This document shows positions 1-64,000 of a DNA stretch of 64,000 nt, piece by piece. Positions within the stretch are counted from its first letter, which is position 1; the number at the start of each line of letters is the position of its first letter. The position numbers and the translations under genes were made by a program. Origin of the DNA: Geodermatophilus obscurus DSM 43160 (GTDB lineage: Bacteria > Actinomycetota > Actinomycetes > Mycobacteriales > Geodermatophilaceae); assembly GCF_000025345.1 (NCBI RefSeq), contig NC_013757.1:496001-560000 (forward strand), read 5' to 3'. The notes beneath the pieces were generated by a model that was given only the letters and a program-made list of their open reading frames with translations, did no database searches and was not told the DNA's origin.

Positions 1-269
1 GGCTGCGGGTGCGCCAGCGCGAGCAGCGCGTTGAGCCGCTCGAGCACCTCGGGCTGCGTGGTCGCCACGGCCACCGCCCGCACCAGGTCGGCGGTCGTGG
101 CCGCCTGCCCGGTCTCGGCGGGGGAGAGCTCGACGACCGTGCCCGGCTCGAACCACTCGTCGTGGGCGCGCAGGAAGGCCGTGGCCCAGTCCGGTCCGGC
201 GTCCCGGTCGGCGTTGGTCAGGTCGATGGCCAGCTCGACCGCGGTGGACCCGTAGGTGTCGTAGTCCAT
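1..269 (-). CDS. CGNR zinc-finger / ABATE-type regulator, N-terminal part only
   Basis: The gene reads leftward from an ATG at 267-269 and runs off the left edge, so only about 89 codons are visible. The N-terminus (MDYDTYGSTAVELAIDL) followed by an acidic helical stretch and a segment ending near NALLALAHPQ resembles the N-terminal stress-sensor-like (ABATE) domain of CGNR zinc-finger proteins, which are small putative transcription regulators. The diagnostic C-terminal CGNR motif would lie outside the window, so the family call rests on the N-terminus and on context. It is divergent from an MFS exporter, and the shared intergenic region carries three copies of a 12-bp site, as expected for a regulator and its target. 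Confidence 0.55.
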   Translation of the reverse strand, partial: MDYDTYGSTAVELAIDLTNADRDAGPDWATAFLRAHDEWFEPGTVVELSPAETGQAATTADLVRAVAVATTQPEVLERLNALLALAHPQ

Positions 270-322
270 GGAATCCCCTACCGCTGGTGTGCCGTCGACA
301 CGCCGTAGGCGTCGTATGTCAC

Positions 323-381
323 TTGACCCCCTACGTGTCCGTCCGTAGCGTGTAGGGAGTCAACGGTGTTTGACCCCCTAC
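323..381. promoter_or_regulatory. Three operator-like 12-bp sites between regulator and MFS gene
   Basis: TTGACCCCCTAC occurs at 323-334 and again at 370-381, and its near-perfect reverse complement GTAGGGAGTCAA lies at 352-363. A weaker relative (GGAATCCCCTAC) sits at 270-281, touching the regulator start. The repetition in both orientations inside a divergent promoter suggests binding sites for the adjacent regulator. A TTGAC core could also double as a -35 element. Function is inferred. Confidence 0.5.
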
Positions 382-417
382 TTCTTCCCGTCCGCGTGCT
401 ACCGAAGTGAGTTCGTC

Positions 418-1623
418 GTGCGTTCGTACCTGTCCGTCTGGCGCCTGCCGTCCGCCCCGGTGCTGCTCGTCGCCGGCTTCGCGGGGCGTCTCCCCTCGGC
501 CATGGTCCCGCTCGCACTGCTGCTCATGGTGCAGCAGCAGACCGGCTCCTACGCCGTCGCCGGCCTCGCGGCGGCCACCTACGGCCTGGCGATGGCCGGG
601 ATGGCGCCGGTGCTCGGCCGGCTGGCCGACCGTCGCAGTCCGCGGCCGGTGCTGCTGGCCCAGGCCGGTGCCTTCCCGCTGCTGCTGACCCTGCTGGTGG
701 CGGTCGTCCTCGGCGGCGCTCCGACCGTGGCCGTCGTCGCCGCATCGGCCGCCGCCGGTGCCGGGACGCCGCTGGTGTCCGGGGTGGTCCGCGCGCTGTG
801 GTCCCGGGTCGACCCGCGGGTGCGCGGCACCGCCTATGCCCTCGACGCCACCGCCACCGAGCTGGTCTTCGTGGCCGGCCCGACGCTCGTCGCCGCTCTC
901 GCGGTGCTGGCGACCCCGGCGTGGGCGGTCGCCGTCGCAGGCTCGCTCGCCGTGGCCGGCGCGCTCGGCGTCGCGACGTCGTCGGCCATGCGCGGCTGGG
1001 TCCCGGTGCCCGCCGCGCACCGCGCCAGCCCGTTCGCCACGGTGCTCACCCCCGGCATGCCCCGGGTGCTGCTCAGCGGCTCGGCCCTGATGCTCGGCTT
1101 CGGTGCGCTCGAGGTCGCCGTCCCCGCGTTCGCCGACGCCGCCGGGGCGCCAGGGATGTCCGGCGTCCTGCTGGCCCTGTGGTCGCTGGGCTCGGTGGCC
1201 GGCGGGCTGTGGTTCGGCGCCCGGGTGGTCAGCGTCTCGCTGCCTCGGCAGTACCGCTGGCTGCTGCTCGGCGTGACGATCGGCCTGGCGCCGCTCGCCG
1301 CGGCGTCCGACCCGTGGGTGCTCGGTGCGCTCCTCTTCCTCGGCGGGACGGCCATCGCGCCCACGTTGACGGTGCAGAACTCGCTCGTCGGCGCGATCGC
1401 GCCGGCGCACGCCACCACGGAGGCCTTCACCTGGCTCTCGACGATGGCCACCGGCGCCTCGGCGGTCGGGGCCGCGCTCGGCGGTGCGCTGATCGAGGGC
1501 CCGGCCGGGGTGAGCGGCAGCCTGCTGCTCGCCGTCGCCGGAGCCGCCCTCGCGGTGCTGGTGACGCTGGTCCCGGGCCGGCGTCCGGCCCGCGAGCGGG
1601 TGTCCGAGCCCGTCGCCGCCTGA
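418..1623 (+). CDS. MFS transporter (exporter-like)
   Basis: This 401-residue polytopic protein has about twelve hydrophobic segments, the usual size for a major facilitator superfamily member. The conserved loop between helices 2 and 3 reads LGRLADRRSPRPVL, the family A-motif region. I chose the GTG at 418 because it is preceded by a GAAGTGAG purine stretch at 405-412 and gives the N-terminus MRSYLSVWRLPSAP. An upstream in-frame TTG at 370 would put the start inside an operator-like repeat. It is probably controlled by the divergent CGNR-type protein through the repeated sites at 323-381. The substrate is unknown; small-molecule or drug efflux is the usual role of such pairs. Confidence 0.8.
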   Translation: MRSYLSVWRLPSAPVLLVAGFAGRLPSAMVPLALLLMVQQQTGSYAVAGLAAATYGLAMAGMAPVLGRLADRRSPRPVLLAQAGAFPLLLTLLVAVVLGGAPTVAVVAASAAAGAGTPLVSGVVRALWSRVDPRVRGTAYALDATATELVFVAGPTLVAALAVLATPAWAVAVAGSLAVAGALGVATSSAMRGWVPVPAAHRASPFATVLTPGMPRVLLSGSALMLGFGALEVAVPAFADAAGAPGMSGVLLALWSLGSVAGGLWFGARVVSVSLPRQYRWLLLGVTIGLAPLAAASDPWVLGALLFLGGTAIAPTLTVQNSLVGAIAPAHATTEAFTWLSTMATGASAVGAALGGALIEGPAGVSGSLLLAVAGAALAVLVTLVPGRRPARERVSEPVAA

Positions 1624-1726
1624 GGTCGCCGTCGCGCAGGGGAGACGTGTCAGGTCCTGTCGATGCGCCCCTCTACGCACCGGGAGCTCGGGGGGACCCC
1701 TGGCGGAACGCCTCCCGGGGCGCTGG

Positions 1727-1732
1727 TAGTCT
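1727..1732 (+). promoter_or_regulatory. -10-like box TAGTCT upstream of tRNA-Ser(GCT)
   Basis: TAGTCT matches the actinobacterial -10 consensus TANNNT and lies about 34 nt before the mature tRNA, leaving room for a short 5' leader. The same hexamer precedes tRNA-Ser(CGA) in this window. No clear -35 is visible. Confidence 0.4.
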
Positions 1733-1765
1733 CTTCTCGGTGGTTCCGGGGGGACTCGGACCCCG

Positions 1766-1854
1766 GGAGGCTTCGCCTAGTCCGGTCTATGGCGCCGCAC
1801 TGCTAATGCGGTTTGGGTTAATCCCCATCCCGGGTTCAAATCCCGGAGCCTCCG
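1766..1854 (+). tRNA. tRNA-Ser(GCT)
   Basis: An 89-nt class II tRNA. The acceptor stem GGAGGCT (1766-1772) pairs with AGCCTCC (1847-1853), with discriminator G1854. The anticodon loop CTGCTAA carries GCT, and a long variable arm and a GGTTCAAAT T-loop are present. No CCA is encoded. It reads the serine codons AGC and AGT. It is one of three serine tRNAs in the left third of the window. Confidence 0.97.
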
Positions 1855-1875
1855 CGCACGACAACTGAACAGCCC

Positions 1876-1948
1876 GCACCCGTAGCTCAACGGATAGAGC
1901 ATCTGACTACGGATCAGAAGGTTAGGGGTTCGAATCCCTTCGGGTGCA
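1876..1948 (+). tRNA. tRNA-Arg(ACG)
   Basis: A 73-nt tRNA with acceptor stem GCACCCG (1876-1882) pairing with CGGGTGC (1941-1947) and discriminator A1948. The anticodon loop CTACGGA gives anticodon ACG. In bacteria the wobble A of this tRNA is deaminated to inosine by TadA, whose gene is also in this window at 19671. It lies 21 nt after tRNA-Ser(GCT) and is probably co-transcribed with it. Confidence 0.97.
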
Positions 1949-1965
1949 CGTCTGGTTGAGACAGC

Positions 1966-2001
1966 ACAGCGGCTCCGTCCTCCGGGACGGGGCCGCTGTT
2001 C
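1966..2001 (+). terminator. Hairpin terminator after the tRNA pair
   Basis: A strong hairpin with arms CAGCGGCTCCGTC and GACGGGGCCGCTG (one bulged pair) and loop CTCCGG is followed by TTCTCTT. It ends the tRNA-Ser/tRNA-Arg transcript. Confidence 0.8.
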
Positions 2002-2354
2002 TCTTCCCGGGGTCGTGGGCGACCGGCCCGTCCACCGTCCCGGCTGCTCACGCTGCCCCTCGAGGCGACGGTCGTGGCCGGTCTGCCGGCTCACCCGTGC
2101 GCCGGAGGGGGTGCCGGGAGGACGTCAGTCGCCGGCCAGGTGGATGCCGCGGGCGAGGGCGATGGAGCGACTCCGGCCGCGCGCGCGGCCGTCGTCCACG
2201 GCGAGGTGAGGGGCGGGGGGCCGGTCCTGACGGTCTGGCCGCGTTGGTCGGTCCTCCCAGCAGTGGGAGGCCACTCGTTACCGGCTGCCCCCGCCCGGCC
2301 TCCACTGTGACCCTCGTCACACCGTCGGGTCAAGGCCGCACCGGCGTGTCGACC
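2002..2354. other. Stretch without a supportable gene
   Basis: No frame here has convincing codon use, start signal and length together. On the minus strand the 23 codons before a TGA at 2125-2127 look mildly gene-like, but no start region or homology can be named. A small perfect hairpin (CCTCCCA, loop GCAG, TGGGAGG) lies at 2253-2270. Beyond that I see nothing. Confidence 0.5.
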
Positions 2355-2411
2355 GGCCCCGTCCAGGGCGCCGCCCCGAGCCTGTGAGGCACGGGGAGGA
2401 CGGGGTCCTCC
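2355..2411 (-). repeat. Family 1 palindromic element (copy a)
   Basis: This runs from GGCCCCGTCC (2355-2364) to GGGGAGGACGGGGTCCTC at its right end, with the core GAGCCTGTGAGG between. Read on the minus strand it begins two bases after the stop codon of the oxidase gene (TGA at 2413-2415), in the sense of that gene. The outer arms can pair as a GGACCCCGTCC / GGACGGGGCC stem. It matches the elements near 4901, 15828, 23702 and 26343. Confidence 0.75.
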
Positions 2412-2412
2412 G

Positions 2413-3498
2413 TCAGCCGACCCGGCGCAGCACCTCGGGGGAGAGCCGGTCGACCGCCGTGTGGCCGCTCAGCCCGAGCGTCAGGTCGAACTCGCCCAGC
2501 ACGTCGGACACCACCTGGCGCACGCCCTCCTCGCCGGCCAGGGCGAGCCCCCAGGCGAACGGCCGGCCGAGCAGCACCGCCCGTGCGCCGAGCGCGACCG
2601 CGGTGAGGACGTCGGCGCCGCTGCGCACCCCGCTGTCGAGCAGCACCGGCGCCTGGCCGCCCACCGCGGCCACCACGTCGGGGAGCGCGTCGAGCGCCGC
2701 GATCGAGCGGTCCACCTGCCGGCCGCCGTGCGTGCTGACCACCACGCCGTCCACGCCCTCGTCGAGCGCCCGGCGGGCGTCGTCCGGGTGCAGCACGCCC
2801 TTGAGCACGATGGGCAGCCGGGTGCGGGCCCGCAGCCAGGCCAGGTCGGCCCAGGTGATCGAGGGCCGGGAGTAGATGGACAGGAACGTCTCGACCGCGG
2901 CCCGTGGCAGCGGCGAGCGCAGGTTCTGCAGCAGCGGTCCCGGCCAGGCCCGCGCCATCCCGACCAGCGCGCGCACGGCCGCCAGCGTGGGCCGCGGCTG
3001 CCGGTCCCGGCCGGCCGCGGCGCCGGGCCGGGCCGGGGCGGGCGCCGCGGACGCCGCGGCCCGCTGCTCGGTCAGCCGGCGGAACACCGGGTCGGAGGTG
3101 TACTGCGCGATGCCCTTGCCCAGCGCGAAGGGCAGGTGCCCCAGGTCCAGGTCGCGGGGGCGCCAGCCGAGCATCGTGGTGTCGAGGGTGACCACCAGCG
3201 CGTCGCAGCCGCTGGCCTCCGCGCGCCCGACGAGGCTCTCCACGAGCTCGTCCGAGGTCGACCAGTAGAGCTGGAACCAGCGCGGCGACGAGCCCATGAC
3301 CGCGGCGCACTCCTCCATCGACACCGAGGCCTGGTTGGAGAAGACCATCGGCACACCGAGGGACGCCGCGGCGCGCGCCACCGCGAGGTCCGCCGCGGGG
3401 TGCACCAGCTCCAGCGCGCCGACCGGGCCGAGCAGGACCGGCGGCGTCCGGTGCCCGCTGCTGAGTCCACGACGACACGGTAGTGAGCGCTGGGTCAC
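2413..3498 (-). CDS. FMN-dependent alpha-hydroxy-acid oxidase / lactate 2-monooxygenase-like, N-terminally truncated (possible pseudogene)
   Basis: The 361-residue product matches the FMN-binding barrel of lactate monooxygenase/oxidase enzymes, which oxidise 2-hydroxy acids. Visible are FQLYW (75-79), [13 protein letters not shown] (111-123), the catalytic-lysine strand [14 protein letters not shown] (K233), STHGGRQ with base H257 and R260, [10 protein letters not shown] (288-297) and LLGRPFAWG (309-317). The family normally has about 75 more N-terminal residues, including an early active-site tyrosine region. Here the alignable part starts at [10 protein letters not shown] only 18 residues in, and an in-frame TGA stands just before the GTG at 3498. 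The missing part is not found in the other frames upstream. This suggests a 5' deletion rather than a frameshift. An Ala/Pro-rich insertion lies at about 148-170. The protein may be inactive. Confidence 0.75.
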
Positions 3499-3655
3499 AG
3501 CCCGTCAGACGGGCCAGGGGCGTCTTTTCACCGACACGCCGTAGCGACACGCGCGACCGGCCGGTAACCCCGGGTTGACGGTCCGGTTCCCCCGGCATCA
3601 TGGGCGGCACCGGCGCATCGCAGGCGCGCCGGCGCAGAACCAGGGGGAAGTGCAC

Positions 3656-4351
3656 GTGCAGGTGGCCACTCGGCCGGCGTCCGTCGCCGTCACGGCGCTC
3701 GCCCTGCTGTGCGCCGGCATCGCCCTCGCGGGCCCCGCGGCCGCCGTCGACGACGACGCCCGCCCCGACGCCCGCGTCACCCACGGGCCCAGTTGCCGCC
3801 CGGGCGGTGTGGTCGTCGAGGTCGCCGGCGGCACCGTCGGCCACGCGGTCACGCTGGGCACCAGCCGCCGTCCGGCAGGGGAGCAGACTGCGGAGGTCGC
3901 CCCCGGCGCCGTCGTCGTCCTCAACACCGGTCCGGTCGACTGGGGCGAGACCATCGACCCGTTCCTGCAGTACACGGCGCTGGACGGCTCGGGCGCCGGC
4001 TGGGTCGACGAGTTGATCGGCTACGACTTCACCCGGCCGGCCGCCGAGGACTGCGCGGCCATCAGCCCGCCCGCCGGCGCGGCGGTGGTCCCGCAGCACG
4101 GTGAGGCGGTGCCGATGCCGGTCCCCGGCCTGCCCGACCCGAGCAGCACCGGGCCCGCCGGGCCCTCCGACGGCACGCCCACCGCTCCGGTCTCCGCGCA
4201 GGAGGCGGCCGCGGTTCCCGGCGGCGTCCACTGGCCGGTGCTGGCCGCCGGAGGGGCGCTGGTCGCGGCGAGCACGGGGCTGGTCCTCGTCGCCGGCAGC
4301 CGGCGGCCGGGCGGCCGCTCCCGGGCACCTCGGTCCCTCGGGAGCGCCTGA
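3656..4351 (+). CDS. Secreted, C-terminally anchored protein of unknown function
   Basis: A 231-residue protein. The N-terminus (TRPASVAVTALALLCAGIALAG) is a signal peptide with probable cleavage after an Ala-rich site near residue 31. A small beta-rich domain with two cysteines follows (roughly 40-145). A Pro/Ser/Thr linker, a hydrophobic segment (about 196-217) and a basic tail (SRRPGGRSRAPRS) complete it, as in wall- or membrane-anchored surface proteins. There is no LPXTG. I start at GTG 3656 because AGGGGGA at 3642-3648 is well spaced; GTG 3650 is the alternative. It is divergent from the truncated oxidase. I do not recognise the domain. Confidence 0.7.
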   Translation: MQVATRPASVAVTALALLCAGIALAGPAAAVDDDARPDARVTHGPSCRPGGVVVEVAGGTVGHAVTLGTSRRPAGEQTAEVAPGAVVVLNTGPVDWGETIDPFLQYTALDGSGAGWVDELIGYDFTRPAAEDCAAISPPAGAAVVPQHGEAVPMPVPGLPDPSSTGPAGPSDGTPTAPVSAQEAAAVPGGVHWPVLAAGGALVAASTGLVLVAGSRRPGGRSRAPRSLGSA

Positions 4352-4376
4352 GCGCTCCGTCGGCGACGATGGAGGG

Positions 4377-4892
4377 GTGGCCCGCCCCGAGGACGCCCTG
4401 GCACCGGACCTCCCTGCCGAGCACGTGCCCGGGGACGTGGCCGACGTCCCGGGCGCGACACCGGGTCCGGCCGAGACCTGGCTGCGCATCGTGCAGGTGC
4501 ACGACCGCATCACCCGCCGCGTCGACTCGGCGCTGCACCGTCGGCACGACCTCTCGCTCACCGGGTACGAGGCGCTGCGGCGGATCGCCGAGGCCCCCGG
4601 CGAGCGGGCCACGATGGGCGAGGTGGCCGAGGCCCTCGGGATCTCCCGCGCCGGGGTGACCAGCACCGTCAGCCGGCTGGTCGCCGAGGGCTACGTCGTC
4701 CGGGAGCGCTCGTCCGGGGACAAGCGGCTGCTGCACGCCCGGCTCACCCCGGCCGGGCGGGCCAAGGTCGAGGAGGCCCGCCCCACCCACGACGGCCTGG
4801 TCGCCCACCTGCTCACCCTGTTGGGGGACGACGCCGCCGTCGTGACCGACGCCCTCGCCCGCGTCTCAGCGGCGGCCCGGACCCGCCGCTGA
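4377..4892 (+). CDS. MarR-family transcriptional regulator
   Basis: A 171-residue winged-helix protein. After an acidic N-terminal extension (1-37), the dimerisation helix WLRIVQVHDRITRRVDSAL is followed by LSLTGYEALRRIAEAPGERATMGEVAEALGISRAGVTSTVSRLVAEGYVVRE, the recognition helix and the start of the wing. The wing tip reads RSSGDKRLLHARLTPAG, the typical MarR DxR-type signature. The GTG at 4377 is chosen as the first in-frame start. No separate Shine-Dalgarno is placed correctly, but GACGAT lies upstream, so a leaderless transcript is possible. The ligand and targets are unknown. It is followed at once by a family 1 element. Confidence 0.88.
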   Translation: MARPEDALAPDLPAEHVPGDVADVPGATPGPAETWLRIVQVHDRITRRVDSALHRRHDLSLTGYEALRRIAEAPGERATMGEVAEALGISRAGVTSTVSRLVAEGYVVRERSSGDKRLLHARLTPAGRAKVEEARPTHDGLVAHLLTLLGDDAAVVTDALARVSAAARTRR

Positions 4893-4900
4893 AGGAGTAG

Positions 4901-4956
4901 AAGGACCCCGTCCTCCTCACCGCTCGCAAGCTCGCGGCGAGCCTCTGGACGGGGCC
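4901..4956 (+). repeat. Family 1 palindromic element (copy b)
   Basis: It begins AAGGACCCCGTCCTCCTCAC eight bases after the marR stop, continues through a small inner hairpin (GCTCG .. CGAGC) and ends GGACGGGGCC. The outer arms pair over about 10 bp. It lies in the sense orientation of the upstream gene. This is one of the cleanest copies. Confidence 0.85.
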
Positions 4957-5046
4957 GGGGGTCTCTCGGGGGCGGACGCACACTCGTCCGGGGACACTTC
5001 AAGCCCGTAGTGTTTCCACTCCAGCCATGGCGGGCAGGACGCGAAC

Positions 5047-6546
5047 ATGCAGGTGGGGATCGAGCAGTGCTCCGTGGTCGTGCCGACCGTCGGCCGACCG
5101 TCCCTGGACGTGCTCCTCGACGCCCTCGCGCAGGCCCCGGGACCGCGCCCGGCCGAGCTGGTGCTGGTCGACGACCGGCCCACCGGCGAGCCGCTGCGCC
5201 CCGAGCGGCCCGGCCTGCCGCCGGTACGGGTGGTGCGCACCGGGGGCGGTGGCCCGGCCCGCGCCCGCAACCTCGGCTGGCGCAGCGTGCGCACCGAGTG
5301 GGTGGCCTTCCTCGACGACGACGTCGTCCCCGACCCCGACTGGTACCAGCGGCTGGCCGAGGACCTCTCCGACCTGCCGGCCGACGTGGCCGGCAGCCAG
5401 GGCCGGGTGCGGGTGCCGCTGCCCGCGGACCGCCGGCCCACCGACTGGGAGCGGGGCACCGCGGGCCTGGCCACCAGCTCCTGGATCACCGCCGACCTCG
5501 CCTACCGCCGCGCCGCGCTGGCCGCGGTCGGCGGCTTCGACGAGCGCTTTCCGCGCGCCTTCCGCGAGGACTCCGACCTGGCCCTCCGGGTCATGGACAC
5601 CGGCGCCCGGCTGGTCCGCGGACGGCGCTTGATCACCCACCCCGTCCGCCCGGTCGACCGCTGGGTGAGCGTCCGGGTGCAGGCCGGCAACGCCGACGAC
5701 GTCCTCATGCGACGGCTGCACGGCCCCGGCTGGCGCGAGCGCGCCGACGCCCCGCTCGGCCGGCGGCCGCGACACCTGGCCGTCACCGTGGCCGGGCTGA
5801 CCGCCGTCGGTCTCGCCGCCGCCCGGCGGCCGCGCGCCGCGCTCGGCGCCGCGCTGGCCTGGGCGGCCGGCACCGGCGAGTTCGCCTGGGCGCGGATCGC
5901 CCCCGGCCCGCGCGACCGCGCCGAGGTCGGCACCATGCTCGCCACCAGCGCGCTGATCCCGCCGCTGGCCACGTGGCACTTCCTGCGTGGCGCGGTGCAG
6001 CACCGGCGGGTGCGGCCCTGGCGCGGGCTGCCCGACCTGGTCCTGTTCGACCGCGACGGCACCCTGGTCCGCGACTACCCGTACAACGGCGACCCGGCGC
6101 TGGTGAAGCCGGTGCCCGGGGCCCGCGAGGCCGTCGACGCGCTGCGCGCCCGCGGCGTCCGGGTGGGCGTGGTCAGCAACCAGTCCGGTGTCGCCCGCGG
6201 GCTGATCACCCGTGCGCAGGTCGACGCCTGCATGGCCCGGCTCGACGAGCTGCTCGGCCCGTTCGACACCGTGCAGGTCTGCCCCCACGGGCCGGACGAC
6301 GGCTGCACCTGCCGCAAGCCCGCGCCCGGGATGGTCAAGGCCGCCTGCGCCGAGCTCGACGTCGACCCCGCCCGCTGCGTGGTCATCGGCGACATCGGCG
6401 CCGACGTCGAGGCCGCCGCGGCCGCCGGCGCCTCCGGGGTCCTCGTCCCGACGCCGGTCACCCGGAGGGCCGAGGTCGAGGCGGCCCCCCGCCGTGCCGC
6501 GACGATCACCGAGGCGGTCGAGCAGGTCCTGGCGGGTGGGTGGTGA
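5047..6546 (+). CDS. Bifunctional GT2-like glycosyltransferase - D-glycero-heptose-bisphosphate phosphatase (GmhB-like HAD) fusion
   Basis: A 499-residue fusion. Residues 1-320 form a family 2 glycosyltransferase: CSVVVPTVGRPSL, VDD (41-43), the nucleotide-sugar/metal motif FLDDDVVPDP (DDD 90-92) and GGFDERFPRAFREDSDL. Residues 328-495 form a HAD phosphatase: LFDRDGTL (nucleophile D335, D337), SNQSG (377-381), and the zinc cluster CPHGPDDGCTCRKP (C412, H414, C420, C422) typical of GmhB, with GDIGAD near 448. GmhB removes the 7-phosphate in ADP-heptose synthesis. The fusion suggests that sugar-nucleotide supply and transfer are coupled. It is the first gene of a seven-gene run. ATG 5047 follows AGGACGCGAAC. 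Confidence 0.85.
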   Translation: MQVGIEQCSVVVPTVGRPSLDVLLDALAQAPGPRPAELVLVDDRPTGEPLRPERPGLPPVRVVRTGGGGPARARNLGWRSVRTEWVAFLDDDVVPDPDWYQRLAEDLSDLPADVAGSQGRVRVPLPADRRPTDWERGTAGLATSSWITADLAYRRAALAAVGGFDERFPRAFREDSDLALRVMDTGARLVRGRRLITHPVRPVDRWVSVRVQAGNADDVLMRRLHGPGWRERADAPLGRRPRHLAVTVAGLTAVGLAAARRPRAALGAALAWAAGTGEFAWARIAPGPRDRAEVGTMLATSALIPPLATWHFLRGAVQHRRVRPWRGLPDLVLFDRDGTLVRDYPYNGDPALVKPVPGAREAVDALRARGVRVGVVSNQSGVARGLITRAQVDACMARLDELLGPFDTVQVCPHGPDDGCTCRKPAPGMVKAACAELDVDPARCVVIGDIGADVEAAAAAGASGVLVPTPVTRRAEVEAAPRRAATITEAVEQVLAGGW

Positions 6547-7565
6547 GGCGCACGGTCCTGGTCGCCCGGCTGGACTCGGTCGGCGACGTCCTGGTCCAGG
6601 GGCCGCTGGTGCGCGCCGTGGCCGCTGGCGCCGACCGCGTCGTGTTCCTCGCCGGCCCGGCCGGCGCCGAGGCCGCCCGGCTGCTGCCCGGCGTCGACGA
6701 GGTGGAGACCTGGGCCTGCCCCTGGATCCTCGGCGACCCGCCGCCGGTCGACCCTGCCGACCTCGCCGCACTGACCGAGCGGATCCGCGCCCTCGCCCCC
6801 GACGAGGCCGTCGTCTCCACGTCCTTCCACCAGTCGCCGCTGCCCCTGGCGCTGGTGCTGCGCACCGCGGGCGTCCCGCGGATCTCCGCGATCAGCGTCG
6901 ACTACCCCGGGTCGCTGCTGGACGTCCGACACCGGGTGGACGACGACCTGCCCGAGCCCGAGCGCGCCCTGTCCCTCGCCCGCGCCGCGGGCTTCGACCT
7001 GCCGGCCGGCGACGACGGTCGGCTCGCCGTGCGCCGGCCCCTGCCCCCGGTCGCGCCCGAACCCAGGGGCCCTGACCTGCCGCCCGGGTACGTCGTCGTC
7101 CACCCCGGTGCCTCGGTACCCGCCCGGGCCTGGCCGGCGCACCGCTGCGCCGAGGCGGTCGAGGCGCTGGCCGACGCCGGACACCGGGTGCTCGTCACCG
7201 GCGGGCCGGGGGAGCGGGCGCTCACCGCGGCCGTCGCCGGGACCCGCGGCGTCGACCTCGGCGGTGCACTGGGCCTGGCGGAGCTGGCCGCGCTGCTCGA
7301 CGGCGCCGCGGCGGTCGTCGTCGGCAACACCGGCCCGGCCCACCTGGCCGCCGCCGTCGGCACGCCGGTCGTCTCGCTGTTCTCCCCGGTCGTGCCGGCC
7401 GCGCGCTGGGCGCCCTACGGCGTGCCCACCGTGCTGCTGGGCGACCAGGAGGCCCCCTGCCGGCTGACCCGGGCCCGCGAGTGCCCGGTCCCCGGCCACC
7501 CCTGCCTCACGTCGGTGACCGCGGACGACGTCGTCGCGGCTGTGGAGAAGGTGGGAAGCGCGTGA
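6543..7565 (+). CDS. GT9-family (ADP-heptose:acceptor heptosyltransferase-like) glycosyltransferase
   Basis: This 340-residue enzyme has the two-domain GT-B pattern of family 9. The N-terminal VLVARLDSVGDVLVQGPLVRAV matches the RLxxxGDVL start of WaaC/WaaF proteins, and the C-terminal half has VVVHPGASVPARAWP, VTGGPGE, and VGNTGPAHLAAAVGTPVVSLFSP, which bind the ADP-sugar. It would transfer a heptose, or a related sugar, to a glycan acceptor on the cytoplasmic side. Start GTG 6543 overlaps the stop of the preceding gene by 4 bp, so translation is probably coupled. The presence of GmhA, HldE and GmhB homologues in the same operon supports an ADP-heptose donor. Confidence 0.85.
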   Translation: MRRTVLVARLDSVGDVLVQGPLVRAVAAGADRVVFLAGPAGAEAARLLPGVDEVETWACPWILGDPPPVDPADLAALTERIRALAPDEAVVSTSFHQSPLPLALVLRTAGVPRISAISVDYPGSLLDVRHRVDDDLPEPERALSLARAAGFDLPAGDDGRLAVRRPLPPVAPEPRGPDLPPGYVVVHPGASVPARAWPAHRCAEAVEALADAGHRVLVTGGPGERALTAAVAGTRGVDLGGALGLAELAALLDGAAAVVVGNTGPAHLAAAVGTPVVSLFSPVVPAARWAPYGVPTVLLGDQEAPCRLTRARECPVPGHPCLTSVTADDVVAAVEKVGSA

Positions 7566-8542
7566 GGGTCCTGCTCTGGCACGTGCACGGCTCGTGGACG
7601 ACGGCGTTCGTGCAGGGGCAGCACGAGTACCTGCTCCCCGTCACCCCCGACCGGGGCCCCGACGGGCTGGGCCGCGCCCGCACCTGGGACTGGCCGGCGT
7701 CGGCCCGCGAGGTGCCCCCGGACCAGCTGCGCGACGAGGACGTCGACGTCGTCGTCCTGCAGCGGACCCGCGACCTGGACCTGGTCCGCGAGTGGCTGGG
7801 CCGCGAGCCCGGCCGCGACCTGCCCGCGGTCTTCCTCGAGCACAACGCGCCGGGCCTGGAGCCCGGCGACGGGCCGGTGCCGCACACCCGGCACCCGCTG
7901 GCCGACCGCGACGACATCCCGATCGCGCACGTCACGCACTTCAACCAGCTCTTCTACGACAACGGCCGGGCGCCGACGACGGTCATCGAGCACGGCATCG
8001 TCGACCCCGGCGAGCGCTACACCGGGGAGCTGGCGCGGGCCGCCGTCGTCACCAACGAGCCGGTCCGCCGCGGCCGCACGGTCGGCGCCGACCTGCTGCC
8101 CGGCCTCGCCGCGGTCGCGCCGGTCGACGTCTTCGGGATGGGGCTGGCCGGGTTGCACGAGCGCTACGGCCTCGACCCCGGCCGGGTCGCGCTGCACGAC
8201 GACCCGCCGCAGGCCGCGATGCACACCGAGCTGGCCCGCCGCCGGGTGTACGTGCACCCGGTCCGGTGGACCTCCCTCGGGCTCTCCCTGCTCGAGGCGA
8301 TGCACCTGGGCCTGCCGGTGGTCGCCCTGGCGACCACCGAGGCGGTGGAGGCGGTGCCGGCCGAGGCCGGCGTGCTCTCCACCCGTCCCGGCGTCCTGTG
8401 GGACGCCGTCCGCACCTACCTGCACGACGAGGACGCCGCCCGGCTGGCCGGCAAGGCGGCACGCGCCGCCGCGCTGGAGCGGTACGGGCTTCCCCGGTTC
8501 CTCCGCGATTGGGATGCGCTACTCGAGGAGGTGACCCGGTGA
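7562..8542 (+). CDS. GT4-like glycosyltransferase
   Basis: A 326-residue GT-B protein starting VRVLLWHVHGSWTTAFVQG. It has the donor-binding signature SLGLSLLEAMHLGLPVVALATTE near residues 238-260, the E-x7-E-like element of family 4 transferases. The N-terminal acceptor domain is poorly conserved and I cannot predict the acceptor. Start GTG 7562 overlaps the previous stop by 4 bp. It lies between the GT9 enzyme and a second GT4, consistent with assembly of a short oligosaccharide. Confidence 0.78.
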   Translation: MRVLLWHVHGSWTTAFVQGQHEYLLPVTPDRGPDGLGRARTWDWPASAREVPPDQLRDEDVDVVVLQRTRDLDLVREWLGREPGRDLPAVFLEHNAPGLEPGDGPVPHTRHPLADRDDIPIAHVTHFNQLFYDNGRAPTTVIEHGIVDPGERYTGELARAAVVTNEPVRRGRTVGADLLPGLAAVAPVDVFGMGLAGLHERYGLDPGRVALHDDPPQAAMHTELARRRVYVHPVRWTSLGLSLLEAMHLGLPVVALATTEAVEAVPAEAGVLSTRPGVLWDAVRTYLHDEDAARLAGKAARAAALERYGLPRFLRDWDALLEEVTR

Positions 8543-9795
8543 TCACCGACCGGCTGGGCGCGTGGCCGCTCACCATCGACATGGTCTCCGAACACGCCAG
8601 CCCGCTCGCCGCGATCGGCGGCGTGGACGCCGGCGGGCAGAACGTGCACGTCGCCGCGCTCGCCGCGGGCCTGGCCCGCCGCGGGCACGCGGTGACCGTG
8701 CACACCCGCCGGGAGGACCCGGACCAGCCCGACCGCGTGTCCACGGCCGACGGCTACGACGTCGCGCACGTGACGGCGGGGCCGGCCCGGGTGCTGCCCA
8801 AGGACGACCTGCTGCGGCACATGCCCGAGTTCGCGTCGGTGCTGCGCCGCGAGTGGGCGCAGCGGCCTCCGGACCTGGTGCACGCGCACTTCTGGATGAG
8901 CGGGCTGGCCGCGGTCGCCGCCGCCGGGGACATCCCGGTCGTGCAGACCTTCCACGCGCTGGGTTCGGTCAAGCGCCGCCACCAGGGTGCCGCCGACACC
9001 TCGCCGCCGCAGCGCGTCGAGCTGGAGCGGTCGCTGTGCCGGACCGTCGGCCACGTGGTCGCCACCTGCTCCGACGAGGTCTTCGAGCTGCGCCGGCTTG
9101 GCCTGGACAGCGACCGCGTCTCGGTCGTGCCCTGCGGCGTGGACACCACGGTGTTCACCCCGCGCGGACCGGTCGCGCCGCGCGGGGACCGCAAGCGGCT
9201 GCTCGTCCTCGGCCGGCTGGTCGAGCGCAAGGGGCAGGAGGACGCCGTCCGCGCGCTGGCCGCCGTCCCCGACGCCGAGCTGGTCGTCGTCGGCGGGCCC
9301 CCGGCCGCGCAGCTGGACGACGACGCCGAGGTGCGCCGGCTGCGCGCGGTCGCCGCCTCGCTGGGGGTCGCGGACCGGCTGGTCCTCACCGGCGCGGTGG
9401 CCCGCGCCGACGTCCCGGCGTGGATCCGCTCGGCCGACGTCGTGCTGGCCGTGCCCTGGTACGAGCCCTTCGGCATCACCCCGCTGGAGGCCATGGCCTG
9501 CGGCCGGCCGGTGGTCGCCACCGCGGTCGGCGGGCTGCAGGACTCCGTCGCCGACGGGGTCACCGGCGACCTGGTCCCCGCCCGGGACCCGGCCCGGCTC
9601 GGCGAGGCGCTCGCCGCGCTGCTGGCCGACGACGCCCGCCGCGCGGCCTACGGCACGGCCGGGGTGCGACGCGCCCGCAACCGCTACCGGTGGGCCCGCG
9701 TGGTCGCCGACACCGACACCGTCTACCGGCAGGTCCTGGCCGGCCCCGTACGCACCGATGACGGCGACAGGAGCCCCGTGGAGGCCGCCCGATGA
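8539..9795 (+). CDS. GT4-family glycosyltransferase (sucrose-phosphate-synthase/MshA-like)
   Basis: This 418-residue family 4 enzyme has GGVDAGGQNVHVAALAAGLA (28-47), the N-terminal loop typical of retaining GT4 enzymes such as sucrose-phosphate synthase and MshA. The Rossmann motif LLVLGRLVERKGQ comes next, then the donor motif EPFGITPLEAMACGRPVVAT. It uses a nucleotide-activated sugar; donor and acceptor cannot be read from sequence. The GTG at 8539 overlaps the preceding stop (GTGA). The C-terminus extends past the domain (DDGDRSPVEAAR) and overlaps the gmhA start by 4 bp. Confidence 0.82.
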   Translation: MITDRLGAWPLTIDMVSEHASPLAAIGGVDAGGQNVHVAALAAGLARRGHAVTVHTRREDPDQPDRVSTADGYDVAHVTAGPARVLPKDDLLRHMPEFASVLRREWAQRPPDLVHAHFWMSGLAAVAAAGDIPVVQTFHALGSVKRRHQGAADTSPPQRVELERSLCRTVGHVVATCSDEVFELRRLGLDSDRVSVVPCGVDTTVFTPRGPVAPRGDRKRLLVLGRLVERKGQEDAVRALAAVPDAELVVVGGPPAAQLDDDAEVRRLRAVAASLGVADRLVLTGAVARADVPAWIRSADVVLAVPWYEPFGITPLEAMACGRPVVATAVGGLQDSVADGVTGDLVPARDPARLGEALAALLADDARRAAYGTAGVRRARNRYRWARVVADTDTVYRQVLAGPVRTDDGDRSPVEAAR

Positions 9796-10472
9796 ACCCC
9801 GCCCCCCTCTCCGAGGCCCCCCACTCCACGAGCGAGGTCGTCTCGCCCGACACGTGCACGCACCTCACCGGCGCCGACCACGTCGCGTCGCTGACCGTCG
9901 CGCTCGGGTCGCTGAACGGGCAGCTCGACGCGCTCGACCGCTGGGGCCGGCTGATCGCCGACGTGCTCTGCGGGGAGGACCGCGGCCGGCTGCTCGCGGC
10001 CGGCAACGGGGGCAGCGCTGCGCAGGCCCAGCACCTGACCGCCGAGCTGGTCGGCCGCTACCGGGCCGACCGGCCGCCGTTCTCCGCGATCTGCTTGACC
10101 GCCGAGACCTCGTCGCTGACCGCGATCGCCAACGACTACCCGGCCGACGAGCTGTTCGCCCGCCAGGTGGAGGCGCACGGCCGGGCCGGCGACGTGCTGG
10201 TGCTGCTGTCGACGTCCGGCCGCAGCCCCAACGCGGTCGCGGCCGCCCGCCGGGCCCGCGAGTGCGGCATCACCGTGCTGGCGATGACCGGCCCGGCGCC
10301 CAACCCGCTGGCCGCGGTGTGCGACGACGCGGTCTGCATCGACTCCCCGTGGACGGCGACGGTCCAGGAGTGCCACCTGGTCGCGCTGCACCTCGTGTGC
10401 GCGGCCTTCGACGCGGCGGTGCTGGCCGAGCCGGCGCGCGTGCCGGAGACCCGGCTCGGGGTCGCTCAGTGA
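9792..10472 (+). CDS. gmhA: Sedoheptulose-7-phosphate isomerase (GmhA)
   Basis: A 226-residue SIS-domain protein. It would convert sedoheptulose 7-phosphate to D-glycero-D-manno-heptose 7-phosphate, the first step of ADP-heptose synthesis. Diagnostic features are AAGNGGSAAQAQHLTAEL (about 70-87), LSTSGRSPNA and the C-terminal TVQECHLVALHLVC with the E/H pair of the GmhA active site. The N-terminus has about 35 residues more than E. coli GmhA. The ATG overlaps the upstream stop by 4 bp, and hldE follows with the same overlap. Confidence 0.9.
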   Translation: MNPAPLSEAPHSTSEVVSPDTCTHLTGADHVASLTVALGSLNGQLDALDRWGRLIADVLCGEDRGRLLAAGNGGSAAQAQHLTAELVGRYRADRPPFSAICLTAETSSLTAIANDYPADELFARQVEAHGRAGDVLVLLSTSGRSPNAVAAARRARECGITVLAMTGPAPNPLAAVCDDAVCIDSPWTATVQECHLVALHLVCAAFDAAVLAEPARVPETRLGVAQ

Positions 10473-11863
10473 GCGCGACGGGTCCGCTGGTCGTCGTCGG
10501 CGACGCGCTGCTCGACGTCGACCTGGTCGGGACGGCGTCCCGGCTCACCCCCGACGCGCCCGTGCCCGTCGTCGAGGACGTCGAGGCCCGCGAGCGCCCC
10601 GGCGGCGCAGCCCTGGCGGCGGTGATCGCGGCCCGGGCCACCCGCCGGGAGGTCGTGCTGGTCACCCCGATGGCCGACGACGAGGACGCCGACCGGCTGC
10701 GTGCGCTGCTCGCCGGCCGGGTGCGCCTCGTCGAGATCCCGGCGACCGGCGGGACGGCCGTGAAGCGCCGGGTGCGGGTGGGCGACCACTCGGTGGCGCG
10801 CATCGACAGCGGCGCCCCGGTGGCGGGGCTGGGGACGCTGCCCGCCGAGGCGGCTGCCGTCGTGCGCGACGCCGCCGCGGTGCTCGTCGCCGACTACGGC
10901 CGGGGGACGACGGCCGACCGCGCCGTCCGCGCGGTGCTGGCCGAGGCCGGTGGGCCGGTGGTCTGGGACCCGCACCCGCGCGGCGCGGACCCGGTGCCCA
11001 ACGCGCGGCTGGTGACGCCCAACGGCGCCGAGGCCGCCCGCGTCGCCTCGGCGGCCGGGACGGCCGCCGGCGTGGCCGCCCAGGGTGAGGGCCTGGCGGC
11101 GGTCGGCGCGCGGGCCGAGGCACTGATCCGGCACTGGGGCGTGGGCGCGGTCTCGGTGACCCTCGGCGCCCGCGGTGCGCTGCTCTCCTACGGCGAGGGC
11201 GCCCCGATGGTGGTGCCGGCGGTACCGGTGACCGGGGGCGACCCGTGCGGCGCGGGTGACTCGTTCGCGGCCGCGGCGGCGATCGCGCTGGCCGACGGCG
11301 CCGTGACGGGCGAGGCGGTGGCGGCCGCGGTCGCCTTCGCCGGCCGTTTCGTCGCCCGCGGCGGCGCCTCGGCGTGGGACGTCGAGGCCGCACCCGAGCC
11401 GAGCCCGGCCGCCGAGCCCGGGGCCGATGGCGTGATCGCCCGGGTCCGCGCGGCCGGCGGGACCGTCGTCGCCACCGGCGGCTGCTTCGACCTGCTGCAC
11501 CCCGGCCACGTGGCGACGCTGCGGGCCGCCCGCGGGCTGGGTGACTGCCTGGTGGTGTGCATCAACTCCGACGACTCGGTGCGCCGACTCAAGGGCTCCT
11601 CCCGGCCGCTGGTGACCGCGGCCGACCGGGCGCGGGTGCTGGAGGCGCTGGAGTTCGTCGACGCGGTCGTGGTGTTCGACGAGGACACCCCGGCCGAGGT
11701 GATCGGGCGGCTGCGCCCGGACGTGTGGGCCAAGGGCGGCGACTACGCCGGCGCCGACCTGCCCGAGGCCGCGGTGCTGCGGCGCTGGGGCGGCCAGGCC
11801 GTCGTGCTGCCCTACCTCGACGGGCACTCCACGACCGCCCTGGTCGAGCGCTCCCGCGTGTGA
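10469..11863 (+). CDS. hldE: Bifunctional D-beta-D-heptose 7-phosphate kinase / heptose 1-phosphate adenylyltransferase (HldE)
   Basis: The 464 residues contain both HldE domains in the usual order. The PfkB-type kinase (1-300) includes RPGGAALAA (43-51) and the anion-hole/base motif GGDPCGAGDSF (D264). The nucleotidyltransferase (about 325-464) includes GGCFDLLHPGHVATL (HxGH near 344-347) and INSDDSVRRLKG. The kinase makes heptose 1,7-bisphosphate and the transferase makes ADP-heptose after GmhB dephosphorylation. With GmhA and the GmhB domain at 5047, the pathway to ADP-D-glycero-heptose is complete here; no HldD epimerase is encoded nearby. A family 1 element abuts its stop codon. Confidence 0.9.
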   Translation: MSATGPLVVVGDALLDVDLVGTASRLTPDAPVPVVEDVEARERPGGAALAAVIAARATRREVVLVTPMADDEDADRLRALLAGRVRLVEIPATGGTAVKRRVRVGDHSVARIDSGAPVAGLGTLPAEAAAVVRDAAAVLVADYGRGTTADRAVRAVLAEAGGPVVWDPHPRGADPVPNARLVTPNGAEAARVASAAGTAAGVAAQGEGLAAVGARAEALIRHWGVGAVSVTLGARGALLSYGEGAPMVVPAVPVTGGDPCGAGDSFAAAAAIALADGAVTGEAVAAAVAFAGRFVARGGASAWDVEAAPEPSPAAEPGADGVIARVRAAGGTVVATGGCFDLLHPGHVATLRAARGLGDCLVVCINSDDSVRRLKGSSRPLVTAADRARVLEALEFVDAVVVFDEDTPAEVIGRLRPDVWAKGGDYAGADLPEAAVLRRWGGQAVVLPYLDGHSTTALVERSRV

Positions 11864-11956
11864 AGGAGGACCCCGCCGCCCCCCGGCCGCGTCCCGGTGG
11901 CCCTCCTGCAGGGGCCCGCCGCGAGCCTGCGAGCGGTGGGGGGCAGGAGGGTCCTT
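11864..11956. repeat. Family 1 elements (copy c): degraded sense copy plus complete inverted copy
   Basis: AGGAGGACCCCGCC directly follows the hldE stop and looks like the start of a degraded sense-oriented copy. A complete 58-bp copy in the opposite orientation occupies 11899-11956. It runs from GGCCCTCCTGCAGG, through the core CCGCGAGCCTGCGAG, to GCAGGAGGGTCCTTC. Its stem uses CCCTCCTGC/GCAGGAGGG instead of the usual CCCGTCC/GGACGGG, so both arms changed together. Its AGGAGG (11945-11950) lies 11 nt before the next start codon. Confidence 0.8.
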
Positions 11957-11961
11957 CTGCA

Positions 11962-12897
11962 GTGGCCGTCGTGCTGCGGCCGCTGGGGCTGGGCGACCTG
12001 CTCACCGGGGTGCCCGCGATCCGCGCCGTGCGGGCGGCCGTCCCCGGCCACCGGCTGGTGCTCGCCACCACGGCGGCGCTCGAGCCGCTGGCCTCGTTGA
12101 TCGACGCGGTCGACGAGGTGCTGCCCGCCCGCGAGCTGGAGCCGCTGGACTGGTCCGGCCCGCCGCCGGAGCTCGCCGTCGACCTGCACGGCAAGGGGCC
12201 GGCCTCGCACGTCGTCGTGGCCGACCTGCGCCCCGGGCGGCTGCTCACCTTCGACAGCCCCGGCTACCCCGGGCCGACCTGGCACCCCGACGAGCACGAG
12301 GTGCGGCGCTGGTGCCGGCTGGTCGCCGAGGGGCTGGACGTGGACGCCGACCCCGACGCGCTCGACCTCGCCGTGCCCTCCGTGCCCCCGCCCGCCCCGG
12401 CCGGTGTGGCGCTGGTGCACCCGGGCGCGGCGTTCCCCGGCCGGCGCTGGCCCGCCGACCGGTTCGCCGCCGTCGCCCGGCACCTGGCCGCGCGCGGTCT
12501 GGACGTGCGGATCACGGGGGGCCCGGCCGAGGTGCCGCTCGCGCGGGCGGTGGCCGAGGGCGCCGGGCTGGGGGAGGGCTGCGTCCTGGCCGGGCGGACG
12601 ACGACGCTCGAGCTGGCCGCGGTGGTCGCCGGTGCCCGCGTCGTGGTCAGCGGCGACACCGGCCTGGCGCACCTGGCGACCGCCTACCGCCGTCCCTCGG
12701 TGGTGCTGTTCGGTCCGGTGTCCCCGGCGCTGTGGGGGCCACCGCTCAGGGCCCGGGAGCGAGGGCCACTGCACGTCGTCCTCTGGCACGGGGACGGGAC
12801 CGGGGACCCGTGGGGCACCGAGCTCGACCCGGCGCTGGGGCGCATCACGGTCGACGAGGTGACCGCGGCGCTCGACGCCCTGCTGGCCCGCACCTGA
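11962..12897 (+). CDS. Second GT9-family heptosyltransferase-like glycosyltransferase
   Basis: A 311-residue GT9 protein: VVLRPLGLGDLLTGVPAIRAV at the N-terminus, VDLHGKGPAS near 74-83, VALVHPGAAFPGRRWPADRF, ITGGPAEV and VSGDTGLAHLATAYRRPSVVLFGP at the C-terminus. It is paralogous to the gene at 6543 and shorter. It would add a second heptose-type sugar. Unlike its neighbours it does not overlap the preceding gene; the family 1 repeat fills the gap and supplies the only purine-rich AGGAGG before GTG 11962. GTG 11971 is an alternative start. It is the last gene of the glycan run. Confidence 0.83.
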   Translation: MAVVLRPLGLGDLLTGVPAIRAVRAAVPGHRLVLATTAALEPLASLIDAVDEVLPARELEPLDWSGPPPELAVDLHGKGPASHVVVADLRPGRLLTFDSPGYPGPTWHPDEHEVRRWCRLVAEGLDVDADPDALDLAVPSVPPPAPAGVALVHPGAAFPGRRWPADRFAAVARHLAARGLDVRITGGPAEVPLARAVAEGAGLGEGCVLAGRTTTLELAAVVAGARVVVSGDTGLAHLATAYRRPSVVLFGPVSPALWGPPLRARERGPLHVVLWHGDGTGDPWGTELDPALGRITVDEVTAALDALLART

Positions 12898-12952
12898 GAG
12901 GACCCCTCCTCACCACACCCCGCAGGCTCGGTGCGGGGCCCTGGGGGGCCGC
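12898..12952 (+). repeat. Family 1 palindromic element (copy d)
   Basis: GAGGACCCCTCCTCACC starts at the base after the glycosyltransferase stop. The core is CCCCGCAGGCTCGGTGCGGGG, and the right end is TGGGGGGCC. The arms GGACCCC and GGGGGCC still pair although the sequence departs from the consensus. It is sense-oriented to the upstream gene and probably marks the end of the glycan operon. Confidence 0.75.
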
Positions 12953-13017
12953 GGGAGCGGGTCAGCGGCGACCGACGTGCGGCACCTGGTCGCGGTGCGG
13001 TCCGGAGGACCGCGACG

Positions 13018-14661
13018 TCACCGCTGCCGCAGCGCGTCGAACAGGACGGTCTGCAGGTCCGTCGGGTCGACCGCGGAGTAGGCCGCGCCGCCGGTCACGT
13101 CCGCGATCCGCTCGAGGGCACCCAGGTCGGCGTCCGGGCCGAGCGCTACACCGATGACCTTGATCGGCCGATCGGGGTCGGCCTCGCTGCGCAGCGTGGC
13201 CAGCAGCTCGTCGAGGTCCACGCCCCCGCTGTCCTCGTTCGTCCCGTCGGTGACCACCAGCACGCTGTTGACCGCGCGCGGGTCGAAGTCCGAGCGCGCC
13301 GCCCGCACCGCGTCCAGCGTGGTGTCGTACAGGCCGGTGCCGCCGGGGCTGAGCCGGTCGGGGATGGTGTCGAGCTCCTCGTCGAGCAGGTCGCGCTGGA
13401 CGGTGCCCTCGACCTCCGCCTCGAGCTGACGCGTGGGCACGACCTCGGTCCAGTCGCGCTCGCCATCCAGCTCGGCGGCGAAGAACCACAGCCCGAGCGC
13501 GAAGTTGCCCGGCACCAGCGTGAGCGTGCTCTTGGCGGCGTCCCGGGCGAGCGTGGCCCGGGTGCCGTCGCCGGCCGGGGCCTCCATCGAGGTGGAGATG
13601 TCGAAGACGGTGAGGATCCGGGACGGCGCGGCCAGCTCCGACAGCTGCGCCAGCAGCCCCTGCACCTCGGCGGGGTCGAGCTGCAGGGACCGCGGAGCGG
13701 CCTCGCGGATCCCCGCCGCCTCGGCGCCGGGCGGCGCGGTGCCGTCGGCGTCACGGAAACCCGCCTCGGTGACGGCGGAGCGCGCGGCGTCCGAGGTGAG
13801 CGCCCGCACGGCGGCGTCCACCACGGCGGCGTCGGTGGCGGAGGCGGTGCCGACCCGGACCAGCGGGTAGTCCAGCCCCGGTGAGCCCTCCTCCGGGTAG
13901 ACGGCGACCAGCTGCGGGTCCTCCGCGTCGGCGTTGGCCGCCCACACCTCCTGCTCGCTGACCGGCACCAGCGGCGCGTCGGCCGCGCCCTCGCCGCCGG
14001 CGGCCAGCGCGTCGGCCGGGGAGACCGACGGTCCGCGCTCGGCGGCGAGCACCGCCTGCACCACGGCGTTGTCGGCGTCCTCGCCGCCGCCCAGCGACGT
14101 CCGCACGGCGCCCAGCGCGGCGAGGGCCTCGGCGCTGGTCGCCAGGTCCGGGACGGCGATGCCCTGCTCGCTGACCAGCGCCGCACCCCACCCCGGCGCC
14201 TCGGCGGTCCAGCCCAGCGCGTCCACGGCCGCGCGGCTGGTGGCCAGCACCACGGGGGAGGTGGCGACCGATCCGGCGGTCTCCAGGGCGGCGTGCCCGG
14301 CGCGGGCCGGCCACAGCGAGGAGTCGGGCACCCACAGGTGCGGCAGGTCCCCGGCGTCCAGCGCACCCAGGTCGCCGACGGTCTGCACCGGCTCCTGCGC
14401 GGTGACCTGGGCGGAGGCGCAGTCCTCGGGGCGCAGGCCCTCGGCGTCGGTGAGCACCTGCTCGGCGACGGGCGCCAGCTCGGGGGCGACGGCGACGCGC
14501 ACGACCGCGGTGCCGTCGCAGTTCCCGCTCCCGGCGCCGACGGCCCACCACGTGATGCCGCCGGCCAGCAGCACCATCGCGGCCACCGCCAGCGCGATGA
14601 GGACCTGCGGCGTCAGCGGCGCCGGTCGGCGCGCGGCTGGGGTGGCGGCGTGGCGGCCCAT
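13018..14661 (-). CDS. Membrane-anchored solute-binding / von Willebrand factor A domain protein
   Basis: A 547-residue protein. A short cytoplasmic N-terminus and a transmembrane segment (about 18-43) are followed by an extracytoplasmic periplasmic-binding-protein-like region (about 48-335). A VWA domain completes it, with a complete-looking MIDAS: DISTS near 353-357, SPGGTGLYD and VVTDGTN near 468. The VWA fold binds protein ligands through a metal ion. The arrangement resembles actinobacterial substrate-binding and VWA domain proteins of unknown process. It stands alone on the minus strand, convergent with the glycan operon. The ligand is unknown. Confidence 0.8.
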   Translation of the reverse strand: MGRHAATPAARRPAPLTPQVLIALAVAAMVLLAGGITWWAVGAGSGNCDGTAVVRVAVAPELAPVAEQVLTDAEGLRPEDCASAQVTAQEPVQTVGDLGALDAGDLPHLWVPDSSLWPARAGHAALETAGSVATSPVVLATSRAAVDALGWTAEAPGWGAALVSEQGIAVPDLATSAEALAALGAVRTSLGGGEDADNAVVQAVLAAERGPSVSPADALAAGGEGAADAPLVPVSEQEVWAANADAEDPQLVAVYPEEGSPGLDYPLVRVGTASATDAAVVDAAVRALTSDAARSAVTEAGFRDADGTAPPGAEAAGIREAAPRSLQLDPAEVQGLLAQLSELAAPSRILTVFDISTSMEAPAGDGTRATLARDAAKSTLTLVPGNFALGLWFFAAELDGERDWTEVVPTRQLEAEVEGTVQRDLLDEELDTIPDRLSPGGTGLYDTTLDAVRAARSDFDPRAVNSVLVVTDGTNEDSGGVDLDELLATLRSEADPDRPIKVIGVALGPDADLGALERIADVTGGAAYSAVDPTDLQTVLFDALRQR

Positions 14662-14752
14662 CGTGCAGCTCCCCCGTCCAGGTGGTCAGCGTCCCCGGCG
14701 ACCCCCGCGACCGCCCACTACACAGTAGATGCGGTCGCTGACCCGCTGTGGA

Positions 14753-15730
14753 TCACCCGGCGCGGACGTCGGCCGCCTGCAGCTGGGCGGCGAACCACGC
14801 CACCGTGCTCCGCAGGCCCTCCTCCGAGGGCACCGTCGGCCGCCAGCCGAGCAGCTGCTCGGCCCGGGTGGTGTCGGGACGGCGGACCTTCGGGTCGTCC
14901 ACCGGGAGGTCGATGAAGGAGATCTCCGACGACGAGCCGGTCAGCTCGACGATCCACTCGGCCAGCCGCAGCATCGACAGCTCGTCGGGGTTGCCGATGT
15001 TGACCGGGCCGGCCTCACCGGAGAACGCCATCGCGAGGATGCCGCGCACGGTGTCGTCGACGTAGCAGATGGACCGGGTCTGCGAGCCGTCTCCGGCGAC
15101 GGTCAACGGACGGCCGGCCAGCGCCTGGCCGACGAAGGCGGGGATGGCGCGGCCGTCGTCCGGGCGCATCCGGGGACCGTAGGTGTTGAAGATCCGGACG
15201 ATGCCGGTGTCGGTGCCCTTCGACGTCCGGTAGGCCGTCGTCATGGCCTCGCTGAAGCGCTTGGCCTCGTCGTAGACGCCGCGCGGCCCGACCGGGTTGA
15301 CGTTGCCCCAGTACTCCTCGGTCTGCGGGTGGACCAGCGGGTCGCCGTAGACCTCGGAGGTGGAGGCGAGCACGTACCGGGCGCCCTTCTCGTGGGCGAG
15401 CCCGAGGGTGTGCAGGGTGCCCAGGCTGCCGACCTTGAGGGTCTCGATCGGCATCCGCAGGTAGTCCAGCGGGCTGGCCGGCGAGGCGAAGTGCAGCACC
15501 AGGTCGACGTCGCCGGGCACGTGCACGAAGTCGGTGACGTCGCAGCGGACCAGCCGGAAGCCGGGGTGCTCCATCAGGTGGACGACGTTCTGCGGCGAGC
15601 CGGTGAGGAAGTTGTCGAGGCAGACCACCTCCACGCCCCGCTCGAGCAGGTGCTCGCAGAGGTGGGAGCCGAGGAAACCGGCACCCCCGGTGACCACCGC
15701 CCGCCGGATCGTCCGTGCCGCGCGCACCAT
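14753..15730 (-). CDS. UDP-glucuronate decarboxylase-like NAD-dependent SDR (UXS type)
   Basis: This 325-residue extended SDR has the NAD motif [12 protein letters not shown], then [39 protein letters not shown], the active-site YDEAKR (Tyr-x3-Lys) and [10 protein letters not shown]. The ASPASP segment and the [12 protein letters not shown] stretch are typical of UXS, which makes UDP-xylose from UDP-glucuronate. I considered ADP-heptose epimerase HldD but these motifs do not fit it. ATG 15730 has GGGAGCAGG before it and is preferred to ATG 15742. It may supply pentose for surface glycans such as those built by the nearby operon. Confidence 0.85.
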
Positions 15731-15827
15731 GCCTGCTCCCATCCACGAACCGGACGCGCGACCGTGCGCGCCGGAGCGGCTCCTACCCCGTGATCACCAA
15801 CGCACACACTTCGACGTCTAAGTGTTC

Positions 15828-15936
15828 GGCCCCGTCCAGAGGCTCCGCGAGCTCTGCGGCCCCCTTGCAGGGTCCCGCCGCGAGCCTGCGAGAGGCGGGG
15901 GGAAGGGGGTCCTTCGAGAGGGGACGGGGTCCTTCC
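15828..15936 (-). repeat. Family 1 element with a second copy nested inside (copy e)
   Basis: An outer copy begins GGCCCCGTCCAGAGGCTCCG at 15828 and ends GGGGACGGGGTCCTTCC at 15936. Between its halves lies a complete second copy (15858-15915) from GGCCCCCTTGCAGGG through CCGCGAGCCTGCGAG to AAGGGGGTCCTTC. Read on the minus strand, the composite starts within two bases of the DUF2630 stop codon (TAG at 15938-15940). The nested arrangement implies that one copy inserted into another. Confidence 0.8.
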
Positions 15937-15937
15937 G

Positions 15938-16171
15938 CTACTGCAGGTAGCCCTCGACCTGCTGCTCGGGGCGGGGGGAGGCCTCGTCGGGGTCCTCGCC
16001 GTACTGGCGCTTGGCGTCCCGCTGGCGGATGAGGTCCCAGAGCTGGTCGCGGTCCTCCTCGATCTGCCGGAGGCGGGCGCGCTGCTCGTCGGTGTGCTCG
16101 CCGCTGTCCCGCAGTCGGCGCTCCTCCTCGACCAGCGCCTCGATGCGGCCGCGGATCTCGCTGTCGTCCAT
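15938..16171 (-). CDS. DUF2630 family protein
   Basis: A 77-residue, highly charged, all-helical protein beginning MDDSEIRGRIEALVEEERRL and containing RLRQIEEDRDQLWDLIRQRD. This is the pattern of the small actinobacterial DUF2630 family. No biochemical function is known. The second helix is a likely short coiled coil. It is a single gene between the UXS and prephenate dehydrogenase genes, and its stop codon abuts the nested family 1 repeat. Confidence 0.85.
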   Translation of the reverse strand: MDDSEIRGRIEALVEEERRLRDSGEHTDEQRARLRQIEEDRDQLWDLIRQRDAKRQYGEDPDEASPRPEQQVEGYLQ

Positions 16172-16290
16172 GGACGCTCCCTGCCCGCCGCGTCGCGGGC
16201 GAAACCGGTCAGCCGGCGACGCCGCCGGTCGGCTTCCGCCCCCGGGCCGCTCCTCGGTCGCCGGCGCTCCCCGCGGTGCTCGCGACGCCG

Positions 16291-17211
16291 TCACCCGACG
16301 TCCGGCACGTAGCCCTCGACGAACGCCGCCAGCCGCCGGGTGACCGCGCCGCCGGCCCGGCCCAGCGACAGCAGCGCGGCCCGCTCCAGCGGCACCCGCA
16401 CCGGACGCCGTCCCGCCGGGCCGCCTGCACGCACGGCGTGCCCGGCGGCCACCAGCTCCGGCCACGGGCGTGCCAGCTGCTCCAGCACGCGGGCCAGCGC
16501 GGCGGTGGTCGGGCCGGCGTTGCCCTGCACCATCGCGGTGACGAAGCCGGGGTCGCTGCCGATCACCCGGGTGCCGTCCCGGAAGCTGCCGGCGGCCAGT
16601 GCCAGCGCCAGCGGGCCGGCGTCCCCGGCTGCGGCGGCCAGGGCCGCGGCCAGCAGGTGCGGCACGTGGCTGACCGCGGCGACGGCGTCGTCGTGCTCGG
16701 CGGCGGTCGCCGGGACCACCTCGGCACCGACGGCCAGCGCGACCTCGGCCACCCGCAGCCAGCGCGGCAGCTCGGTGCCCGGCTCCAGGCACAGCGCCCA
16801 GCGGGCACCGGTGAACAGGCCGGGGTCGGTCGCCTCGGGCCCGGAGCGCTCGGTGCCGCACATGGGGTGCCCGCCGACGTAGCGACCGCCCAGCGCCGAC
16901 CCCAGCTCGGCGAGCACCGGTGCCTTGACCGAGCCCAGGTCGGTGACGGTGGCGTCCGGGTCGACGTCGAGGCCCTCGAGTGCCGCGGCCATCGCCGGCA
17001 GCGGGACGGCGAGGACGACGATGCCCGTCAGCTCGCGGGCGGTCCGCACCCCGCGCGTGGCGGCGGCCTCCCGGGCGGCGGGGTCGACGTCCCAGCCGGT
17101 CACCTGCCGGCCGGCCGCGACGAGGGCGGCGGCCAGCGACCCGCCCAGCTGGCCCAGGCCGACGACGCCCACCGGGGGAGCCGGCATCGTCGGCACCGGG
17201 AAGGAGGTCAC
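16291..17211 (-). CDS. tyrA: Prephenate dehydrogenase
   Basis: A 306-residue protein that would oxidatively decarboxylate prephenate to 4-hydroxyphenylpyruvate for tyrosine synthesis. It has the NAD(P) motif VGVVGLGQLGGSLAAAL (14-30), TDLGSVKAPVL, the active-site GGHPMCGTERSGPEA segment with the conserved His, and the helical C-terminal domain with VSHVPHLLAAAL. No regulatory ACT domain follows. GTG 17211 overlaps the stop of the thioesterase gene by 4 bp, so the two form an operon. Confidence 0.9.
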   Translation of the reverse strand: MTSFPVPTMPAPPVGVVGLGQLGGSLAAALVAAGRQVTGWDVDPAAREAAATRGVRTARELTGIVVLAVPLPAMAAALEGLDVDPDATVTDLGSVKAPVLAELGSALGGRYVGGHPMCGTERSGPEATDPGLFTGARWALCLEPGTELPRWLRVAEVALAVGAEVVPATAAEHDDAVAAVSHVPHLLAAALAAAAGDAGPLALALAAGSFRDGTRVIGSDPGFVTAMVQGNAGPTTAALARVLEQLARPWPELVAAGHAVRAGGPAGRRPVRVPLERAALLSLGRAGGAVTRRLAAFVEGYVPDVG

Positions 17212-17648
17212 CGGTCCTCCCAGGCGGTCTCGGTGCGGAACACCCGGGCCAGCGCGGTGGCCACCAGCCGGCCGTCCTGGGCGCGGGCCTCGATGCGGTA
17301 GACGGCGGTGCGGCGGCTGCGGTGCACCTCGGTGCCCTCGGCGACCAGCCGGTCGCCCGGCCGGCCCGGGGCGAGGAACTCGGTGTGCACGTCCTGGGCC
17401 ACCGCGACGGTGCCGTGGCTGTTGCTGACCGCCGCGTGGACGACGTCGAGCAGGGCCATCGTCGCCCCGCCGTGCGCGGTGCCGACCGCGTTGAGCAGCT
17501 GCGGGCCCACCGTCATCGCCGCGCGGGCGTACCCGGGCCGGACCTGCTCCAGGACGATCCCCAGCAGGTCGGCCAGCGGGTCGGCGGCCAGCCGGGAGAA
17601 CAGCGCGGGGGCGACGTCGGCTCCGTCGTCCGGAGCGGGATCGGCCAT
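17208..17648 (-). CDS. PaaI-type hotdog thioesterase
   Basis: A 146-residue hotdog-fold protein of the PaaI family, which hydrolyses acyl- or aryl-CoA thioesters. The conserved part is NAVGTAHGGATMALLDVVHAAV, with HGG and an acidic residue on the following helix, then EFLAPGRPGDRLVAEG and a C-terminal strand with ATALARVFRTE. It is upstream of tyrA with a 4-bp overlap. The physiological substrate is not evident; a link to aromatic metabolism is only suggested by the neighbour. Confidence 0.85.
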   Translation of the reverse strand: MADPAPDDGADVAPALFSRLAADPLADLLGIVLEQVRPGYARAAMTVGPQLLNAVGTAHGGATMALLDVVHAAVSNSHGTVAVAQDVHTEFLAPGRPGDRLVAEGTEVHRSRRTAVYRIEARAQDGRLVATALARVFRTETAWEDR

Positions 17649-17706
17649 GATCAGAGGCTATGACCCACCCGCTCCTCCGGCCCCCGCGCGCCCAGGCCCC
17701 CGCGCC

Positions 17707-18369
17707 ATGACCCCCCGCTCGTTCCTCCTCACCCGGGAACTGGCCGACTACGTCCGGGCCAACTCCGAGCCGCCGGACGACGTCGCCGCCGACCTGCTCG
17801 CCGAGACCGCGGCGCTGGCCGACCGCGGCGACGTGCCGCCGACCTTCCAGATCGCGCCCGAGCAGGGCACCTTCATGCAGCTGCTCACCCGCGCCCTCGG
17901 CGTCCGCCGGGCGATCGAGATCGGCACCTTCACCGGGTACTCGGCGCTGTGCGTGGCCCGCGGGCTGCCGGAGGACGGCTCGCTGCTGTGCCTGGACACC
18001 AGCGAGGAGTGGACGGCGGTGGCCCGGCGGTACTGGGCCCGCGCGGGGCTGGCCGACCGCATCGGGCTGCGGCTGGGCGACGCGCACGAGTCGCTGCGGG
18101 CACTGCCGGTCGAGCCGACCTTCGACCTGGCCTTCGTCGACGCGGACAAGGCCGGCTATGCCGACTACGTCGACCAGCTGCACCCGCGCATGACCGACGG
18201 CGGCGTCGTGCTGCTGGACAACACCCTGCGCAACGGTCGCGTGCTCGACCCGCGGAACGACGACGACCGGGCGCTCGTGGAGCTGAACGCCGCGCTGGCC
18301 ACCGACCCCCGCTGGGAGACGGTGCTGCTGCCGCTGTCCGACGGCCTGACGATGCTGCGGCGGCGATGA
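17707..18369 (+). CDS. Class I SAM-dependent O-methyltransferase (COMT-like, family 3)
   Basis: This 220-residue enzyme resembles catechol/caffeoyl-CoA-type O-methyltransferases: the SAM motif RAIEIGTFTGYSALCVARGLP, LCLDTSEEW, the metal-binding FVDADKAGYADYV and VVLLDNTLRNGRV. The acidic residues for a divalent metal and the conserved Lys are present. The methyl acceptor is unknown. It diverges from the thioesterase-tyrA pair and its stop overlaps the next start (ATGA). The ATG at 17707 has no strong ribosome binding site. Confidence 0.87.
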   Translation: MTPRSFLLTRELADYVRANSEPPDDVAADLLAETAALADRGDVPPTFQIAPEQGTFMQLLTRALGVRRAIEIGTFTGYSALCVARGLPEDGSLLCLDTSEEWTAVARRYWARAGLADRIGLRLGDAHESLRALPVEPTFDLAFVDADKAGYADYVDQLHPRMTDGGVVLLDNTLRNGRVLDPRNDDDRALVELNAALATDPRWETVLLPLSDGLTMLRRR

Positions 18370-18863
18370 GCGGACCGGGCACGCCGGCCAGCTGGGCGGT
18401 GCGGGTGAGCCGTCCCGACGGGGCCTGGCGGGTGGAGCTGCTCGCCGCGGACGCCGGGGACGAGCTGCCGGCGCTGGAGCGGGCGCTCGGCGACCCGGGC
18501 GCCGGGGACTGGCCCGGGCCGTTCGTCGTGGTCGTCGACTCGCGGCTGTACTTCGTCGTCCTCCGGCACGGGCCGGGCGGGCTGGTGCGGGCGCTGATCT
18601 CCGACGCCACCATGCAGGAGTGGCTGCTCGCCGCCGAGGTGGTGGAGCGCTACGGCATCGCGGTCGACGCCGAGGGGGCGTTCGACGACGACGAGACCGG
18701 CTGGCCCGGCGGTGACCTGGACGTCTTCGCCGACGACGGGCTGCCGGCCGACCAGCTGCGGCCGATCGTCACCTCCGACGACCTGTGGGCCGACGAGATG
18801 GTCACCGCGATCGCCGCGCGGCTGGGCTTCGCCGACGAGCTGGCCGCGGCGGTGCGGTCGTGA
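18366..18863 (+). CDS. tRNA adenosine deaminase-associated protein
   Basis: A 165-residue acidic protein with WAVRVSRPDGAWRVELL near the start, the central VVVDSRLYFVVLRHGPGGLVRALISDA and a C-terminal SDDLWADEMVTAIAARLGFADEL. This matches the small actinobacterial family that accompanies tadA and is named only by that association. Its role is unknown. Here tadA lies two genes downstream on the same strand, separated by a HAD phosphatase, which supports the assignment. It overlaps both neighbours by 4 bp. Confidence 0.8.
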   Translation: MSGPGTPASWAVRVSRPDGAWRVELLAADAGDELPALERALGDPGAGDWPGPFVVVVDSRLYFVVLRHGPGGLVRALISDATMQEWLLAAEVVERYGIAVDAEGAFDDDETGWPGGDLDVFADDGLPADQLRPIVTSDDLWADEMVTAIAARLGFADELAAAVRS

Positions 18864-19519
18864 GCGCGGTGGCATCAGCGGTCGTCTTCGACCTCGGCGG
18901 GGTGATCACCGAGAGCCCGATGACCGCCTTCACCGCCTACGAGGCCGAGGCGGGGCTACCCGAGGGCCTCATCGTGCGGCTGAACAGCGCCGACCCCGAC
19001 ACCAACGCCTGGGCCCGCTTCGAGCGCAACGAGCTCGACGCCGCCGGGTTCACCGACGCCTTCGAGGCCGAGGCCCTGGCCGCGGGGCACCGGCTGGACG
19101 CCCGGCGGGTGCTGGCCGCGCTGGCCGGCGAGGTGCGCCCGGAGATGGTCGACGCGGTGCGGCGGCTGCGCGCGGCGGGGGTGCCGCTGGCCCTGCTGTC
19201 GAACAACGTGGCGCCGATGGAGCGCACCGGGCGGCTGGGCGAGCTGCTGGAGCTGTTCGACGCGGTGGTGGAGTCGTCGCTGGAGGGCGTGCGCAAGCCC
19301 GAGCCGGAGATCTACCGCCGCGCGCTGGCCCGGCTGTCCGAGGCCGTCGGCCGGGAGGTGGTCGCCTCGGACTGCGCCTACCTCGACGACCTGGGCATCA
19401 ACCTCAAGCCGGCCCGCGCGATGGGGATGCACACGATCAAGGTGGTCGATCCCGCTGCCGCGCTGGCCGAGCTCTCGGCGCTGGTGGGCATCGACCTGCG
19501 GGACGGCGTCGGGTCGTGA
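18860..19519 (+). CDS. HAD-family (subfamily IA) hydrolase
   Basis: A 219-residue HAD phosphatase. The nucleophile loop reads VVFDLGGVITESP, a variant with Gly at the usual second Asp, as in epoxide-hydrolase N-terminal-type and ACAD10-type HADs. The Ser/Thr motif is LALLSNN, the lysine loop is GVRKPEPEIY, and the metal-binding acidic residues lie in CAYLDDLGINLKPARAMGMH. Loss of the second Asp may limit classical phosphatase chemistry. The start GTG 18860 overlaps the upstream stop. The substrate is unknown. A family 2 repeat pair follows. Confidence 0.82.
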   Translation: MSAVASAVVFDLGGVITESPMTAFTAYEAEAGLPEGLIVRLNSADPDTNAWARFERNELDAAGFTDAFEAEALAAGHRLDARRVLAALAGEVRPEMVDAVRRLRAAGVPLALLSNNVAPMERTGRLGELLELFDAVVESSLEGVRKPEPEIYRRALARLSEAVGREVVASDCAYLDDLGINLKPARAMGMHTIKVVDPAAALAELSALVGIDLRDGVGS

Positions 19520-19550
19520 CCCCGTCCCCGGCCCACCTTTCCTCCCCGGC

Positions 19551-19653
19551 GCTCGTGCTCTGCCCACAGTGCTGGGCACAGCACGAGCGCCCGGGGGTGG
19601 GATCGGTGGCGGCCCCGTCGTGCTCTGCCCACGGTGCTGGGCAGAGCACGAGC
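19551..19653. repeat. Family 2 paired palindromes (locus 1)
   Basis: Two near-perfect palindromes of about 36 bp lie at 19551-19588 and 19618-19653. Each has the form CTCGTGCTCTGCCCAC, a short centre, and GTGGGCAGAGCACGAG with one or two changes. The matching TCGTGC starts are 65 bp apart. The same pair with the same offset occurs at 55411-55510. The spacer and downstream flank (GAGC..GC.AGGGGG) are also similar, so this is one duplicated unit of about 110 bp. The AGGGGG just after it serves tadA as a ribosome binding site. Confidence 0.85.
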
Positions 19654-19670
19654 ACCGCAGGGGGCACTCG

Positions 19671-20135
19671 GTGACCCCGGACGTCGACGCCGCGATGGGC
19701 CGCGCGCTCGCGCTGGCCGCGGCGGCCGTCGAGTGGGGCGACACACCCATCGGCGCCGTCGTCCTCGGGCCGGACGGCACCGTGCTCGCCGAGGCCGCCA
19801 ACGAGCGGGAGAAGCAGGGGGACCCGACCGCGCACGCCGAGGTCCTGGCGCTGCGCGCCGCCGCGCGGGTGCACGGCGACGGCTGGCGGCTGACCGGGAC
19901 GACGCTGGTGGTCACCCTCGAGCCCTGCACCATGTGCGCCGGCGCGAGCGTGCTGGCCCGCGTCGACCGGATCGTGTACGGCGCGGACGACCCCAAGGCA
20001 GGTGCGGCCGGGTCGCTGTGGGACGTCGTCCGCGACCGGCGGCTCAACCACCGTCCGCAGGTCACCGGTGGGGTCCGGGCCGAGGAGTCCGCCACGCTGC
20101 TACGCGCGTTCTTCCGCCGTCAGCGGGGCCTGTAG
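19671..20135 (+). CDS. tadA: tRNA-specific adenosine deaminase TadA
   Basis: This 154-residue cytidine-deaminase-fold enzyme converts A34 to inosine in tRNA-Arg(ACG), which is encoded at 1876. The zinc site is complete: TAHAEVLALR (His and catalytic Glu) and EPCTMCAGAS (two Cys). GAVVLGPDG and the C-terminal LLRAFFRRQR also fit. The start GTG 19671 has AGGGGG six bases upstream; longer in-frame starts would run through the family 2 palindromes. The stop codon TAG forms the first half of a -10-like box for the following tRNA. Confidence 0.93.
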   Translation: MTPDVDAAMGRALALAAAAVEWGDTPIGAVVLGPDGTVLAEAANEREKQGDPTAHAEVLALRAAARVHGDGWRLTGTTLVVTLEPCTMCAGASVLARVDRIVYGADDPKAGAAGSLWDVVRDRRLNHRPQVTGGVRAEESATLLRAFFRRQRGL

Positions 20136-20138
20136 TCT
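20133..20138 (+). promoter_or_regulatory. -10-like box TAGTCT of tRNA-Ser(CGA), overlapping the tadA stop
   Basis: TAGTCT begins with the tadA stop codon and ends 7 nt before the first tRNA base, the expected distance for a transcript that starts at the tRNA 5' end. It matches the box upstream of tRNA-Ser(GCT). Confidence 0.45.
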
Positions 20139-20145
20139 GTTCGAC

Positions 20146-20230
20146 GGTGGCGTGTCCGAGCGGCCGAAGGAGCACGCCTCGAAAGCGTGTGAGGTGCAAG
20201 CCTCCGTGGGTTCAAATCCCACCGCCACCG
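20146..20230 (+). tRNA. tRNA-Ser(CGA)
   Basis: An 85-nt class II tRNA: acceptor GGTGGCG (20146-20152) pairs with CGCCACC (20223-20229), discriminator G20230. The anticodon loop CTCGAAA gives CGA, a long variable arm is present, and the T-loop is GGTTCAAAT. It reads UCG. It starts 10 nt after the tadA stop. Confidence 0.97.
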
Positions 20231-20235
20231 CCGGC

Positions 20236-20274
20236 ACGGAGCCGCCCCGGGAGACCTCCCGCGGGCGGCTCCGT
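20236..20274. terminator. Strong hairpin between tRNA-Ser(CGA) and the kinase gene
   Basis: The arms ACGGAGCCGCCC and GGGCGGCTCCGT extend through an inner GGGAG/CTCCC pair with loop ACC. The hairpin lies between a tRNA and a convergent gene and can end transcription in either direction. Confidence 0.75.
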
Positions 20275-20289
20275 CGTTCCCGGCCCCGG

Positions 20290-21954
20290 TCAGGCGACCA
20301 GGTCCAGGTCGACCAGCCAGCCGCCGTCGTCGTCCTGCACCAGGCGGACCTGGTGGCGCTCGGTCTGCTCGCGTCCGTCGTCCCCGGTGAACTCCACCTC
20401 GGTCGTGGCCGTGACGACGCCGTTCCCGGACTGCTGCGCTCCGCGCACCTCCCGCAGGTCCACCTCGTCCCAGGGTGCCCAGAAGTCGCGGTAGTAGCTC
20501 CGGCTGGCCTGCGACCGCAGGTACGGACCGGTCATGTCGTAGGCGGCGTCGGGGTCGTCGGGCAACAGTTCGTAGTACCGGCCCAACGTCTCCTCGACGA
20601 CCTCGGCCGGGTCGTCGGCCGGGTCGTCGGTCGGCTCGTCGGACGGCGGTTCGCTCGACGGCGCCTCCGCGCCGGTGGACGGCGTCGGCTCGGCATCCGG
20701 GGTCTCCGGCGCGGGGGCGTCCTCCGCCCGGGGTGTCGCGTCGTCGACGGGCGGAGACGACGACGCCGGGGCCTCGGCGCTGGTGCCGACGTCGCCGCCC
20801 CGGGTGCTGAGCCAGAGCGCGCCACCGAGCAGCAGCACGCCGAGCAGCAGCAGCGCGGCCAGCAGCGGCCCGCGGCGGCGCCGGGGGCTCGGCGCCGGGG
20901 TGACAGGGGGCCGGTCCTCCGCCCGGCGGGGCGGCGGCGCCGGAGGCGGCCCGGTGGGGGAGACGTGGACGGCGGTGCCCGGGTCCCGGTACCCGGCGGC
21001 GGCCGCGGCGCCCGCTCCCGCGGCCGGCAGCACCCCGCTGCTCAGCTCCTCGGTGCGCTCCCGGTTGCTCGAGGACCGCAGCTTGGTGCGCGCCAGCAGC
21101 ACGGTCGTCGGGTCGCCGTCCCGGCCGACCGCCAGCCGGGCGAGCTCGTCGCGGACCTGGGTCGTCGTCGGCCGGTCCGCGGGGTCGACGGCCAGCATCC
21201 GCATCAGCGGCGCGGTCATCGAGCCGGCGCGGCGCGGGGGGATCAGCTCGCCGCCCGCGACGCGGTGCAGCAGCCGCAGGGCGTTGTCGTCCATGCCGAA
21301 CGGCGGCTGGCCCTCCAGGCAGGTGTAGAGGGTCGCGCCGAGGGAGAAGACGTCGCTCCCCGGCGTCACCTCCCCGCCGCGGGCGACCTCGGGGGCCAGG
21401 AAGGCGGGGGTGCCGGTGATCTGGCCGGTCTGGGTGAGGGTGACGTCGTCGCGGGCGTGCGAGATGCCGAAGTCGGTGATCTTCACCAGGCCCTCGACCC
21501 GCGGCCCCTGCCCGATGAGGACGTTGGCCGGCTTCACGTCGCGGTGCACGATGCCGGCCGCGTGCGTGGCGGACAGGGCGTCGGCCACCTGGGCGCCGAT
21601 CTGCGCGACCTGGTCGACCGGCAGGACGCCGTCCTGGTGCAGCACCTCGGCCAGGCTGCGGGAAGGCAGGTACTCCATCACCAGCCACGGCGCGCCGTCC
21701 TCGACGGCGACGTCGTAGACCACGACGGCGTGCGGGTGGGACAGCCGCGCGGCGATGCGGCCCTCGCGCAGCGCCCGCTGGCGCTGCTGGGCGATGACGC
21801 TCTCGTCGGCGGTCGGCGGCGGGAGCACCTGCTTGACGGCGACCCGGCGCCCGAGCAGCTCGTCGGAGGCCAGCCAGACGGCGCCCATGCCGCCCCCGCC
21901 GATGCGCTCGAGCAGGCGGTAGCGCCCGGCCACGACGTGACCGGGTCCGCTCAC
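20290..21954 (-). CDS. PknB-type Ser/Thr protein kinase with extracellular C-terminal domain
   Basis: A 554-residue kinase. The catalytic domain (about 11-275) has IGGGGMGAVW (18-27), VAVKQ with K41, HRDVKPANV (catalytic D139, N144), DFGIS (D161) and APEVARG. A Pro/Ala-rich juxtamembrane linker leads to one transmembrane helix (GPLLAALLLLGVLLLGGALW, near 390). An extracellular Asp/Glu/Pro/Ser-rich linker and a C-terminal folded domain of about 95 residues follow, ending VRLVQDDDGGWLVDLDLVA, which resembles small surface sensor domains rather than PASTA repeats. GTG 21954 is chosen for the GGGGGGA at the right distance. The ligand is unknown. Confidence 0.9.
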   Translation of the reverse strand: MSGPGHVVAGRYRLLERIGGGGMGAVWLASDELLGRRVAVKQVLPPPTADESVIAQQRQRALREGRIAARLSHPHAVVVYDVAVEDGAPWLVMEYLPSRSLAEVLHQDGVLPVDQVAQIGAQVADALSATHAAGIVHRDVKPANVLIGQGPRVEGLVKITDFGISHARDDVTLTQTGQITGTPAFLAPEVARGGEVTPGSDVFSLGATLYTCLEGQPPFGMDDNALRLLHRVAGGELIPPRRAGSMTAPLMRMLAVDPADRPTTTQVRDELARLAVGRDGDPTTVLLARTKLRSSSNRERTEELSSGVLPAAGAGAAAAAGYRDPGTAVHVSPTGPPPAPPPRRAEDRPPVTPAPSPRRRRGPLLAALLLLGVLLLGGALWLSTRGGDVGTSAEAPASSSPPVDDATPRAEDAPAPETPDAEPTPSTGAEAPSSEPPSDEPTDDPADDPAEVVEETLGRYYELLPDDPDAAYDMTGPYLRSQASRSYYRDFWAPWDEVDLREVRGAQQSGNGVVTATTEVEFTGDDGREQTERHQVRLVQDDDGGWLVDLDLVA

Positions 21955-21994
21955 CGTGCGTCCCCCCTGCTCGCCGCCGGCACCGGAGCCGCGG

Positions 21995-22342
21995 TCAGAC
22001 GCCGGTCGGGACGCCGTACCGGCGGGCGTACTCCTCCTGGGCACCCGCGGGCAGGACGTCGTAGAGCTCGCCGAGCTCCTCGACCACGTCGGAGGAGAGG
22101 TCGTCGAAGAGGCGCTCCCAGGTCGGGGGCTCGTCGTAGCTGCGGGTCAGCAGCAGCTCCCAGGCGCGCGTCTGCCGGTCCCGCTTGCTGCGCTCGGCGA
22201 CGAACTCCGAGAGGTACCGGTCCTTGGCGGCGTCCTTCTCCTCCTTGGTCGCCGAGGCCGGCAGCTCCGAGGGGTCGGCTCCCTTGAGCACCGCGACGAT
22301 CGCCTCCACGACGTCGGGCCGGAGCCGGTCGGTCTCGCTCAT
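21995..22342 (-). CDS. Hypothetical acidic helical protein
   Basis: A 115-residue protein, MSETDRLRPDVVEAIVAVLK at the start and GAQEEYARRYGVPTGV at the end, rich in Glu, Asp and Lys and predicted helical throughout, with no cysteine and no membrane segment. I do not recognise a family. It lies 40 bp upstream of the kinase gene on the same strand and could be co-transcribed with it, possibly as a partner or substrate, but the sequence gives no direct sign of that. AGGAGAGCAGCCCCC precedes the ATG. Confidence 0.65.
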   Translation of the reverse strand: MSETDRLRPDVVEAIVAVLKGADPSELPASATKEEKDAAKDRYLSEFVAERSKRDRQTRAWELLLTRSYDEPPTWERLFDDLSSDVVEELGELYDVLPAGAQEEYARRYGVPTGV

Positions 22343-22471
22343 GGGGGCTGCTCTCCTGTCGTCGGCGCGCCGTCGGCCCAGCGCAGCCCCCAGCGTGCCC
22401 TGAGGGACGGAGGCGTAACCACCCTGTACCGCGCCCGGGGTACCGCGGCTGACCGGCCGCACCTGGCCCGG

Positions 22472-22477
22472 TACCCT
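22472..22477 (+). promoter_or_regulatory. -10-like box TACCCT upstream of tRNA-Ser(GGA)
   Basis: TACCCT fits TANNNT and ends 13 nt before the mature 5' end of the tRNA. No clear -35 element is visible. Confidence 0.4.
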
Positions 22478-22490
22478 GGCGGGCGCAGTT

Positions 22491-22575
22491 GGAGGATTCG
22501 CCTAGTGGCCTATGGCGCTCGCTTGGAAAGCGGGTTGGGGGCAACCCCTCGGGAGTTCGAATCTCCCATCCTCCG
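22491..22575 (+). tRNA. tRNA-Ser(GGA)
   Basis: An 85-nt class II tRNA: acceptor GGAGGAT (22491-22497) pairs with ATCCTCC (22568-22574), discriminator G22575. The anticodon loop TTGGAAA gives GGA, the variable arm is TTGGGGGCAACCCC, and the T-loop is AGTTCGAAT. It reads UCC and UCU. Confidence 0.97.
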
Positions 22576-22580
22576 CAGCA

Positions 22581-22610
22581 GAGGCCGGGCCCCGCACGGG
22601 GCCCGGCCTC
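22581..22610. terminator. Perfect hairpin after tRNA-Ser(GGA)
   Basis: GAGGCCGGGCCCCG and CGGGGCCCGGCCTC form a perfect stem of about 13-14 bp around a minimal loop. There is no T-run. It sits between the tRNA and the convergent transporter gene, so it probably acts for both. Confidence 0.75.
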
Positions 22611-22625
22611 CGTCGTCCTGGGGTC

Positions 22626-23582
22626 TCAGTCGTGTGGCTCCGCGACGGCCTGCCGCTCCGTGGCGGCCTCCCGCTCGGCCGCAGCCGGCCGCCGCAGGTA
22701 GAGGCCGGCCACGGCGGCGAGCACGAGCAGCCCGCCGGCCAGTGCGCCGAGCGGCAGCCGCTCGCCCAGGAAGACCGTCGCCAGCACCGTCGCCGTCACC
22801 GGCTCCAGCAGCGTGACGATCCCGGCCACCGCGCCGGGCACCGTCTGCAGCCCGCGGAAGAACAGGGCGTAGGCCGCGGCGCTCGGCACCGCCCCCAGGT
22901 AGAGCAGCGTCGCGAGCGCGACCGGCTCCGTGGTCAGGCTCAGGCCGGCGGTCAGGGCGACCGGCGTCAGCAGCAGCGCGCCTCCCGCGAAGCCGACCAG
23001 GGTCACCGGGAGACCGGCCGGGACGTCCCCACCGGCCAGCGTGACGACCGCGTAGCCGAGGGCCGAGCCGCAGGCCAGCAGCGCGCCCAGCAGCACCGCC
23101 GTCCCGGCCGAGGCGCCGGCGGTGAGGCCCACCAGCAGCACCAGGCCGACGAGCGCCACCACGAGCGCGGCGAACGTGGCGCGGTCCGGCCGGCCGGACC
23201 CCAGCGCCGCGCCCCCGAGCGCGATGAGCAGCGGCGCCAGGCCGAGCGCGACGAGCGTCGCGACGCTGACGCCGGCGGTCGCCACCGCAGCGAAGTAGGC
23301 CAGCTGGTAGACGGCCAGCCCGGCGGACACCAGGCCCAGCCGGACGGCGACCGGCCGGGTCAGCGGGACGGTGACCGGCTCCCGGTGGCGGGTGAGCAGG
23401 TACCCGGCGAGCAGGACGACGGCGCCGACGGCCATGCGGTGCCAGGCGATGTCGAGCGGGCCGAGGTCGGTGCGCTCGGACACGATGCGGCCGCTGACGC
23501 CGGCGGTGCCCCAGCAGAGGGCGGCGAGGACGACGAGCGGGAAGCCGCGCGAGGCGGCGGAGGTGGTCGAGGGGGTGGGCAT
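22626..23582 (-). CDS. EamA/DMT-superfamily transporter
   Basis: This 318-residue protein has ten hydrophobic segments in two five-helix halves. The EamA signatures include LVVLAALCWGTAGVSGR at the N-terminus and LLEPVTATVLATVFLGERLPLGALAGGLLVL near the C-terminus. It probably exports a small metabolite such as an amino acid or drug. The charged tail (about 295-318) is cytoplasmic. It is a single gene, convergent with tRNA-Ser(GGA), with a family 1 element and the SRP RNA gene upstream. Confidence 0.88.
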   Translation of the reverse strand: MPTPSTTSAASRGFPLVVLAALCWGTAGVSGRIVSERTDLGPLDIAWHRMAVGAVVLLAGYLLTRHREPVTVPLTRPVAVRLGLVSAGLAVYQLAYFAAVATAGVSVATLVALGLAPLLIALGGAALGSGRPDRATFAALVVALVGLVLLVGLTAGASAGTAVLLGALLACGSALGYAVVTLAGGDVPAGLPVTLVGFAGGALLLTPVALTAGLSLTTEPVALATLLYLGAVPSAAAYALFFRGLQTVPGAVAGIVTLLEPVTATVLATVFLGERLPLGALAGGLLVLAAVAGLYLRRPAAAEREAATERQAVAEPHD

Positions 23583-23701
23583 GACGCTCCTGAGCGGATC
23601 CGGATCGGGAGGGGGCGGTCCGGAGCACGGCGCAGGGCCCGGCAGCTGGTGCCGGGATCAGGTCGGCCCGCGGTACTCCGGGTCAGGAGCGCGGCGGGGG
23701 C

Positions 23702-23757
23702 AGGGAGAGGACCCCGTCCTCCTCACCCCTCGCAGACTCGGGACGGGGTCGGGGCGT
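23702..23757 (+). repeat. Family 1 palindromic element (copy f)
   Basis: GAGAGGACCCCGTCCTCCTC, core CACCCCTCGCAGACTCGGG, end GGACGGGGTC. This is a near-consensus copy and the only one not next to a stop codon: it lies between the divergent transporter gene and ffs. Confidence 0.85.
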
Positions 23758-23808
23758 CATGGCACGCAGGGTAGCGAGGGGTTCCCCCGGCCTCCGCGGG
23801 GTTTCCTC

Positions 23809-23814
23809 TACAGT
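23809..23814 (+). promoter_or_regulatory. -10-like box TACAGT of the SRP RNA gene
   Basis: TACAGT fits the actinobacterial -10 consensus and would start transcription about 6-7 nt later, near 23820, at the expected 5' end of the SRP RNA. Confidence 0.5.
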
Positions 23815-23819
23815 GGTGG

Positions 23820-23912
23820 GCAGACCCCTCGTGTGGCGTCACCCTGTGAACCTCCCCAGGGCCGGAAGGCAGCAAGGATAAGCGGGCTCTGGCGGGTGCG
23901 CGGGGGGTCCTT
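23820..23912 (+). ncRNA. ffs: Small bacterial signal recognition particle RNA (4.5S type)
   Basis: The universally conserved apical part is present: CCTCCCCAGGGCCGGAAGG and CAGCAAGGATAAGCGGG, with the GGAA tetraloop and asymmetric loop that bind Ffh. The outer stem pairs CAGACCCC with GGGGGGTC. The roughly 93-nt size is that of the short form without an Alu domain. The 3' end is followed by CCTTCTCTTT, a likely terminator tail. dnaX lies downstream, as in many actinobacteria. Confidence 0.95.
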
Positions 23913-23930
23913 CTCTTTGCAGGACGCACC

Positions 23931-23992
23931 GGCGAGATCGCCGATCTCGCACGCTCCGGGACGCGCACCCGTGTGACATCACCGATCTCGCC
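23931..23992. repeat. Family 3 inverted repeat (copy 1)
   Basis: The arms of 22 bases start GGCGAGATCG and end CGATCTCGCC and are separated by 18 bases. Each arm also contains a shorter palindrome (GGCGAGATCGCCGATCTCGC in the left arm). The same 22-18-22 geometry with related arms occurs at 41839-41900. It lies between ffs and dnaX and could fold in RNA or bind a dimeric protein. Confidence 0.7.
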
Positions 23993-24047
23993 ACGAGCTG
24001 CGGCGGAGGTCGCCGTTCCCGTCCTCCCGTCCACGTAACCTCGTCGC

Positions 24048-26345
24048 GTGGCTCTGGCGCTCTACCGGAAGTACCGCCCGGCGACCTTCGCCGAGGTGGT
24101 CGGGCAGGAGCACGTGACGGCCCCGCTGGTCAACGCCGTCGACGGCGGGCGGATCAACCACGCCTACCTGTTCAGCGGCCCGCGCGGGTGCGGCAAGACC
24201 TCCTCGGCGCGCATCCTCGCCCGGTCGCTGAACTGCGAGCAGGGGCCGACGTCCACCCCGTGCGGCACCTGCGGCTCCTGCGTGGCCCTGGCGCCCGACG
24301 GTCCCGGCTCGCTCGACGTCATCGAGATCGACGCGGCCAGCCACGGTGGCGTCGACGACGCCCGCGACCTGCGCGAGCGGGCCTTCTTCGCGCCGGTGAA
24401 CAGCCGCTTCAAGGTCTACATCATCGACGAGGCGCACATGGTCACCACGCAGGGCTTCAACGCCCTGCTCAAGGTGGTCGAGGAGCCGCCGGAGTTCCTC
24501 GTCTTCGTCTTCGCGACCACCGAGCCGGACAAGGTGCTGTCCACCATCCGCTCGCGCACGCACCACTACCCGTTCCGGCTGGTGCCTCCCACGACGCTGC
24601 GCGGCCTGCTGGAGAAGACCTGCGCCGCCGAGGGCGTGCAGGTGGAGCCGACCGTCTTCCCGCTGGTCGTCCGCGCCGGTGGCGGCTCGGTCCGTGACTC
24701 GCTGTCGATCCTCGATCAGCTGCTGGCCGGCGCCGGCGAGGAGGGCGTCACCTACAAGAGCGCCGTCGGGCTGCTGGGCGTCACCGACGACGCGCTGCTC
24801 GACGAGACGATCGACGCCCTCGCCGCGCACGACGCGCCCGGCGTCTTCCGCGCCGTCGACCGGGTGGTGGAGGCCGGGCACGACCCGCGCCGGTTCGCCA
24901 CCGACCTGCTCGACCGGCTGCGGGACCTCATCCTGCTCGACGCGGTCCCGGACGCGGGGGGCAACGGCAACGGGCTGCTCGACTGCCCGCCCGACCGGCT
25001 GGACCTGATGAGCTCGCAGGCCTCGGCGCTGGGGTCGGCGACGCTGTCGCGGATGGCCGACACGGTGCACGCGGGCCTGACCGAGATGCGGGGGACGACG
25101 GGCCCGCGGCTGCTCCTCGAACTCGTGTGCGCGCGGATGCTGCTGCCCGGGACCGACGGCTCCGCGGCGGCCACCCTGCAGCGGCTGGAGCGCCTCGAGC
25201 GGCGGATGTCGATCGCCGGTGAGCACGCGGGCCGGCCGGTCGCCGAGCCCGCCGTCCTCGGCGCGCCGGTGCGCGAGTCGCGGCCGGAGCCGGCCGCCGC
25301 TCCGCCGCCAGCGGACCAGCCGGGTCGCCCGGTGCGCGAGTTCGTGCGCAGGTCGCAGGTGGCCGCGCAGGCGCCGAGCGTCCCGGCGGCACCCGCGCAG
25401 CCGGCGCCGCGGCCCGCCCCGGAGCCGCCGCGCGCCGCGCCGGAGCGGCCCGAGCCACCGCGCCCGGAGCCCGCGCGCGCCGAGCCGGTCGCGGCCCGCC
25501 CGCCGGCCGACGACGGCTGGCCGGAGACCACCCCGCCGGGGTCGGGTGCCCCGCCCCGCCCGCCGGCACCGGCCGCCACCCCGCCGACGCCGGCCGCCAC
25601 CCCGCCGGCCGCTGCGCCCGCCGCGGTCGGGGAGCCGCGCCGCGCCCCCGTCGCCGTGGGTGAGCCCGACATCCCGCTGCCGCCGGAGCCGACCGACGAC
25701 GAGGACTGGCCGCACCCCGCCCAGCCCGCCGCGGCCGCCGCTGCGGCGGCGCGGGTGGAGCAGCCCCGGCCGACGGCGTCGTCGGCGCCCCGGGCCGCGG
25801 CCGAGTCCTCGCCGGCCCCGCGCGGCAGCGAGCCGATGCCCGTGGTGACGGCCAACCCGCCGCAGCCGGACGCTGCGGACGGCGAGCTGGACGCCGGCGA
25901 CGTCCGCCGGGTGTGGCCGGAGCTGCTGGCCGTCGTCCGCCGGCACAAGCGGACCACCGAGGCGCTGCTGAAGTCCGCGCAGGTGCACGACGTGGCCGCG
26001 GGCACGCTGACCCTGTCGATGACCTCGCCTGCGCTGGCCAAGATGCTCGGCGACGACCTGAACAAGGACGTCGTCCGCACGGCGCTGCAGGAACTGCTCG
26101 GCGTGCGCTGGAAGGTGCAGGCCGTCGTCGACGCACCCGGCCGGCCCGCGCCCGGCCGCACCGTCTCGCCGGAGGCCGCGCGCGAGGCGGCGCACGCCGC
26201 GGAGGCCGCCGAGGCGAGCGAGCTCATGGCCGAGCGGGCGGCCGAGGGGGCGGGGAGCGATGGCCCGCACGAGCCGGCGGTCGACCCCGAGCAGGCGGCG
26301 CTGTCGCTGCTGCGCACCCACCTCGGCGCCCGCCCTCTCGATTGA
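24048..26345 (+). CDS. dnaX: DNA polymerase III subunit gamma/tau
   Basis: A 765-residue clamp-loader ATPase. Residues 1-370 form the AAA+ module: YRKYRPATFAEVVGQEHV, Walker A GPRGCGKT (44-51), zinc cysteines C63, C72, C75 and C78, Walker B IIDEAH (125-130) and the arginine-finger region STIRSRTHHYPF. A long Pro/Ala-rich linker (about 400-610) leads to a C-terminal tau domain (about 615-720) and an Ala/Glu tail. I see no A-rich slippery site for programmed frameshifting, so a single tau-like product is likely. GTG 24048 is used. A family 1 element starts at its stop codon. Confidence 0.96.
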   Translation: MALALYRKYRPATFAEVVGQEHVTAPLVNAVDGGRINHAYLFSGPRGCGKTSSARILARSLNCEQGPTSTPCGTCGSCVALAPDGPGSLDVIEIDAASHGGVDDARDLRERAFFAPVNSRFKVYIIDEAHMVTTQGFNALLKVVEEPPEFLVFVFATTEPDKVLSTIRSRTHHYPFRLVPPTTLRGLLEKTCAAEGVQVEPTVFPLVVRAGGGSVRDSLSILDQLLAGAGEEGVTYKSAVGLLGVTDDALLDETIDALAAHDAPGVFRAVDRVVEAGHDPRRFATDLLDRLRDLILLDAVPDAGGNGNGLLDCPPDRLDLMSSQASALGSATLSRMADTVHAGLTEMRGTTGPRLLLELVCARMLLPGTDGSAAATLQRLERLERRMSIAGEHAGRPVAEPAVLGAPVRESRPEPAAAPPPADQPGRPVREFVRRSQVAAQAPSVPAAPAQPAPRPAPEPPRAAPERPEPPRPEPARAEPVAARPPADDGWPETTPPGSGAPPRPPAPAATPPTPAATPPAAAPAAVGEPRRAPVAVGEPDIPLPPEPTDDEDWPHPAQPAAAAAAAARVEQPRPTASSAPRAAAESSPAPRGSEPMPVVTANPPQPDAADGELDAGDVRRVWPELLAVVRRHKRTTEALLKSAQVHDVAAGTLTLSMTSPALAKMLGDDLNKDVVRTALQELLGVRWKVQAVVDAPGRPAPGRTVSPEAAREAAHAAEAAEASELMAERAAEGAGSDGPHEPAVDPEQAALSLLRTHLGARPLD

Positions 26346-26402
26346 AGGACCCCGTCCTCCCCACCCTTCGCGAGCTCAGGGTGGGACCCGGGACGGGGCC
26401 GG
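26343..26402 (+). repeat. Family 1 palindromic element (copy g)
   Basis: TGAAGGACCCCGTCCTCCCC begins with the dnaX stop codon itself, followed by the core ACCCTTCGCGAGCTCAGGG and end GGACGGGGCC. It fills most of the gap between dnaX and the convergent SRPBCC gene. It is sense-oriented to dnaX. Confidence 0.85.
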
Positions 26403-26407
26403 GAGAA

Positions 26408-26890
26408 CTAGCGGGCGAGGACCTCGTCGAGGCGCTCGTAGCCCTCACGGACGCCGACCTCCATGCCACTGGCCACGAAGGCGTCCCGGCCGGCGAAGGA
26501 GTCGACCAGCGACGTCGAGGTGAGCCGCGTGCGCCCGTCGCCGAGGTCCTCGAGGACCAGCTTCTCCAGCGCGACGCCGTCCGGCTCGCCCTCGAAGGTG
26601 AAGGTCTGCACGATCAGCTCGTCGGGCCGCACCTCGTGGAAGCAGCCGCGGAACCCGTACTCCTCGCCGTCGCTGATCGTCACGAAGCGGTAGGAGCCGC
26701 CGGTGTGGCAGTCGAAGACGTCGACGCGGGTCTCGGTGTCCCGCGGGCCGACCCACTGGGCGAACAGCTCGGGGTCGGTGTGCGCGCGGAAGACCTTCGC
26801 GGGCGGCGCGTCGAACTCGCGGGTGATGCGGACCAGCGGGACCTCGGGGTCGACGTCGATGCGGGTCTCGTTGCGGTGCGTGGTGGTCAT
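26408..26890 (-). CDS. SRPBCC (AHSA1-type) domain protein
   Basis: A 160-residue START-like protein. REFDAPPAKVFRAHTDPELFAQWVGP is the conserved N-terminal helix, followed by GGSYRFVTISDG, a central EEYGFRGCFHEVRPDELIVQTFTFEG and the C-terminal long helix MEVGVREGYERLDEVLA. The fold binds hydrophobic ligands. Such genes are very often the second gene after an ArsR regulator, as here, where the ATG overlaps the regulator's stop. The ligand is unknown, and the pair is probably autoregulated through the operators at 27328-27388. Confidence 0.9.
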   Translation of the reverse strand: MTTTHRNETRIDVDPEVPLVRITREFDAPPAKVFRAHTDPELFAQWVGPRDTETRVDVFDCHTGGSYRFVTISDGEEYGFRGCFHEVRPDELIVQTFTFEGEPDGVALEKLVLEDLGDGRTRLTSTSLVDSFAGRDAFVASGMEVGVREGYERLDEVLAR

Positions 26891-27309
26891 GACCGGTTCC
26901 CTCCTGGGCGGGTGCATCGGTGGGGGGTGGGGGAGACGTCGGCGGGGTGGGTGGGGGAGACGTCGGTGGGGTGGGTGGGGGAGACGTCGTCCGGCATGGA
27001 CGCCAGGACGTCGTCGAGGCGGCGGTAGCGCTCCTCGGCCTGCCGCCGGTAGCGCTCGATCCACTTCGTCATGAGGTCGAGGACCTCGGCCTCGAGGTGC
27101 ACCGGACGCCGCTGGGCGTCACGGCTGCGGCTGACCAGGCCGGCGTCCTCCAGCACCCGCAGGTGCTTGGAGACGGCCTGGACGCTGACGTCGTAGGGCT
27201 CGGCGAGCTCGCCGACGGTGGCGTCGGTGACCGCCAGCCGGGCGACCATGTCGCGCCGGGTGGGGTCGGCCAGGGCCGCGAAGACCCGGGAGAGCGGATC
27301 GGCGGCCAT
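26887..27309 (-). CDS. ArsR-family transcriptional regulator
   Basis: This 140-residue winged-helix protein has [19 protein letters not shown] (6-24), then [34 protein letters not shown], the recognition helix and wing. There are no Cys metal ligands, so it is of the metal-independent class. ATG 27309 follows GGAGGGAGGACTCCCG-like purines. The tail after residue 110 is unusual: it contains three copies of the octad VSPTHP(T/A)D encoded by a 24-bp tandem repeat. It probably represses its own operon by binding the CAACC-N4-GGTTG sites upstream. Confidence 0.9.
26921..26992. repeat. Three tandem 24-bp repeats in the arsR 3' end
   Basis: The unit GTGGGTGGGGGAGACGTCGG is repeated about three times with few changes and keeps the reading frame, giving the VSPTHP(T/A)D octads at the C-terminus of the ArsR protein. 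The last unit is shortened. The copy number may vary between strains by slippage. Confidence 0.85.
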
Positions 27310-27327
27310 CGGGAGTCCTCCCTTCCT

Positions 27328-27388
27328 CAACCGTTCGGTTGGAGAAAGCGTGGACCTGTGCGTGACCGTTGTCAACCACCTGGTTGAC
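27328..27388. promoter_or_regulatory. Paired CAACC-N4-GGTTG operators upstream of arsR
   Basis: CAACCGTTCGGTTG lies at 27328-27341, and GTCAACCACCTGGTTGAC lies at 27371-27388. Both are perfect dyads around CAACC-N4-GGTTG, with centres 45 bp apart, about four helical turns. They lie in the divergent region between arsR and ybaB, so they may affect both promoters. Confidence 0.75.
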
Positions 27389-27436
27389 GATGCCGAGGTC
27401 CCCGCACGTGTCGGTCCCTCGGCCTACTCTCGGGTC

Positions 27437-27772
27437 ATGTTCCCCGGAGGCCAGCCCGACATGGCACGCCTGCTCGAGCAGGCGCAGCAGATGCAGCAGC
27501 AGCTGGCTGCCGCGCAGGAGCAGCTGGCGCAGGAGGAGGTCACCGGCACGGCCGGCGGCAACCTGGTCAGCGTGACGATGACCGGGCAGGGCGAGGTCAC
27601 CGCGGTGACGATCGCGCCGGCGGCCGTCGACCCGGACGACGTCGAGAGCCTGCAGGACCTCATCGTCGCGGCCTTCCGCGACGCCTCCCGCGCTGTCAAC
27701 GAACTCACCGCCAGTCGCATGGGGCCGCTCGCCGGCGGCCTCGGCGGCGGCCTGGGGCTGCCCGGCCTGTAG
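27437..27772 (+). CDS. ybaB: YbaB/EbfC nucleoid-associated protein
   Basis: This 111-residue DNA-binding protein forms tweezer-like dimers. It has [22 protein letters not shown] (coiled N-terminal helix), [26 protein letters not shown] and the C-terminal helix [20 protein letters not shown], followed by a glycine-rich tail. It sits directly upstream of recR, the conserved dnaX-ybaB-recR order, here interrupted by the ArsR/SRPBCC pair inserted on the other strand. The ATG at 27437 is close to the arsR operators. Confidence 0.92.
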
Positions 27773-27807
27773 AGGCCGCGGCGCCCCTCCACGACGAGAG
27801 GAACACC

Positions 27808-28407
27808 GTGTACGAGGGGGCCGTCCAGGACCTCATCGACGAGCTCGGCCGGCTGCCCGGCGTCGGGCCGAAGAGCGCCCAGCGCATCGCCTTCCACCTG
27901 CTGGCGGCGGAGTCCGCGGACGTCGGCCGGCTGGTCGCGGCGCTGCAGCGCGTGCAGGCCGAGGTCCGCTTCTGCAGCACCTGCTACAACGTCGCCGAGG
28001 GCGAGCAGTGCCGTATCTGCCGCGACCCGCGGCGGGCCGACGACGTCATCTGCGTCGTCGAGGAGCCCAAGGACGTCGTCGCGATCGAGCGCACCCGCGA
28101 GTTCCGCGGCCGCTACCACGTGCTCGGCGGCGCGATCAGCCCGATCGAGGGCGTCGGCCCCGACGACCTGCGGGTCAAGGAGCTGATGACCCGGCTGATG
28201 AGCGGTGCGGTCACCGAACTGATCATCGCCACCGACCCCAACCTCGAGGGCGAGGCCACCGCGGCCTACCTGGCGCGGCTGGTCGGCCCGCTCGGGCTGG
28301 CCGTCTCCCGGCTGGCCAGCGGACTCCCGGTGGGCGGCGACCTAGAGTACGCCGACGAGGTCACGCTGGGCCGGGCGTTCGAGGGCCGCCGCCGCATCGA
28401 CGCCTGA
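27808..28407 (+). CDS. recR: Recombination protein RecR
   Basis: A 199-residue protein of RecFOR-dependent gap repair that loads RecA with RecF and RecO. A helix-hairpin-helix ([20 protein letters not shown], 13-32) is followed by the C4 zinc finger (C56, C59, C68, C71) and a Toprim domain (about 80-175) with [13 protein letters not shown] and [14 protein letters not shown]. The C-terminal helix-strand contains [25 protein letters not shown] 27808 follows ACGAGAGGAACACC. It is 35 bp after ybaB and co-transcribed. Confidence 0.96.
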
Positions 28408-28427
28408 GCAAGGCCCCCTGCCCCTGC

Positions 28428-28450
28428 TGACCTGGGCCGATACCAGGTCA
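28428..28450. promoter_or_regulatory. Perfect 8-bp dyad between recR and the peptide transporter operon
   Basis: TGACCTGG, seven bases, CCAGGTCA. It has operator-like symmetry and no T-run. It could be a regulator site for the ABC operon that starts at 28598 or a weak terminator for recR. Confidence 0.4.
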
Positions 28451-28597
28451 CAGGATGGTGTCGATGAGGCTTCCCGGCTCACCGGGGCGCGGACGTCCGC
28501 CTAGGGTCCGACGCACGTCCGTGAGGGCTTGCACCCTCCGGCCGCGAAGTCGGGAACTCATCCGGCCCACAGGGGCCCAGAAGGCAGGTCTTCCGCG

Positions 28598-30307
28598 ATG
28601 CAGCGTCGTCCCCAACGCGCGCTCGCCGCCTCGGCGGCCGCGCTCACCGCAGTCACCCTGGCTGCCTGTGCCTCGAGCGACCGGGACACCGGTGGTGGCG
28701 GGGAGGGCGGTGGTGAGGCCCGGTCCGGCGGCACCATGGTCTTCGGCGCCACCGGCGACCCCGCGATGCTCGACCCGGCGTTCGGCAGCGACGGCGAGAC
28801 CTTCCGCGTCTCCCGCCAGGTCTTCGAGGGCCTGCTCGGCAACGAGCTCGGTGGCACCGACCCCGTCCCCGAGCTGGCCGAGGACTGGGAGGTCAGCGAG
28901 GACGGGCTGGAGTACACCTTCAACCTGCAGCAGGGCGTCCAGTTCCACGACGGCACAAACTTCAACGCCGAGGCGGTCTGCTTCAACTTCGACCGCTGGT
29001 ACAACTTCGAGGGCCTGGCCACCAGCCCGAGCGCCTCGTACTACTACCAGGCGGTCTTCGGCGGCTTCGCCAGCACGCCGGACACCCCGAGCATCTACGA
29101 GAGCTGCGAGGCGACCGACGAGAACACCGCGGTCATCCGGCTCACCCAGGTCACCTCGAAGTTCCCCGCCGCGCTGGCGCTGCCGGCGTTCTCCATCCAG
29201 AGCCCGACGGCCCTGCAGGAGTACGACGCCGACAACCTGTCCGGTGCCGAGGACGCGCTGGCCTACCCCGAGTACGCCCTGGAGCACCCGACCGGCACCG
29301 GGCCCTTCCGGTTCGAGAGCTGGGACCGCGGCAACGGTCAGGTCACCCTGGTCCGCAACGAGGACTACTGGGGCGAGCCGGCGCTGCTCGACGAGCTCAT
29401 CATCCGCACCATCCCGGACGGCAACACCCGCCGCCAGGAGCTGCAGGCCGGCTCGATCGACGGCTACGACTTCGTGGCGCCGGCGGACTACCAGTCGCTG
29501 CAGGACGAGGGTCACCAGGTCCTGGTCCGCGACCCGTTCAACATCCTCTACCTGGGCTTCAACGGCGGGAACGTCCCCGGCACCAGCGCCAACCCGGCGC
29601 TGCAGGACCCGCGGGTGCGGCAGGCCATCGCGCACGCGATCGATCGCGACACGATCGTCAGCTCGCTGCTCCCCGAGGGCGCCGAGGCGGCCATCGAGTT
29701 CATGCCGCCGACGGTCGACGGCTACGCCGAGGACGTCACGACCTACGACCACGACCCGAACCGGGCGCGGCAGCTGCTGCAGGAGGCCGGGGCCGAGGGC
29801 ACGACGCTGCGGTTCTACTACCCGACCGAGGTCAGCCGCCCCTACCTGCCGGACCCGGCCGCGATGTTCCAGGTCATCAGCCAGGACCTGACCGACGCCG
29901 GCTTCACCATCGAGCCGGTCGCGCTGCCGTGGAACCCGGACTACCTGAACGCCGTCCAGTCCGGTCAGGCTGACATCCACCTGCTCGGGTGGACCGGTGA
30001 CTACAACGACGCCTACAACTTCATCGGCACCTTCTTCGCCGAGGCGTCGAACAACCAGGCGTCGGCGGAGTTCGGTGCGTTCAGCGCGCCGGAGATCTTC
30101 CAGGCGCTCGCCCGTGCCGACCAGGAGCCGGACCCGGCCGCCCGTACCGCGCTCTACCAGGAGGCGAACCGGCTGATCATGGACTACCTGCCCGGTGTCC
30201 CGATCTCCCACTCGCCGCCGGCTCTGGTCGTCGCGGAGAACGTCACGGGTCTGGAGCCCAGCCCGCTGACCGCCGAGGTCTTCTCCACGGTCTCCATCAG
30301 CGAGTGA
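28598..30307 (+). CDS. Peptide/dipeptide-type ABC transporter substrate-binding lipoprotein (SBP family 5)
   Basis: A 569-residue lipoprotein. The signal peptide ends in the lipobox TLAAC (C24), followed by a Gly-rich linker. The family 5 domain has GTMVFGATGDPAMLDPAF, FEGLLGNELGGTDPVPELAEDW, YTFNLQQGVQFHDG, GTGPFRFESWDRGNGQVTLVRNEDYWG and DPRVRQAIAHAIDRD. It captures peptides or similar solutes outside the cell and delivers them to the permeases encoded next. The length is typical. A 16-bp perfect hairpin follows and probably sets a higher mRNA level for this first gene. Confidence 0.93.
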   Translation: MQRRPQRALAASAAALTAVTLAACASSDRDTGGGGEGGGEARSGGTMVFGATGDPAMLDPAFGSDGETFRVSRQVFEGLLGNELGGTDPVPELAEDWEVSEDGLEYTFNLQQGVQFHDGTNFNAEAVCFNFDRWYNFEGLATSPSASYYYQAVFGGFASTPDTPSIYESCEATDENTAVIRLTQVTSKFPAALALPAFSIQSPTALQEYDADNLSGAEDALAYPEYALEHPTGTGPFRFESWDRGNGQVTLVRNEDYWGEPALLDELIIRTIPDGNTRRQELQAGSIDGYDFVAPADYQSLQDEGHQVLVRDPFNILYLGFNGGNVPGTSANPALQDPRVRQAIAHAIDRDTIVSSLLPEGAEAAIEFMPPTVDGYAEDVTTYDHDPNRARQLLQEAGAEGTTLRFYYPTEVSRPYLPDPAAMFQVISQDLTDAGFTIEPVALPWNPDYLNAVQSGQADIHLLGWTGDYNDAYNFIGTFFAEASNNQASAEFGAFSAPEIFQALARADQEPDPAARTALYQEANRLIMDYLPGVPISHSPPALVVAENVTGLEPSPLTAEVFSTVSISE

Positions 30308-30316
30308 CCCTGCGCC

Positions 30317-30354
30317 CGTCCCCGCCGGCGGCCTCCGGGCCGCCGGCGGGGACG
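30317..30354 (+). terminator. 16-bp perfect hairpin between binding-protein and permease genes
   Basis: CGTCCCCGCCGGCGGC, loop CTCCGG, then the exact reverse complement. There is no T-run. In binding-protein operons such a structure usually stabilises the upstream mRNA or partly terminates transcription so that the binding protein is made in excess. Confidence 0.7.
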
Positions 30355-30399
30355 GTGTCGTGACCGGCCCCTGCCCGAGGGAAGGACGACCCGCACGCC

Positions 30400-31404
30400 G
30401 TGCTCCGCTTCATCGTCCGACGGCTCCTGCAGCTCGTCCCGATCCTGCTGGGCCTGTCGGTCCTGCTCTTCGCCTGGCTGCGCGCCCTGCCCGGCGGCCC
30501 GGCCCAGGCCGCCCTCGGCGAGCGGGCGACGCCCGAGGCCATCGCCCGCTACAACGAGCTCTTCGGCCTCGACCAGCCGCTCTGGGTCCAGTACCTGCGC
30601 TTTCTGGGGCGCGCCGTCCAGCTCGACTTCGGGACGTCGGCCCGCACCGGCCGCACGGTGACCACCGAGTTCCTCGAGCGGATGCCGGGCACCGTCGAGC
30701 TGACGCTGTTCGCCATGGTCTTCGCCATCGGCGTCGGCATCCCGCTGGGCTACCTGGCCGCCCGTCGGCACGGCAGCTGGCTGGACTCCAGCGCCGTCAT
30801 CGGCTCGCTGCTCGGCGTGGCGATCCCGGTCTTCTTCCTCGCCTACCTGCTCCGGCTGCTGTTCGCCGTGGAGCTCGGCTGGCTGCCCGGTTCGGGCCGC
30901 CAGGAGGTGCGCATCGACGCCACCCACATCACGAACTTCTACGTCCTCGACGGCCTGCTGACCCGCGAGTGGGACGCCGCCTGGGACGCCCTGCTGCACC
31001 TGGTCCTGCCGGGCGTCGCGCTGGGCACCATCCCGCTGGCCATCATCGTGCGGATCACCCGCGCCTCGGTGCTCGACGTCGTCAACGAGGACTACGTCCG
31101 GACGGCGAACGCCAAGGGCCTCTCGGCCGACACCGTGCGCCGGCGGCACGTCATCCGCAACGCCCTGCTCCCGGTGTCCACGACGATCGGCCTGCAGACC
31201 GGCCTGCTGCTGTCCGGCGCGGTGCTCACCGAGACGGTCTTCGCCTTCGGGGGAGTCGGGTCGGCGATCTACGACGCGATCTTCACCCGCGACTTCGCCG
31301 TCCTGCAGGGCTTCATCCTCATGCTGGCGGTGGTCTACGTCCTGGTGAACCTGCTGGTCGACATCTCCTACGGCCTGCTCGACCCGAGGGTGCGCGTCCG
31401 ATGA
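30400..31404 (+). CDS. ABC transporter permease (DppB/OppB-like)
   Basis: A 334-residue membrane protein with six predicted helices. The N-terminal VLRFIVRRLLQLVPILLGLSVLLF and the short GGPAQAALGERAT segment are typical of DppB. The EAA loop reads DYVRTANAKGLSADTVRRRHVIRNALLPV, which contacts the ATPases. The C-terminal helix precedes YGLLDPRVRVR. It forms the channel with the next gene's product. GTG 30400 follows GGGAAGGACG. Confidence 0.93.
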   Translation: MLRFIVRRLLQLVPILLGLSVLLFAWLRALPGGPAQAALGERATPEAIARYNELFGLDQPLWVQYLRFLGRAVQLDFGTSARTGRTVTTEFLERMPGTVELTLFAMVFAIGVGIPLGYLAARRHGSWLDSSAVIGSLLGVAIPVFFLAYLLRLLFAVELGWLPGSGRQEVRIDATHITNFYVLDGLLTREWDAAWDALLHLVLPGVALGTIPLAIIVRITRASVLDVVNEDYVRTANAKGLSADTVRRRHVIRNALLPVSTTIGLQTGLLLSGAVLTETVFAFGGVGSAIYDAIFTRDFAVLQGFILMLAVVYVLVNLLVDISYGLLDPRVRVR

Positions 31405-31432
31405 GCTCGCGAATCGGACGGGGGCAGGGCCG

Positions 31433-32374
31433 ATGACGGCGCTGGGGGACGTGCGACGGCAGCGGATCGACGAGCTCGCCGCCCGAGCCGGGCAGGTGCC
31501 CGAGGGCGAGGGCGGGGTGTCGCTCGTCAGGAGCGCCTTCCGCCGGCTGCGGCGCAACCCGGTGGCGATCCTGGGCGCGGTCATCGTCGTGGTGTTCCTG
31601 TTCGTCGCCGCGTTCGCCCCGTGGCTGGCCCCGCGCGACCCGCTGGCGCAGACGCTGCTGAGCGAGGTCCGCCCCGGGTTCATCCCCGGTGCCCAGGAGG
31701 GCTTCCCGCTCGGCGCCGACCAGCTCGGCCGCGACCTGCTCTCCCGGCTGGTCTACGGCTCGCGGCAGTCGCTGCTCATCGGCGTGGTGTCGACGGTCCT
31801 CGGCGCGGTCGTCGGGATGGTCCTGGGCGTGCTGGCCGGCGCCTTCGGCGGCTGGGTCGACACCGTGGTCATGCGGTTCATCGACATCGTCCTGTCGATC
31901 CCCAGCCTGCTGATGGCGATCAGCATCTCGGTGCTGCTGGGCCAGAACCAGTACGCCCTGATGATCGCCATCGCGGTCACCCAGGTGCCGGTCTTCGCCC
32001 GGCTGCTGCGCGGCTCGATGCTGGCCCAGCGCGGGAGCGACTACGTGCTCGCGGCGCGGGCCCTGGGCGTCAAGCGCGGCCGGATCGTGTTCGGCCACGT
32101 GCTGCCGAACTCGCTGTCACCGGTGATCGTGCAGGGCACGCTGTCCCTGGCGACGGCGATCATCGAGGCGGCCGCGCTCTCCTTCCTCGGCCTCGGCGAC
32201 CCGGACATCGCCCGGCCGGAGTGGGGCGCGATGCTGTCCACCGCACAGGACTTCCTGTCGATCCGACCGGGCCTGGCGGTGTGGCCGGCGGTGTGCATCA
32301 TCGTGGTCGCGCTGGGCTTCACCCTGCTCGGGGAGTCGCTGCGGGAGGCCCTCGACCCGAAGTTCCGCCGATGA
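31433..32374 (+). CDS. ABC transporter permease (DppC/OppC-like)
   Basis: A 313-residue permease. A charged N-terminal cytoplasmic stretch is followed by SAFRRLRRNPVAILGAVIVVVFLFVAAFAPWL and PLGADQLGRDLLSRLVYGSRQSL, standard for DppC. The EAA loop is DYVLAARALGVKRGRIVFGHVLPNSLSPVIV. The end GFTLLGESLREALDPKFRR is canonical. It pairs with the DppB-like protein. It starts at ATG 31433 after GGGGGCAGGGCCG. Confidence 0.93.
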   Translation: MTALGDVRRQRIDELAARAGQVPEGEGGVSLVRSAFRRLRRNPVAILGAVIVVVFLFVAAFAPWLAPRDPLAQTLLSEVRPGFIPGAQEGFPLGADQLGRDLLSRLVYGSRQSLLIGVVSTVLGAVVGMVLGVLAGAFGGWVDTVVMRFIDIVLSIPSLLMAISISVLLGQNQYALMIAIAVTQVPVFARLLRGSMLAQRGSDYVLAARALGVKRGRIVFGHVLPNSLSPVIVQGTLSLATAIIEAAALSFLGLGDPDIARPEWGAMLSTAQDFLSIRPGLAVWPAVCIIVVALGFTLLGESLREALDPKFRR

Positions 32375-32435
32375 CGACGCCCGAGCGAGGAGCGGAACGA
32401 GCGCGGAGTCGAGCAGAGGGCAGGGAGGTGGACGG

Positions 32436-33505
<1,070 letters not shown>

Positions 33506-33509
<4 letters not shown>

Positions 33510-34669
33510 CCGCCGCGAGCGAGCCGCTGCTGCGGGTCGAGGGCCTGCAGGTGCACTTCCCGATCAAACGCGGGGTGTTCGTCGACCGCACGGTCGGCCA
33601 CGTCCGCGCCGTCGACGGCGTCGACCTGGCCATCGACCGAGGCACCACCTACGGGCTGGTGGGCGAGTCCGGCTGCGGCAAGTCGACCCTGGGCCGGGCC
33701 GTCCTCCGGCTGGTCGAGCCGACCGCCGGCCGGGTGCTCTTCGATGGCACCGACGTCGCCTCGCTGGGCGGTGAGCCGCTCCGGCACATGCGCCGGCGGA
33801 TGCAGATGGTCTTCCAGGACCCGCTGGGCAGCCTGGACCCGCGGCAGGACGTCGAGTCGCTGCTGTCCGAACCGCTGAAGGCGCACGGCCTGGGTGGGGG
33901 GAAGGCCGGCATCGCGACGCGGGTGCGGGAGCTGCTGGACGCCGTCGGGCTGCCGTCCGCGGCGCTGCGCCGCTACCCGCACGAGTTCTCCGGCGGGCAA
34001 CGGCAGCGCATCGGCATCGCCCGGGCCATCTCGCTGGAGCCGGACCTGCTGATCGCCGACGAGCCGGTCTCCGCCCTCGACGTCAGCGTGCAGGCGCAGG
34101 TGGTCAACCTGCTGGAGGAGCTGCAGCAGCGCCTTGGCCTCACCTACCTGGTCATCGCCCACGACCTGGCGGTGGTGCGGCACATCAGCGACGTCGTCGG
34201 GGTCATGTACCTCGGGTCGCTGGTCGAGCAGGCGCCGGCCGACGCGCTCTACGACGAGCCCCTGCACCCCTACACGCGGGCGCTGATGAGCGCCGTCCCG
34301 GTGCCGGACCCGGTGGTCGAGGAGCGCCGCGAGCGGATCCTGCTCGCCGGCGACCTGCCCTCGCCGGCCGACCCGCCCAGCGGCTGCCGGTTCCACACCC
34401 GCTGCCCGTGGCGGCAGGAGACGCGCTGCGACGACGAGGTGCCGGTGCTGCGCGAGCTGGCGCCCGGCCACTCCGCTGCCCCCCACCCTCCCCGCCACCT
34501 CGTCAGCTGCCACTGGGCCGAGGAGATCCGGGACGGCGTCCTGCGGCCCAGGTCGGCCGACGAGGTCGCCGCCACCCAGGGCGTGTCGGTGCGGGCCACC
34601 GGCGCGGACGGCGCCTTCGAGACCGACGCGCTGGTCCAGGGCGTCGACGAGCCGATCGAGCGCCGCTGA
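33506..34669 (+). CDS. ABC transporter ATP-binding protein (DppF-like)
   Basis: A 387-residue ATPase: Walker [10 protein letters not shown], the signature [15 protein letters not shown], Walker [13 protein letters not shown] and [13 protein letters not shown]. It also has the C-terminal cysteine motif [16 protein letters not shown], like its partner. The tail beyond about residue 345 is longer than usual and variable. GTG 33506 overlaps the previous stop by 4 bp. It is the last gene of the five-gene importer operon, and the heterodimer with the DppD-like protein hydrolyses ATP at the inner membrane face. Confidence 0.93.
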
Positions 34670-34777
34670 CATCGTCCTGTCACCGGACGACACCGCGGCC
34701 AGGTGCCGTCCCCCTGTCGCGCTGAGCACACCCGTCGCCCGGTGTCCGGGAGCCTCCGGCCCCCGCGCCACCCGACA

Positions 34778-35134
34778 TCACTCCAGGACGACGTCGTCCC
34801 CCCGGCGCAGCGCCCGGCGGACCCGCAACCGCAGGATGCGGGCGTAGGCGCGGACGAACTGCGTGTAGCCGGGCGTCGGGCCGTGGTAGCCGAGGAAGCC
34901 GTGCGGGCCCTCGACCATCTCGCCGGTCCGGACGTCGTAGCGGCTCTGGTGCCACGGGCAGACCAGGCAGCCGTCGGCGTCCACCGTGCCCTCGGAGAGG
35001 TCGGCGAGCTGGTGGCGGCAACGCCTGGAGACGGCGAAGTACCGGCCGACCCGGTTGCCGACGGCCCAGTCGCCGACGCGGTGGACCGCTCCCGGCGGCA
35101 GGTCGGCGGCGGGGATCCGGTCGGGCTCGGTCAT
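34778..35134 (-). CDS. Rieske [2Fe-2S] ferredoxin-like protein
   Basis: A small 118-residue protein. The cluster ligands are in CRHQLADL (Cys-x-His) and CLVCPWHQSRYDVRTG (Cys-x2-His), the full Rieske pattern. A C-terminal arginine-rich helix (RAYARILRLRVRRALRRGDD) follows. No oxygenase catalytic domain is present, so it is either a free ferredoxin or a redox partner of an unlinked enzyme. It is a single gene, divergent from the TPM-domain gene. Confidence 0.9.
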   Translation of the reverse strand: MTEPDRIPAADLPPGAVHRVGDWAVGNRVGRYFAVSRRCRHQLADLSEGTVDADGCLVCPWHQSRYDVRTGEMVEGPHGFLGYHGPTPGYTQFVRAYARILRLRVRRALRRGDDVVLE

Positions 35135-35234
35135 GCGTCCTCCACGGTCTCGGGTCCGGCCCCTACCCCGGAGACGACGGGTCAGACCGCCCGGCCCGGG
35201 TAGGGTCGCCGCACCCGACTCCCGGAGGTCCCTC

Positions 35235-37310
35235 GTGCGCCGGCTGCTCGCCGTCCTCGCCCCGCTGGCCGCCGTGGTCCTCCTCGGCGGGGGCCCGGCG
35301 CTGGCCGAGCCGCCGTTCGACGTGCCTGCGCAGGTCACCGACCGCGCCGGCGTCCTCGTCGGGAACGAGTCGGCGGTCGAGGCCGCGGTCACCGAGCTGC
35401 AGGCCGAGGAGCAGCTGCAGCTGTTCGTGGTCTACGTCGACTCCTTCGACGGCCTCGATCCGGACGAGTGGGCGACCCGGACCGCCGAGCTGTCCGGGTT
35501 GGGCGGCAACGACGTCCTGTTCGCCGTCGCCGTCGAGGACCGGCGCTACACGTACAACCCGCCCGCGGACTTCCGGCTCTCCGACCAGGAGATCGAGGAA
35601 CTGATCGCCTCCGACGTCGAGCCGGAGCTCACCGCTGGGGACTTCGACGGCGCGGCCGTCGCCTTCGCCGAGGGGCTGGGTGGCGGTGGCGGTGACGGCG
35701 GCAGCGGGCTGGGCACGGTCGCGGTGGTGGGCGGCATCGCGGCGGTCGCGGGTGGCGCCTACCTGGTCACGCGGTCCCGCCGCCGCCGGCAGGGGCCACC
35801 GCCTGCCCAGCGGCTGGAGCGGCCGGACCCGCACGCCGGCGTCCCGACCGAGCAGCTGGAGGCGCAGGCGAGCACGGCGCTCCTGGAGCTCGACGAGGCG
35901 GTCAAGACCTCCCGGCTCGACCTCGACTACGCTCGCCTGCAGTACGGCCAGGAGGCGGTCGCCGGCTTCGCCGAGGCGCTGACGGCCTCGGAGCAGGAGC
36001 TGGCGCGGGCCTTCGCGCTGCGCCAGCAGCTGGACGACGAGGTGGGCGGGCGGGAGGCCGGCACAGCCGAGCTGACGAAGCGGCGGCTGCTCACCGAGAT
36101 GCTCCAGCTGACCGCCGCGGCCGACGCCCGCCTCGATGAGCAGGCCGAGGCCTTCGACCGGCTGCGCGACCTGGAGCGCACCGCGCCACAGGCCCTCGAC
36201 GCGCTGGCCTCCCGCGCCACGGCGCTGCGCGGCCGGTTGCCCGCCGACGAGGAGCGCTTCGCCGCCCTGCAGCGCCGGTACGCCCCGGCCGCGCTGGCGC
36301 CGGTCGCTGACAACCTGGCGCAGGCCCGGGCGCGGCTGGACGCGGCCGAGCAGGAGATCACCGAGGCCCGTGGCGAGATCGCCGCGGGGCGGGCGGGCGC
36401 CGCCGTCGGGGACATCCGGGTCGCCGAGGACGCCCTCGCCCAGACCGGCACGCTGCTGGACGCCGTCGCCCGGCTGGGCACCGACCTGCAGGCCGCCGAG
36501 GCCCGGGTCGCGCAGGTGCGGGCGGAGACCGAGGAGGACCTCGCCGAGGCCCGAGCGCTGCTCGCCGGCGGCACCGGCGGGGGCCTGCGCCCGCAGGTGG
36601 CCCGGGCCGAGGCGGCGCTGACCGCGGCCGACGCCGCGCTGCGCCCGGCCGACGGCGGCCGGCCCGACCCGATGGCCGCGCTCCGCCGGCTGGAGGAGGC
36701 CGACATCGCGCTGGAGCAGGCCCTGGGCCTGGCCCGGGACGCCGACCAGCGGGCGCGACGGGCCGCGGCGTCGCTGGACCAGGCGCTGCTCACCGCCCGG
36801 TCGGGCGTCGCGGCCGCCGGCGACTTCATCGGCACCCGCCGCGGCGCTGTCGGCCCCGAGGCCCGGACCCGGCTGGCCGAGGCGCAGCGGCACCTGGACC
36901 TCGCGGTCGCGCAGGGCCGCACCGACCCGGTCGGCGCGCTGCGGGAGGCCCAGATGGCCGACACGCTGGCCCAGCAGGCGCTGCAGCAGGCGCAGTCCGA
37001 CGTGGCCGGCTGGGGCGGTGGGGGCTACGGCCCCGGGGGCTACGGTCCGGGCGGCTACGGCGGTGGGTACGGGCCGGGCGGGTTCGGTGGGGGCTACGGC
37101 GGAGGCCGGGGCGGCGTGGACCTGGGCAGCCTGGTGCTCGGCGGGATCCTCTTCGGCGGCGGCCGGGGTGCCGGCGGCTACGGCGGGAGCTACGGAGGCG
37201 GCGTCGGCGGCGGGTTCGGCGGTGGTGGCGGGTCCCGCGGCGGCGGGCGGCGCTCGGGCAGCTTCGGCGGCTCGCGCAGCCGGGGCCGCTCCGGAAGCGG
37301 TCGGTTCTGA
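35235..37310 (+). CDS. TPM-domain membrane protein with long coiled coil and Gly-rich tail
   Basis: A 691-residue protein. A signal peptide (1-25) precedes a TPM domain (about 28-150, VTDRAGVLVGNESAVEAAVTEL and YTYNPPADFRLSDQEIEELI). A Gly linker and a transmembrane helix (about 157-176, followed by SRRRRQ) come next. Residues 190-590 are an almost continuous Ala/Glu/Arg-rich helical region, probably cytoplasmic coiled coil, and from 593 to the end the protein is Gly/Tyr-rich (GGYGPGG repeats) then Gly/Ser/Arg. The TPM fold occurs in photosystem and membrane quality-control proteins. GGAGG at 35224-35228 fixes the GTG start. Function is unknown. Confidence 0.85.
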   Translation: MRRLLAVLAPLAAVVLLGGGPALAEPPFDVPAQVTDRAGVLVGNESAVEAAVTELQAEEQLQLFVVYVDSFDGLDPDEWATRTAELSGLGGNDVLFAVAVEDRRYTYNPPADFRLSDQEIEELIASDVEPELTAGDFDGAAVAFAEGLGGGGGDGGSGLGTVAVVGGIAAVAGGAYLVTRSRRRRQGPPPAQRLERPDPHAGVPTEQLEAQASTALLELDEAVKTSRLDLDYARLQYGQEAVAGFAEALTASEQELARAFALRQQLDDEVGGREAGTAELTKRRLLTEMLQLTAAADARLDEQAEAFDRLRDLERTAPQALDALASRATALRGRLPADEERFAALQRRYAPAALAPVADNLAQARARLDAAEQEITEARGEIAAGRAGAAVGDIRVAEDALAQTGTLLDAVARLGTDLQAAEARVAQVRAETEEDLAEARALLAGGTGGGLRPQVARAEAALTAADAALRPADGGRPDPMAALRRLEEADIALEQALGLARDADQRARRAAASLDQALLTARSGVAAAGDFIGTRRGAVGPEARTRLAEAQRHLDLAVAQGRTDPVGALREAQMADTLAQQALQQAQSDVAGWGGGGYGPGGYGPGGYGGGYGPGGFGGGYGGGRGGVDLGSLVLGGILFGGGRGAGGYGGSYGGGVGGGFGGGGGSRGGGRRSGSFGGSRSRGRSGSGRF

Positions 37311-37372
37311 CCCCCTGGGAACTGTCGGACCCCGGTGTCAGGGTGGCCCTCCCCACCCGACGAGGAGGAGCG

Positions 37373-38134
37373 ATGCCCACTCGGAACACCCCGTGGCCGG
37401 CCGGCACCCCGTGCTGGGTCGACTACGGCGCCTCGGAGATCGACGCCGCCAAGGACTTCTACGGCCGTCTGTTCGGCTGGGAGTTCGAGGGCGGTGACCC
37501 GGAGTACGGCGGGTACCTCAACGCCACCCGCAACGGCGAGCCGGCCGCCGGCCTCGGCCCGCTGATGAACCCGGGCGACTCCCCGGGCTGGACGACGTAC
37601 TTCGCGACCGACGACGCCGCGGCCACGGCCGCCCGCATCCGTGAGGCCGGCGGCACCGTCGTCGTGGAGCCCATGGAGGTCGGGCCGATGGGCACCATGG
37701 TCATCGCCACCGACCCGCAGGGGAACGCCTTCGGCCTGTGGCAGTCCGGGGAGCACACCGGGTACCGGGTCTTCAACGAGCACGGCTCGCTGGTCTGGTG
37801 CGACGCCGCGGTCGACGACCCGGCGGCCGCCCGGGAGTTCTACTCGGCGGTGTTCGGGTTCACCTTCGCCGAGGTCCCCGGCGCCGAGGGCTACACCACG
37901 TTCGCCATCGGGGCGGACCCGCTCGGCGGCCTGGGCGGTCACCAGCCGGGCTCCCCCAAGGGCTGGGCGGTCTGCTTCGCGGTCGACTCGACCGACGACG
38001 CCGTCGCCACGGTCGAGGCCGGCGGCGGCAAGGTGACGATGGCCCCGATGGACACCGAGTACGGCCGCATCGCCGTCGTGGAGGACCCGTGGGGTGCCCC
38101 GCTGTCGGTGATGGAGCCGCCGAAGGGCAGCTGA
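37373..38134 (+). CDS. VOC-family protein with two glyoxalase-like domains
   Basis: A 253-residue protein of two tandem VOC modules. The first starts GTPCWVDYGASEIDAAKDFYGRLFGWEF, and the second starts GSLVWCDAAVDDPAAAREFYSAVFGFTF. Each ends with a strand such as VIATDPQGNAFGLW or AVVEDPWGAPLSVME. The fold supports metal-dependent isomerisation, ring cleavage or drug binding; this type is usually annotated as hydroxylase- or glyoxalase-like without known substrate. GAGGAGGAGCG precedes the ATG. Confidence 0.88.
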   Translation: MPTRNTPWPAGTPCWVDYGASEIDAAKDFYGRLFGWEFEGGDPEYGGYLNATRNGEPAAGLGPLMNPGDSPGWTTYFATDDAAATAARIREAGGTVVVEPMEVGPMGTMVIATDPQGNAFGLWQSGEHTGYRVFNEHGSLVWCDAAVDDPAAAREFYSAVFGFTFAEVPGAEGYTTFAIGADPLGGLGGHQPGSPKGWAVCFAVDSTDDAVATVEAGGGKVTMAPMDTEYGRIAVVEDPWGAPLSVMEPPKGS

Positions 38135-38186
38135 GCGGCGTTGCCGTGAGCCGGTGCGACGGGGCGCCGGCCCGCGACCCTGGCCC

Positions 38187-38621
38187 TCAGCCGCGCACCT
38201 GGCCGTAGGTGTGCTCGGGCCGCAGCCGGACGACGAGGCGGTGGTCGGCGACCATGGCCGCGCGGTAGGCGTCCCAGTCGTCGTGCTCGCCGCTGAGGGC
38301 GCGGTAGTAGGCCACGAGCTCCTCGACGGTCGCGTCGTGCGGGTCGGTCGCGACCGCGGTGAGCTCGGCGGTGCCCTCGACGGCGACCCAGGTCCAGAAG
38401 TCCGGCGAGGTCACGTGCAGCGTCGCCCGTGGATCGGCCCGCAGGTTGCGGGTCTTGGCGCGGTCGGCGGTCACCGAGATGCGGGCCAGCTGCTGTTCGT
38501 CGTCCCACGCGTAGAAGAGGTTCGACAGCTGCGGGCGGCCGTCCCGCTTGAGGGTCGCCAGCACGCCTGCGTGCTGCGTGGCGACGAAGGCGAGCATGCG
38601 GGGGTCCACGGCGGCGCTCAT
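38187..38621 (-). CDS. F420-dependent / PPOX-class FMN-split-barrel protein
   Basis: This 144-residue split-barrel protein starts VDPRMLAFVATQHAGVLATLKRDGRPQ and contains LARISVTADRAKTRNLRADPRATLHV and FWTWVAVEGTAELT, the arrangement of actinobacterial F420-binding PPOX enzymes. Such proteins reduce or bind flavin/deazaflavin substrates. The arginines and lysine of the RAKTRNLR stretch fit a phosphate-binding role. It is a single gene whose substrate is unknown. Confidence 0.87.
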   Translation of the reverse strand: MSAAVDPRMLAFVATQHAGVLATLKRDGRPQLSNLFYAWDDEQQLARISVTADRAKTRNLRADPRATLHVTSPDFWTWVAVEGTAELTAVATDPHDATVEELVAYYRALSGEHDDWDAYRAAMVADHRLVVRLRPEHTYGQVRG

Positions 38622-38687
38622 GCCGGCAGGAACGTCGTCGTGCTCCGTCTTGTGCCCTACCGGCCGGGGCCGGGGCCGGGGCCGCGG

Positions 38688-39773
38688 TCAGCGTCCGGAC
38701 GGCGTCAGGGTCGCCGACCGAGGGCCGTCCGAGGCCGCCGGGGGGACGCAGACGCGGTTCCGGCCGCTGCGCTTCGCGCGGTACACGGCGGCGTCCGCCG
38801 CCGCCTGGAGCCCGACCGCATCGCCCCACGTGACGGTCGCCGCCCCGACGCTCACCGTGGCGGCGTAGGGAGCCGCGGTGGTGCGCACGGAGGCCACCAA
38901 CCGTTCGGCGATCCCGGTCGCCTCCGACAGGTCGGTGTCCGGCAGCAGGAGGGCGAACTCGTCGCCGCCCAGGCGCCCGCTGACGTCCTCGCTCCGGGTC
39001 AGGCCGGCCAGCGTCTCGCCGACCAGGCGCAGCACCGCGTCCCCGGCCAGGTGGCCCAGGCTGTCGTTGACGGTCTTGAACTCGTCGACGTCCACGAGCA
39101 GCAGGCTGAGCGGCCGGTCGGCCGTGGTGCGGGCCGCCTCGGTGCGCAGCCGTTCGTGGAAGGTGCGGTGGTTCAACGCCCCGGTGAGCCCGTCGCGCTC
39201 GGCGAGGAGGGCGACCTGCCGGGCGTAGGCGGCGGTGCGCTGGTAGGCCCGCTGGTGGTTCGCCGACGCGAAGGCGCAGGTGGCCGTGGCGACCGCCAAG
39301 GCGAGCGCACCCACCAGGACGTCGTCGGCCGGTGCGCCGCCGACGCCGAGGCCCACGCCCAGGTAGCCGACCAGGATGGTGCTGCCGGCCAGCGCGACCC
39401 CGACCGGCGGGTAGGCCAGCGCGGCGTGCGCCAGCAGCACGAACAGGAACAGGACGTAGGGGCTGTCGACCCCTCCGTCGAGCAGGCAGAACGCGGTCAC
39501 CAGGGCGATGCCCGCGGCCTCCCAGGCGTCGAAGAACAGCCGGCCGCGGGGGTGGCGGACCAGCCGGTCGACCGGGATCAGCGCCAGCAGCGGAGCCGTT
39601 GCGGCCACCACCGCGGCCACGGCGAGGACGAGTCCGGCGCGAGGCGGGTCGATGGTCAGGGTCCGCACGGCGATGATCGCCGGGAGGACCTCGCACAGCA
39701 CGATCCCGCTGACGGTGTGCCGCCGCCAGAAGGCGACCCGCTCCTCGTCCTGGGCCAGCGCTCTCATGCTCAT
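38688..39773 (-). CDS. Membrane-bound diguanylate cyclase (GGDEF)
   Basis: A 361-residue protein. The N-terminal half (about 20-172) has six hydrophobic segments forming a small membrane sensor, a linker helix (173-190) follows, and residues 191-345 are a GGDEF domain with RDGLTGALNHRTFHERL, LLVDVDEFKTVNDSLGH and an intact GGDEF (269-273). An RxxD inhibitory site (R260-D263) lies exactly five residues upstream, so product feedback by c-di-GMP is likely. No EAL or HD-GYP domain is present. ATG 39773 is used; ATG 39767 is also possible. Confidence 0.92.
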   Translation of the reverse strand: MSMRALAQDEERVAFWRRHTVSGIVLCEVLPAIIAVRTLTIDPPRAGLVLAVAAVVAATAPLLALIPVDRLVRHPRGRLFFDAWEAAGIALVTAFCLLDGGVDSPYVLFLFVLLAHAALAYPPVGVALAGSTILVGYLGVGLGVGGAPADDVLVGALALAVATATCAFASANHQRAYQRTAAYARQVALLAERDGLTGALNHRTFHERLRTEAARTTADRPLSLLLVDVDEFKTVNDSLGHLAGDAVLRLVGETLAGLTRSEDVSGRLGGDEFALLLPDTDLSEATGIAERLVASVRTTAAPYAATVSVGAATVTWGDAVGLQAAADAAVYRAKRSGRNRVCVPPAASDGPRSATLTPSGR

Positions 39774-39858
39774 GTCATCGCACCGGCTGCCCGGTCCCCA
39801 CAGGAACCAGGCCGTTCCTCTACCCCTTCGGAGGGAGAGCGGGAGCCCCCGGTCCCTC

Positions 39859-40827
39859 CTAGCGCACCCGTCCCCGGGCCTTGAGCGGCACCGGCGGCAG
39901 CGGCGGGGCCTCCAGCCGGTCGCCGTCGTGACCGACGACGGCGCCGAAGCGCTCGTCCTCGGCGTTCCACGCCTGCGCGTACTCGATGATCTCCTCGCCG
40001 GAGCGGCCGACGAAGTTCCACCACATGACGATCCGCTCCTCGAACGGCTCGCCACCGAGCAGCAGCAGCCGGGCCGGCTCGGCCGCCCGCACCCGCACCC
40101 TGCGCCGCCCGGTGCCCAGGTAGAGCATCGCGCCGACCTCCAGCGGCGCGTCCTCCACCCCGGCCGACCCGGAGGAGGCCAGCAGGGCGTACTCGAAGTC
40201 CGGTTCCAGCGACAGCTCGACATCCGCCCCGGCGGCCAGGTCCAGGTCGGCACCCACCAGCGGGGTGTGCGCGATCCCCGGCGACGTCGCTCCGCCGAGG
40301 CCGCCCATGAGCACGGTCGCGGTCAGCCCGTCGGACGTGAACCCGGGCAGCGACGGGTGGTGGGCGAAGTCCGGGGCGGTCTCGCGTGCTGCCTCCGGCA
40401 GCGCCACCCACAGCTGGGCGCCGTGCAGGTAGCGGGGGTGCACCGCGGGGGACTGCTCGGAGTGCGCGATGCCGTGGCCCGCAGTCATCAGGGCCAGCTC
40501 CTTCGGGCGGATGCGGGCGTCGCTGCCCAGCGAGTCGCGGTGGTGCACCTCGCCCTCGAGCAGCCAGGACACCGTCTGCAGCCCGGTGTGCGGGTGCGGC
40601 GGCACCTGCATGCCGGGGAAGGAGGAGATGTCGTCGGGGCCGTAGTGGTCGACGAACGCCCACGCGCCGACCAGCCGGCGGCCCAGGGTGGGCAGCAGCC
40701 GGCGCACCCGGGTGCTCTCGCCGAGCAGCACCTCCTTGCCCGGCAGCAGGTCCAGCACCGGGCCGGCGGGGGTGCCCGCCAGCCCGCCCAGCTCGCGGGC
40801 CGGCGGGCGGCGGTCGAGGTTGCTCAT
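39859..40827 (-). CDS. Pirin family protein
   Basis: A 322-residue bicupin. The N-terminal cupin has PFGDHF-like AWAFVDHYGPDD and the metal motif PPHPHTGLQTVSWLLEGEVHHRDSLG, followed by IRPKELALMTAGHGIAHSEQSP. The His and Glu metal ligands are all visible. The C-terminal cupin ends with LLLGGEPFEERIVMWWNFVGRSGEEI. Pirins are redox-related iron proteins, some with quercetinase activity. It is followed closely by the DUF5996 gene on the same strand and may share its transcript. Confidence 0.9.
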   Translation of the reverse strand: MSNLDRRPPARELGGLAGTPAGPVLDLLPGKEVLLGESTRVRRLLPTLGRRLVGAWAFVDHYGPDDISSFPGMQVPPHPHTGLQTVSWLLEGEVHHRDSLGSDARIRPKELALMTAGHGIAHSEQSPAVHPRYLHGAQLWVALPEAARETAPDFAHHPSLPGFTSDGLTATVLMGGLGGATSPGIAHTPLVGADLDLAAGADVELSLEPDFEYALLASSGSAGVEDAPLEVGAMLYLGTGRRRVRVRAAEPARLLLLGGEPFEERIVMWWNFVGRSGEEIIEYAQAWNAEDERFGAVVGHDGDRLEAPPLPPVPLKARGRVR

Positions 40828-40849
40828 GGTCGGGTCCTCCGAGCGGTCG

Positions 40850-41761
40850 TCACCGGTACTCCGGGGCGGTCGGACAGCGCAGGGCGTCGAGGTCCCAGCC
40901 GGCGCGGCGGGCGCCGGCGACGTAGGCGCTCTCCAGGAAGTCGAGGACGACGGCGCGCGGGTCGGTCGCGGTGCGCACGTCCTCGTAGGGCAGCAGCGCC
41001 AGGTGCGCGCCGCGGCTGTCGATCCAGCGTGCCGCGGCCGGCCGCAGCGGCTCCTCGACCAGGCCCGCCGGCTCGGGGGCGGTGTAGGAGTAGAAGGCCG
41101 GCTCGGGCACCTGGTCGTCGCCGAACCAGAAGCCGGCGCTGACGACCTCGTGCGAGTAGGCCTCGCGGGTGACCGGGTCGACGCCGGCGGGTTGCTCCAC
41201 CCGCCGGTCGGAGAACCGGGTGACGGCGAGGTCGAAGGTGTGCCAGAAGTGGTGCACCGGGCTGGTCTTGGCGTAGCTGCGCCCGGCGAACTCCTCGAGC
41301 ACCTGCGCCACCTGACCCAGCACCACCCAGTAGCGGGTCACCATGGCCCGGTCGTAGGACGTGTGGTGCTCGTCCTCGGCGAACGGCGTGCGGTCGGCCA
41401 GGTCGAACGGGATCGGGATGTCGACGGTGGCCGGCAGGCCGAGCGTCGCGAGGGTGTCCAGCAGCTGCCGGTAGAACGCCGCCACGCTGAGCCCGGGCAG
41501 CGGGAACGAGGCCCGCCGGCCGTCGGCGACGGCTACCTCCAGCCGGTGGTCGACCAGGTCGAGGTCGACGGCGAAGACCGGGTCGAAGCCCATCGGCCGG
41601 GTGGTGAGGCCCCGGCCGGTCAGGTGGAAGGGGATGTGCCACCAGTGGTTGCGCCGCGGGGCGTTGGCCAGGCGCAGCTTGCCGACGATCTGCAGGAACC
41701 GGTGCACGGTCTCCTTGGTGTCGGCCCACTCGGCCAGCGGCATGGGCGGGAAGACGGGCAC
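40850..41761 (-). CDS. DUF5996 family protein
   Basis: A 303-residue cytosolic protein with EWADTKETVHRFLQIVGKLRL, NHWWHIPFHLTGRGLTT, FWHTFDLAVTRFSDRR and an FFSYTAPEP-like FYSYTAPEPAGL. These match an uncharacterised family of conserved bacterial proteins. The many conserved His and Trp residues suggest a metal or small-ligand site, but no activity is known. The GTG at 41761 has GAGGAGGAG upstream and is preferred to longer frames. It lies just upstream of the pirin gene. Confidence 0.78.
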   Translation of the reverse strand: MPVFPPMPLAEWADTKETVHRFLQIVGKLRLANAPRRNHWWHIPFHLTGRGLTTRPMGFDPVFAVDLDLVDHRLEVAVADGRRASFPLPGLSVAAFYRQLLDTLATLGLPATVDIPIPFDLADRTPFAEDEHHTSYDRAMVTRYWVVLGQVAQVLEEFAGRSYAKTSPVHHFWHTFDLAVTRFSDRRVEQPAGVDPVTREAYSHEVVSAGFWFGDDQVPEPAFYSYTAPEPAGLVEEPLRPAAARWIDSRGAHLALLPYEDVRTATDPRAVVLDFLESAYVAGARRAGWDLDALRCPTAPEYR

Positions 41762-41828
41762 GGCGGGCTCCTCCTCGGGGTACCGGTCGGGCCAGCATGC
41801 CGATCCGGGAGGCGGCGCGGTAGTCGCC

Positions 41829-41906
41829 CGTACCGAGCGGCGGGATCGCCTGTCTCGCACGGCTGCAGGTGGCGGGACGTGCGAGGTCGCCGATCCCGCC
41901 GGTACG
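41829..41906. repeat. Family 3 inverted repeat (copy 2)
   Basis: The arms 41839-41860 (GGCGGGATCG .. CTCGCAC) and 41879-41900 (GTGCGAG .. CGATCCCGCC) are separated by 18 bases. Outer flanks CGTACCG and CGGTACG extend the symmetry. It has the same geometry as 23931-23992. It lies between two minus-strand genes. Confidence 0.72.
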
Positions 41907-41917
41907 TGGAGGCGGCG

Positions 41918-43444
41918 TCAGGAGGCGCGTTCGCGCAGGCCGTCGTCCCCGTCGTGCGCGGCCGCGAGTGCAGCGGCGACGACCTCGGCGTCGTCCAGGT
42001 GGACCGCGTCGCGGGGGTCGGTGGTGTCCAGCAGCCGGGTCTCGTGGCCGCGCCCCACGACCAGGACGACGTCGGCCGGACCGGCGGCACGCACCGCTGC
42101 GGTGATCGCCTCCCGCCGGTCGGGGACCGTGCGCACCGCCGCCGGCGTGCCGAGCAGTCCAAGGCGGAGCTCGGCCCTGATCGCGGCCGGGTCCTCGCCG
42201 TGGCTGCCCTCGTTGGTCAGCCACACGCAGTCGGCGGCGCGGGCGGACTCGCCCAGTCCCTGGCGCTTGTACCGGTCGCGCCGACCGCGGGCGCCGACCA
42301 CCAGGTGCACCCGCCCGCCGGGGCCGGTGAGGTCGCGGACCGTGTCGACCGCGGCGGCCAGTGCGCGCGGTGTGTGCGCGTAGTCCACGACGACGACCGG
42401 CCGCCCCGATCCGCCCAGCACGGTGTTGCGCCCCCGCGGTGGGGCCACCGCGGCCAGCCCGGCGGCGATCCGGTCCGGCGGAACGCCCAGCACCCGGCCG
42501 GTGGCCCAGGCGGCCGCCAGGTTGGTCACGTGCACGCGGCCGACCAGCGGGCTGCGCACCCGGTGTCCACCGGCATCGTCGCCCAGCAGCACCTCGGTGC
42601 CCGCGGCGCCGGTGCGCCAGCCGAGCACCCGGACGTCGGCGTCGGCACCGGACCCCACCCGGGTCACCCGCACCGCCGCCTGGTCGGCCAGTCGCCGTCC
42701 CCACGGGTCGTCGGTGACGACGACGCCGGCGGCGGTCCGGCCGGGCTCGAACAGCCGGGCCTTGCTGGCCCAGTACTGCTCGACGGTGCCGTGGTGGTCG
42801 AGGTGGTCCTCCTCGAAGCCGGTGAAGACCGCGACCTCGAAGGCGAGCCCGTCCATGCGGCCCATGTCCAGTGCGATGGAGGAGGCCTCCACGACCGCCC
42901 GACGCGCACCGGCCTCGACCATCGCGCCCAGCAGCTCGTGCAGCTCGGGCGCCTCCGGCGTGGTCAGGGCCGTCTCCCGCGAGAGACCGGCGACCTGCGC
43001 GCCGAGGGTGCCGACGACGCCGGTGCAGGTGCCGGCCGCCTCGAGGACGCCGCGCACCAGTGCGCTGGTCGTCGTCTTGCCGTTGCTGCCGGTCACCCCG
43101 ACCAGCCCCAGCGCCCGCGCCGGGTCGCCGGCGAGCAGGGCGCCCAGGGGGCCGAGCTGCGCCCGCACCGACGGCACGCACAGCTGGGGGAGGGAGGTCT
43201 CCACGGGCCGGTCGACGAGCAGCGCCATGGCCCCTGCGGCCGCCGCGGCGGGGACGTGGCGGTGGCCGTCGCTCGTCGCGCCCCGCACGCAGGCGAACAG
43301 CGATCCCGGGACGACGCGCCGCGAGTCGGTCACCAGACCCCGCACGGTCAGGTCATCGGCGCCGCCGGCTCGCGTGACCGGGCTGCCGGGGACGGTCCGG
43401 GCGCGGTGCTCGACCTCCGACCAGGGGATCGAGGGGAGGCGCAC
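41918..43444 (-). CDS. MurE-like Mur ligase with non-canonical substrate motif
   Basis: This 508-residue ligase has all Mur core elements: VTDSRRVVPGSLFACVRG (UDP-MurNAc side), the P-loop GVTGSNGKTTT (117-125), HLDHHGT (214-220), the carbamylated-lysine segment YWASKARLF (K229), VDYAHTPRAL (353-362) and a C-terminal VVGRGHE. In MurE the amino-acid pocket carries DNPR for meso-diaminopimelate or DNPA/DDPN for lysine. Here the position reads NEGSHGEDP (411-419). No other peptidoglycan gene is nearby. It could be a paralogue with another amino-acid substrate. GTG 43444 is the start; the stop lies next to a family 3 repeat. Confidence 0.85.
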   Translation of the reverse strand: MRLPSIPWSEVEHRARTVPGSPVTRAGGADDLTVRGLVTDSRRVVPGSLFACVRGATSDGHRHVPAAAAAGAMALLVDRPVETSLPQLCVPSVRAQLGPLGALLAGDPARALGLVGVTGSNGKTTTSALVRGVLEAAGTCTGVVGTLGAQVAGLSRETALTTPEAPELHELLGAMVEAGARRAVVEASSIALDMGRMDGLAFEVAVFTGFEEDHLDHHGTVEQYWASKARLFEPGRTAAGVVVTDDPWGRRLADQAAVRVTRVGSGADADVRVLGWRTGAAGTEVLLGDDAGGHRVRSPLVGRVHVTNLAAAWATGRVLGVPPDRIAAGLAAVAPPRGRNTVLGGSGRPVVVVDYAHTPRALAAAVDTVRDLTGPGGRVHLVVGARGRRDRYKRQGLGESARAADCVWLTNEGSHGEDPAAIRAELRLGLLGTPAAVRTVPDRREAITAAVRAAGPADVVLVVGRGHETRLLDTTDPRDAVHLDDAEVVAAALAAAHDGDDGLRERAS

Positions 43445-43663
43445 CCGACCGACGGTAGGTGCGTGCGGGCAAACGCGCAGACCAGGCCGCTCGTCCTGCC
43501 CGGACCCCGCGCGCCGCTGACGCACTGAGACGTGCACAACACACCCCGGGACCAGGTCCGTCGGTCGGGTGCCGGGCACGTCCCCCGGCCGGACGACGCG
43601 GGACGTTCGTGCGCGCGGTGGTCGCCTCCTCCGCACGGACCGGCCGCGCGGATACTGGAGGCG

Positions 43664-45472
<1,809 letters not shown>

Positions 45473-45647
45473 CCTCTGGCGACGGTCGAGGCCGGCCCAC
45501 GCGGGGTAGAGGAGCACCGGGCCAGCCCGGCCCACCCGCCTGAGAGAGCGGGCTGGTCAAGCCGGGCGGGTAGTCTGGGGCACCGCCGGCCGTCGTCCGA
45601 CCGACGTTCCTGGTGTCCCCGAGCCGCCCAACGACTCCCGGAGACAC

Positions 45648-48524
45648 ATGCTCGTCCTGCTGCTCCTCCACCTGTTCGCCAGCGTGCTGGCGCCCGTGCT
45701 CGTGCGGTGGTGGGGGCGGCAGGCCTTCCTCGCCCTCGCACTGGTGCCCGCCGCCGGCTTCGCCTGGGTGCTGTCCCGGCTCGGCCCGGTCCTCGCCGGC
45801 CAGGAGCCGCGCGAGACGCTGCCGTGGATCCCCGCCCTCCAGCTCGACGTCGCCCTGCGGCTCGACGCCCTGGCGCTCACCTTCGCCGCGCTGGTCACCG
45901 GCGTCGGCGCGCTGGTGCTGGTCTACTGCGCCCGCTACTTCTCCCCGGGCGAGGAGGGCACCGGCCGCTTCGCCGGCTCCCTCACCGCCTTCGCCGGCTC
46001 CATGCTCGGCCTCGTCCTCGCCGACGACATGCTGCTGCTCTACGTCTTCTGGGAGCTCACGACCGTCTTCTCCTTCCTCCTGATCGGGGGCTCGGGGCGG
46101 CGGCTGGCCGCGCGCCGGGCGGCGTCGCAGGCGCTCATCCTGACGACCGCCGGCGGCCTCGCGATGCTGGTCGGGCTCATCCTCATCGGCCGGGCCAGCG
46201 GCTCCTTCCTGCTCTCCGAGGTCGTCGCCGAGCCCGGCAGCGGCACCGGGGTGACCGTCGGCGTGGCCCTGGTGCTCGCCGGGGCGGTCACCAAGTCCGC
46301 CCTCGTGCCGTTCCACTTCTGGCTGCCCGCGGCCATGGAGGCGCCGACGCCGGTCAGCGCCTACCTGCACGCCGCGGCGATGGTGAAGGCCGGCGTCTAC
46401 CTGGTCGCCCGGCTGGCACCGGGCTTCGCCGACGTCCCCGGATGGCGGCCGGTCGTGCTCGGCCTGGGCGTGGCGACCATGCTGGTCGGCGGGTACCGCG
46501 CCCTGCGCCAGAAGGACCTCAAGCTGCTGCTGGCCTTCGGCACGGTCAGCCAGCTGGGCTTCCTCGTGACGCTCGTGGGCGCGGGCAGCTCGGAGCTGGC
46601 CGCGGCCGGCCTGGCCATGACGCTGGCGCACGCGCTGTTCAAGTCCACCCTCTTCCTGACCGTCGGCGTCGTCGACCACGCGACCGGCACCCGCGACCTG
46701 CGCCGGCTGTCCGGCCTCGGCCGGCGGCTGCCGCTGCTCGCCGCCATCGGCGCCGCCGCCGCGGCCTCCATGGCCGGGTTGCCGCCGCTGCTGGGCTTCG
46801 TCGGCAAGGAGGCCGCGTTCACCGCCCTGCTGGACGGCGGGGTGCCCGACCGCACCGTCGCGCTCGTCGTCCTCACCGGCGTGGTCGCGGGCTCGGTGCT
46901 CACCGCGGCCTACACCGCGCGCTTCGTGTGGGGCGCCTTCGCCCGCAAGCCCGGCGTCGAGGACAGCGAGCTCGAGCACCCGCCGGAGCCGCTGTTCCTC
47001 GCCGCCCCCGCCGTCCTGGCGCTGACCGGGCTGGTCCTCGGGCCGGCCAGCCCGCTGCTGGACCCGCTGGTCGTCGCCTACGCCGAGACGCTGCCGCTGC
47101 TGGCCCCCGAGGCCGAGCACCTGGCGCTGTGGCACGGCTGGCAGCCCGCGCTGGCGCTGTCGGCGCTGACCGTCGCCGGCGGTGCCGCGCTGTTCGCCGT
47201 CCGCGGGCCGGTCCAGCGCCTGCAGCGGCGGGTGGCCGTCGGCGCCTCGGCCGACGAGGGCTACTGGAACGTGGTCCAGGGGATCGACCGGCTCTCGGTG
47301 CTGGTCACCGGCACCACCCAGCGCGGGTCGCTGCCGGCCTACCTCGGCACGATCCTGGTCGTCGTGCTGGCGCTGCCCGGCACGCTGCTGCTCACCCGCG
47401 CCCCGTGGCCCGGCGAGTGGCGGGCCTGGGACACCCCGGTGCAGGCGGTGGTCGGCGTCGTCGTCGTGACCGCTGCCGCGCTCACCCTGCGGATCCGCCA
47501 GCGGCTGTCGGCGGTGCTGGTCGTCGGCGTCACCGGCTACGGCATCGCCGTCGTCTTCGCGCTGCAGGGCGCCCCCGACCTCGCGCTCACCCAGTTCCTC
47601 GTCGAGACGCTCACCCTCGTGGTCTTCGTGCTGGTGCTGCGCAAGCTGCCCAAGGACATCTCCGAGCGGCACCGGCCGCGCGAGCGCGCCGTCCGCGGGG
47701 TCATCGCCGTCGCGGTGGGCGCGTTCATGGCCGCCGCGGGCGCGGTGGCGCTGTCCGCCCGCACCGCGACGCCGGTGTCAGCGGGCTGGCCGGGGCCCGC
47801 CTACGACTTCGGCGGCGGCAAGAACGTCGTCAACGTGACCCTGGTCGACATCCGCGCCTGGGACACCCTCGGCGAGATCTCGCTGCTGGTCGTCGCCGCC
47901 ACCGGCGTGGCCAGCCTCGTCTTCCTCCGGGGACGCACCGGCGGCGTCGACCGGGTGACCCGGGCGGACCTGGCCCAGCGGCGCGAGCGCGGCCGGCGGG
48001 CCCCGCGGGACCGCTGGCTGGCCGCCACCGCGACGCTCGACCCGGCCCGGCGCTCGGTCGTGCTCGAGGTCGTCACCCGGCTGCTGTTCCACACGATCAT
48101 GGTGTTCTCGCTGTACCTGCTGTTCTCCGGGCACAACGAGCCCGGTGGCGGGTTCGCCGGCGGCCTGGTCGCCGGCCTGGCGCTGGTGCTGCGCTACCTG
48201 GCCGGTGGGCGCTACGAGCTCGGCGAGGCCGCGCCGGTCGCGCCGGGCCTGCTGCTCGGCGGCGGGCTGCTCTTCGCGGGCGGCACCGGCGTGGCCGGCC
48301 TGCTGCTGGGCGCCGGGGTGCTGCAGACGGCGATCCTGCAGACCACGCTGCCGGTGCTCGGCGACGTCAAGCTCGTGACCTCGCTCTTCTTCGACATCGG
48401 CGTCTACCTGATCGTCGTCGGGCTGATCCTCGACGTGCTGCGCAGCCTGGGCGCGGAGCTCGACCGCCAGGAGGACCAGGAGGACGAGATCGAGCTCGCC
48501 CCGGGAGAGGTGGTGCTGCGATGA
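45648..48524 (+). CDS. mnhA: Mrp Na+/H+ antiporter subunit A fused to subunit B
   Basis: A 958-residue polytopic subunit. The NuoL-like core (about 60-520) includes VPFHFWLPAAMEAPTPVSAYLHAAAMVKAGVYL near 222-250 and FGTVSQLGFLVTLVGAG. A DUF4040 segment (about 615-690, GVTGYGIAVVFALQGAPDLALTQFLVE) and, from about 800, the MnhB domain (EVVTRLLFHTIMVFSLYLLFSGHNEPGGGFAGG) follow. No separate mnhB exists in the operon. It exchanges sodium for protons with the other subunits for pH and salt homeostasis. The ATG has GGAG upstream; TAGTCT at 45571 may be the operon's -10 box. Confidence 0.94.
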   Translation: MLVLLLLHLFASVLAPVLVRWWGRQAFLALALVPAAGFAWVLSRLGPVLAGQEPRETLPWIPALQLDVALRLDALALTFAALVTGVGALVLVYCARYFSPGEEGTGRFAGSLTAFAGSMLGLVLADDMLLLYVFWELTTVFSFLLIGGSGRRLAARRAASQALILTTAGGLAMLVGLILIGRASGSFLLSEVVAEPGSGTGVTVGVALVLAGAVTKSALVPFHFWLPAAMEAPTPVSAYLHAAAMVKAGVYLVARLAPGFADVPGWRPVVLGLGVATMLVGGYRALRQKDLKLLLAFGTVSQLGFLVTLVGAGSSELAAAGLAMTLAHALFKSTLFLTVGVVDHATGTRDLRRLSGLGRRLPLLAAIGAAAAASMAGLPPLLGFVGKEAAFTALLDGGVPDRTVALVVLTGVVAGSVLTAAYTARFVWGAFARKPGVEDSELEHPPEPLFLAAPAVLALTGLVLGPASPLLDPLVVAYAETLPLLAPEAEHLALWHGWQPALALSALTVAGGAALFAVRGPVQRLQRRVAVGASADEGYWNVVQGIDRLSVLVTGTTQRGSLPAYLGTILVVVLALPGTLLLTRAPWPGEWRAWDTPVQAVVGVVVVTAAALTLRIRQRLSAVLVVGVTGYGIAVVFALQGAPDLALTQFLVETLTLVVFVLVLRKLPKDISERHRPRERAVRGVIAVAVGAFMAAAGAVALSARTATPVSAGWPGPAYDFGGGKNVVNVTLVDIRAWDTLGEISLLVVAATGVASLVFLRGRTGGVDRVTRADLAQRRERGRRAPRDRWLAATATLDPARRSVVLEVVTRLLFHTIMVFSLYLLFSGHNEPGGGFAGGLVAGLALVLRYLAGGRYELGEAAPVAPGLLLGGGLLFAGGTGVAGLLLGAGVLQTAILQTTLPVLGDVKLVTSLFFDIGVYLIVVGLILDVLRSLGAELDRQEDQEDEIELAPGEVVLR

Positions 48525-49012
48525 CCCCCACGATCGTGCTGCCGGTGATGATCGGCGGGCTCTACGCGGCGGGGGTGTACCTGCTGCTCGACCGCAGCCT
48601 CACCCGCGTGCTGCTGGGTTTCGTGCTGCTGGGCAACGCCACCAACCTGCTGCTGCTCTCGACCGGTGGCCCGGCGGGGCTGGCGCCGATCCTCGGCTAC
48701 TCCGACCCGGAGCAGTTCAACGACCCGCTGCCGCAGGCGCTGATCCTGACCGCCATCGTGATCACCTTCGGCGTCTCGGCGTTCGTGCTGGCGATCATCC
48801 ACCGCTCGTGGCGGCTGGCCCGCAACGAGGCCGTCGGCACCGACGAGGAGGACCGCCGGGTCGCCGCCCGGAAGGCCCCCGACGCCGACGAGCTCGATCC
48901 GGACGACCTGGCCCCGGAGGACCGCGCCGCCATGCACGCCGACTCCCGGGCCGGGGTCCTCGAGGATCTCGCCGACGACGTCGACCTGCCGGCGGGGAGC
49001 GGCGCCCGGTGA
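48521..49012 (+). CDS. mnhC: Mrp antiporter subunit C (NuoK-like)
   Basis: A 163-residue subunit with three helices: VMIGGLYAAGVYLLLDRSLTRVLLGFVLLGNATNLLLL and PLPQALILTAIVITFGVSAFVLAII are the conserved NuoK/MnhC elements. The hydrophilic C-terminal tail of about 60 residues (EEDRRVAARKAPDADELDPD) is longer than usual. It overlaps mnhA (ATGA) and mnhD (GTGA). Confidence 0.94.
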   Translation: MTPTIVLPVMIGGLYAAGVYLLLDRSLTRVLLGFVLLGNATNLLLLSTGGPAGLAPILGYSDPEQFNDPLPQALILTAIVITFGVSAFVLAIIHRSWRLARNEAVGTDEEDRRVAARKAPDADELDPDDLAPEDRAAMHADSRAGVLEDLADDVDLPAGSGAR

Positions 49013-50706
49013 TCGAGGTCCTCGCCCCGCTGCCGGTGCTGCTCCCGCTCCTCGGGGCCGCCGGTGCGCTGCTGGTCTCCGGGCACCCGACCTTCCAGCG
49101 CGCGCTCAGCACCTCCGTGCTTACGGCGGTGCTCGCCGTCTCGGTGGTGCTGCTGTTCGTCGCCGACGCCGAGGGTGCGACCTCGGTCTCCGTCGGCGGC
49201 TGGCAGGTCCCGCTGGGCATCGTGCTGGTCGTCGACCGGCTGTCGGCGCTGATGCTGGTGGTGGCCTCGACCGTGGCGCTCGGCGTCCTGGTCTTCGCCG
49301 TCGGCCAGGGGGCCGCCGACGGGTCGGAGGAGACCCCGCTGTCGATCTTCCACCCGACGTTCCTCGTGCTGGTCGCGGGCGTGGGCAACGCCTTCCTCGC
49401 CGGCGACCTGTTCAACCTCTACGTCGGCTTCGAGATCCTGCTGATGGCCTCCTACGTGCTGCTCACCCTGGGCGGGACGGCGGGACGCATCCGCGGCGGC
49501 ATCACCTACATCGTGGTCAGCCTGACCAGCTCGCTGGTGTTCCTCGCCGCGATCGGGCTGGTCTACGCCGCGACCGGCACGGTGAACATGGCGCAGCTGG
49601 CGGTGCGGCTGGGCGAGCTGCCCGAGGGCACCCAGGTGCTGCTGCAGTCGATGCTGCTCATCGCCTTCGGCATCAAGGCCGCGGTGTTCCCGCTCTCGGC
49701 GTGGTTGCCCGACAGCTACCCGACCGCTCCCGCACCGGTCACCGCCGTCTTCGCCGGGCTGCTCACCAAGGTCGGCGTCTACGCGATCATCCGCACCCAG
49801 ACGCTGCTGTTCCCCGGCGGCGCGCTCGACGACCTGCTGATGTGGGCGGCGCTGGCCACGATGCTGGTGGGCATCCTCGGCGCGGTCGCGCAGCGGGACC
49901 TGCGCCGGATGCTCTCCTTCACCCTGGTCAGCCACATCGGCTACATGGTGTTCGGCATCGCCCTGGGGACGGCAGCCGGGCTGGCCGGTGCCCTCTTCTA
50001 CGTGGCCCACCACATCGCCATCCAGACGACGCTGTTCCTGGTCGCGGGGTTGGTCGAGCGCCAGGGCGGGACGACGTCGGTGGACCGGCTCGGCGGGCTG
50101 GCCCGGCGCTCGCCGCTGCTGGCGGTGCTGTTCTTCGTCCCGGCGATGAACCTGGCCGGGATCCCCCCGCTGTCGGGCTTCATCGGCAAGGTCGGCCTGC
50201 TGCAGGCCGGGGTCGCCGAGGGCAGCGCCGTGGCGTTCACGCTCGTCGCCGGCGGGGTCGTCACCAGCCTGCTCACGCTGCTCGCGGTCGCCCGTGTCTG
50301 GACCCGCGCCTTCTGGCGGTCGCCGAGCCAGTCGCCGGCCGAGGACACCGCCGCGGCCGCCGCGGCCGCGGCCGCGGTCCGGCACCGGCCGGAGAGCGAC
50401 GGCGTGGCGTCGGACGGCGAGGCCGCGGACGGCGGGTCGCGCACCGCGCTGCAGGACGCCTGGCGCCGGCACACCGCGGTGGCGACGGCGGCCGAGCCCG
50501 ACCTCCCACCCGCGGCCGGAGCGGTCCGGGCGCTGCGTCCGCTGCCGGGGACGATGGTGGGTGCCACCACGGCGCTGGTCGCGCTCACCGTGGCCCTCAC
50601 CGGGCTGGCCGGACCGCTCTACGGCCTGGCCGACCGGGCCGCGACCGACCTGATCGACCGCACGCCCTACACCACCTCGGTGTTCGGGACGGAGGAGGTG
50701 CCGTGA
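49009..50706 (+). CDS. mnhD: Mrp antiporter subunit D (NuoN/M-like)
   Basis: This 565-residue proton-translocating subunit has about fourteen helices, with the signature AWLPDSYPTAPAPVTAVFAGLLTKVGVYAIIR near 229-260 and the functional lysines and glutamate of the NuoL/M/N family. A hydrophilic insert of about 70 residues (roughly 436-505), including a run of nine to ten alanines and an acidic stretch, lies before the last helix. It overlaps neighbours by 4 bp on both sides. Confidence 0.94.
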   Translation: MIEVLAPLPVLLPLLGAAGALLVSGHPTFQRALSTSVLTAVLAVSVVLLFVADAEGATSVSVGGWQVPLGIVLVVDRLSALMLVVASTVALGVLVFAVGQGAADGSEETPLSIFHPTFLVLVAGVGNAFLAGDLFNLYVGFEILLMASYVLLTLGGTAGRIRGGITYIVVSLTSSLVFLAAIGLVYAATGTVNMAQLAVRLGELPEGTQVLLQSMLLIAFGIKAAVFPLSAWLPDSYPTAPAPVTAVFAGLLTKVGVYAIIRTQTLLFPGGALDDLLMWAALATMLVGILGAVAQRDLRRMLSFTLVSHIGYMVFGIALGTAAGLAGALFYVAHHIAIQTTLFLVAGLVERQGGTTSVDRLGGLARRSPLLAVLFFVPAMNLAGIPPLSGFIGKVGLLQAGVAEGSAVAFTLVAGGVVTSLLTLLAVARVWTRAFWRSPSQSPAEDTAAAAAAAAAVRHRPESDGVASDGEAADGGSRTALQDAWRRHTAVATAAEPDLPPAAGAVRALRPLPGTMVGATTALVALTVALTGLAGPLYGLADRAATDLIDRTPYTTSVFGTEEVP

Positions 50707-51269
50707 CGGTCGAGCCCGCCGCGACCCGGCTGCGCCACCAGGTCCCGCTCATGGCCTGGCTGGTGGTGGTGTGGATGCTGCTCTGGGGCACCTGGTCCTG
50801 GGCGAACCTGATCTCCGGCCTGCTCGTCGCGCTGACCGTGCTGACGCTGCTGCCGTTGCCGCACGTGGTCGGCGGCGCCCGGGTGCGGCCGCTGCCGCTG
50901 CTGGTCTTCCTCGGCCACTTCGTCGTGGACCTGTTCGCTTCCGGGGCCGAGGTCGCCTGGCAGGCCCTGCGGCCGGGCGGGGTGCACCGCACGGCGATCG
51001 TGCAGGTGCAGCTGCGCGCCGACTCCGACCTGCTGCTGACCATGGTCGCCGAGGCGACCTCGCTCGTCCCCGGCTCCCTGGTCCTCGACCTGGACCGGGA
51101 ACACCGGGTGATGACCCTGCACATGCTGCCCGCACGCGACCTCGAGGACGTGGCGCGGAAGAAGGCGAACGTGCTGGTGGTCGAAGAGCGCCTGGTCCGG
51201 GCGTTCGGCTCGCCTGCGGACCTCGCCGCCCTCGACGGGTACGGGCGGGCGGAGGTGCGGACGTCGTGA
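50703..51269 (+). CDS. mnhE: Mrp antiporter subunit E
   Basis: A 188-residue protein with WLVVVWMLLWGTWSWANLISGLLVALTVLTLLPLP at the N-terminus and the MnhE cytoplasmic part with VVDLFASGAEVAWQALRP, LTMVAEATSLVPGSLVLDL and HMLPARDLEDVARKKANVLVVEERL. It is required for assembly of the Mrp complex. GTG 50703 overlaps the mnhD stop. Confidence 0.93.
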   Translation: MTVEPAATRLRHQVPLMAWLVVVWMLLWGTWSWANLISGLLVALTVLTLLPLPHVVGGARVRPLPLLVFLGHFVVDLFASGAEVAWQALRPGGVHRTAIVQVQLRADSDLLLTMVAEATSLVPGSLVLDLDREHRVMTLHMLPARDLEDVARKKANVLVVEERLVRAFGSPADLAALDGYGRAEVRTS

Positions 51270-51595
51270 TGATCGTGAGCTCACTGCTGTACGCGCTGAT
51301 CGGCGGGGGAGCGCTGCTGGCTCTCGTCCGCCTGGCGCGGGGACCCTCGCTGCTGGACCGGGTCGTCGCGACGGACACGCTGCTGGTGATCATCGCGGCG
51401 GGCCTGGCCGTGCACGCCGCGCTGCAGCGCGATCCCACGCTCGTACCGGTGCTGGTCGTGGTCTCGCTGCTGGCCTTCGTCGGCTCGGTCTCGGTCGCCC
51501 GCTACATCGGCGGGATGCTGCTGCGCTCCCGCACGGGGGACGGCAGTGACCTCGGCCTGCCGGTCGCGGCCGAGGTGCGGGAGGAGCAGCCGTGA
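51269..51595 (+). CDS. mnhF: Mrp antiporter subunit F
   Basis: A 108-residue membrane protein with three helices; LARGPSLLDRVVATDTLLVIIAAGLAV is the conserved MnhF core. I use ATG 51269, which overlaps the mnhE stop as TGATG; GTG 51266 one codon upstream is equally possible. It overlaps mnhG by 4 bp. Confidence 0.92.
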   Translation: MIVSSLLYALIGGGALLALVRLARGPSLLDRVVATDTLLVIIAAGLAVHAALQRDPTLVPVLVVVSLLAFVGSVSVARYIGGMLLRSRTGDGSDLGLPVAAEVREEQP

Positions 51596-52002
51596 CGGCG
51601 CTGGCCGACGTCGTCGCGTTCGCCTGCCTGCTGGCCGGCGCCGTCCTGTGCCTCACCGCCGGGCTCGGGCTGGTGCGCTTCCCCGACGTGCTGTCCCGGA
51701 TGCACGCCGGCACCAAACCCCAGGTGCTCGGCGTCCTGCTGGTGATGGTCGGCGCCGCGATCCGGCTGGACGGCTGGGCCAACGCGTGGATGCTGCTCCT
51801 CGTGGCCGCCTTCCAGATGCTGACCGCACCGGTGAGTGCGCACCTGATCAGCCGGGTCGCCTACCGCCGCCGGCACGTCCGGCGCGACCTGTTGCTCATC
51901 GACGAGTTCGGTCCGGCCGGCCACCAGGACCTGCGGTACCGGGGTGACGAGCCCGGCGACGCCCCGCCCGAGGAGGACGGGGTCCTTCCTCAGTCGAGCT
52001 GA
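51592..52002 (+). CDS. mnhG: Mrp antiporter subunit G
   Basis: A 136-residue subunit with three helices: VAFACLLAGAVLCLTAGLGLVRFPDVLSRMHAGTKPQVLGVLLVMVG is the MnhG signature. The hydrophilic tail after residue 100 ends PEEDGVLPQSS, and its last codons are part of a family 1 half-repeat. The gene end overlaps the end of the convergent VOC gene by 13 bp, so the last residues are probably of recent, repeat-derived origin. Confidence 0.92.
   Translation: MTALADVVAFACLLAGAVLCLTAGLGLVRFPDVLSRMHAGTKPQVLGVLLVMVGAAIRLDGWANAWMLLLVAAFQMLTAPVSAHLISRVAYRRRHVRRDLLLIDEFGPAGHQDLRYRGDEPGDAPPEEDGVLPQSS
51970..51989 (-). repeat. Family 1 half element (copy h) in the mnhG/VOC convergent end
   Basis: GAGGAGGACGGGGTCCTTCC is the right arm of the family 1 consensus. 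Read on the minus strand it directly follows the TGA of the VOC gene, in sense orientation, and on the plus strand it encodes part of the MnhG tail. The left arm and core are absent. Confidence 0.65.
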
Positions 52003-52727
52003 GCTAGCCGGAACGGCAGTCCCTGGTCGTCGCGGCAGTACGCCGACGACCCGGAGTCCTGGCGCTCGACCGCACCGGCCTGACCGCCGGCGGTCTGCAC
52101 CGCGGCGACCGCGACCTCGATGTCGTCGACCGCGTAGACCGGGACGGCGCCCGGGTCGGAGGCCTGCCCGCCGTGCAGGCCGACCGTCGGTGTCTGGCCC
52201 GGCGCCTCCCAGCCGTCGTCGACCCGGCCGGGGCTCAGCGACCAGCCGAGCACCGCCTCGTAGAAGTCACGGGCGCGGGCGCCGTCGGGCACCCGGAGCG
52301 TCAGGTGCACCGTGTCGCCGGGCCGGACCGGCGGTCGCGCAGCAGCCGGTCCACGGCTCGGCGTCTGCAGCATCCAGCGGTGCCCGAAGGGGTCGACCAC
52401 GACGCCGGTGCGCCCGCCGGGGCCGTCGGACGGCCGCTCCACGGTCGCCCCGGCTGCGGCGGCCCGGTCGACGGCCGCCTCGACGTCGGACACCGACAGG
52501 TGCAGCGTGACGCCGACCCGACCGGCGTCCGGCGCGACCAGGCCCAGCTCGGGGTACTCGTCGGCGAGGTAGAGCGTCGCCCCGCCGACGTCGAGCTCGG
52601 CGTGCCCGATGCGGTCGTCGTCCATGACGTGGAGCTCACCCACCACGCGGGCACCCAGGGCGTCGGCGTACCACGCCGTCGCCGCCCGGGCGTCGCGCAC
52701 GGTGAGGTAGGGCGTCAGCTGGGCCAT
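51990..52727 (-). CDS. VOC-family protein with two glyoxalase-like domains
   Basis: A 245-residue protein of two VOC modules. The first contains LTVRDARAATAWYADALGARVVGE, VGVTLHLSVSDVEAAVDRAAAAG and VVDPFGHRWML. The second, starting near residue 137 (VHLTLRVPDGARARDFYEAVLGW), has a shorter end. It resembles PhnB/glyoxalase-like proteins of unknown substrate. It is convergent with mnhG, overlapping by 13 bp, and downstream of leuA on the same strand but separated from it by a strong hairpin. Confidence 0.87.
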   Translation of the reverse strand: MAQLTPYLTVRDARAATAWYADALGARVVGELHVMDDDRIGHAELDVGGATLYLADEYPELGLVAPDAGRVGVTLHLSVSDVEAAVDRAAAAGATVERPSDGPGGRTGVVVDPFGHRWMLQTPSRGPAAARPPVRPGDTVHLTLRVPDGARARDFYEAVLGWSLSPGRVDDGWEAPGQTPTVGLHGGQASDPGAVPVYAVDDIEVAVAAVQTAGGQAGAVERQDSGSSAYCRDDQGLPFRLAQLD

Positions 52728-52754
52728 CTCCCGATGGTGCCGCGACCGGACGCG

Positions 52755-52782
52755 GGGCGGGGCGTCGTCGGACGCCCCGCCC
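52755..52782 (-). terminator. Hairpin terminator after leuA
   Basis: A 12-bp stem (GGGCGGGGCGTC-type arms, loop GTCG) lies 9 bp beyond the leuA stop and before the VOC gene start. There is no T-run, as is common in this GC range. Confidence 0.65.
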
Positions 52783-52790
52783 GCCGGTCC

Positions 52791-54584
<1,794 letters not shown>

Positions 54585-54623
54585 TCAGCAGGCGCCGGGG
54601 ACGCTCTCGGTCACGGCGAGTCC

Positions 54624-54664
54624 CCGCGGCGAGGGGGCCGACCTAGGAGAGGGCCTCGCCGCGG
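54624..54664 (-). promoter_or_regulatory. Leader hairpin of the leuA attenuator
   Basis: CCGCGGCGAGG (54624-54634) and CCTCGCCGCGG (54654-54664) are exact complements, forming an 11-bp stem around the end of the leader peptide frame. One arm lies within the leader codons, so ribosome position would decide whether it forms. No T-run follows. Confidence 0.6.
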
Positions 54665-54690
54665 CGGGTAAGCAGGAGGCTGCCGCGCAC
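54643..54690 (-). CDS. leuL: leuA leader peptide with three consecutive leucines
   Basis: A 15-residue open frame, VRGSLLLTRRGEALS, stands about 105 bp upstream of the leuA start on the same strand. It has three leucine codons in a row (CTC CTG CTT), the last one rare in this GC-rich genome, plus a fourth near the end. Its position, size and overlap with a strong hairpin match leader peptides of leucine attenuators known in actinobacteria. Scarce charged tRNA-Leu would stall the ribosome in the LLL run and change folding of the leader RNA. Confidence 0.72.
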   Translation of the reverse strand: MRGSLLLTRRGEALS

Positions 54691-54710
54691 AGGGCCACGG
54701 TAGCAGCGGG

Positions 54711-55352
54711 TCAGGCGAGGTCGCAGCCACACGGGCAGTCCGCGGCGTGCCCGGGTGGCCCCGAGCCGTCGTCGACCTCGTCGCACCCGGGCGGACACGT
54801 GCAGGTCAGGCCGTCGTCGACGTGCGCGAACTCGCCGGCGAGGAAGCGCCGCTGCCGCTCCTCACCGACGGCACGCCGGTGCGCCGCGCGGCGAGCCTCG
54901 GCACGGGCGCTCGGCGAGTCGCCGGGCCGGGGCTGTTGGTGGTCGTGCGGAGTGCCGTCGCGCGCCCGGTGCCAGTCACGGATCCAGCGCGTGCGGTCGA
55001 ACGTGTACCAGGGCTGCTCGCGGTCGTGGCCGTGACCCTGGTGCGTGTACCACCACTCCTCGTCGCCATAGCGGGTGTCGAGGTGGGCGGGGTAGAAGCG
55101 GCCGGCCTGGTCCCGCACTGCGTCGCCGTCCATGCCGGCCACCTCCCGCCCGCTAGCGTCCAGCAGCGCCAGCCGCAACCCGGCCACCTCGGCGGCGCGG
55201 GCGAGCGCCCGGACGTCGATGCCGGACCGGCCGCTCTCCGCGGCGGCCACGGCGGACTTCGAGATGCCGATCCGCGCCGCCAGTTCCCGTTGTGACAGGT
55301 CGGCGGTCCTGCGGATCCGCCGCAGCATGCCGCTGTGCTCGGCGCCGGTCAC
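54711..55352 (-). CDS. XRE-type helix-turn-helix protein with Cys-rich C-terminus
   Basis: A 213-residue protein. Residues 9-65 form an HTH_3/XRE DNA-binding domain: MLRRIRRTADLSQRELAARI, ISKSAVAAAESGRSGIDVRALARAAEVAGLRLAL. The middle part is rich in Trp, His, Asp and Arg (DEEWWYTHQGHGHDREQPWY). The end has two tight cysteine groups, CTCPPGC and CPCGC, which could bind zinc or another metal. I do not recognise this C-terminal combination. GTG 55352 is chosen; ATG 55328 is possible. Longer frames would run through the family 2 palindromes upstream. Its targets are unknown. Confidence 0.8.
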   Translation of the reverse strand: MTGAEHSGMLRRIRRTADLSQRELAARIGISKSAVAAAESGRSGIDVRALARAAEVAGLRLALLDASGREVAGMDGDAVRDQAGRFYPAHLDTRYGDEEWWYTHQGHGHDREQPWYTFDRTRWIRDWHRARDGTPHDHQQPRPGDSPSARAEARRAAHRRAVGEERQRRFLAGEFAHVDDGLTCTCPPGCDEVDDGSGPPGHAADCPCGCDLA

Positions 55353-55410
55353 GGGCCGAGGATCCGGGCTGTCCTCGGTGCCCGGCGGCCCATGACGTGC
55401 CCTGTGGAAG

Positions 55411-55510
55411 CTCGTGCGCTGCCCACAGTGCTGGGCACTGCACGAGGTGCTCAGGTGGGAAGGTGCCCGTCCCCCGTCGTGCTCTGCCCACCGTGGTGGG
55501 CAGAGCACGA
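55411..55510. repeat. Family 2 paired palindromes (locus 2)
   Basis: The palindromes at 55411-55446 (CTCGTGCGCTGCCCAC .. GGGCACTGCACGAG) and 55477-55510 (TCGTGCTCTGCCCACC .. GGTGGGCAGAGCACGA) have matching starts 65 bp apart, exactly as at 19551-19653. The first copy here resembles the first copy there, and the second the second. The unit lies between the phospholipase D-like gene and the XRE gene, in the opposite orientation relative to the flanking genes compared with locus 1. Confidence 0.85.
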
Positions 55511-55593
55511 GCTTGCCCAGGGGGAGTGTGCCCGTGCGTCAGCCGGCGGGCGACGGTGCGGAGCCAGGGACGCCGGGCAGCTAGGGCCCGGGC

Positions 55594-57186
55594 TCAGAAC
55601 TCCCTGGCCAGGCGCATGCGCCACGGACGGCCGTCGGGGTCGTCGACCAAGCGGTAGACCGGCGTCGCCCACAGCCGGGTGGGCAGCGACAGCCGCCGCG
55701 GGGAGTGCTCGCGCAGCCGGCCGCGCGGGCGCGGGCCGCGGCGGCCGCCGGCATGCCAGGCGTCGAGCTCGGCCGCCGAGGACTCCAGCGTCCGCACGAA
55801 CGCCTCGGGGTCGACCAGGTCGTCGTCCTCGCTGCCGTCGGCCGCGCGGTCCAGGTGCTCGCGGGCCAGCTCCAGGCGCAGGTCGCGGGCGAAGGTGCGG
55901 GCGCCGTCGCCGGTGCCGGCCGGATCGCGGGGCTCGCGCGGGTCCCGCGTGGTGTCCAGCACGGCGGAGGAGAGCTCGCTGTCGTGGGTCCAGGAGCGCC
56001 GGTTGAAGTTGTCGCTGCCCACGCTGGCCCAGACGTCGTCGACGACGCAGACCTTGGCGTGCACGTAGACCGGCGTCCCCTCGTGGTTCTCCACGTCGAA
56101 CACGTGCACCCGGCCGCTCCCGGCCCGCCGGCACATCTCCAGCGCCTGCCACCGGCCGACGTACTGCGACCGCTCGGCGACCGCGCCGTCCTGGTCGGGC
56201 ACCCGCGGCACCACGACGACCAGGTGCAGACCCGGGTTGTCGGCCAGGGCCCTCGCGAACAGGCGGGCGATGTCGGCCGACCACATGTACTGGTCCTCCA
56301 GGTACACCAGCCGGCGGGCCCGCTCGATCGCCTTGGAGTACCCGCGGGCCACCGACCGCTCGCCGTGCGGCGCGAAGTCGTACGGCGGCCGGATGGCGGG
56401 GTAGGTGCGCAGGTTCTGCACCACGTGCGGGCCACAGGGCGGTGGGGGAGGCAGCTGCGGCGGCAGCGGGTCCCCCTTCAGCCGGGCGCCGCGCAGCCGG
56501 TCGAGCACCCAGGCGATCGGGTTGCCGGAGTCGGCGTTGGTCGGGTCGTCCCAGCGCTCGCGGAACACGGTGTCGAGGACACCGACCGTCGGTCCCCGCA
56601 GCATCAGCTGGACGTCGTGCCAGGGCGGTGTCTCCCCGTACGCCACCGACATCGCCAGCGGCTGCGGGTCGCCCCGGTGCTCGGCGTCGTCCCGGCGGCC
56701 GTGGCACAGGTCGATCCCGCCGACGAACGCGACGTCCTGGGTCGCGTCCTGGTCATGCCGCAGGACGACGAGCTTCTGGTGGTGGCTGCCACCGCGGCGC
56801 ACCCGCTGGTCGAGGATCACCTCGCCGCCGCCGTGCTCGACCTCGTCGTCCAGCGCCCGGTTCTCGTCCGCGCTGAACGACATCCAGTCCACGTGCGAGC
56901 GCCACACCAGTCCGCGCACGCAGACCCCCCGCCGCACCGCGTCGGTGAACAGCCGGGCGACGGTGGGCCCGCCCGGGCGCAGCTGCTCGTCCGGGTCGCC
57001 CCGCCAGTCGGTGAAGAACAGGTGATCCCCGGCGTCCAGCCGCTCGACGCACTCGACCAGCCGGTCGAAGTAGGGAACGCCGTGCACGAGCGCCTCGACG
57101 AGGTTGCCCTCGGTGTACGCGGGCAGGGACGTCGCCGGGTTGCCGCGCTCCTCGGCCGTCAGCAGCCAGCGCTCCACGTCGTCCAC
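55594..57186 (-). CDS. Phospholipase D-like phosphodiesterase
   Basis: A 530-residue cytosolic protein with two PLD half-sites. The first reads [12 protein letters not shown] (H136, K138; the acidic residue comes two positions later than in the standard HxKx4D), with GGIDLCHGR following. The second reads [10 protein letters not shown], a standard HxKx4D, with [16 protein letters not shown] after it. These active sites hydrolyse phosphodiester bonds in phospholipids or nucleic acids. No signal peptide is visible. GTG 57186 is used; a longer frame to 57234 is possible. It is divergent from lysC. Confidence 0.87.
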
Positions 57187-57193
57187 CCGGTGA

Positions 57194-59653
<2,460 letters not shown>

Positions 59654-59659
59654 CGCGGA

Positions 59660-61447
59660 TCAGGGCTTGACGTGCCGGAGCGCGAAGTCGAGCGCGACCT
59701 CGACCTGGCGGATGGTCTCCTCGACGACCAGCGAGCCGTGGCCGGCGTCGAAGCGGTACACCTCGTGCGGCTTGCCGAGCTCCTCGAGACGCGCCAGGTA
59801 GTTGTCGATCTGCCGGATCGGGCAGCGCGGGTCGTTGGCGCCGGCGACGACGAGCACCGGCGCGGCGACGGCCTGGGCGTAGGTGATCGGCGAGGAGCGC
59901 ACGTAGACGTCGCGCACCTCGTCCGGTGAGCCGCCGAACAGCGCCCGGTCGTAGGCCCGCAGGCCCTCCATCTCGTCCTCGTAGGCGGCCAGGTAGTCGG
60001 CCACCGGCACCTCGGCGATCCCGGCGGCCCAGCGCTCCGGCTGGGTGCCCAGACCGAGCAGGGTGAGGAACCCGCCCCACGACCCGCCCGAGAGCAGCGC
60101 CCGCGACGGGTCGAGGAAGCCCTCCTCGACCAGCGCGTCGTACACCGCCGCGACGTCCTCGAGCTCGGTCAGCCCCGGCCGGCCGGTGAGCGCGTCGCGC
60201 CAGGCGCTGCCGTAGCCGGTCGACCCGCGGTAGTTCACGTGCACGACGGCGTACCCGGCGTCCACGTACGCCGCGCGGCGGGCGCGGTAGGAGTCGTCGT
60301 CGGCCGCCTCCGGGCCGCCGTGCACGAGGAACGCCGCCGCGTACGGGGGCGGGCCGGCCGGCCGCACCACCAGGGCGTGGACGTCGCCGCCCGGACCCGG
60401 CACCCAGCGGTCCTCCACCGGGTAGGCGGCCGGCGGCTCCTCTCCCGGAGCGGCCAGCACCACCGGCCCGTCGGCCCGCCGGATCACCGGCGGTCGCTCG
60501 GAGTTCGACCAGGCCAGCTCGACGGTGCCGTCCGGGCGGGCGGTGGCCCCGCGGACGACGCCGCGCGGGGTGTCCAGCCGCTCCAGGGCCCCGCTGCCGA
60601 GGTCGTAGCGGTACAGCTCGCTGCGGGCGGCGTGGTCGTGCCCGACGAGCAGCGCCGAGCCGTCCGGGTACCAGCCGGCGGTCACGTCGCCGGGCAGGTC
60701 CAGGACGATCTCGGTCTCGGTGTCGGTGCCGACGTCCCAGACCAGCAGCTCCTCGCGGCCGCGCCGCTCGTGGCCCACCAGCAGCCGGCGGTCGCCGGGG
60801 AGCGGGGCGAACTCCAGCGCGTGCAGGCCGCGGCCCTCGCCGTCCCACTTCTCCGCGACCACGGAGTCGTCGTCGGTGCGCAGCAGCCGCAGGGCGGGGT
60901 AGCGCGGGTCGCCGTGCTCGGAGTGCGAGATGACCAGCAGGTCCTCGTCGTGGGTGAGCGCGTCGACCGACGCCGGGTCCTCGTGCCGGTAGACCACCCG
61001 CGGCGTGCCCCCGGCCGGGGCCAGCCACAGCTCCGAGCCGTCGTCGGTGGAGCGGCCGACGGCGACGACGGACGTGCCGACCTCCAGGCCCGCCGGGTAG
61101 GCCGGCCCGACCTCGGGGACGGCGACGCGGTCCTCCCCGCCGGCGAAGGGCTGGGTCATCCAGACGCCGAACTCGTCGCCGTCGGTGTCGGCGAACCACC
61201 AGATCGTCTCGCCGTCCGGGCTCAGCGTGCCGATCAGCGTGCCGTTGGCCCGGTCGGTCGCCTGCCGGTGGGCGTCGGTGGTGCGGTCCCACGCGTACTG
61301 CTCGACGACGCCGCTGACGTCGGAGGCGTACAGGCTGCGCTGCGGGGCCTCCAGCGCCCAGTCGGGGAGGCTCACCCGCGGCGCGCGGAAGCGGGCCTGC
61401 CAGCGGGCGGTGACCTCGGGGGAGAGGGCGGTCGGCTCGGAGCTCAC
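59660..61447 (-). CDS. S9-family prolyl oligopeptidase-like serine peptidase
   Basis: A 595-residue cytosolic peptidase. Residues 40-340 form a beta-propeller with repeated WD-like strands (TLSPDGETIWWFADTDGDEFG and similar). The alpha/beta-hydrolase domain (350-595) has FLVHGGPEA (oxyanion region), VHVNYRGSTGYG, nucleophile S456 in GGSWGGF, D539 in AGANDPRCP and H570 in DAGHGS. The triad order is that of acylaminoacyl-peptidase and prolyl oligopeptidases. It cleaves short peptides. GTG 61447 follows GGGGGAAGATGAGG. The two CNNM-type genes are upstream on the same strand. Confidence 0.92.
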   Translation of the reverse strand: MSSEPTALSPEVTARWQARFRAPRVSLPDWALEAPQRSLYASDVSGVVEQYAWDRTTDAHRQATDRANGTLIGTLSPDGETIWWFADTDGDEFGVWMTQPFAGGEDRVAVPEVGPAYPAGLEVGTSVVAVGRSTDDGSELWLAPAGGTPRVVYRHEDPASVDALTHDEDLLVISHSEHGDPRYPALRLLRTDDDSVVAEKWDGEGRGLHALEFAPLPGDRRLLVGHERRGREELLVWDVGTDTETEIVLDLPGDVTAGWYPDGSALLVGHDHAARSELYRYDLGSGALERLDTPRGVVRGATARPDGTVELAWSNSERPPVIRRADGPVVLAAPGEEPPAAYPVEDRWVPGPGGDVHALVVRPAGPPPYAAAFLVHGGPEAADDDSYRARRAAYVDAGYAVVHVNYRGSTGYGSAWRDALTGRPGLTELEDVAAVYDALVEEGFLDPSRALLSGGSWGGFLTLLGLGTQPERWAAGIAEVPVADYLAAYEDEMEGLRAYDRALFGGSPDEVRDVYVRSSPITYAQAVAAPVLVVAGANDPRCPIRQIDNYLARLEELGKPHEVYRFDAGHGSLVVEETIRQVEVALDFALRHVKP

Positions 61448-61451
61448 CGCC

Positions 61452-62552
61452 TCATCTTCCCCCGGCGCCCGCACCGGCCCCGGCGCCGCCCCGGGCCGGC
61501 TCCTCGAGCCGGCGGGAGGTCTCGGCGGCCGCGTCACGGATGTCGCCGATGAGCCGCTCCAGCACGTCCTCGAGCGCGACCAGGCCCACGGTCCGCCCGC
61601 CGTCGAGCACCCGGCCCAGGTGGGCGCCGGCGTCGCGCATCGCGGTCAGCACGTCGGGCAGGGCCGCGCCGGGCTGCAGGGGGATGAACGGGATGACGTG
61701 CTCGTCGGCGATGGGCCGGTCGCGGGCCTCGGGCTCCACCCCGAGCACGTCCTTGACGTGCACGTAGCCGAGCAGCGCGCCGTCGTGGTCGCGGACGGGG
61801 TAGCGGCTGAAGCCGTGCTCGGCGACGACCGCCTCCAGCCGTCGCGGCGTGGTGGAGCGGGGCACCGTGACCAGCCGGTCGAGGGGGAGCAGGACCGCCT
61901 CCAGCTCGTCCTGGTCGAAGGTCAGCGCCCCGGCGGCCAGCTCGCCGACCTCGCTGCCGAGCCGGCCCTCCCGCCGCGACTGGCTGATCATCGAGCGGAT
62001 CTCGGCCTCGTCGAAGCTGGCCGCCACCTCGTCGGTCGGCTGGACGCCGGCCAGCCGGACCATCGCGTTGGCCGCGGCGTTGAACAGCCGGATCACCGGA
62101 CCGAGCAGCCGGACGAACGCCGCCAGCGGCGGGCCGAGCAGCAGCGCGGCGCGGTCGGGCCCGGCGATGGTGATGTTCTTGGGCACCATCTCGCCGAGCA
62201 CCATGTGCAGCACGGTCACGAGCGACAGCGCGATGACCAGCGCGATCGGGTGCAGCAGCCCCTCCGGGACGCCGAGGGCCGCCATCGGCGTCTCGATCAG
62301 GTGCGCCACCGCCGGCTCGCCGACCGCGCCGAGGCCCAGCGAGCACAGCGTGATGCCCAGCTGCGCGCCGGCCATCATCGCCGAGACGTTGCGCATCGCC
62401 CGGATGGTCTTCCGGGCCCGCGCCGAGCCGGCCGCCGCCCGAGGCTCCAGCTGGTCGGGACGTGCCGTGACCAGCGCGAACTCCGCCGCGACGAAGAAGG
62501 CGTTGCCCAGCAGCAGGGCCACCAGGACCAGCAGGCTGAGGACGTCACTCAC
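61452..62552 (-). CDS. CNNM/CorC-type (HlyC/CorC family) membrane protein
   Basis: A 366-residue protein with a DUF21/CNNM membrane domain (1-170: FFVAAEFALVTARPDQLE, GAQLGITLCSLGLGAVGEPAV, LGEMVPKNITIAGPDRAALLL) and a CBS pair (about 200-335: VPRSTTPRRLEAVVAEHGFSRYPV, YVHVKDVLG, VGLVALEDVLERLIGDI). Such proteins are linked to Mg2+ or Co2+ efflux. It lacks the C-terminal CorC_HlyC domain found in its neighbour and ends in a Gly/Ala tail. GTG 62552 overlaps the upstream gene by 4 bp, so the pair likely works together. Confidence 0.92.
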   Translation of the reverse strand: MSDVLSLLVLVALLLGNAFFVAAEFALVTARPDQLEPRAAAGSARARKTIRAMRNVSAMMAGAQLGITLCSLGLGAVGEPAVAHLIETPMAALGVPEGLLHPIALVIALSLVTVLHMVLGEMVPKNITIAGPDRAALLLGPPLAAFVRLLGPVIRLFNAAANAMVRLAGVQPTDEVAASFDEAEIRSMISQSRREGRLGSEVGELAAGALTFDQDELEAVLLPLDRLVTVPRSTTPRRLEAVVAEHGFSRYPVRDHDGALLGYVHVKDVLGVEPEARDRPIADEHVIPFIPLQPGAALPDVLTAMRDAGAHLGRVLDGGRTVGLVALEDVLERLIGDIRDAAAETSRRLEEPARGGAGAGAGAGGR

Positions 62553-63904
62553 GCGGCCGGCTCCTTCTCGTCGTCCTCGACGAGCCGGACGGCGGTCGCC
62601 CCCGAGGCGTAGCCGTCCCGCATCAGCGCCCGCACCCGGGCCACCCGCCGTCCCTCGATCGTCTCCACGGTCAGCTCCCCGCCCTCGACGGGCACCGTGT
62701 CACCCACGGCGGGCAGGCGCTGCAGCTGCTCGGCGAGGTAGCCGCCGAGCGTCTCGTAGCGGCCCTCGGGCACCGGGACGCCGGTGCGCTCCCGCACCTC
62801 GTCGGGCCGCAGCAGCCCGGACAGCAGCCAGGTCTGCGGATCCACCCGGCGCAGCAGCCGCAGCGGGCGGTCGGTCTCGTCGGCGATCTCGCCGACGACC
62901 TCCTCCACGATGTCCTCCAGCGTCACGATGCCGTGCGTCGCGCCCCACTCGTCCACCACCAGGGCCATCTGCAGGCCCTCCTCGCGCAGGAGGTCCAGCA
63001 GCCGCTCCACCCGCAGCAGCGAGGGCGCGGTGAGGATCGGCACCGCGAGCTCCTCGGCCGGCACGACGCCCCGCTGGTCCTCCGGGACGGCGACCGCGTG
63101 CTTGACGTGCACGACCCCGGTGACCTCGTCGAGGCCGGCGCCGTAGAGCGGGAAGCGGGACGAACCCGAGGCGACCGCCGCGCCGATGACGTCGGCCGCG
63201 GTGGCGTCCGCGCGCAGCGCCCACATCTGGGTGCGCGGGGTCATCACGTCGGCGGCGACCTTGTCGCGCAGCGCGAGGGAGCGCTCCAGCAGCCGGGCCG
63301 CGCGCGGCGAGAGGTCACCCTCCTCGGCCGAGCGGCGGGCCACCGCGGCCAGCTCGTCGGCGCCGCGCGCGGACTCCAGCTCCTCGCGCGGCTCGAAGCC
63401 CAGGCGCCGGACGATCGCGTTGGCCAGGGCCTGGAGGGCGTGCACGACGACGCCGGTGACCCGGGTGAAGGCGCGCATCCCTGGGGCCACCGCGGCAGCG
63501 ACGGGCAGCGGGCGGGCGATGGCCAGGTTCTTGGGACCGAGCTCGCCGATCAGCATCTGCAGCGTGGTGGCCAGCGCCAGCGCCAGACCGTAGGAGACGC
63601 CGGTGACCCAGCCGGCGGGCAGCCCGGCCGCCTCCAGGGGGCCGCGCAGCAGCTGGCCCAGCGCGGGCTCGGCCAGGTAGCCGACGACCAGCGTGGTGAT
63701 CGTGATGCCCAGCTGGGCGGCCGAGAGCTGGGTGGACAGCGTGCGCAGCGCCGCGACGACACCCCGGGCCCCGCGGTCCCCGGACGCCGCGGCCTGCTCG
63801 GCCCGCCCGCGGTCGACCGTGGTCAGGGAGAACTCGGCGGCCACGAAGAAACCGGTCAGTGCCGTGAGCGCCACGGCGGCGAGGAGGAGCAACCACTCGG
63901 TCAT
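62549..63904 (-). CDS. CNNM/CorC-type membrane protein with CorC_HlyC domain
   Basis: This 451-residue protein has the CNNM domain (1-185: GFFVAAEFSLTTVDRGRAEQ, AAQLGITITTLVVGYLAEPAL, GELGPKNLAIARPLPVA) and a CBS pair (about 205-335) with VMTPRTQMWALRADATAADV and HGIVTLEDIVEEVVGEI. A C-terminal CorC_HlyC domain (about 350-435: RYETLGGYLAEQLQRLPAVGDTV) follows. It is the complete form of the family; the next gene is the shorter paralogue. ATG 63904 is the start, since longer frames lack a ribosome binding site. Confidence 0.92.
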   Translation of the reverse strand: MTEWLLLLAAVALTALTGFFVAAEFSLTTVDRGRAEQAAASGDRGARGVVAALRTLSTQLSAAQLGITITTLVVGYLAEPALGQLLRGPLEAAGLPAGWVTGVSYGLALALATTLQMLIGELGPKNLAIARPLPVAAAVAPGMRAFTRVTGVVVHALQALANAIVRRLGFEPREELESARGADELAAVARRSAEEGDLSPRAARLLERSLALRDKVAADVMTPRTQMWALRADATAADVIGAAVASGSSRFPLYGAGLDEVTGVVHVKHAVAVPEDQRGVVPAEELAVPILTAPSLLRVERLLDLLREEGLQMALVVDEWGATHGIVTLEDIVEEVVGEIADETDRPLRLLRRVDPQTWLLSGLLRPDEVRERTGVPVPEGRYETLGGYLAEQLQRLPAVGDTVPVEGGELTVETIEGRRVARVRALMRDGYASGATAVRLVEDDEKEPAA

Positions 63905-63970
63905 CGGGGGCCCGGTGCCCGGATGGGGCCCCCGCCAACCCATGACGCGGCGCACGCACCCCCGGGACGA

Positions 63971-64000
63971 CTCAGGGGCCGCCTCGCGGCGGCCCCTGAG
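63971..64000. terminator. Perfect hairpin at the right window edge
   Basis: CTCAGGGGCCGCC, loop TCGC, then the exact complement GGCGGCCCCTGAG. The arms reach the last base of the window. It probably ends a gene lying beyond the edge. Confidence 0.65.

What the first reader, a model, noticed from the sequence alone, without database searches (positions are those of the whole stretch)
2355..52002. Family 1: a stop-codon-associated palindromic element in ten full or partial copies
A module of about 55-60 bp recurs at 2355-2411, 4901-4956, 11864-11956 (two), 12898-12952, 15828-15936 (two), 23702-23757, 26343-26402 and 51970-51989 (half). In gene-sense orientation it reads stop codon, 0-9 bases, AGGACCCCGTCCTCC, a core like CTCGCAGGCTCG, then GGACGGGGCC. 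Seven or eight copies follow a stop codon in the sense of that gene, within nine bases; only 11899 (antisense, before a start) and 23702 (no adjacent stop) differ. Such polarity is not expected of random repeats. It suggests a transposable terminator or mRNA 3'-end module that spread through the genome.
Basis: seen in the sequence. Interest (0 to 1): 0.8.

Follow-up and report, generated by a model that had tools for sequence, protein, structure and literature searches.

The report
Tagged mobile palindromes parked on stop codons
A 55-base DNA hairpin has spread to hundreds of places in this soil bacterium and its relatives, often in one exact position just behind a gene's stop codon and often inside another copy of itself, with no recognised moving enzyme.

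Summary
In detail: ten full or partial copies are there, and the window is a small sample. The 12-mer AGGACCCCGTCC occurs 221 times in the genome against 3 for the reversed control. The unit, AGGACC...GGCC, about 55 nt, is a bulged two-part hairpin with strong covariation. It is confined to Geodermatophilaceae (102 of 112 genomes; 1 of 245 others sampled in the class, weakly). It behaves like mobile DNA: identical 55-mers sit in unrelated flanks, orthologous sites differ in presence, orientation and type, and copies lie inside other copies' loops. A degenerate 5' tag GNRG, whose first G is the stop codon's G, explains both spacings and also precedes copies away from stops. This is REP-like anatomy, but no Y1 (RAYT) transposase was found in 112 genomes. 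G-T mismatches are not commoner than A-C ones, so selection on an RNA hairpin is not evident. A terminator role is possible but unproven. Best reading: a REP-like mobile palindrome with an unidentified mobiliser.

The parts
2355..2409 (-). complete copy; TGA of the 2413-3405(-) gene, 3 nt (CGG), then AGGACC
   Evidence: (66.4 bits)
4902..4956 (+). complete copy; 5' tag GTAG at 4897-4900; gene stop TGA 4890-4892; absent from G011 and G001 at the same site
   Evidence: (84.7 bits)
11867..11894 (+). left half of a sense copy at TGA+3, broken by the antisense copy that follows
11899..11955 (-). complete antisense copy, stem type CCCTCCTGC/GCAGGAGGG, read as nested in the 11867 copy
   Evidence: (63.4 bits)
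12899..12950 (+). old copy at TGA+1; orthologous copies with drifted stems in G011, G001 and G023
   Evidence: (52.3 bits)
15828..15933 (-). outer copy (CCCCGTCC/GGACGGGG) at TAG+4, split by the inner copy
15858..15913 (-). inner copy (CCCCCTTC/CAAGGGGG) nested in the loop of the outer copy; G017 has a single copy at this site
   Evidence: (61.3 bits)
23708..23756 (+). copy in a divergent region upstream of the SRP RNA gene; absent from G011 and G017
   Evidence: (38.4 bits)
26346..26400 (+). complete copy directly after the TGA (26343-26345) of the 24048-26345 gene (dnaX by my recall); absent from G011 and G017
   Evidence: (80.6 bits)
51970..51986 (-). left half only, at TGA+3 of the 51990-52727(-) reading frame; also half in G011, absent in G009 and G017

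Best explanation
It is a non-autonomous, REP-like mobile palindrome that moves or is copied as DNA. The unit is a 5' unpaired tag (consensus G-N-R-G, often GTGG, GAAG, GAGG or GTAG), one purine, then the hairpin AGGACC...GGCC. Shown: the unit's limits, covariation, spread to unrelated flanks, presence/absence at orthologous sites, self-nesting, and the tag. Inferred: it inserts next to a G (or in a hairpin loop), so that its tag starts on that G. Where the G belongs to a stop codon (TG|A or TAG|) the reading frame still ends, the insertion does no harm, and it is kept; hence the preferred TGA+3 and TAG+4 positions and the sense bias. Insertion into the loop of a resident copy is also harmless and builds nests and stacks. 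The mobiliser is unknown. Any terminator or mRNA-end effect would be secondary.
For: Six groups of identical 55-mers in 2 to 5 contexts each (20 contexts); flank agreement is 0.79 at -5, 0.86 at -2 and 0.68 at -1, and 0.18-0.54 at the other positions printed. GNRG at -5..-2 in 70 of 150 copies (the 150 best of 186 hits) against 24 of 600 background positions, and in 36 of 66 copies not beside a stop-like triplet. TGA+3 81 and TAG+4 8, none crossed, Fisher 1.4e-11, 1080 genes; own genome alone 55 and 6 of 600 genes; 80 further named loci 48 and 6 of 565 genes, with 2 TAG+3, 3 TGA+4 and 1 TAA+4. Own genome against G011: 12 sites with a complete copy in only one of the two, and at #34 opposite orientations (by eye). 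29 same-orientation and about 6 antisense nests by my reading of 129 complete copies. One full copy plus four further right halves stacked behind one stop in G025, at most a GGGACC remnant in G006 (#5). 242 cells with double changes against 67 in shuffles. G-T 30, A-C 46.
Against: No enzyme found: Y1 in 0 of 112 genomes, Y2 in 1 of 112 (a genome without copies), RT and IS110 presence does not follow copy number. No clean target-site duplication seen; by my reading the outer copy loses roughly 10-14 loop bases on nesting. The tag is degenerate: 80 of 150 copies do not fit GNRG. 29 of the 118 AGGACC close behind a stop lie at -1, 0, +1 or +2, not at the two preferred offsets. Some sites are old and drift in place (12899, 2355), as expected of a kept function. 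The stop rule rests on my own gene caller.
Confidence: 0.6

Rival explanations
1. Transposable terminator: the hairpin ends transcription behind the stop codon and was spread and kept for that function.
For: Complete copies by regex: 39 in 22.3 kb of convergent, 57 in 70.0 kb of tandem (42 sense, 15 antisense) and 6 in 30.8 kb of divergent intergenic DNA (of 129, 26 fell in predicted genes and 1 at an edge). 10 of 28 own and 19 of 30 G011 model hits lie within -3..12 nt of a same-strand stop, against 3% of random intergenic positions. Stems covary.
Against: Offset depends on stop-codon type. G-T not commoner than A-C. No T run. A hairpin so close to the stop would be under the terminating ribosome (PMC4824070, passages; E. 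coli data). Antisense and divergent copies exist.
Confidence: 0.22
2. No dedicated mobiliser: copies spread by DNA repair, template switching or gene conversion between hairpins, with loops as break sites.
For: Nesting with loss of about 10-14 loop bases, right-half stacks, and one copy whose left arm is extended into a reverse complement of its right arm (#30, 38, 56 #5). No transposase candidate among the four families tested.
Against: Identical units with sharp ends in unrelated flanks and a recurrent tag at G ask for a defined reaction; the empty forms of several sites show no resident copy (#8, #12, #23).
Confidence: 0.15
3. Ordinary intrinsic terminators inherited vertically, alike by GC-rich composition.
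For: A few sites are orthologous in several species (12899 and 2355).
Against: 221 exact 12-mers against 3 control; presence/absence and orientation differences; identical 55-mers.
Confidence: 0.03

Closest known systems
GTAG-tagged REP / REPIN elements with RAYT (Y1) transposases
   Same: High-copy extragenic imperfect palindromes with an unpaired GTAG-like tag at one end (degenerate GYRG, GTRG and GTGG forms are described in PMC3733652), within-genome spread.
   Different: Longer two-part hairpin (55 nt); tag often lies on the stop codon; copies nest in loops; no Y1 gene found in 112 family genomes. PMC3733652 lists GTAG repeats in Proteobacteria, Cyanobacteria, Chloroflexi and the PVC group, and its main text has no occurrence of Actinobacteria, Frankia or Geodermatophilus (passages).
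CGTC-tagged REPs
   Same: Tagged palindromes said to lack a dedicated transposase (PMC3733652, passages).
   Different: Different tag, 8-9 bp stems, 4-5 base loops, mostly in alpha-proteobacteria.
Intrinsic (rho-independent) terminators
   Same: GC hairpin behind the stop, mostly in sense orientation.
   Different: No T run, stop-dependent offset, mobile, no G-T excess.
DNA uptake sequences (recalled)
   Same: Short exact motif in hundreds of copies, often paired as hairpins at gene ends.
   Different: Only 7 of 95 exact 12-mers lie in predicted genes; unit is a long hairpin and nests.

Membership tests
GTAG REP superfamily | high-copy, mostly extragenic palindrome | tested here: met
   221 exact 12-mers; 2 of 58 covariance-model hits in predicted genes
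GTAG REP superfamily | unpaired GTAG-like tag at one end | tested here: met
   in degenerate form only: GNRG at -5..-2 in 70 of 150, background 24 of 600; exact GTAG in 10 of 150, GTGG in 17
GTAG REP superfamily | associated Y1 tyrosine transposase (RAYT) | tested here: not met
   PF01797: 0 of 112 family genomes at E 0.001; control rings in 5 of 14 genomes
GTAG REP superfamily | head-to-head dimers (BIME/REPIN) | tested here: inconclusive
   nests seen: 29 same-orientation, about 6 antisense of 129; free inverted pairs were not counted
Intrinsic terminator | GC hairpin followed by a T run | tested here: not met
   terminator scan of window 1-20000 only: 0 found, 1.1 in shuffles; bases +1..+8 after 150 copies are 3-15% T
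Intrinsic terminator | transcripts end there | not testable with these tools
   no RNA data
Intrinsic terminator | RNA-level stem constraint (G-U excess over A-C) | tested here: not met
   G-T 30, A-C 46 of 2412 cells, 143 distinct copies; no positive control was run
Known RNA family (Rfam 15) | match to a model | tested here: not met
   window: 5 matches (4 tRNA, SRP RNA), none on a copy; two 3-kb loci at E up to 1: two sub-threshold hits, neither on the copy
DNA uptake sequence | motif common inside genes too | tested here: not met
   7 of 95

The most novel reading that the evidence does not exclude
A new class of actinobacterial mobile palindrome whose insertion tag has evolved to lie on stop codons, so that each insertion leaves the stop intact. 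It is mobilised by a still unknown hairpin-DNA enzyme, and it also uses its own loops as safe landing sites.
Probability: 0.35. Interest if true: 0.8.

Novelty: new variant of a known kind. Interest (0 to 1): 0.62.

Why it matters
It adds a REP-like system in a phylum not among those named in the passages of the survey I read, recently active by the look of its identical copies, yet without the transposase held to move REPs. The stop-codon rule offers a direct handle on target choice: it helps to separate 'inserted there' from 'selected there'. Near-empty sister genomes (0 to 6 copies) make a search for the missing enzyme possible. It also warns against annotating such post-stop hairpins as terminators.

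Tried and rejected
RAYT/Y1: none in 112 genomes. Y2/IS91: one hit, in G066, a genome without copies; the 14-genome control did not ring, so that control says nothing. IS110 (74 of 112): absent from G011, G022 and G025 (150, 150 and 148 hits), present in copy-free G026. Only these four families were tested. Phage carriage: 0 viral contigs with one exact 20-base pattern. 'The element brings its own stop codon': at 9 clear presence/absence sites next to a stop (#4, #8, #10, #11, #12, #22, #23, #30, #33) the stop is in the same place in 8 (same triplet in 6, TGA/TAA exchanged in #11 and #22); #10 shifts by a codon. A second palindrome family was tried as a control for the G-T/A-C test (3 G-T, 4 A-C) but is itself symmetric, so of no use. 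E. coli REPs: 6 GTAG REPs in the first 50 kb, none on a stop codon (same-strand stops 59, 60, 82 and 105 nt away for four, thousands for two). A target duplication was looked for by eye and not found.

Not in print as far as searched: in five full-text searches no listed title or abstract start deals with this family. PMC9686282, a Geodermatophilaceae paper with two uses of 'palindromic', was listed and not opened. Only CC-licensed PMC papers are held.

Limits: L001-L020 were chosen because they hold hits, so densities from them are biased; the 261 kb stretch and the genome surveys were not chosen hit by hit, though the 261 kb stretch contains the window and two of those stretches (L004, L005). 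Relatives share orthologous sites, and the 80 named loci were chosen for holding a copy and include species used before, so pooled counts are not independent; own-genome counts are given apart. Of the 59 hits, I carried 58 into; the weakest, in L107, was left out. In G006/G025 the shorter GGACC lies at more offsets (22 hits at 0 to +5, of which 8 are TGA at +4, the place that AGGACC at +3 gives), so the rule is looser there. I dropped 7 of 36 upstream matches as coding or artefact by eye.

Full report
What is there. The window is G000:C1:496001-560000 of a single-contig genome of 5,322,497 bases. That the genome itself is G. obscurus DSM 43160 is recalled from its size. AGGACCCCGTCC occurs 221 times in the genome (105 forward, 116 reverse), the reversed pattern 3 times.

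Structure. From 34 copies of 55 nt I built a covariance model. The hairpin is A-GG-(A bulge)-CCCCGTCC, an internal loop, a second stem with a 10-base loop (TCGCRVGCTC), and back to GGACGGGG-CC. In the 150 best of 186 hits from 1.5 Mb (143 distinct), 96.0% of 2412 cells are paired and 242 cells carry changes on both sides, against 67 in shuffles; sliding the partners removes the signal. The alignment was fitted to this structure, which leans the counts towards it. Several stem types exist (CCCCGTCC, CCCCCTGC, CCACCCTTC and others), each with its own complement. The model finds 28 copies in the contiguous 261 kb of the own genome, which would be some 570 in the whole genome if that stretch is typical (inference). 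The genome-wide search scores at most 150 candidates, and all 150 matched.

Distribution. 26 of 26 genomes of the genus and 102 of 112 of the family have matches. The exact 15-mer varies from 1 to 176 copies within the genus. Some genomes are nearly empty: G026 0, G054 1, G042 and G075 2, G032 5, G082 6; nine genomes of three further genera (g5-g7, most of them incomplete) have none. In a class-wide sample of 246 genomes only the own genome and one other match, the latter with two weak hits.

Mobility. Six groups of identical 55-mers occur in 2 to 5 contexts each whose flanks do not agree beyond the tag positions. In 261 kb of own genome against 266 kb of G011 (collinear, most blocks 92-97% identical), copies mark many of the breaks in alignment. 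I read 12 sites as holding a complete copy in one and none in the other (own only #4, #9, #10, #17, #22, #23, #30, #33; G011 only #8, #11, #12, #14), one site with opposite orientations (#34), and several with a nest in one and a single copy in the other (#7, #16, #25). The closest pair among the 26 genus genomes at this locus (G006 and G025, 95.3%) shows the same, for example #12 and #15. Other sites are old and drift in place (12899, 2355).

Nests. Of 129 complete copies in 1.14 Mb, 36 have GGACC shortly upstream in the same sense; I accept 29 of these as nests inside a copy of the same orientation and about 6 others as antisense nests. By my reading the outer copy has lost about 10-14 loop bases. 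In G025 one stop codon is followed by a full copy and four further right halves, most parted by a 16-base tail (GTTCCAGCACGTCACT and the like), whereas G006 has at most a GGGACC remnant there (#5). So new copies land in the loops of old ones, or replace their left halves.

Stop codons. With my own gene caller (about 90% coding), 10 of 28 own and 19 of 30 G011 model hits start within -3..12 nt of a same-strand stop, against 3% of random intergenic positions. Over 1080 genes, 164 have AGGACC within 57 nt behind the stop; 118 of these start at -1 to +4: 9 at -1, 8 at 0, 10 at +1, 2 at +2, 81 at +3 (all TGA) and 8 at +4 (all TAG) (Fisher for +3/+4 by TGA/TAG 1.4e-11). Four control 6-mers show at most 5 at +3, antisense GGTCCT 1. 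In the own genome alone the numbers are 55 TGA+3 and 6 TAG+4 of 600 genes. In 565 genes of the 80 named loci they are 48 TGA+3, 2 TAG+3, 6 TAG+4, 3 TGA+4 and 1 TAA+4; G006/G025 add 8 TGA+3 and 1 TGA+1 of 327 genes. Both preferred spacings put the G of the stop at position -5.

The tag explains it. Copies not beside a stop-like triplet also have G at -5 (77% of 66) and at -2 (80%), and mostly purines at -3 and -1. GNRG fills -5..-2 in 70 of 150 copies against 24 of 600 shifted positions. The commonest tags are GTGG, GAAG, GAGG, GTAG and GGAG. So the element reads GNRG-R-AGGACC...GGCC, and at stops the tag lies on the stop codon: T[GARG] or TA[GNRG]. Orthologous empty sites mostly keep the stop in the same place (8 of 9), so the element comes to a stop that is already there.

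RNA or DNA. If a sense RNA hairpin were selected, G-U intermediates should outnumber A-C. They do not: 30 against 46 (13 of the A-C lie at one pair). No positive control was run. A terminator hairpin this close behind a stop is repressed by the ribosome in E. coli (PMC4824070, passages read); whether that holds in Geodermatophilus is unknown. Density is highest between convergent genes and lowest between divergent ones, which both readings predict. I therefore rate the terminator function as possible, not shown.

Mobiliser. Y1 was found in none of 112 genomes, Y2 in one copy-free genome, and RT and IS110 do not follow copy number. The anatomy is that of GTAG-tagged REPs (PMC3733652, PMC2817692; passages), but the transposase test fails, so I do not file it as a GTAG REP. 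It works like one, by inference.

Noticed in passing
window 19553-19586, 19618-19651, 55412-55445, 55477-55510: A second palindrome, TCGTGCTCTGCCCAC...GTGGGCAGAGCACGA, in direct pairs exactly 65 nt apart; the same 65-nt pairing appears in relatives (L096 7773/7838, L098 6786/6851).
   Followed up: partly
own genome 628063-628147 and 659993-660092 (#26, #28); G006 stretch (#13): A repeat of the kind GTGAGCG...CGAGCTCACCCATG...GACGAGCGYCAGCGAGGAGG...GTGAGCG that looks inserted at or near GTG start codons, in part flanked by GTGAGCG.
   Followed up: no
G025 stretch, #5; L001 7842-7980; L017 2460-2600: Stacks of right halves parted by a tail like GTTCCAGCACSTCAC, left arms lost: layered replacement of old copies by new ones.
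   Followed up: partly
own genome 685084-685153 (L104 8088-8146; #30): A copy whose left arm is extended into a reverse complement of its own right arm, as if corrected by copying one arm from the other.
   Followed up: no
family genomes G026, G032, G042, G054, G075: Relatives almost free of the element, useful for finding the mobiliser by gene presence and absence.
   Followed up: partly
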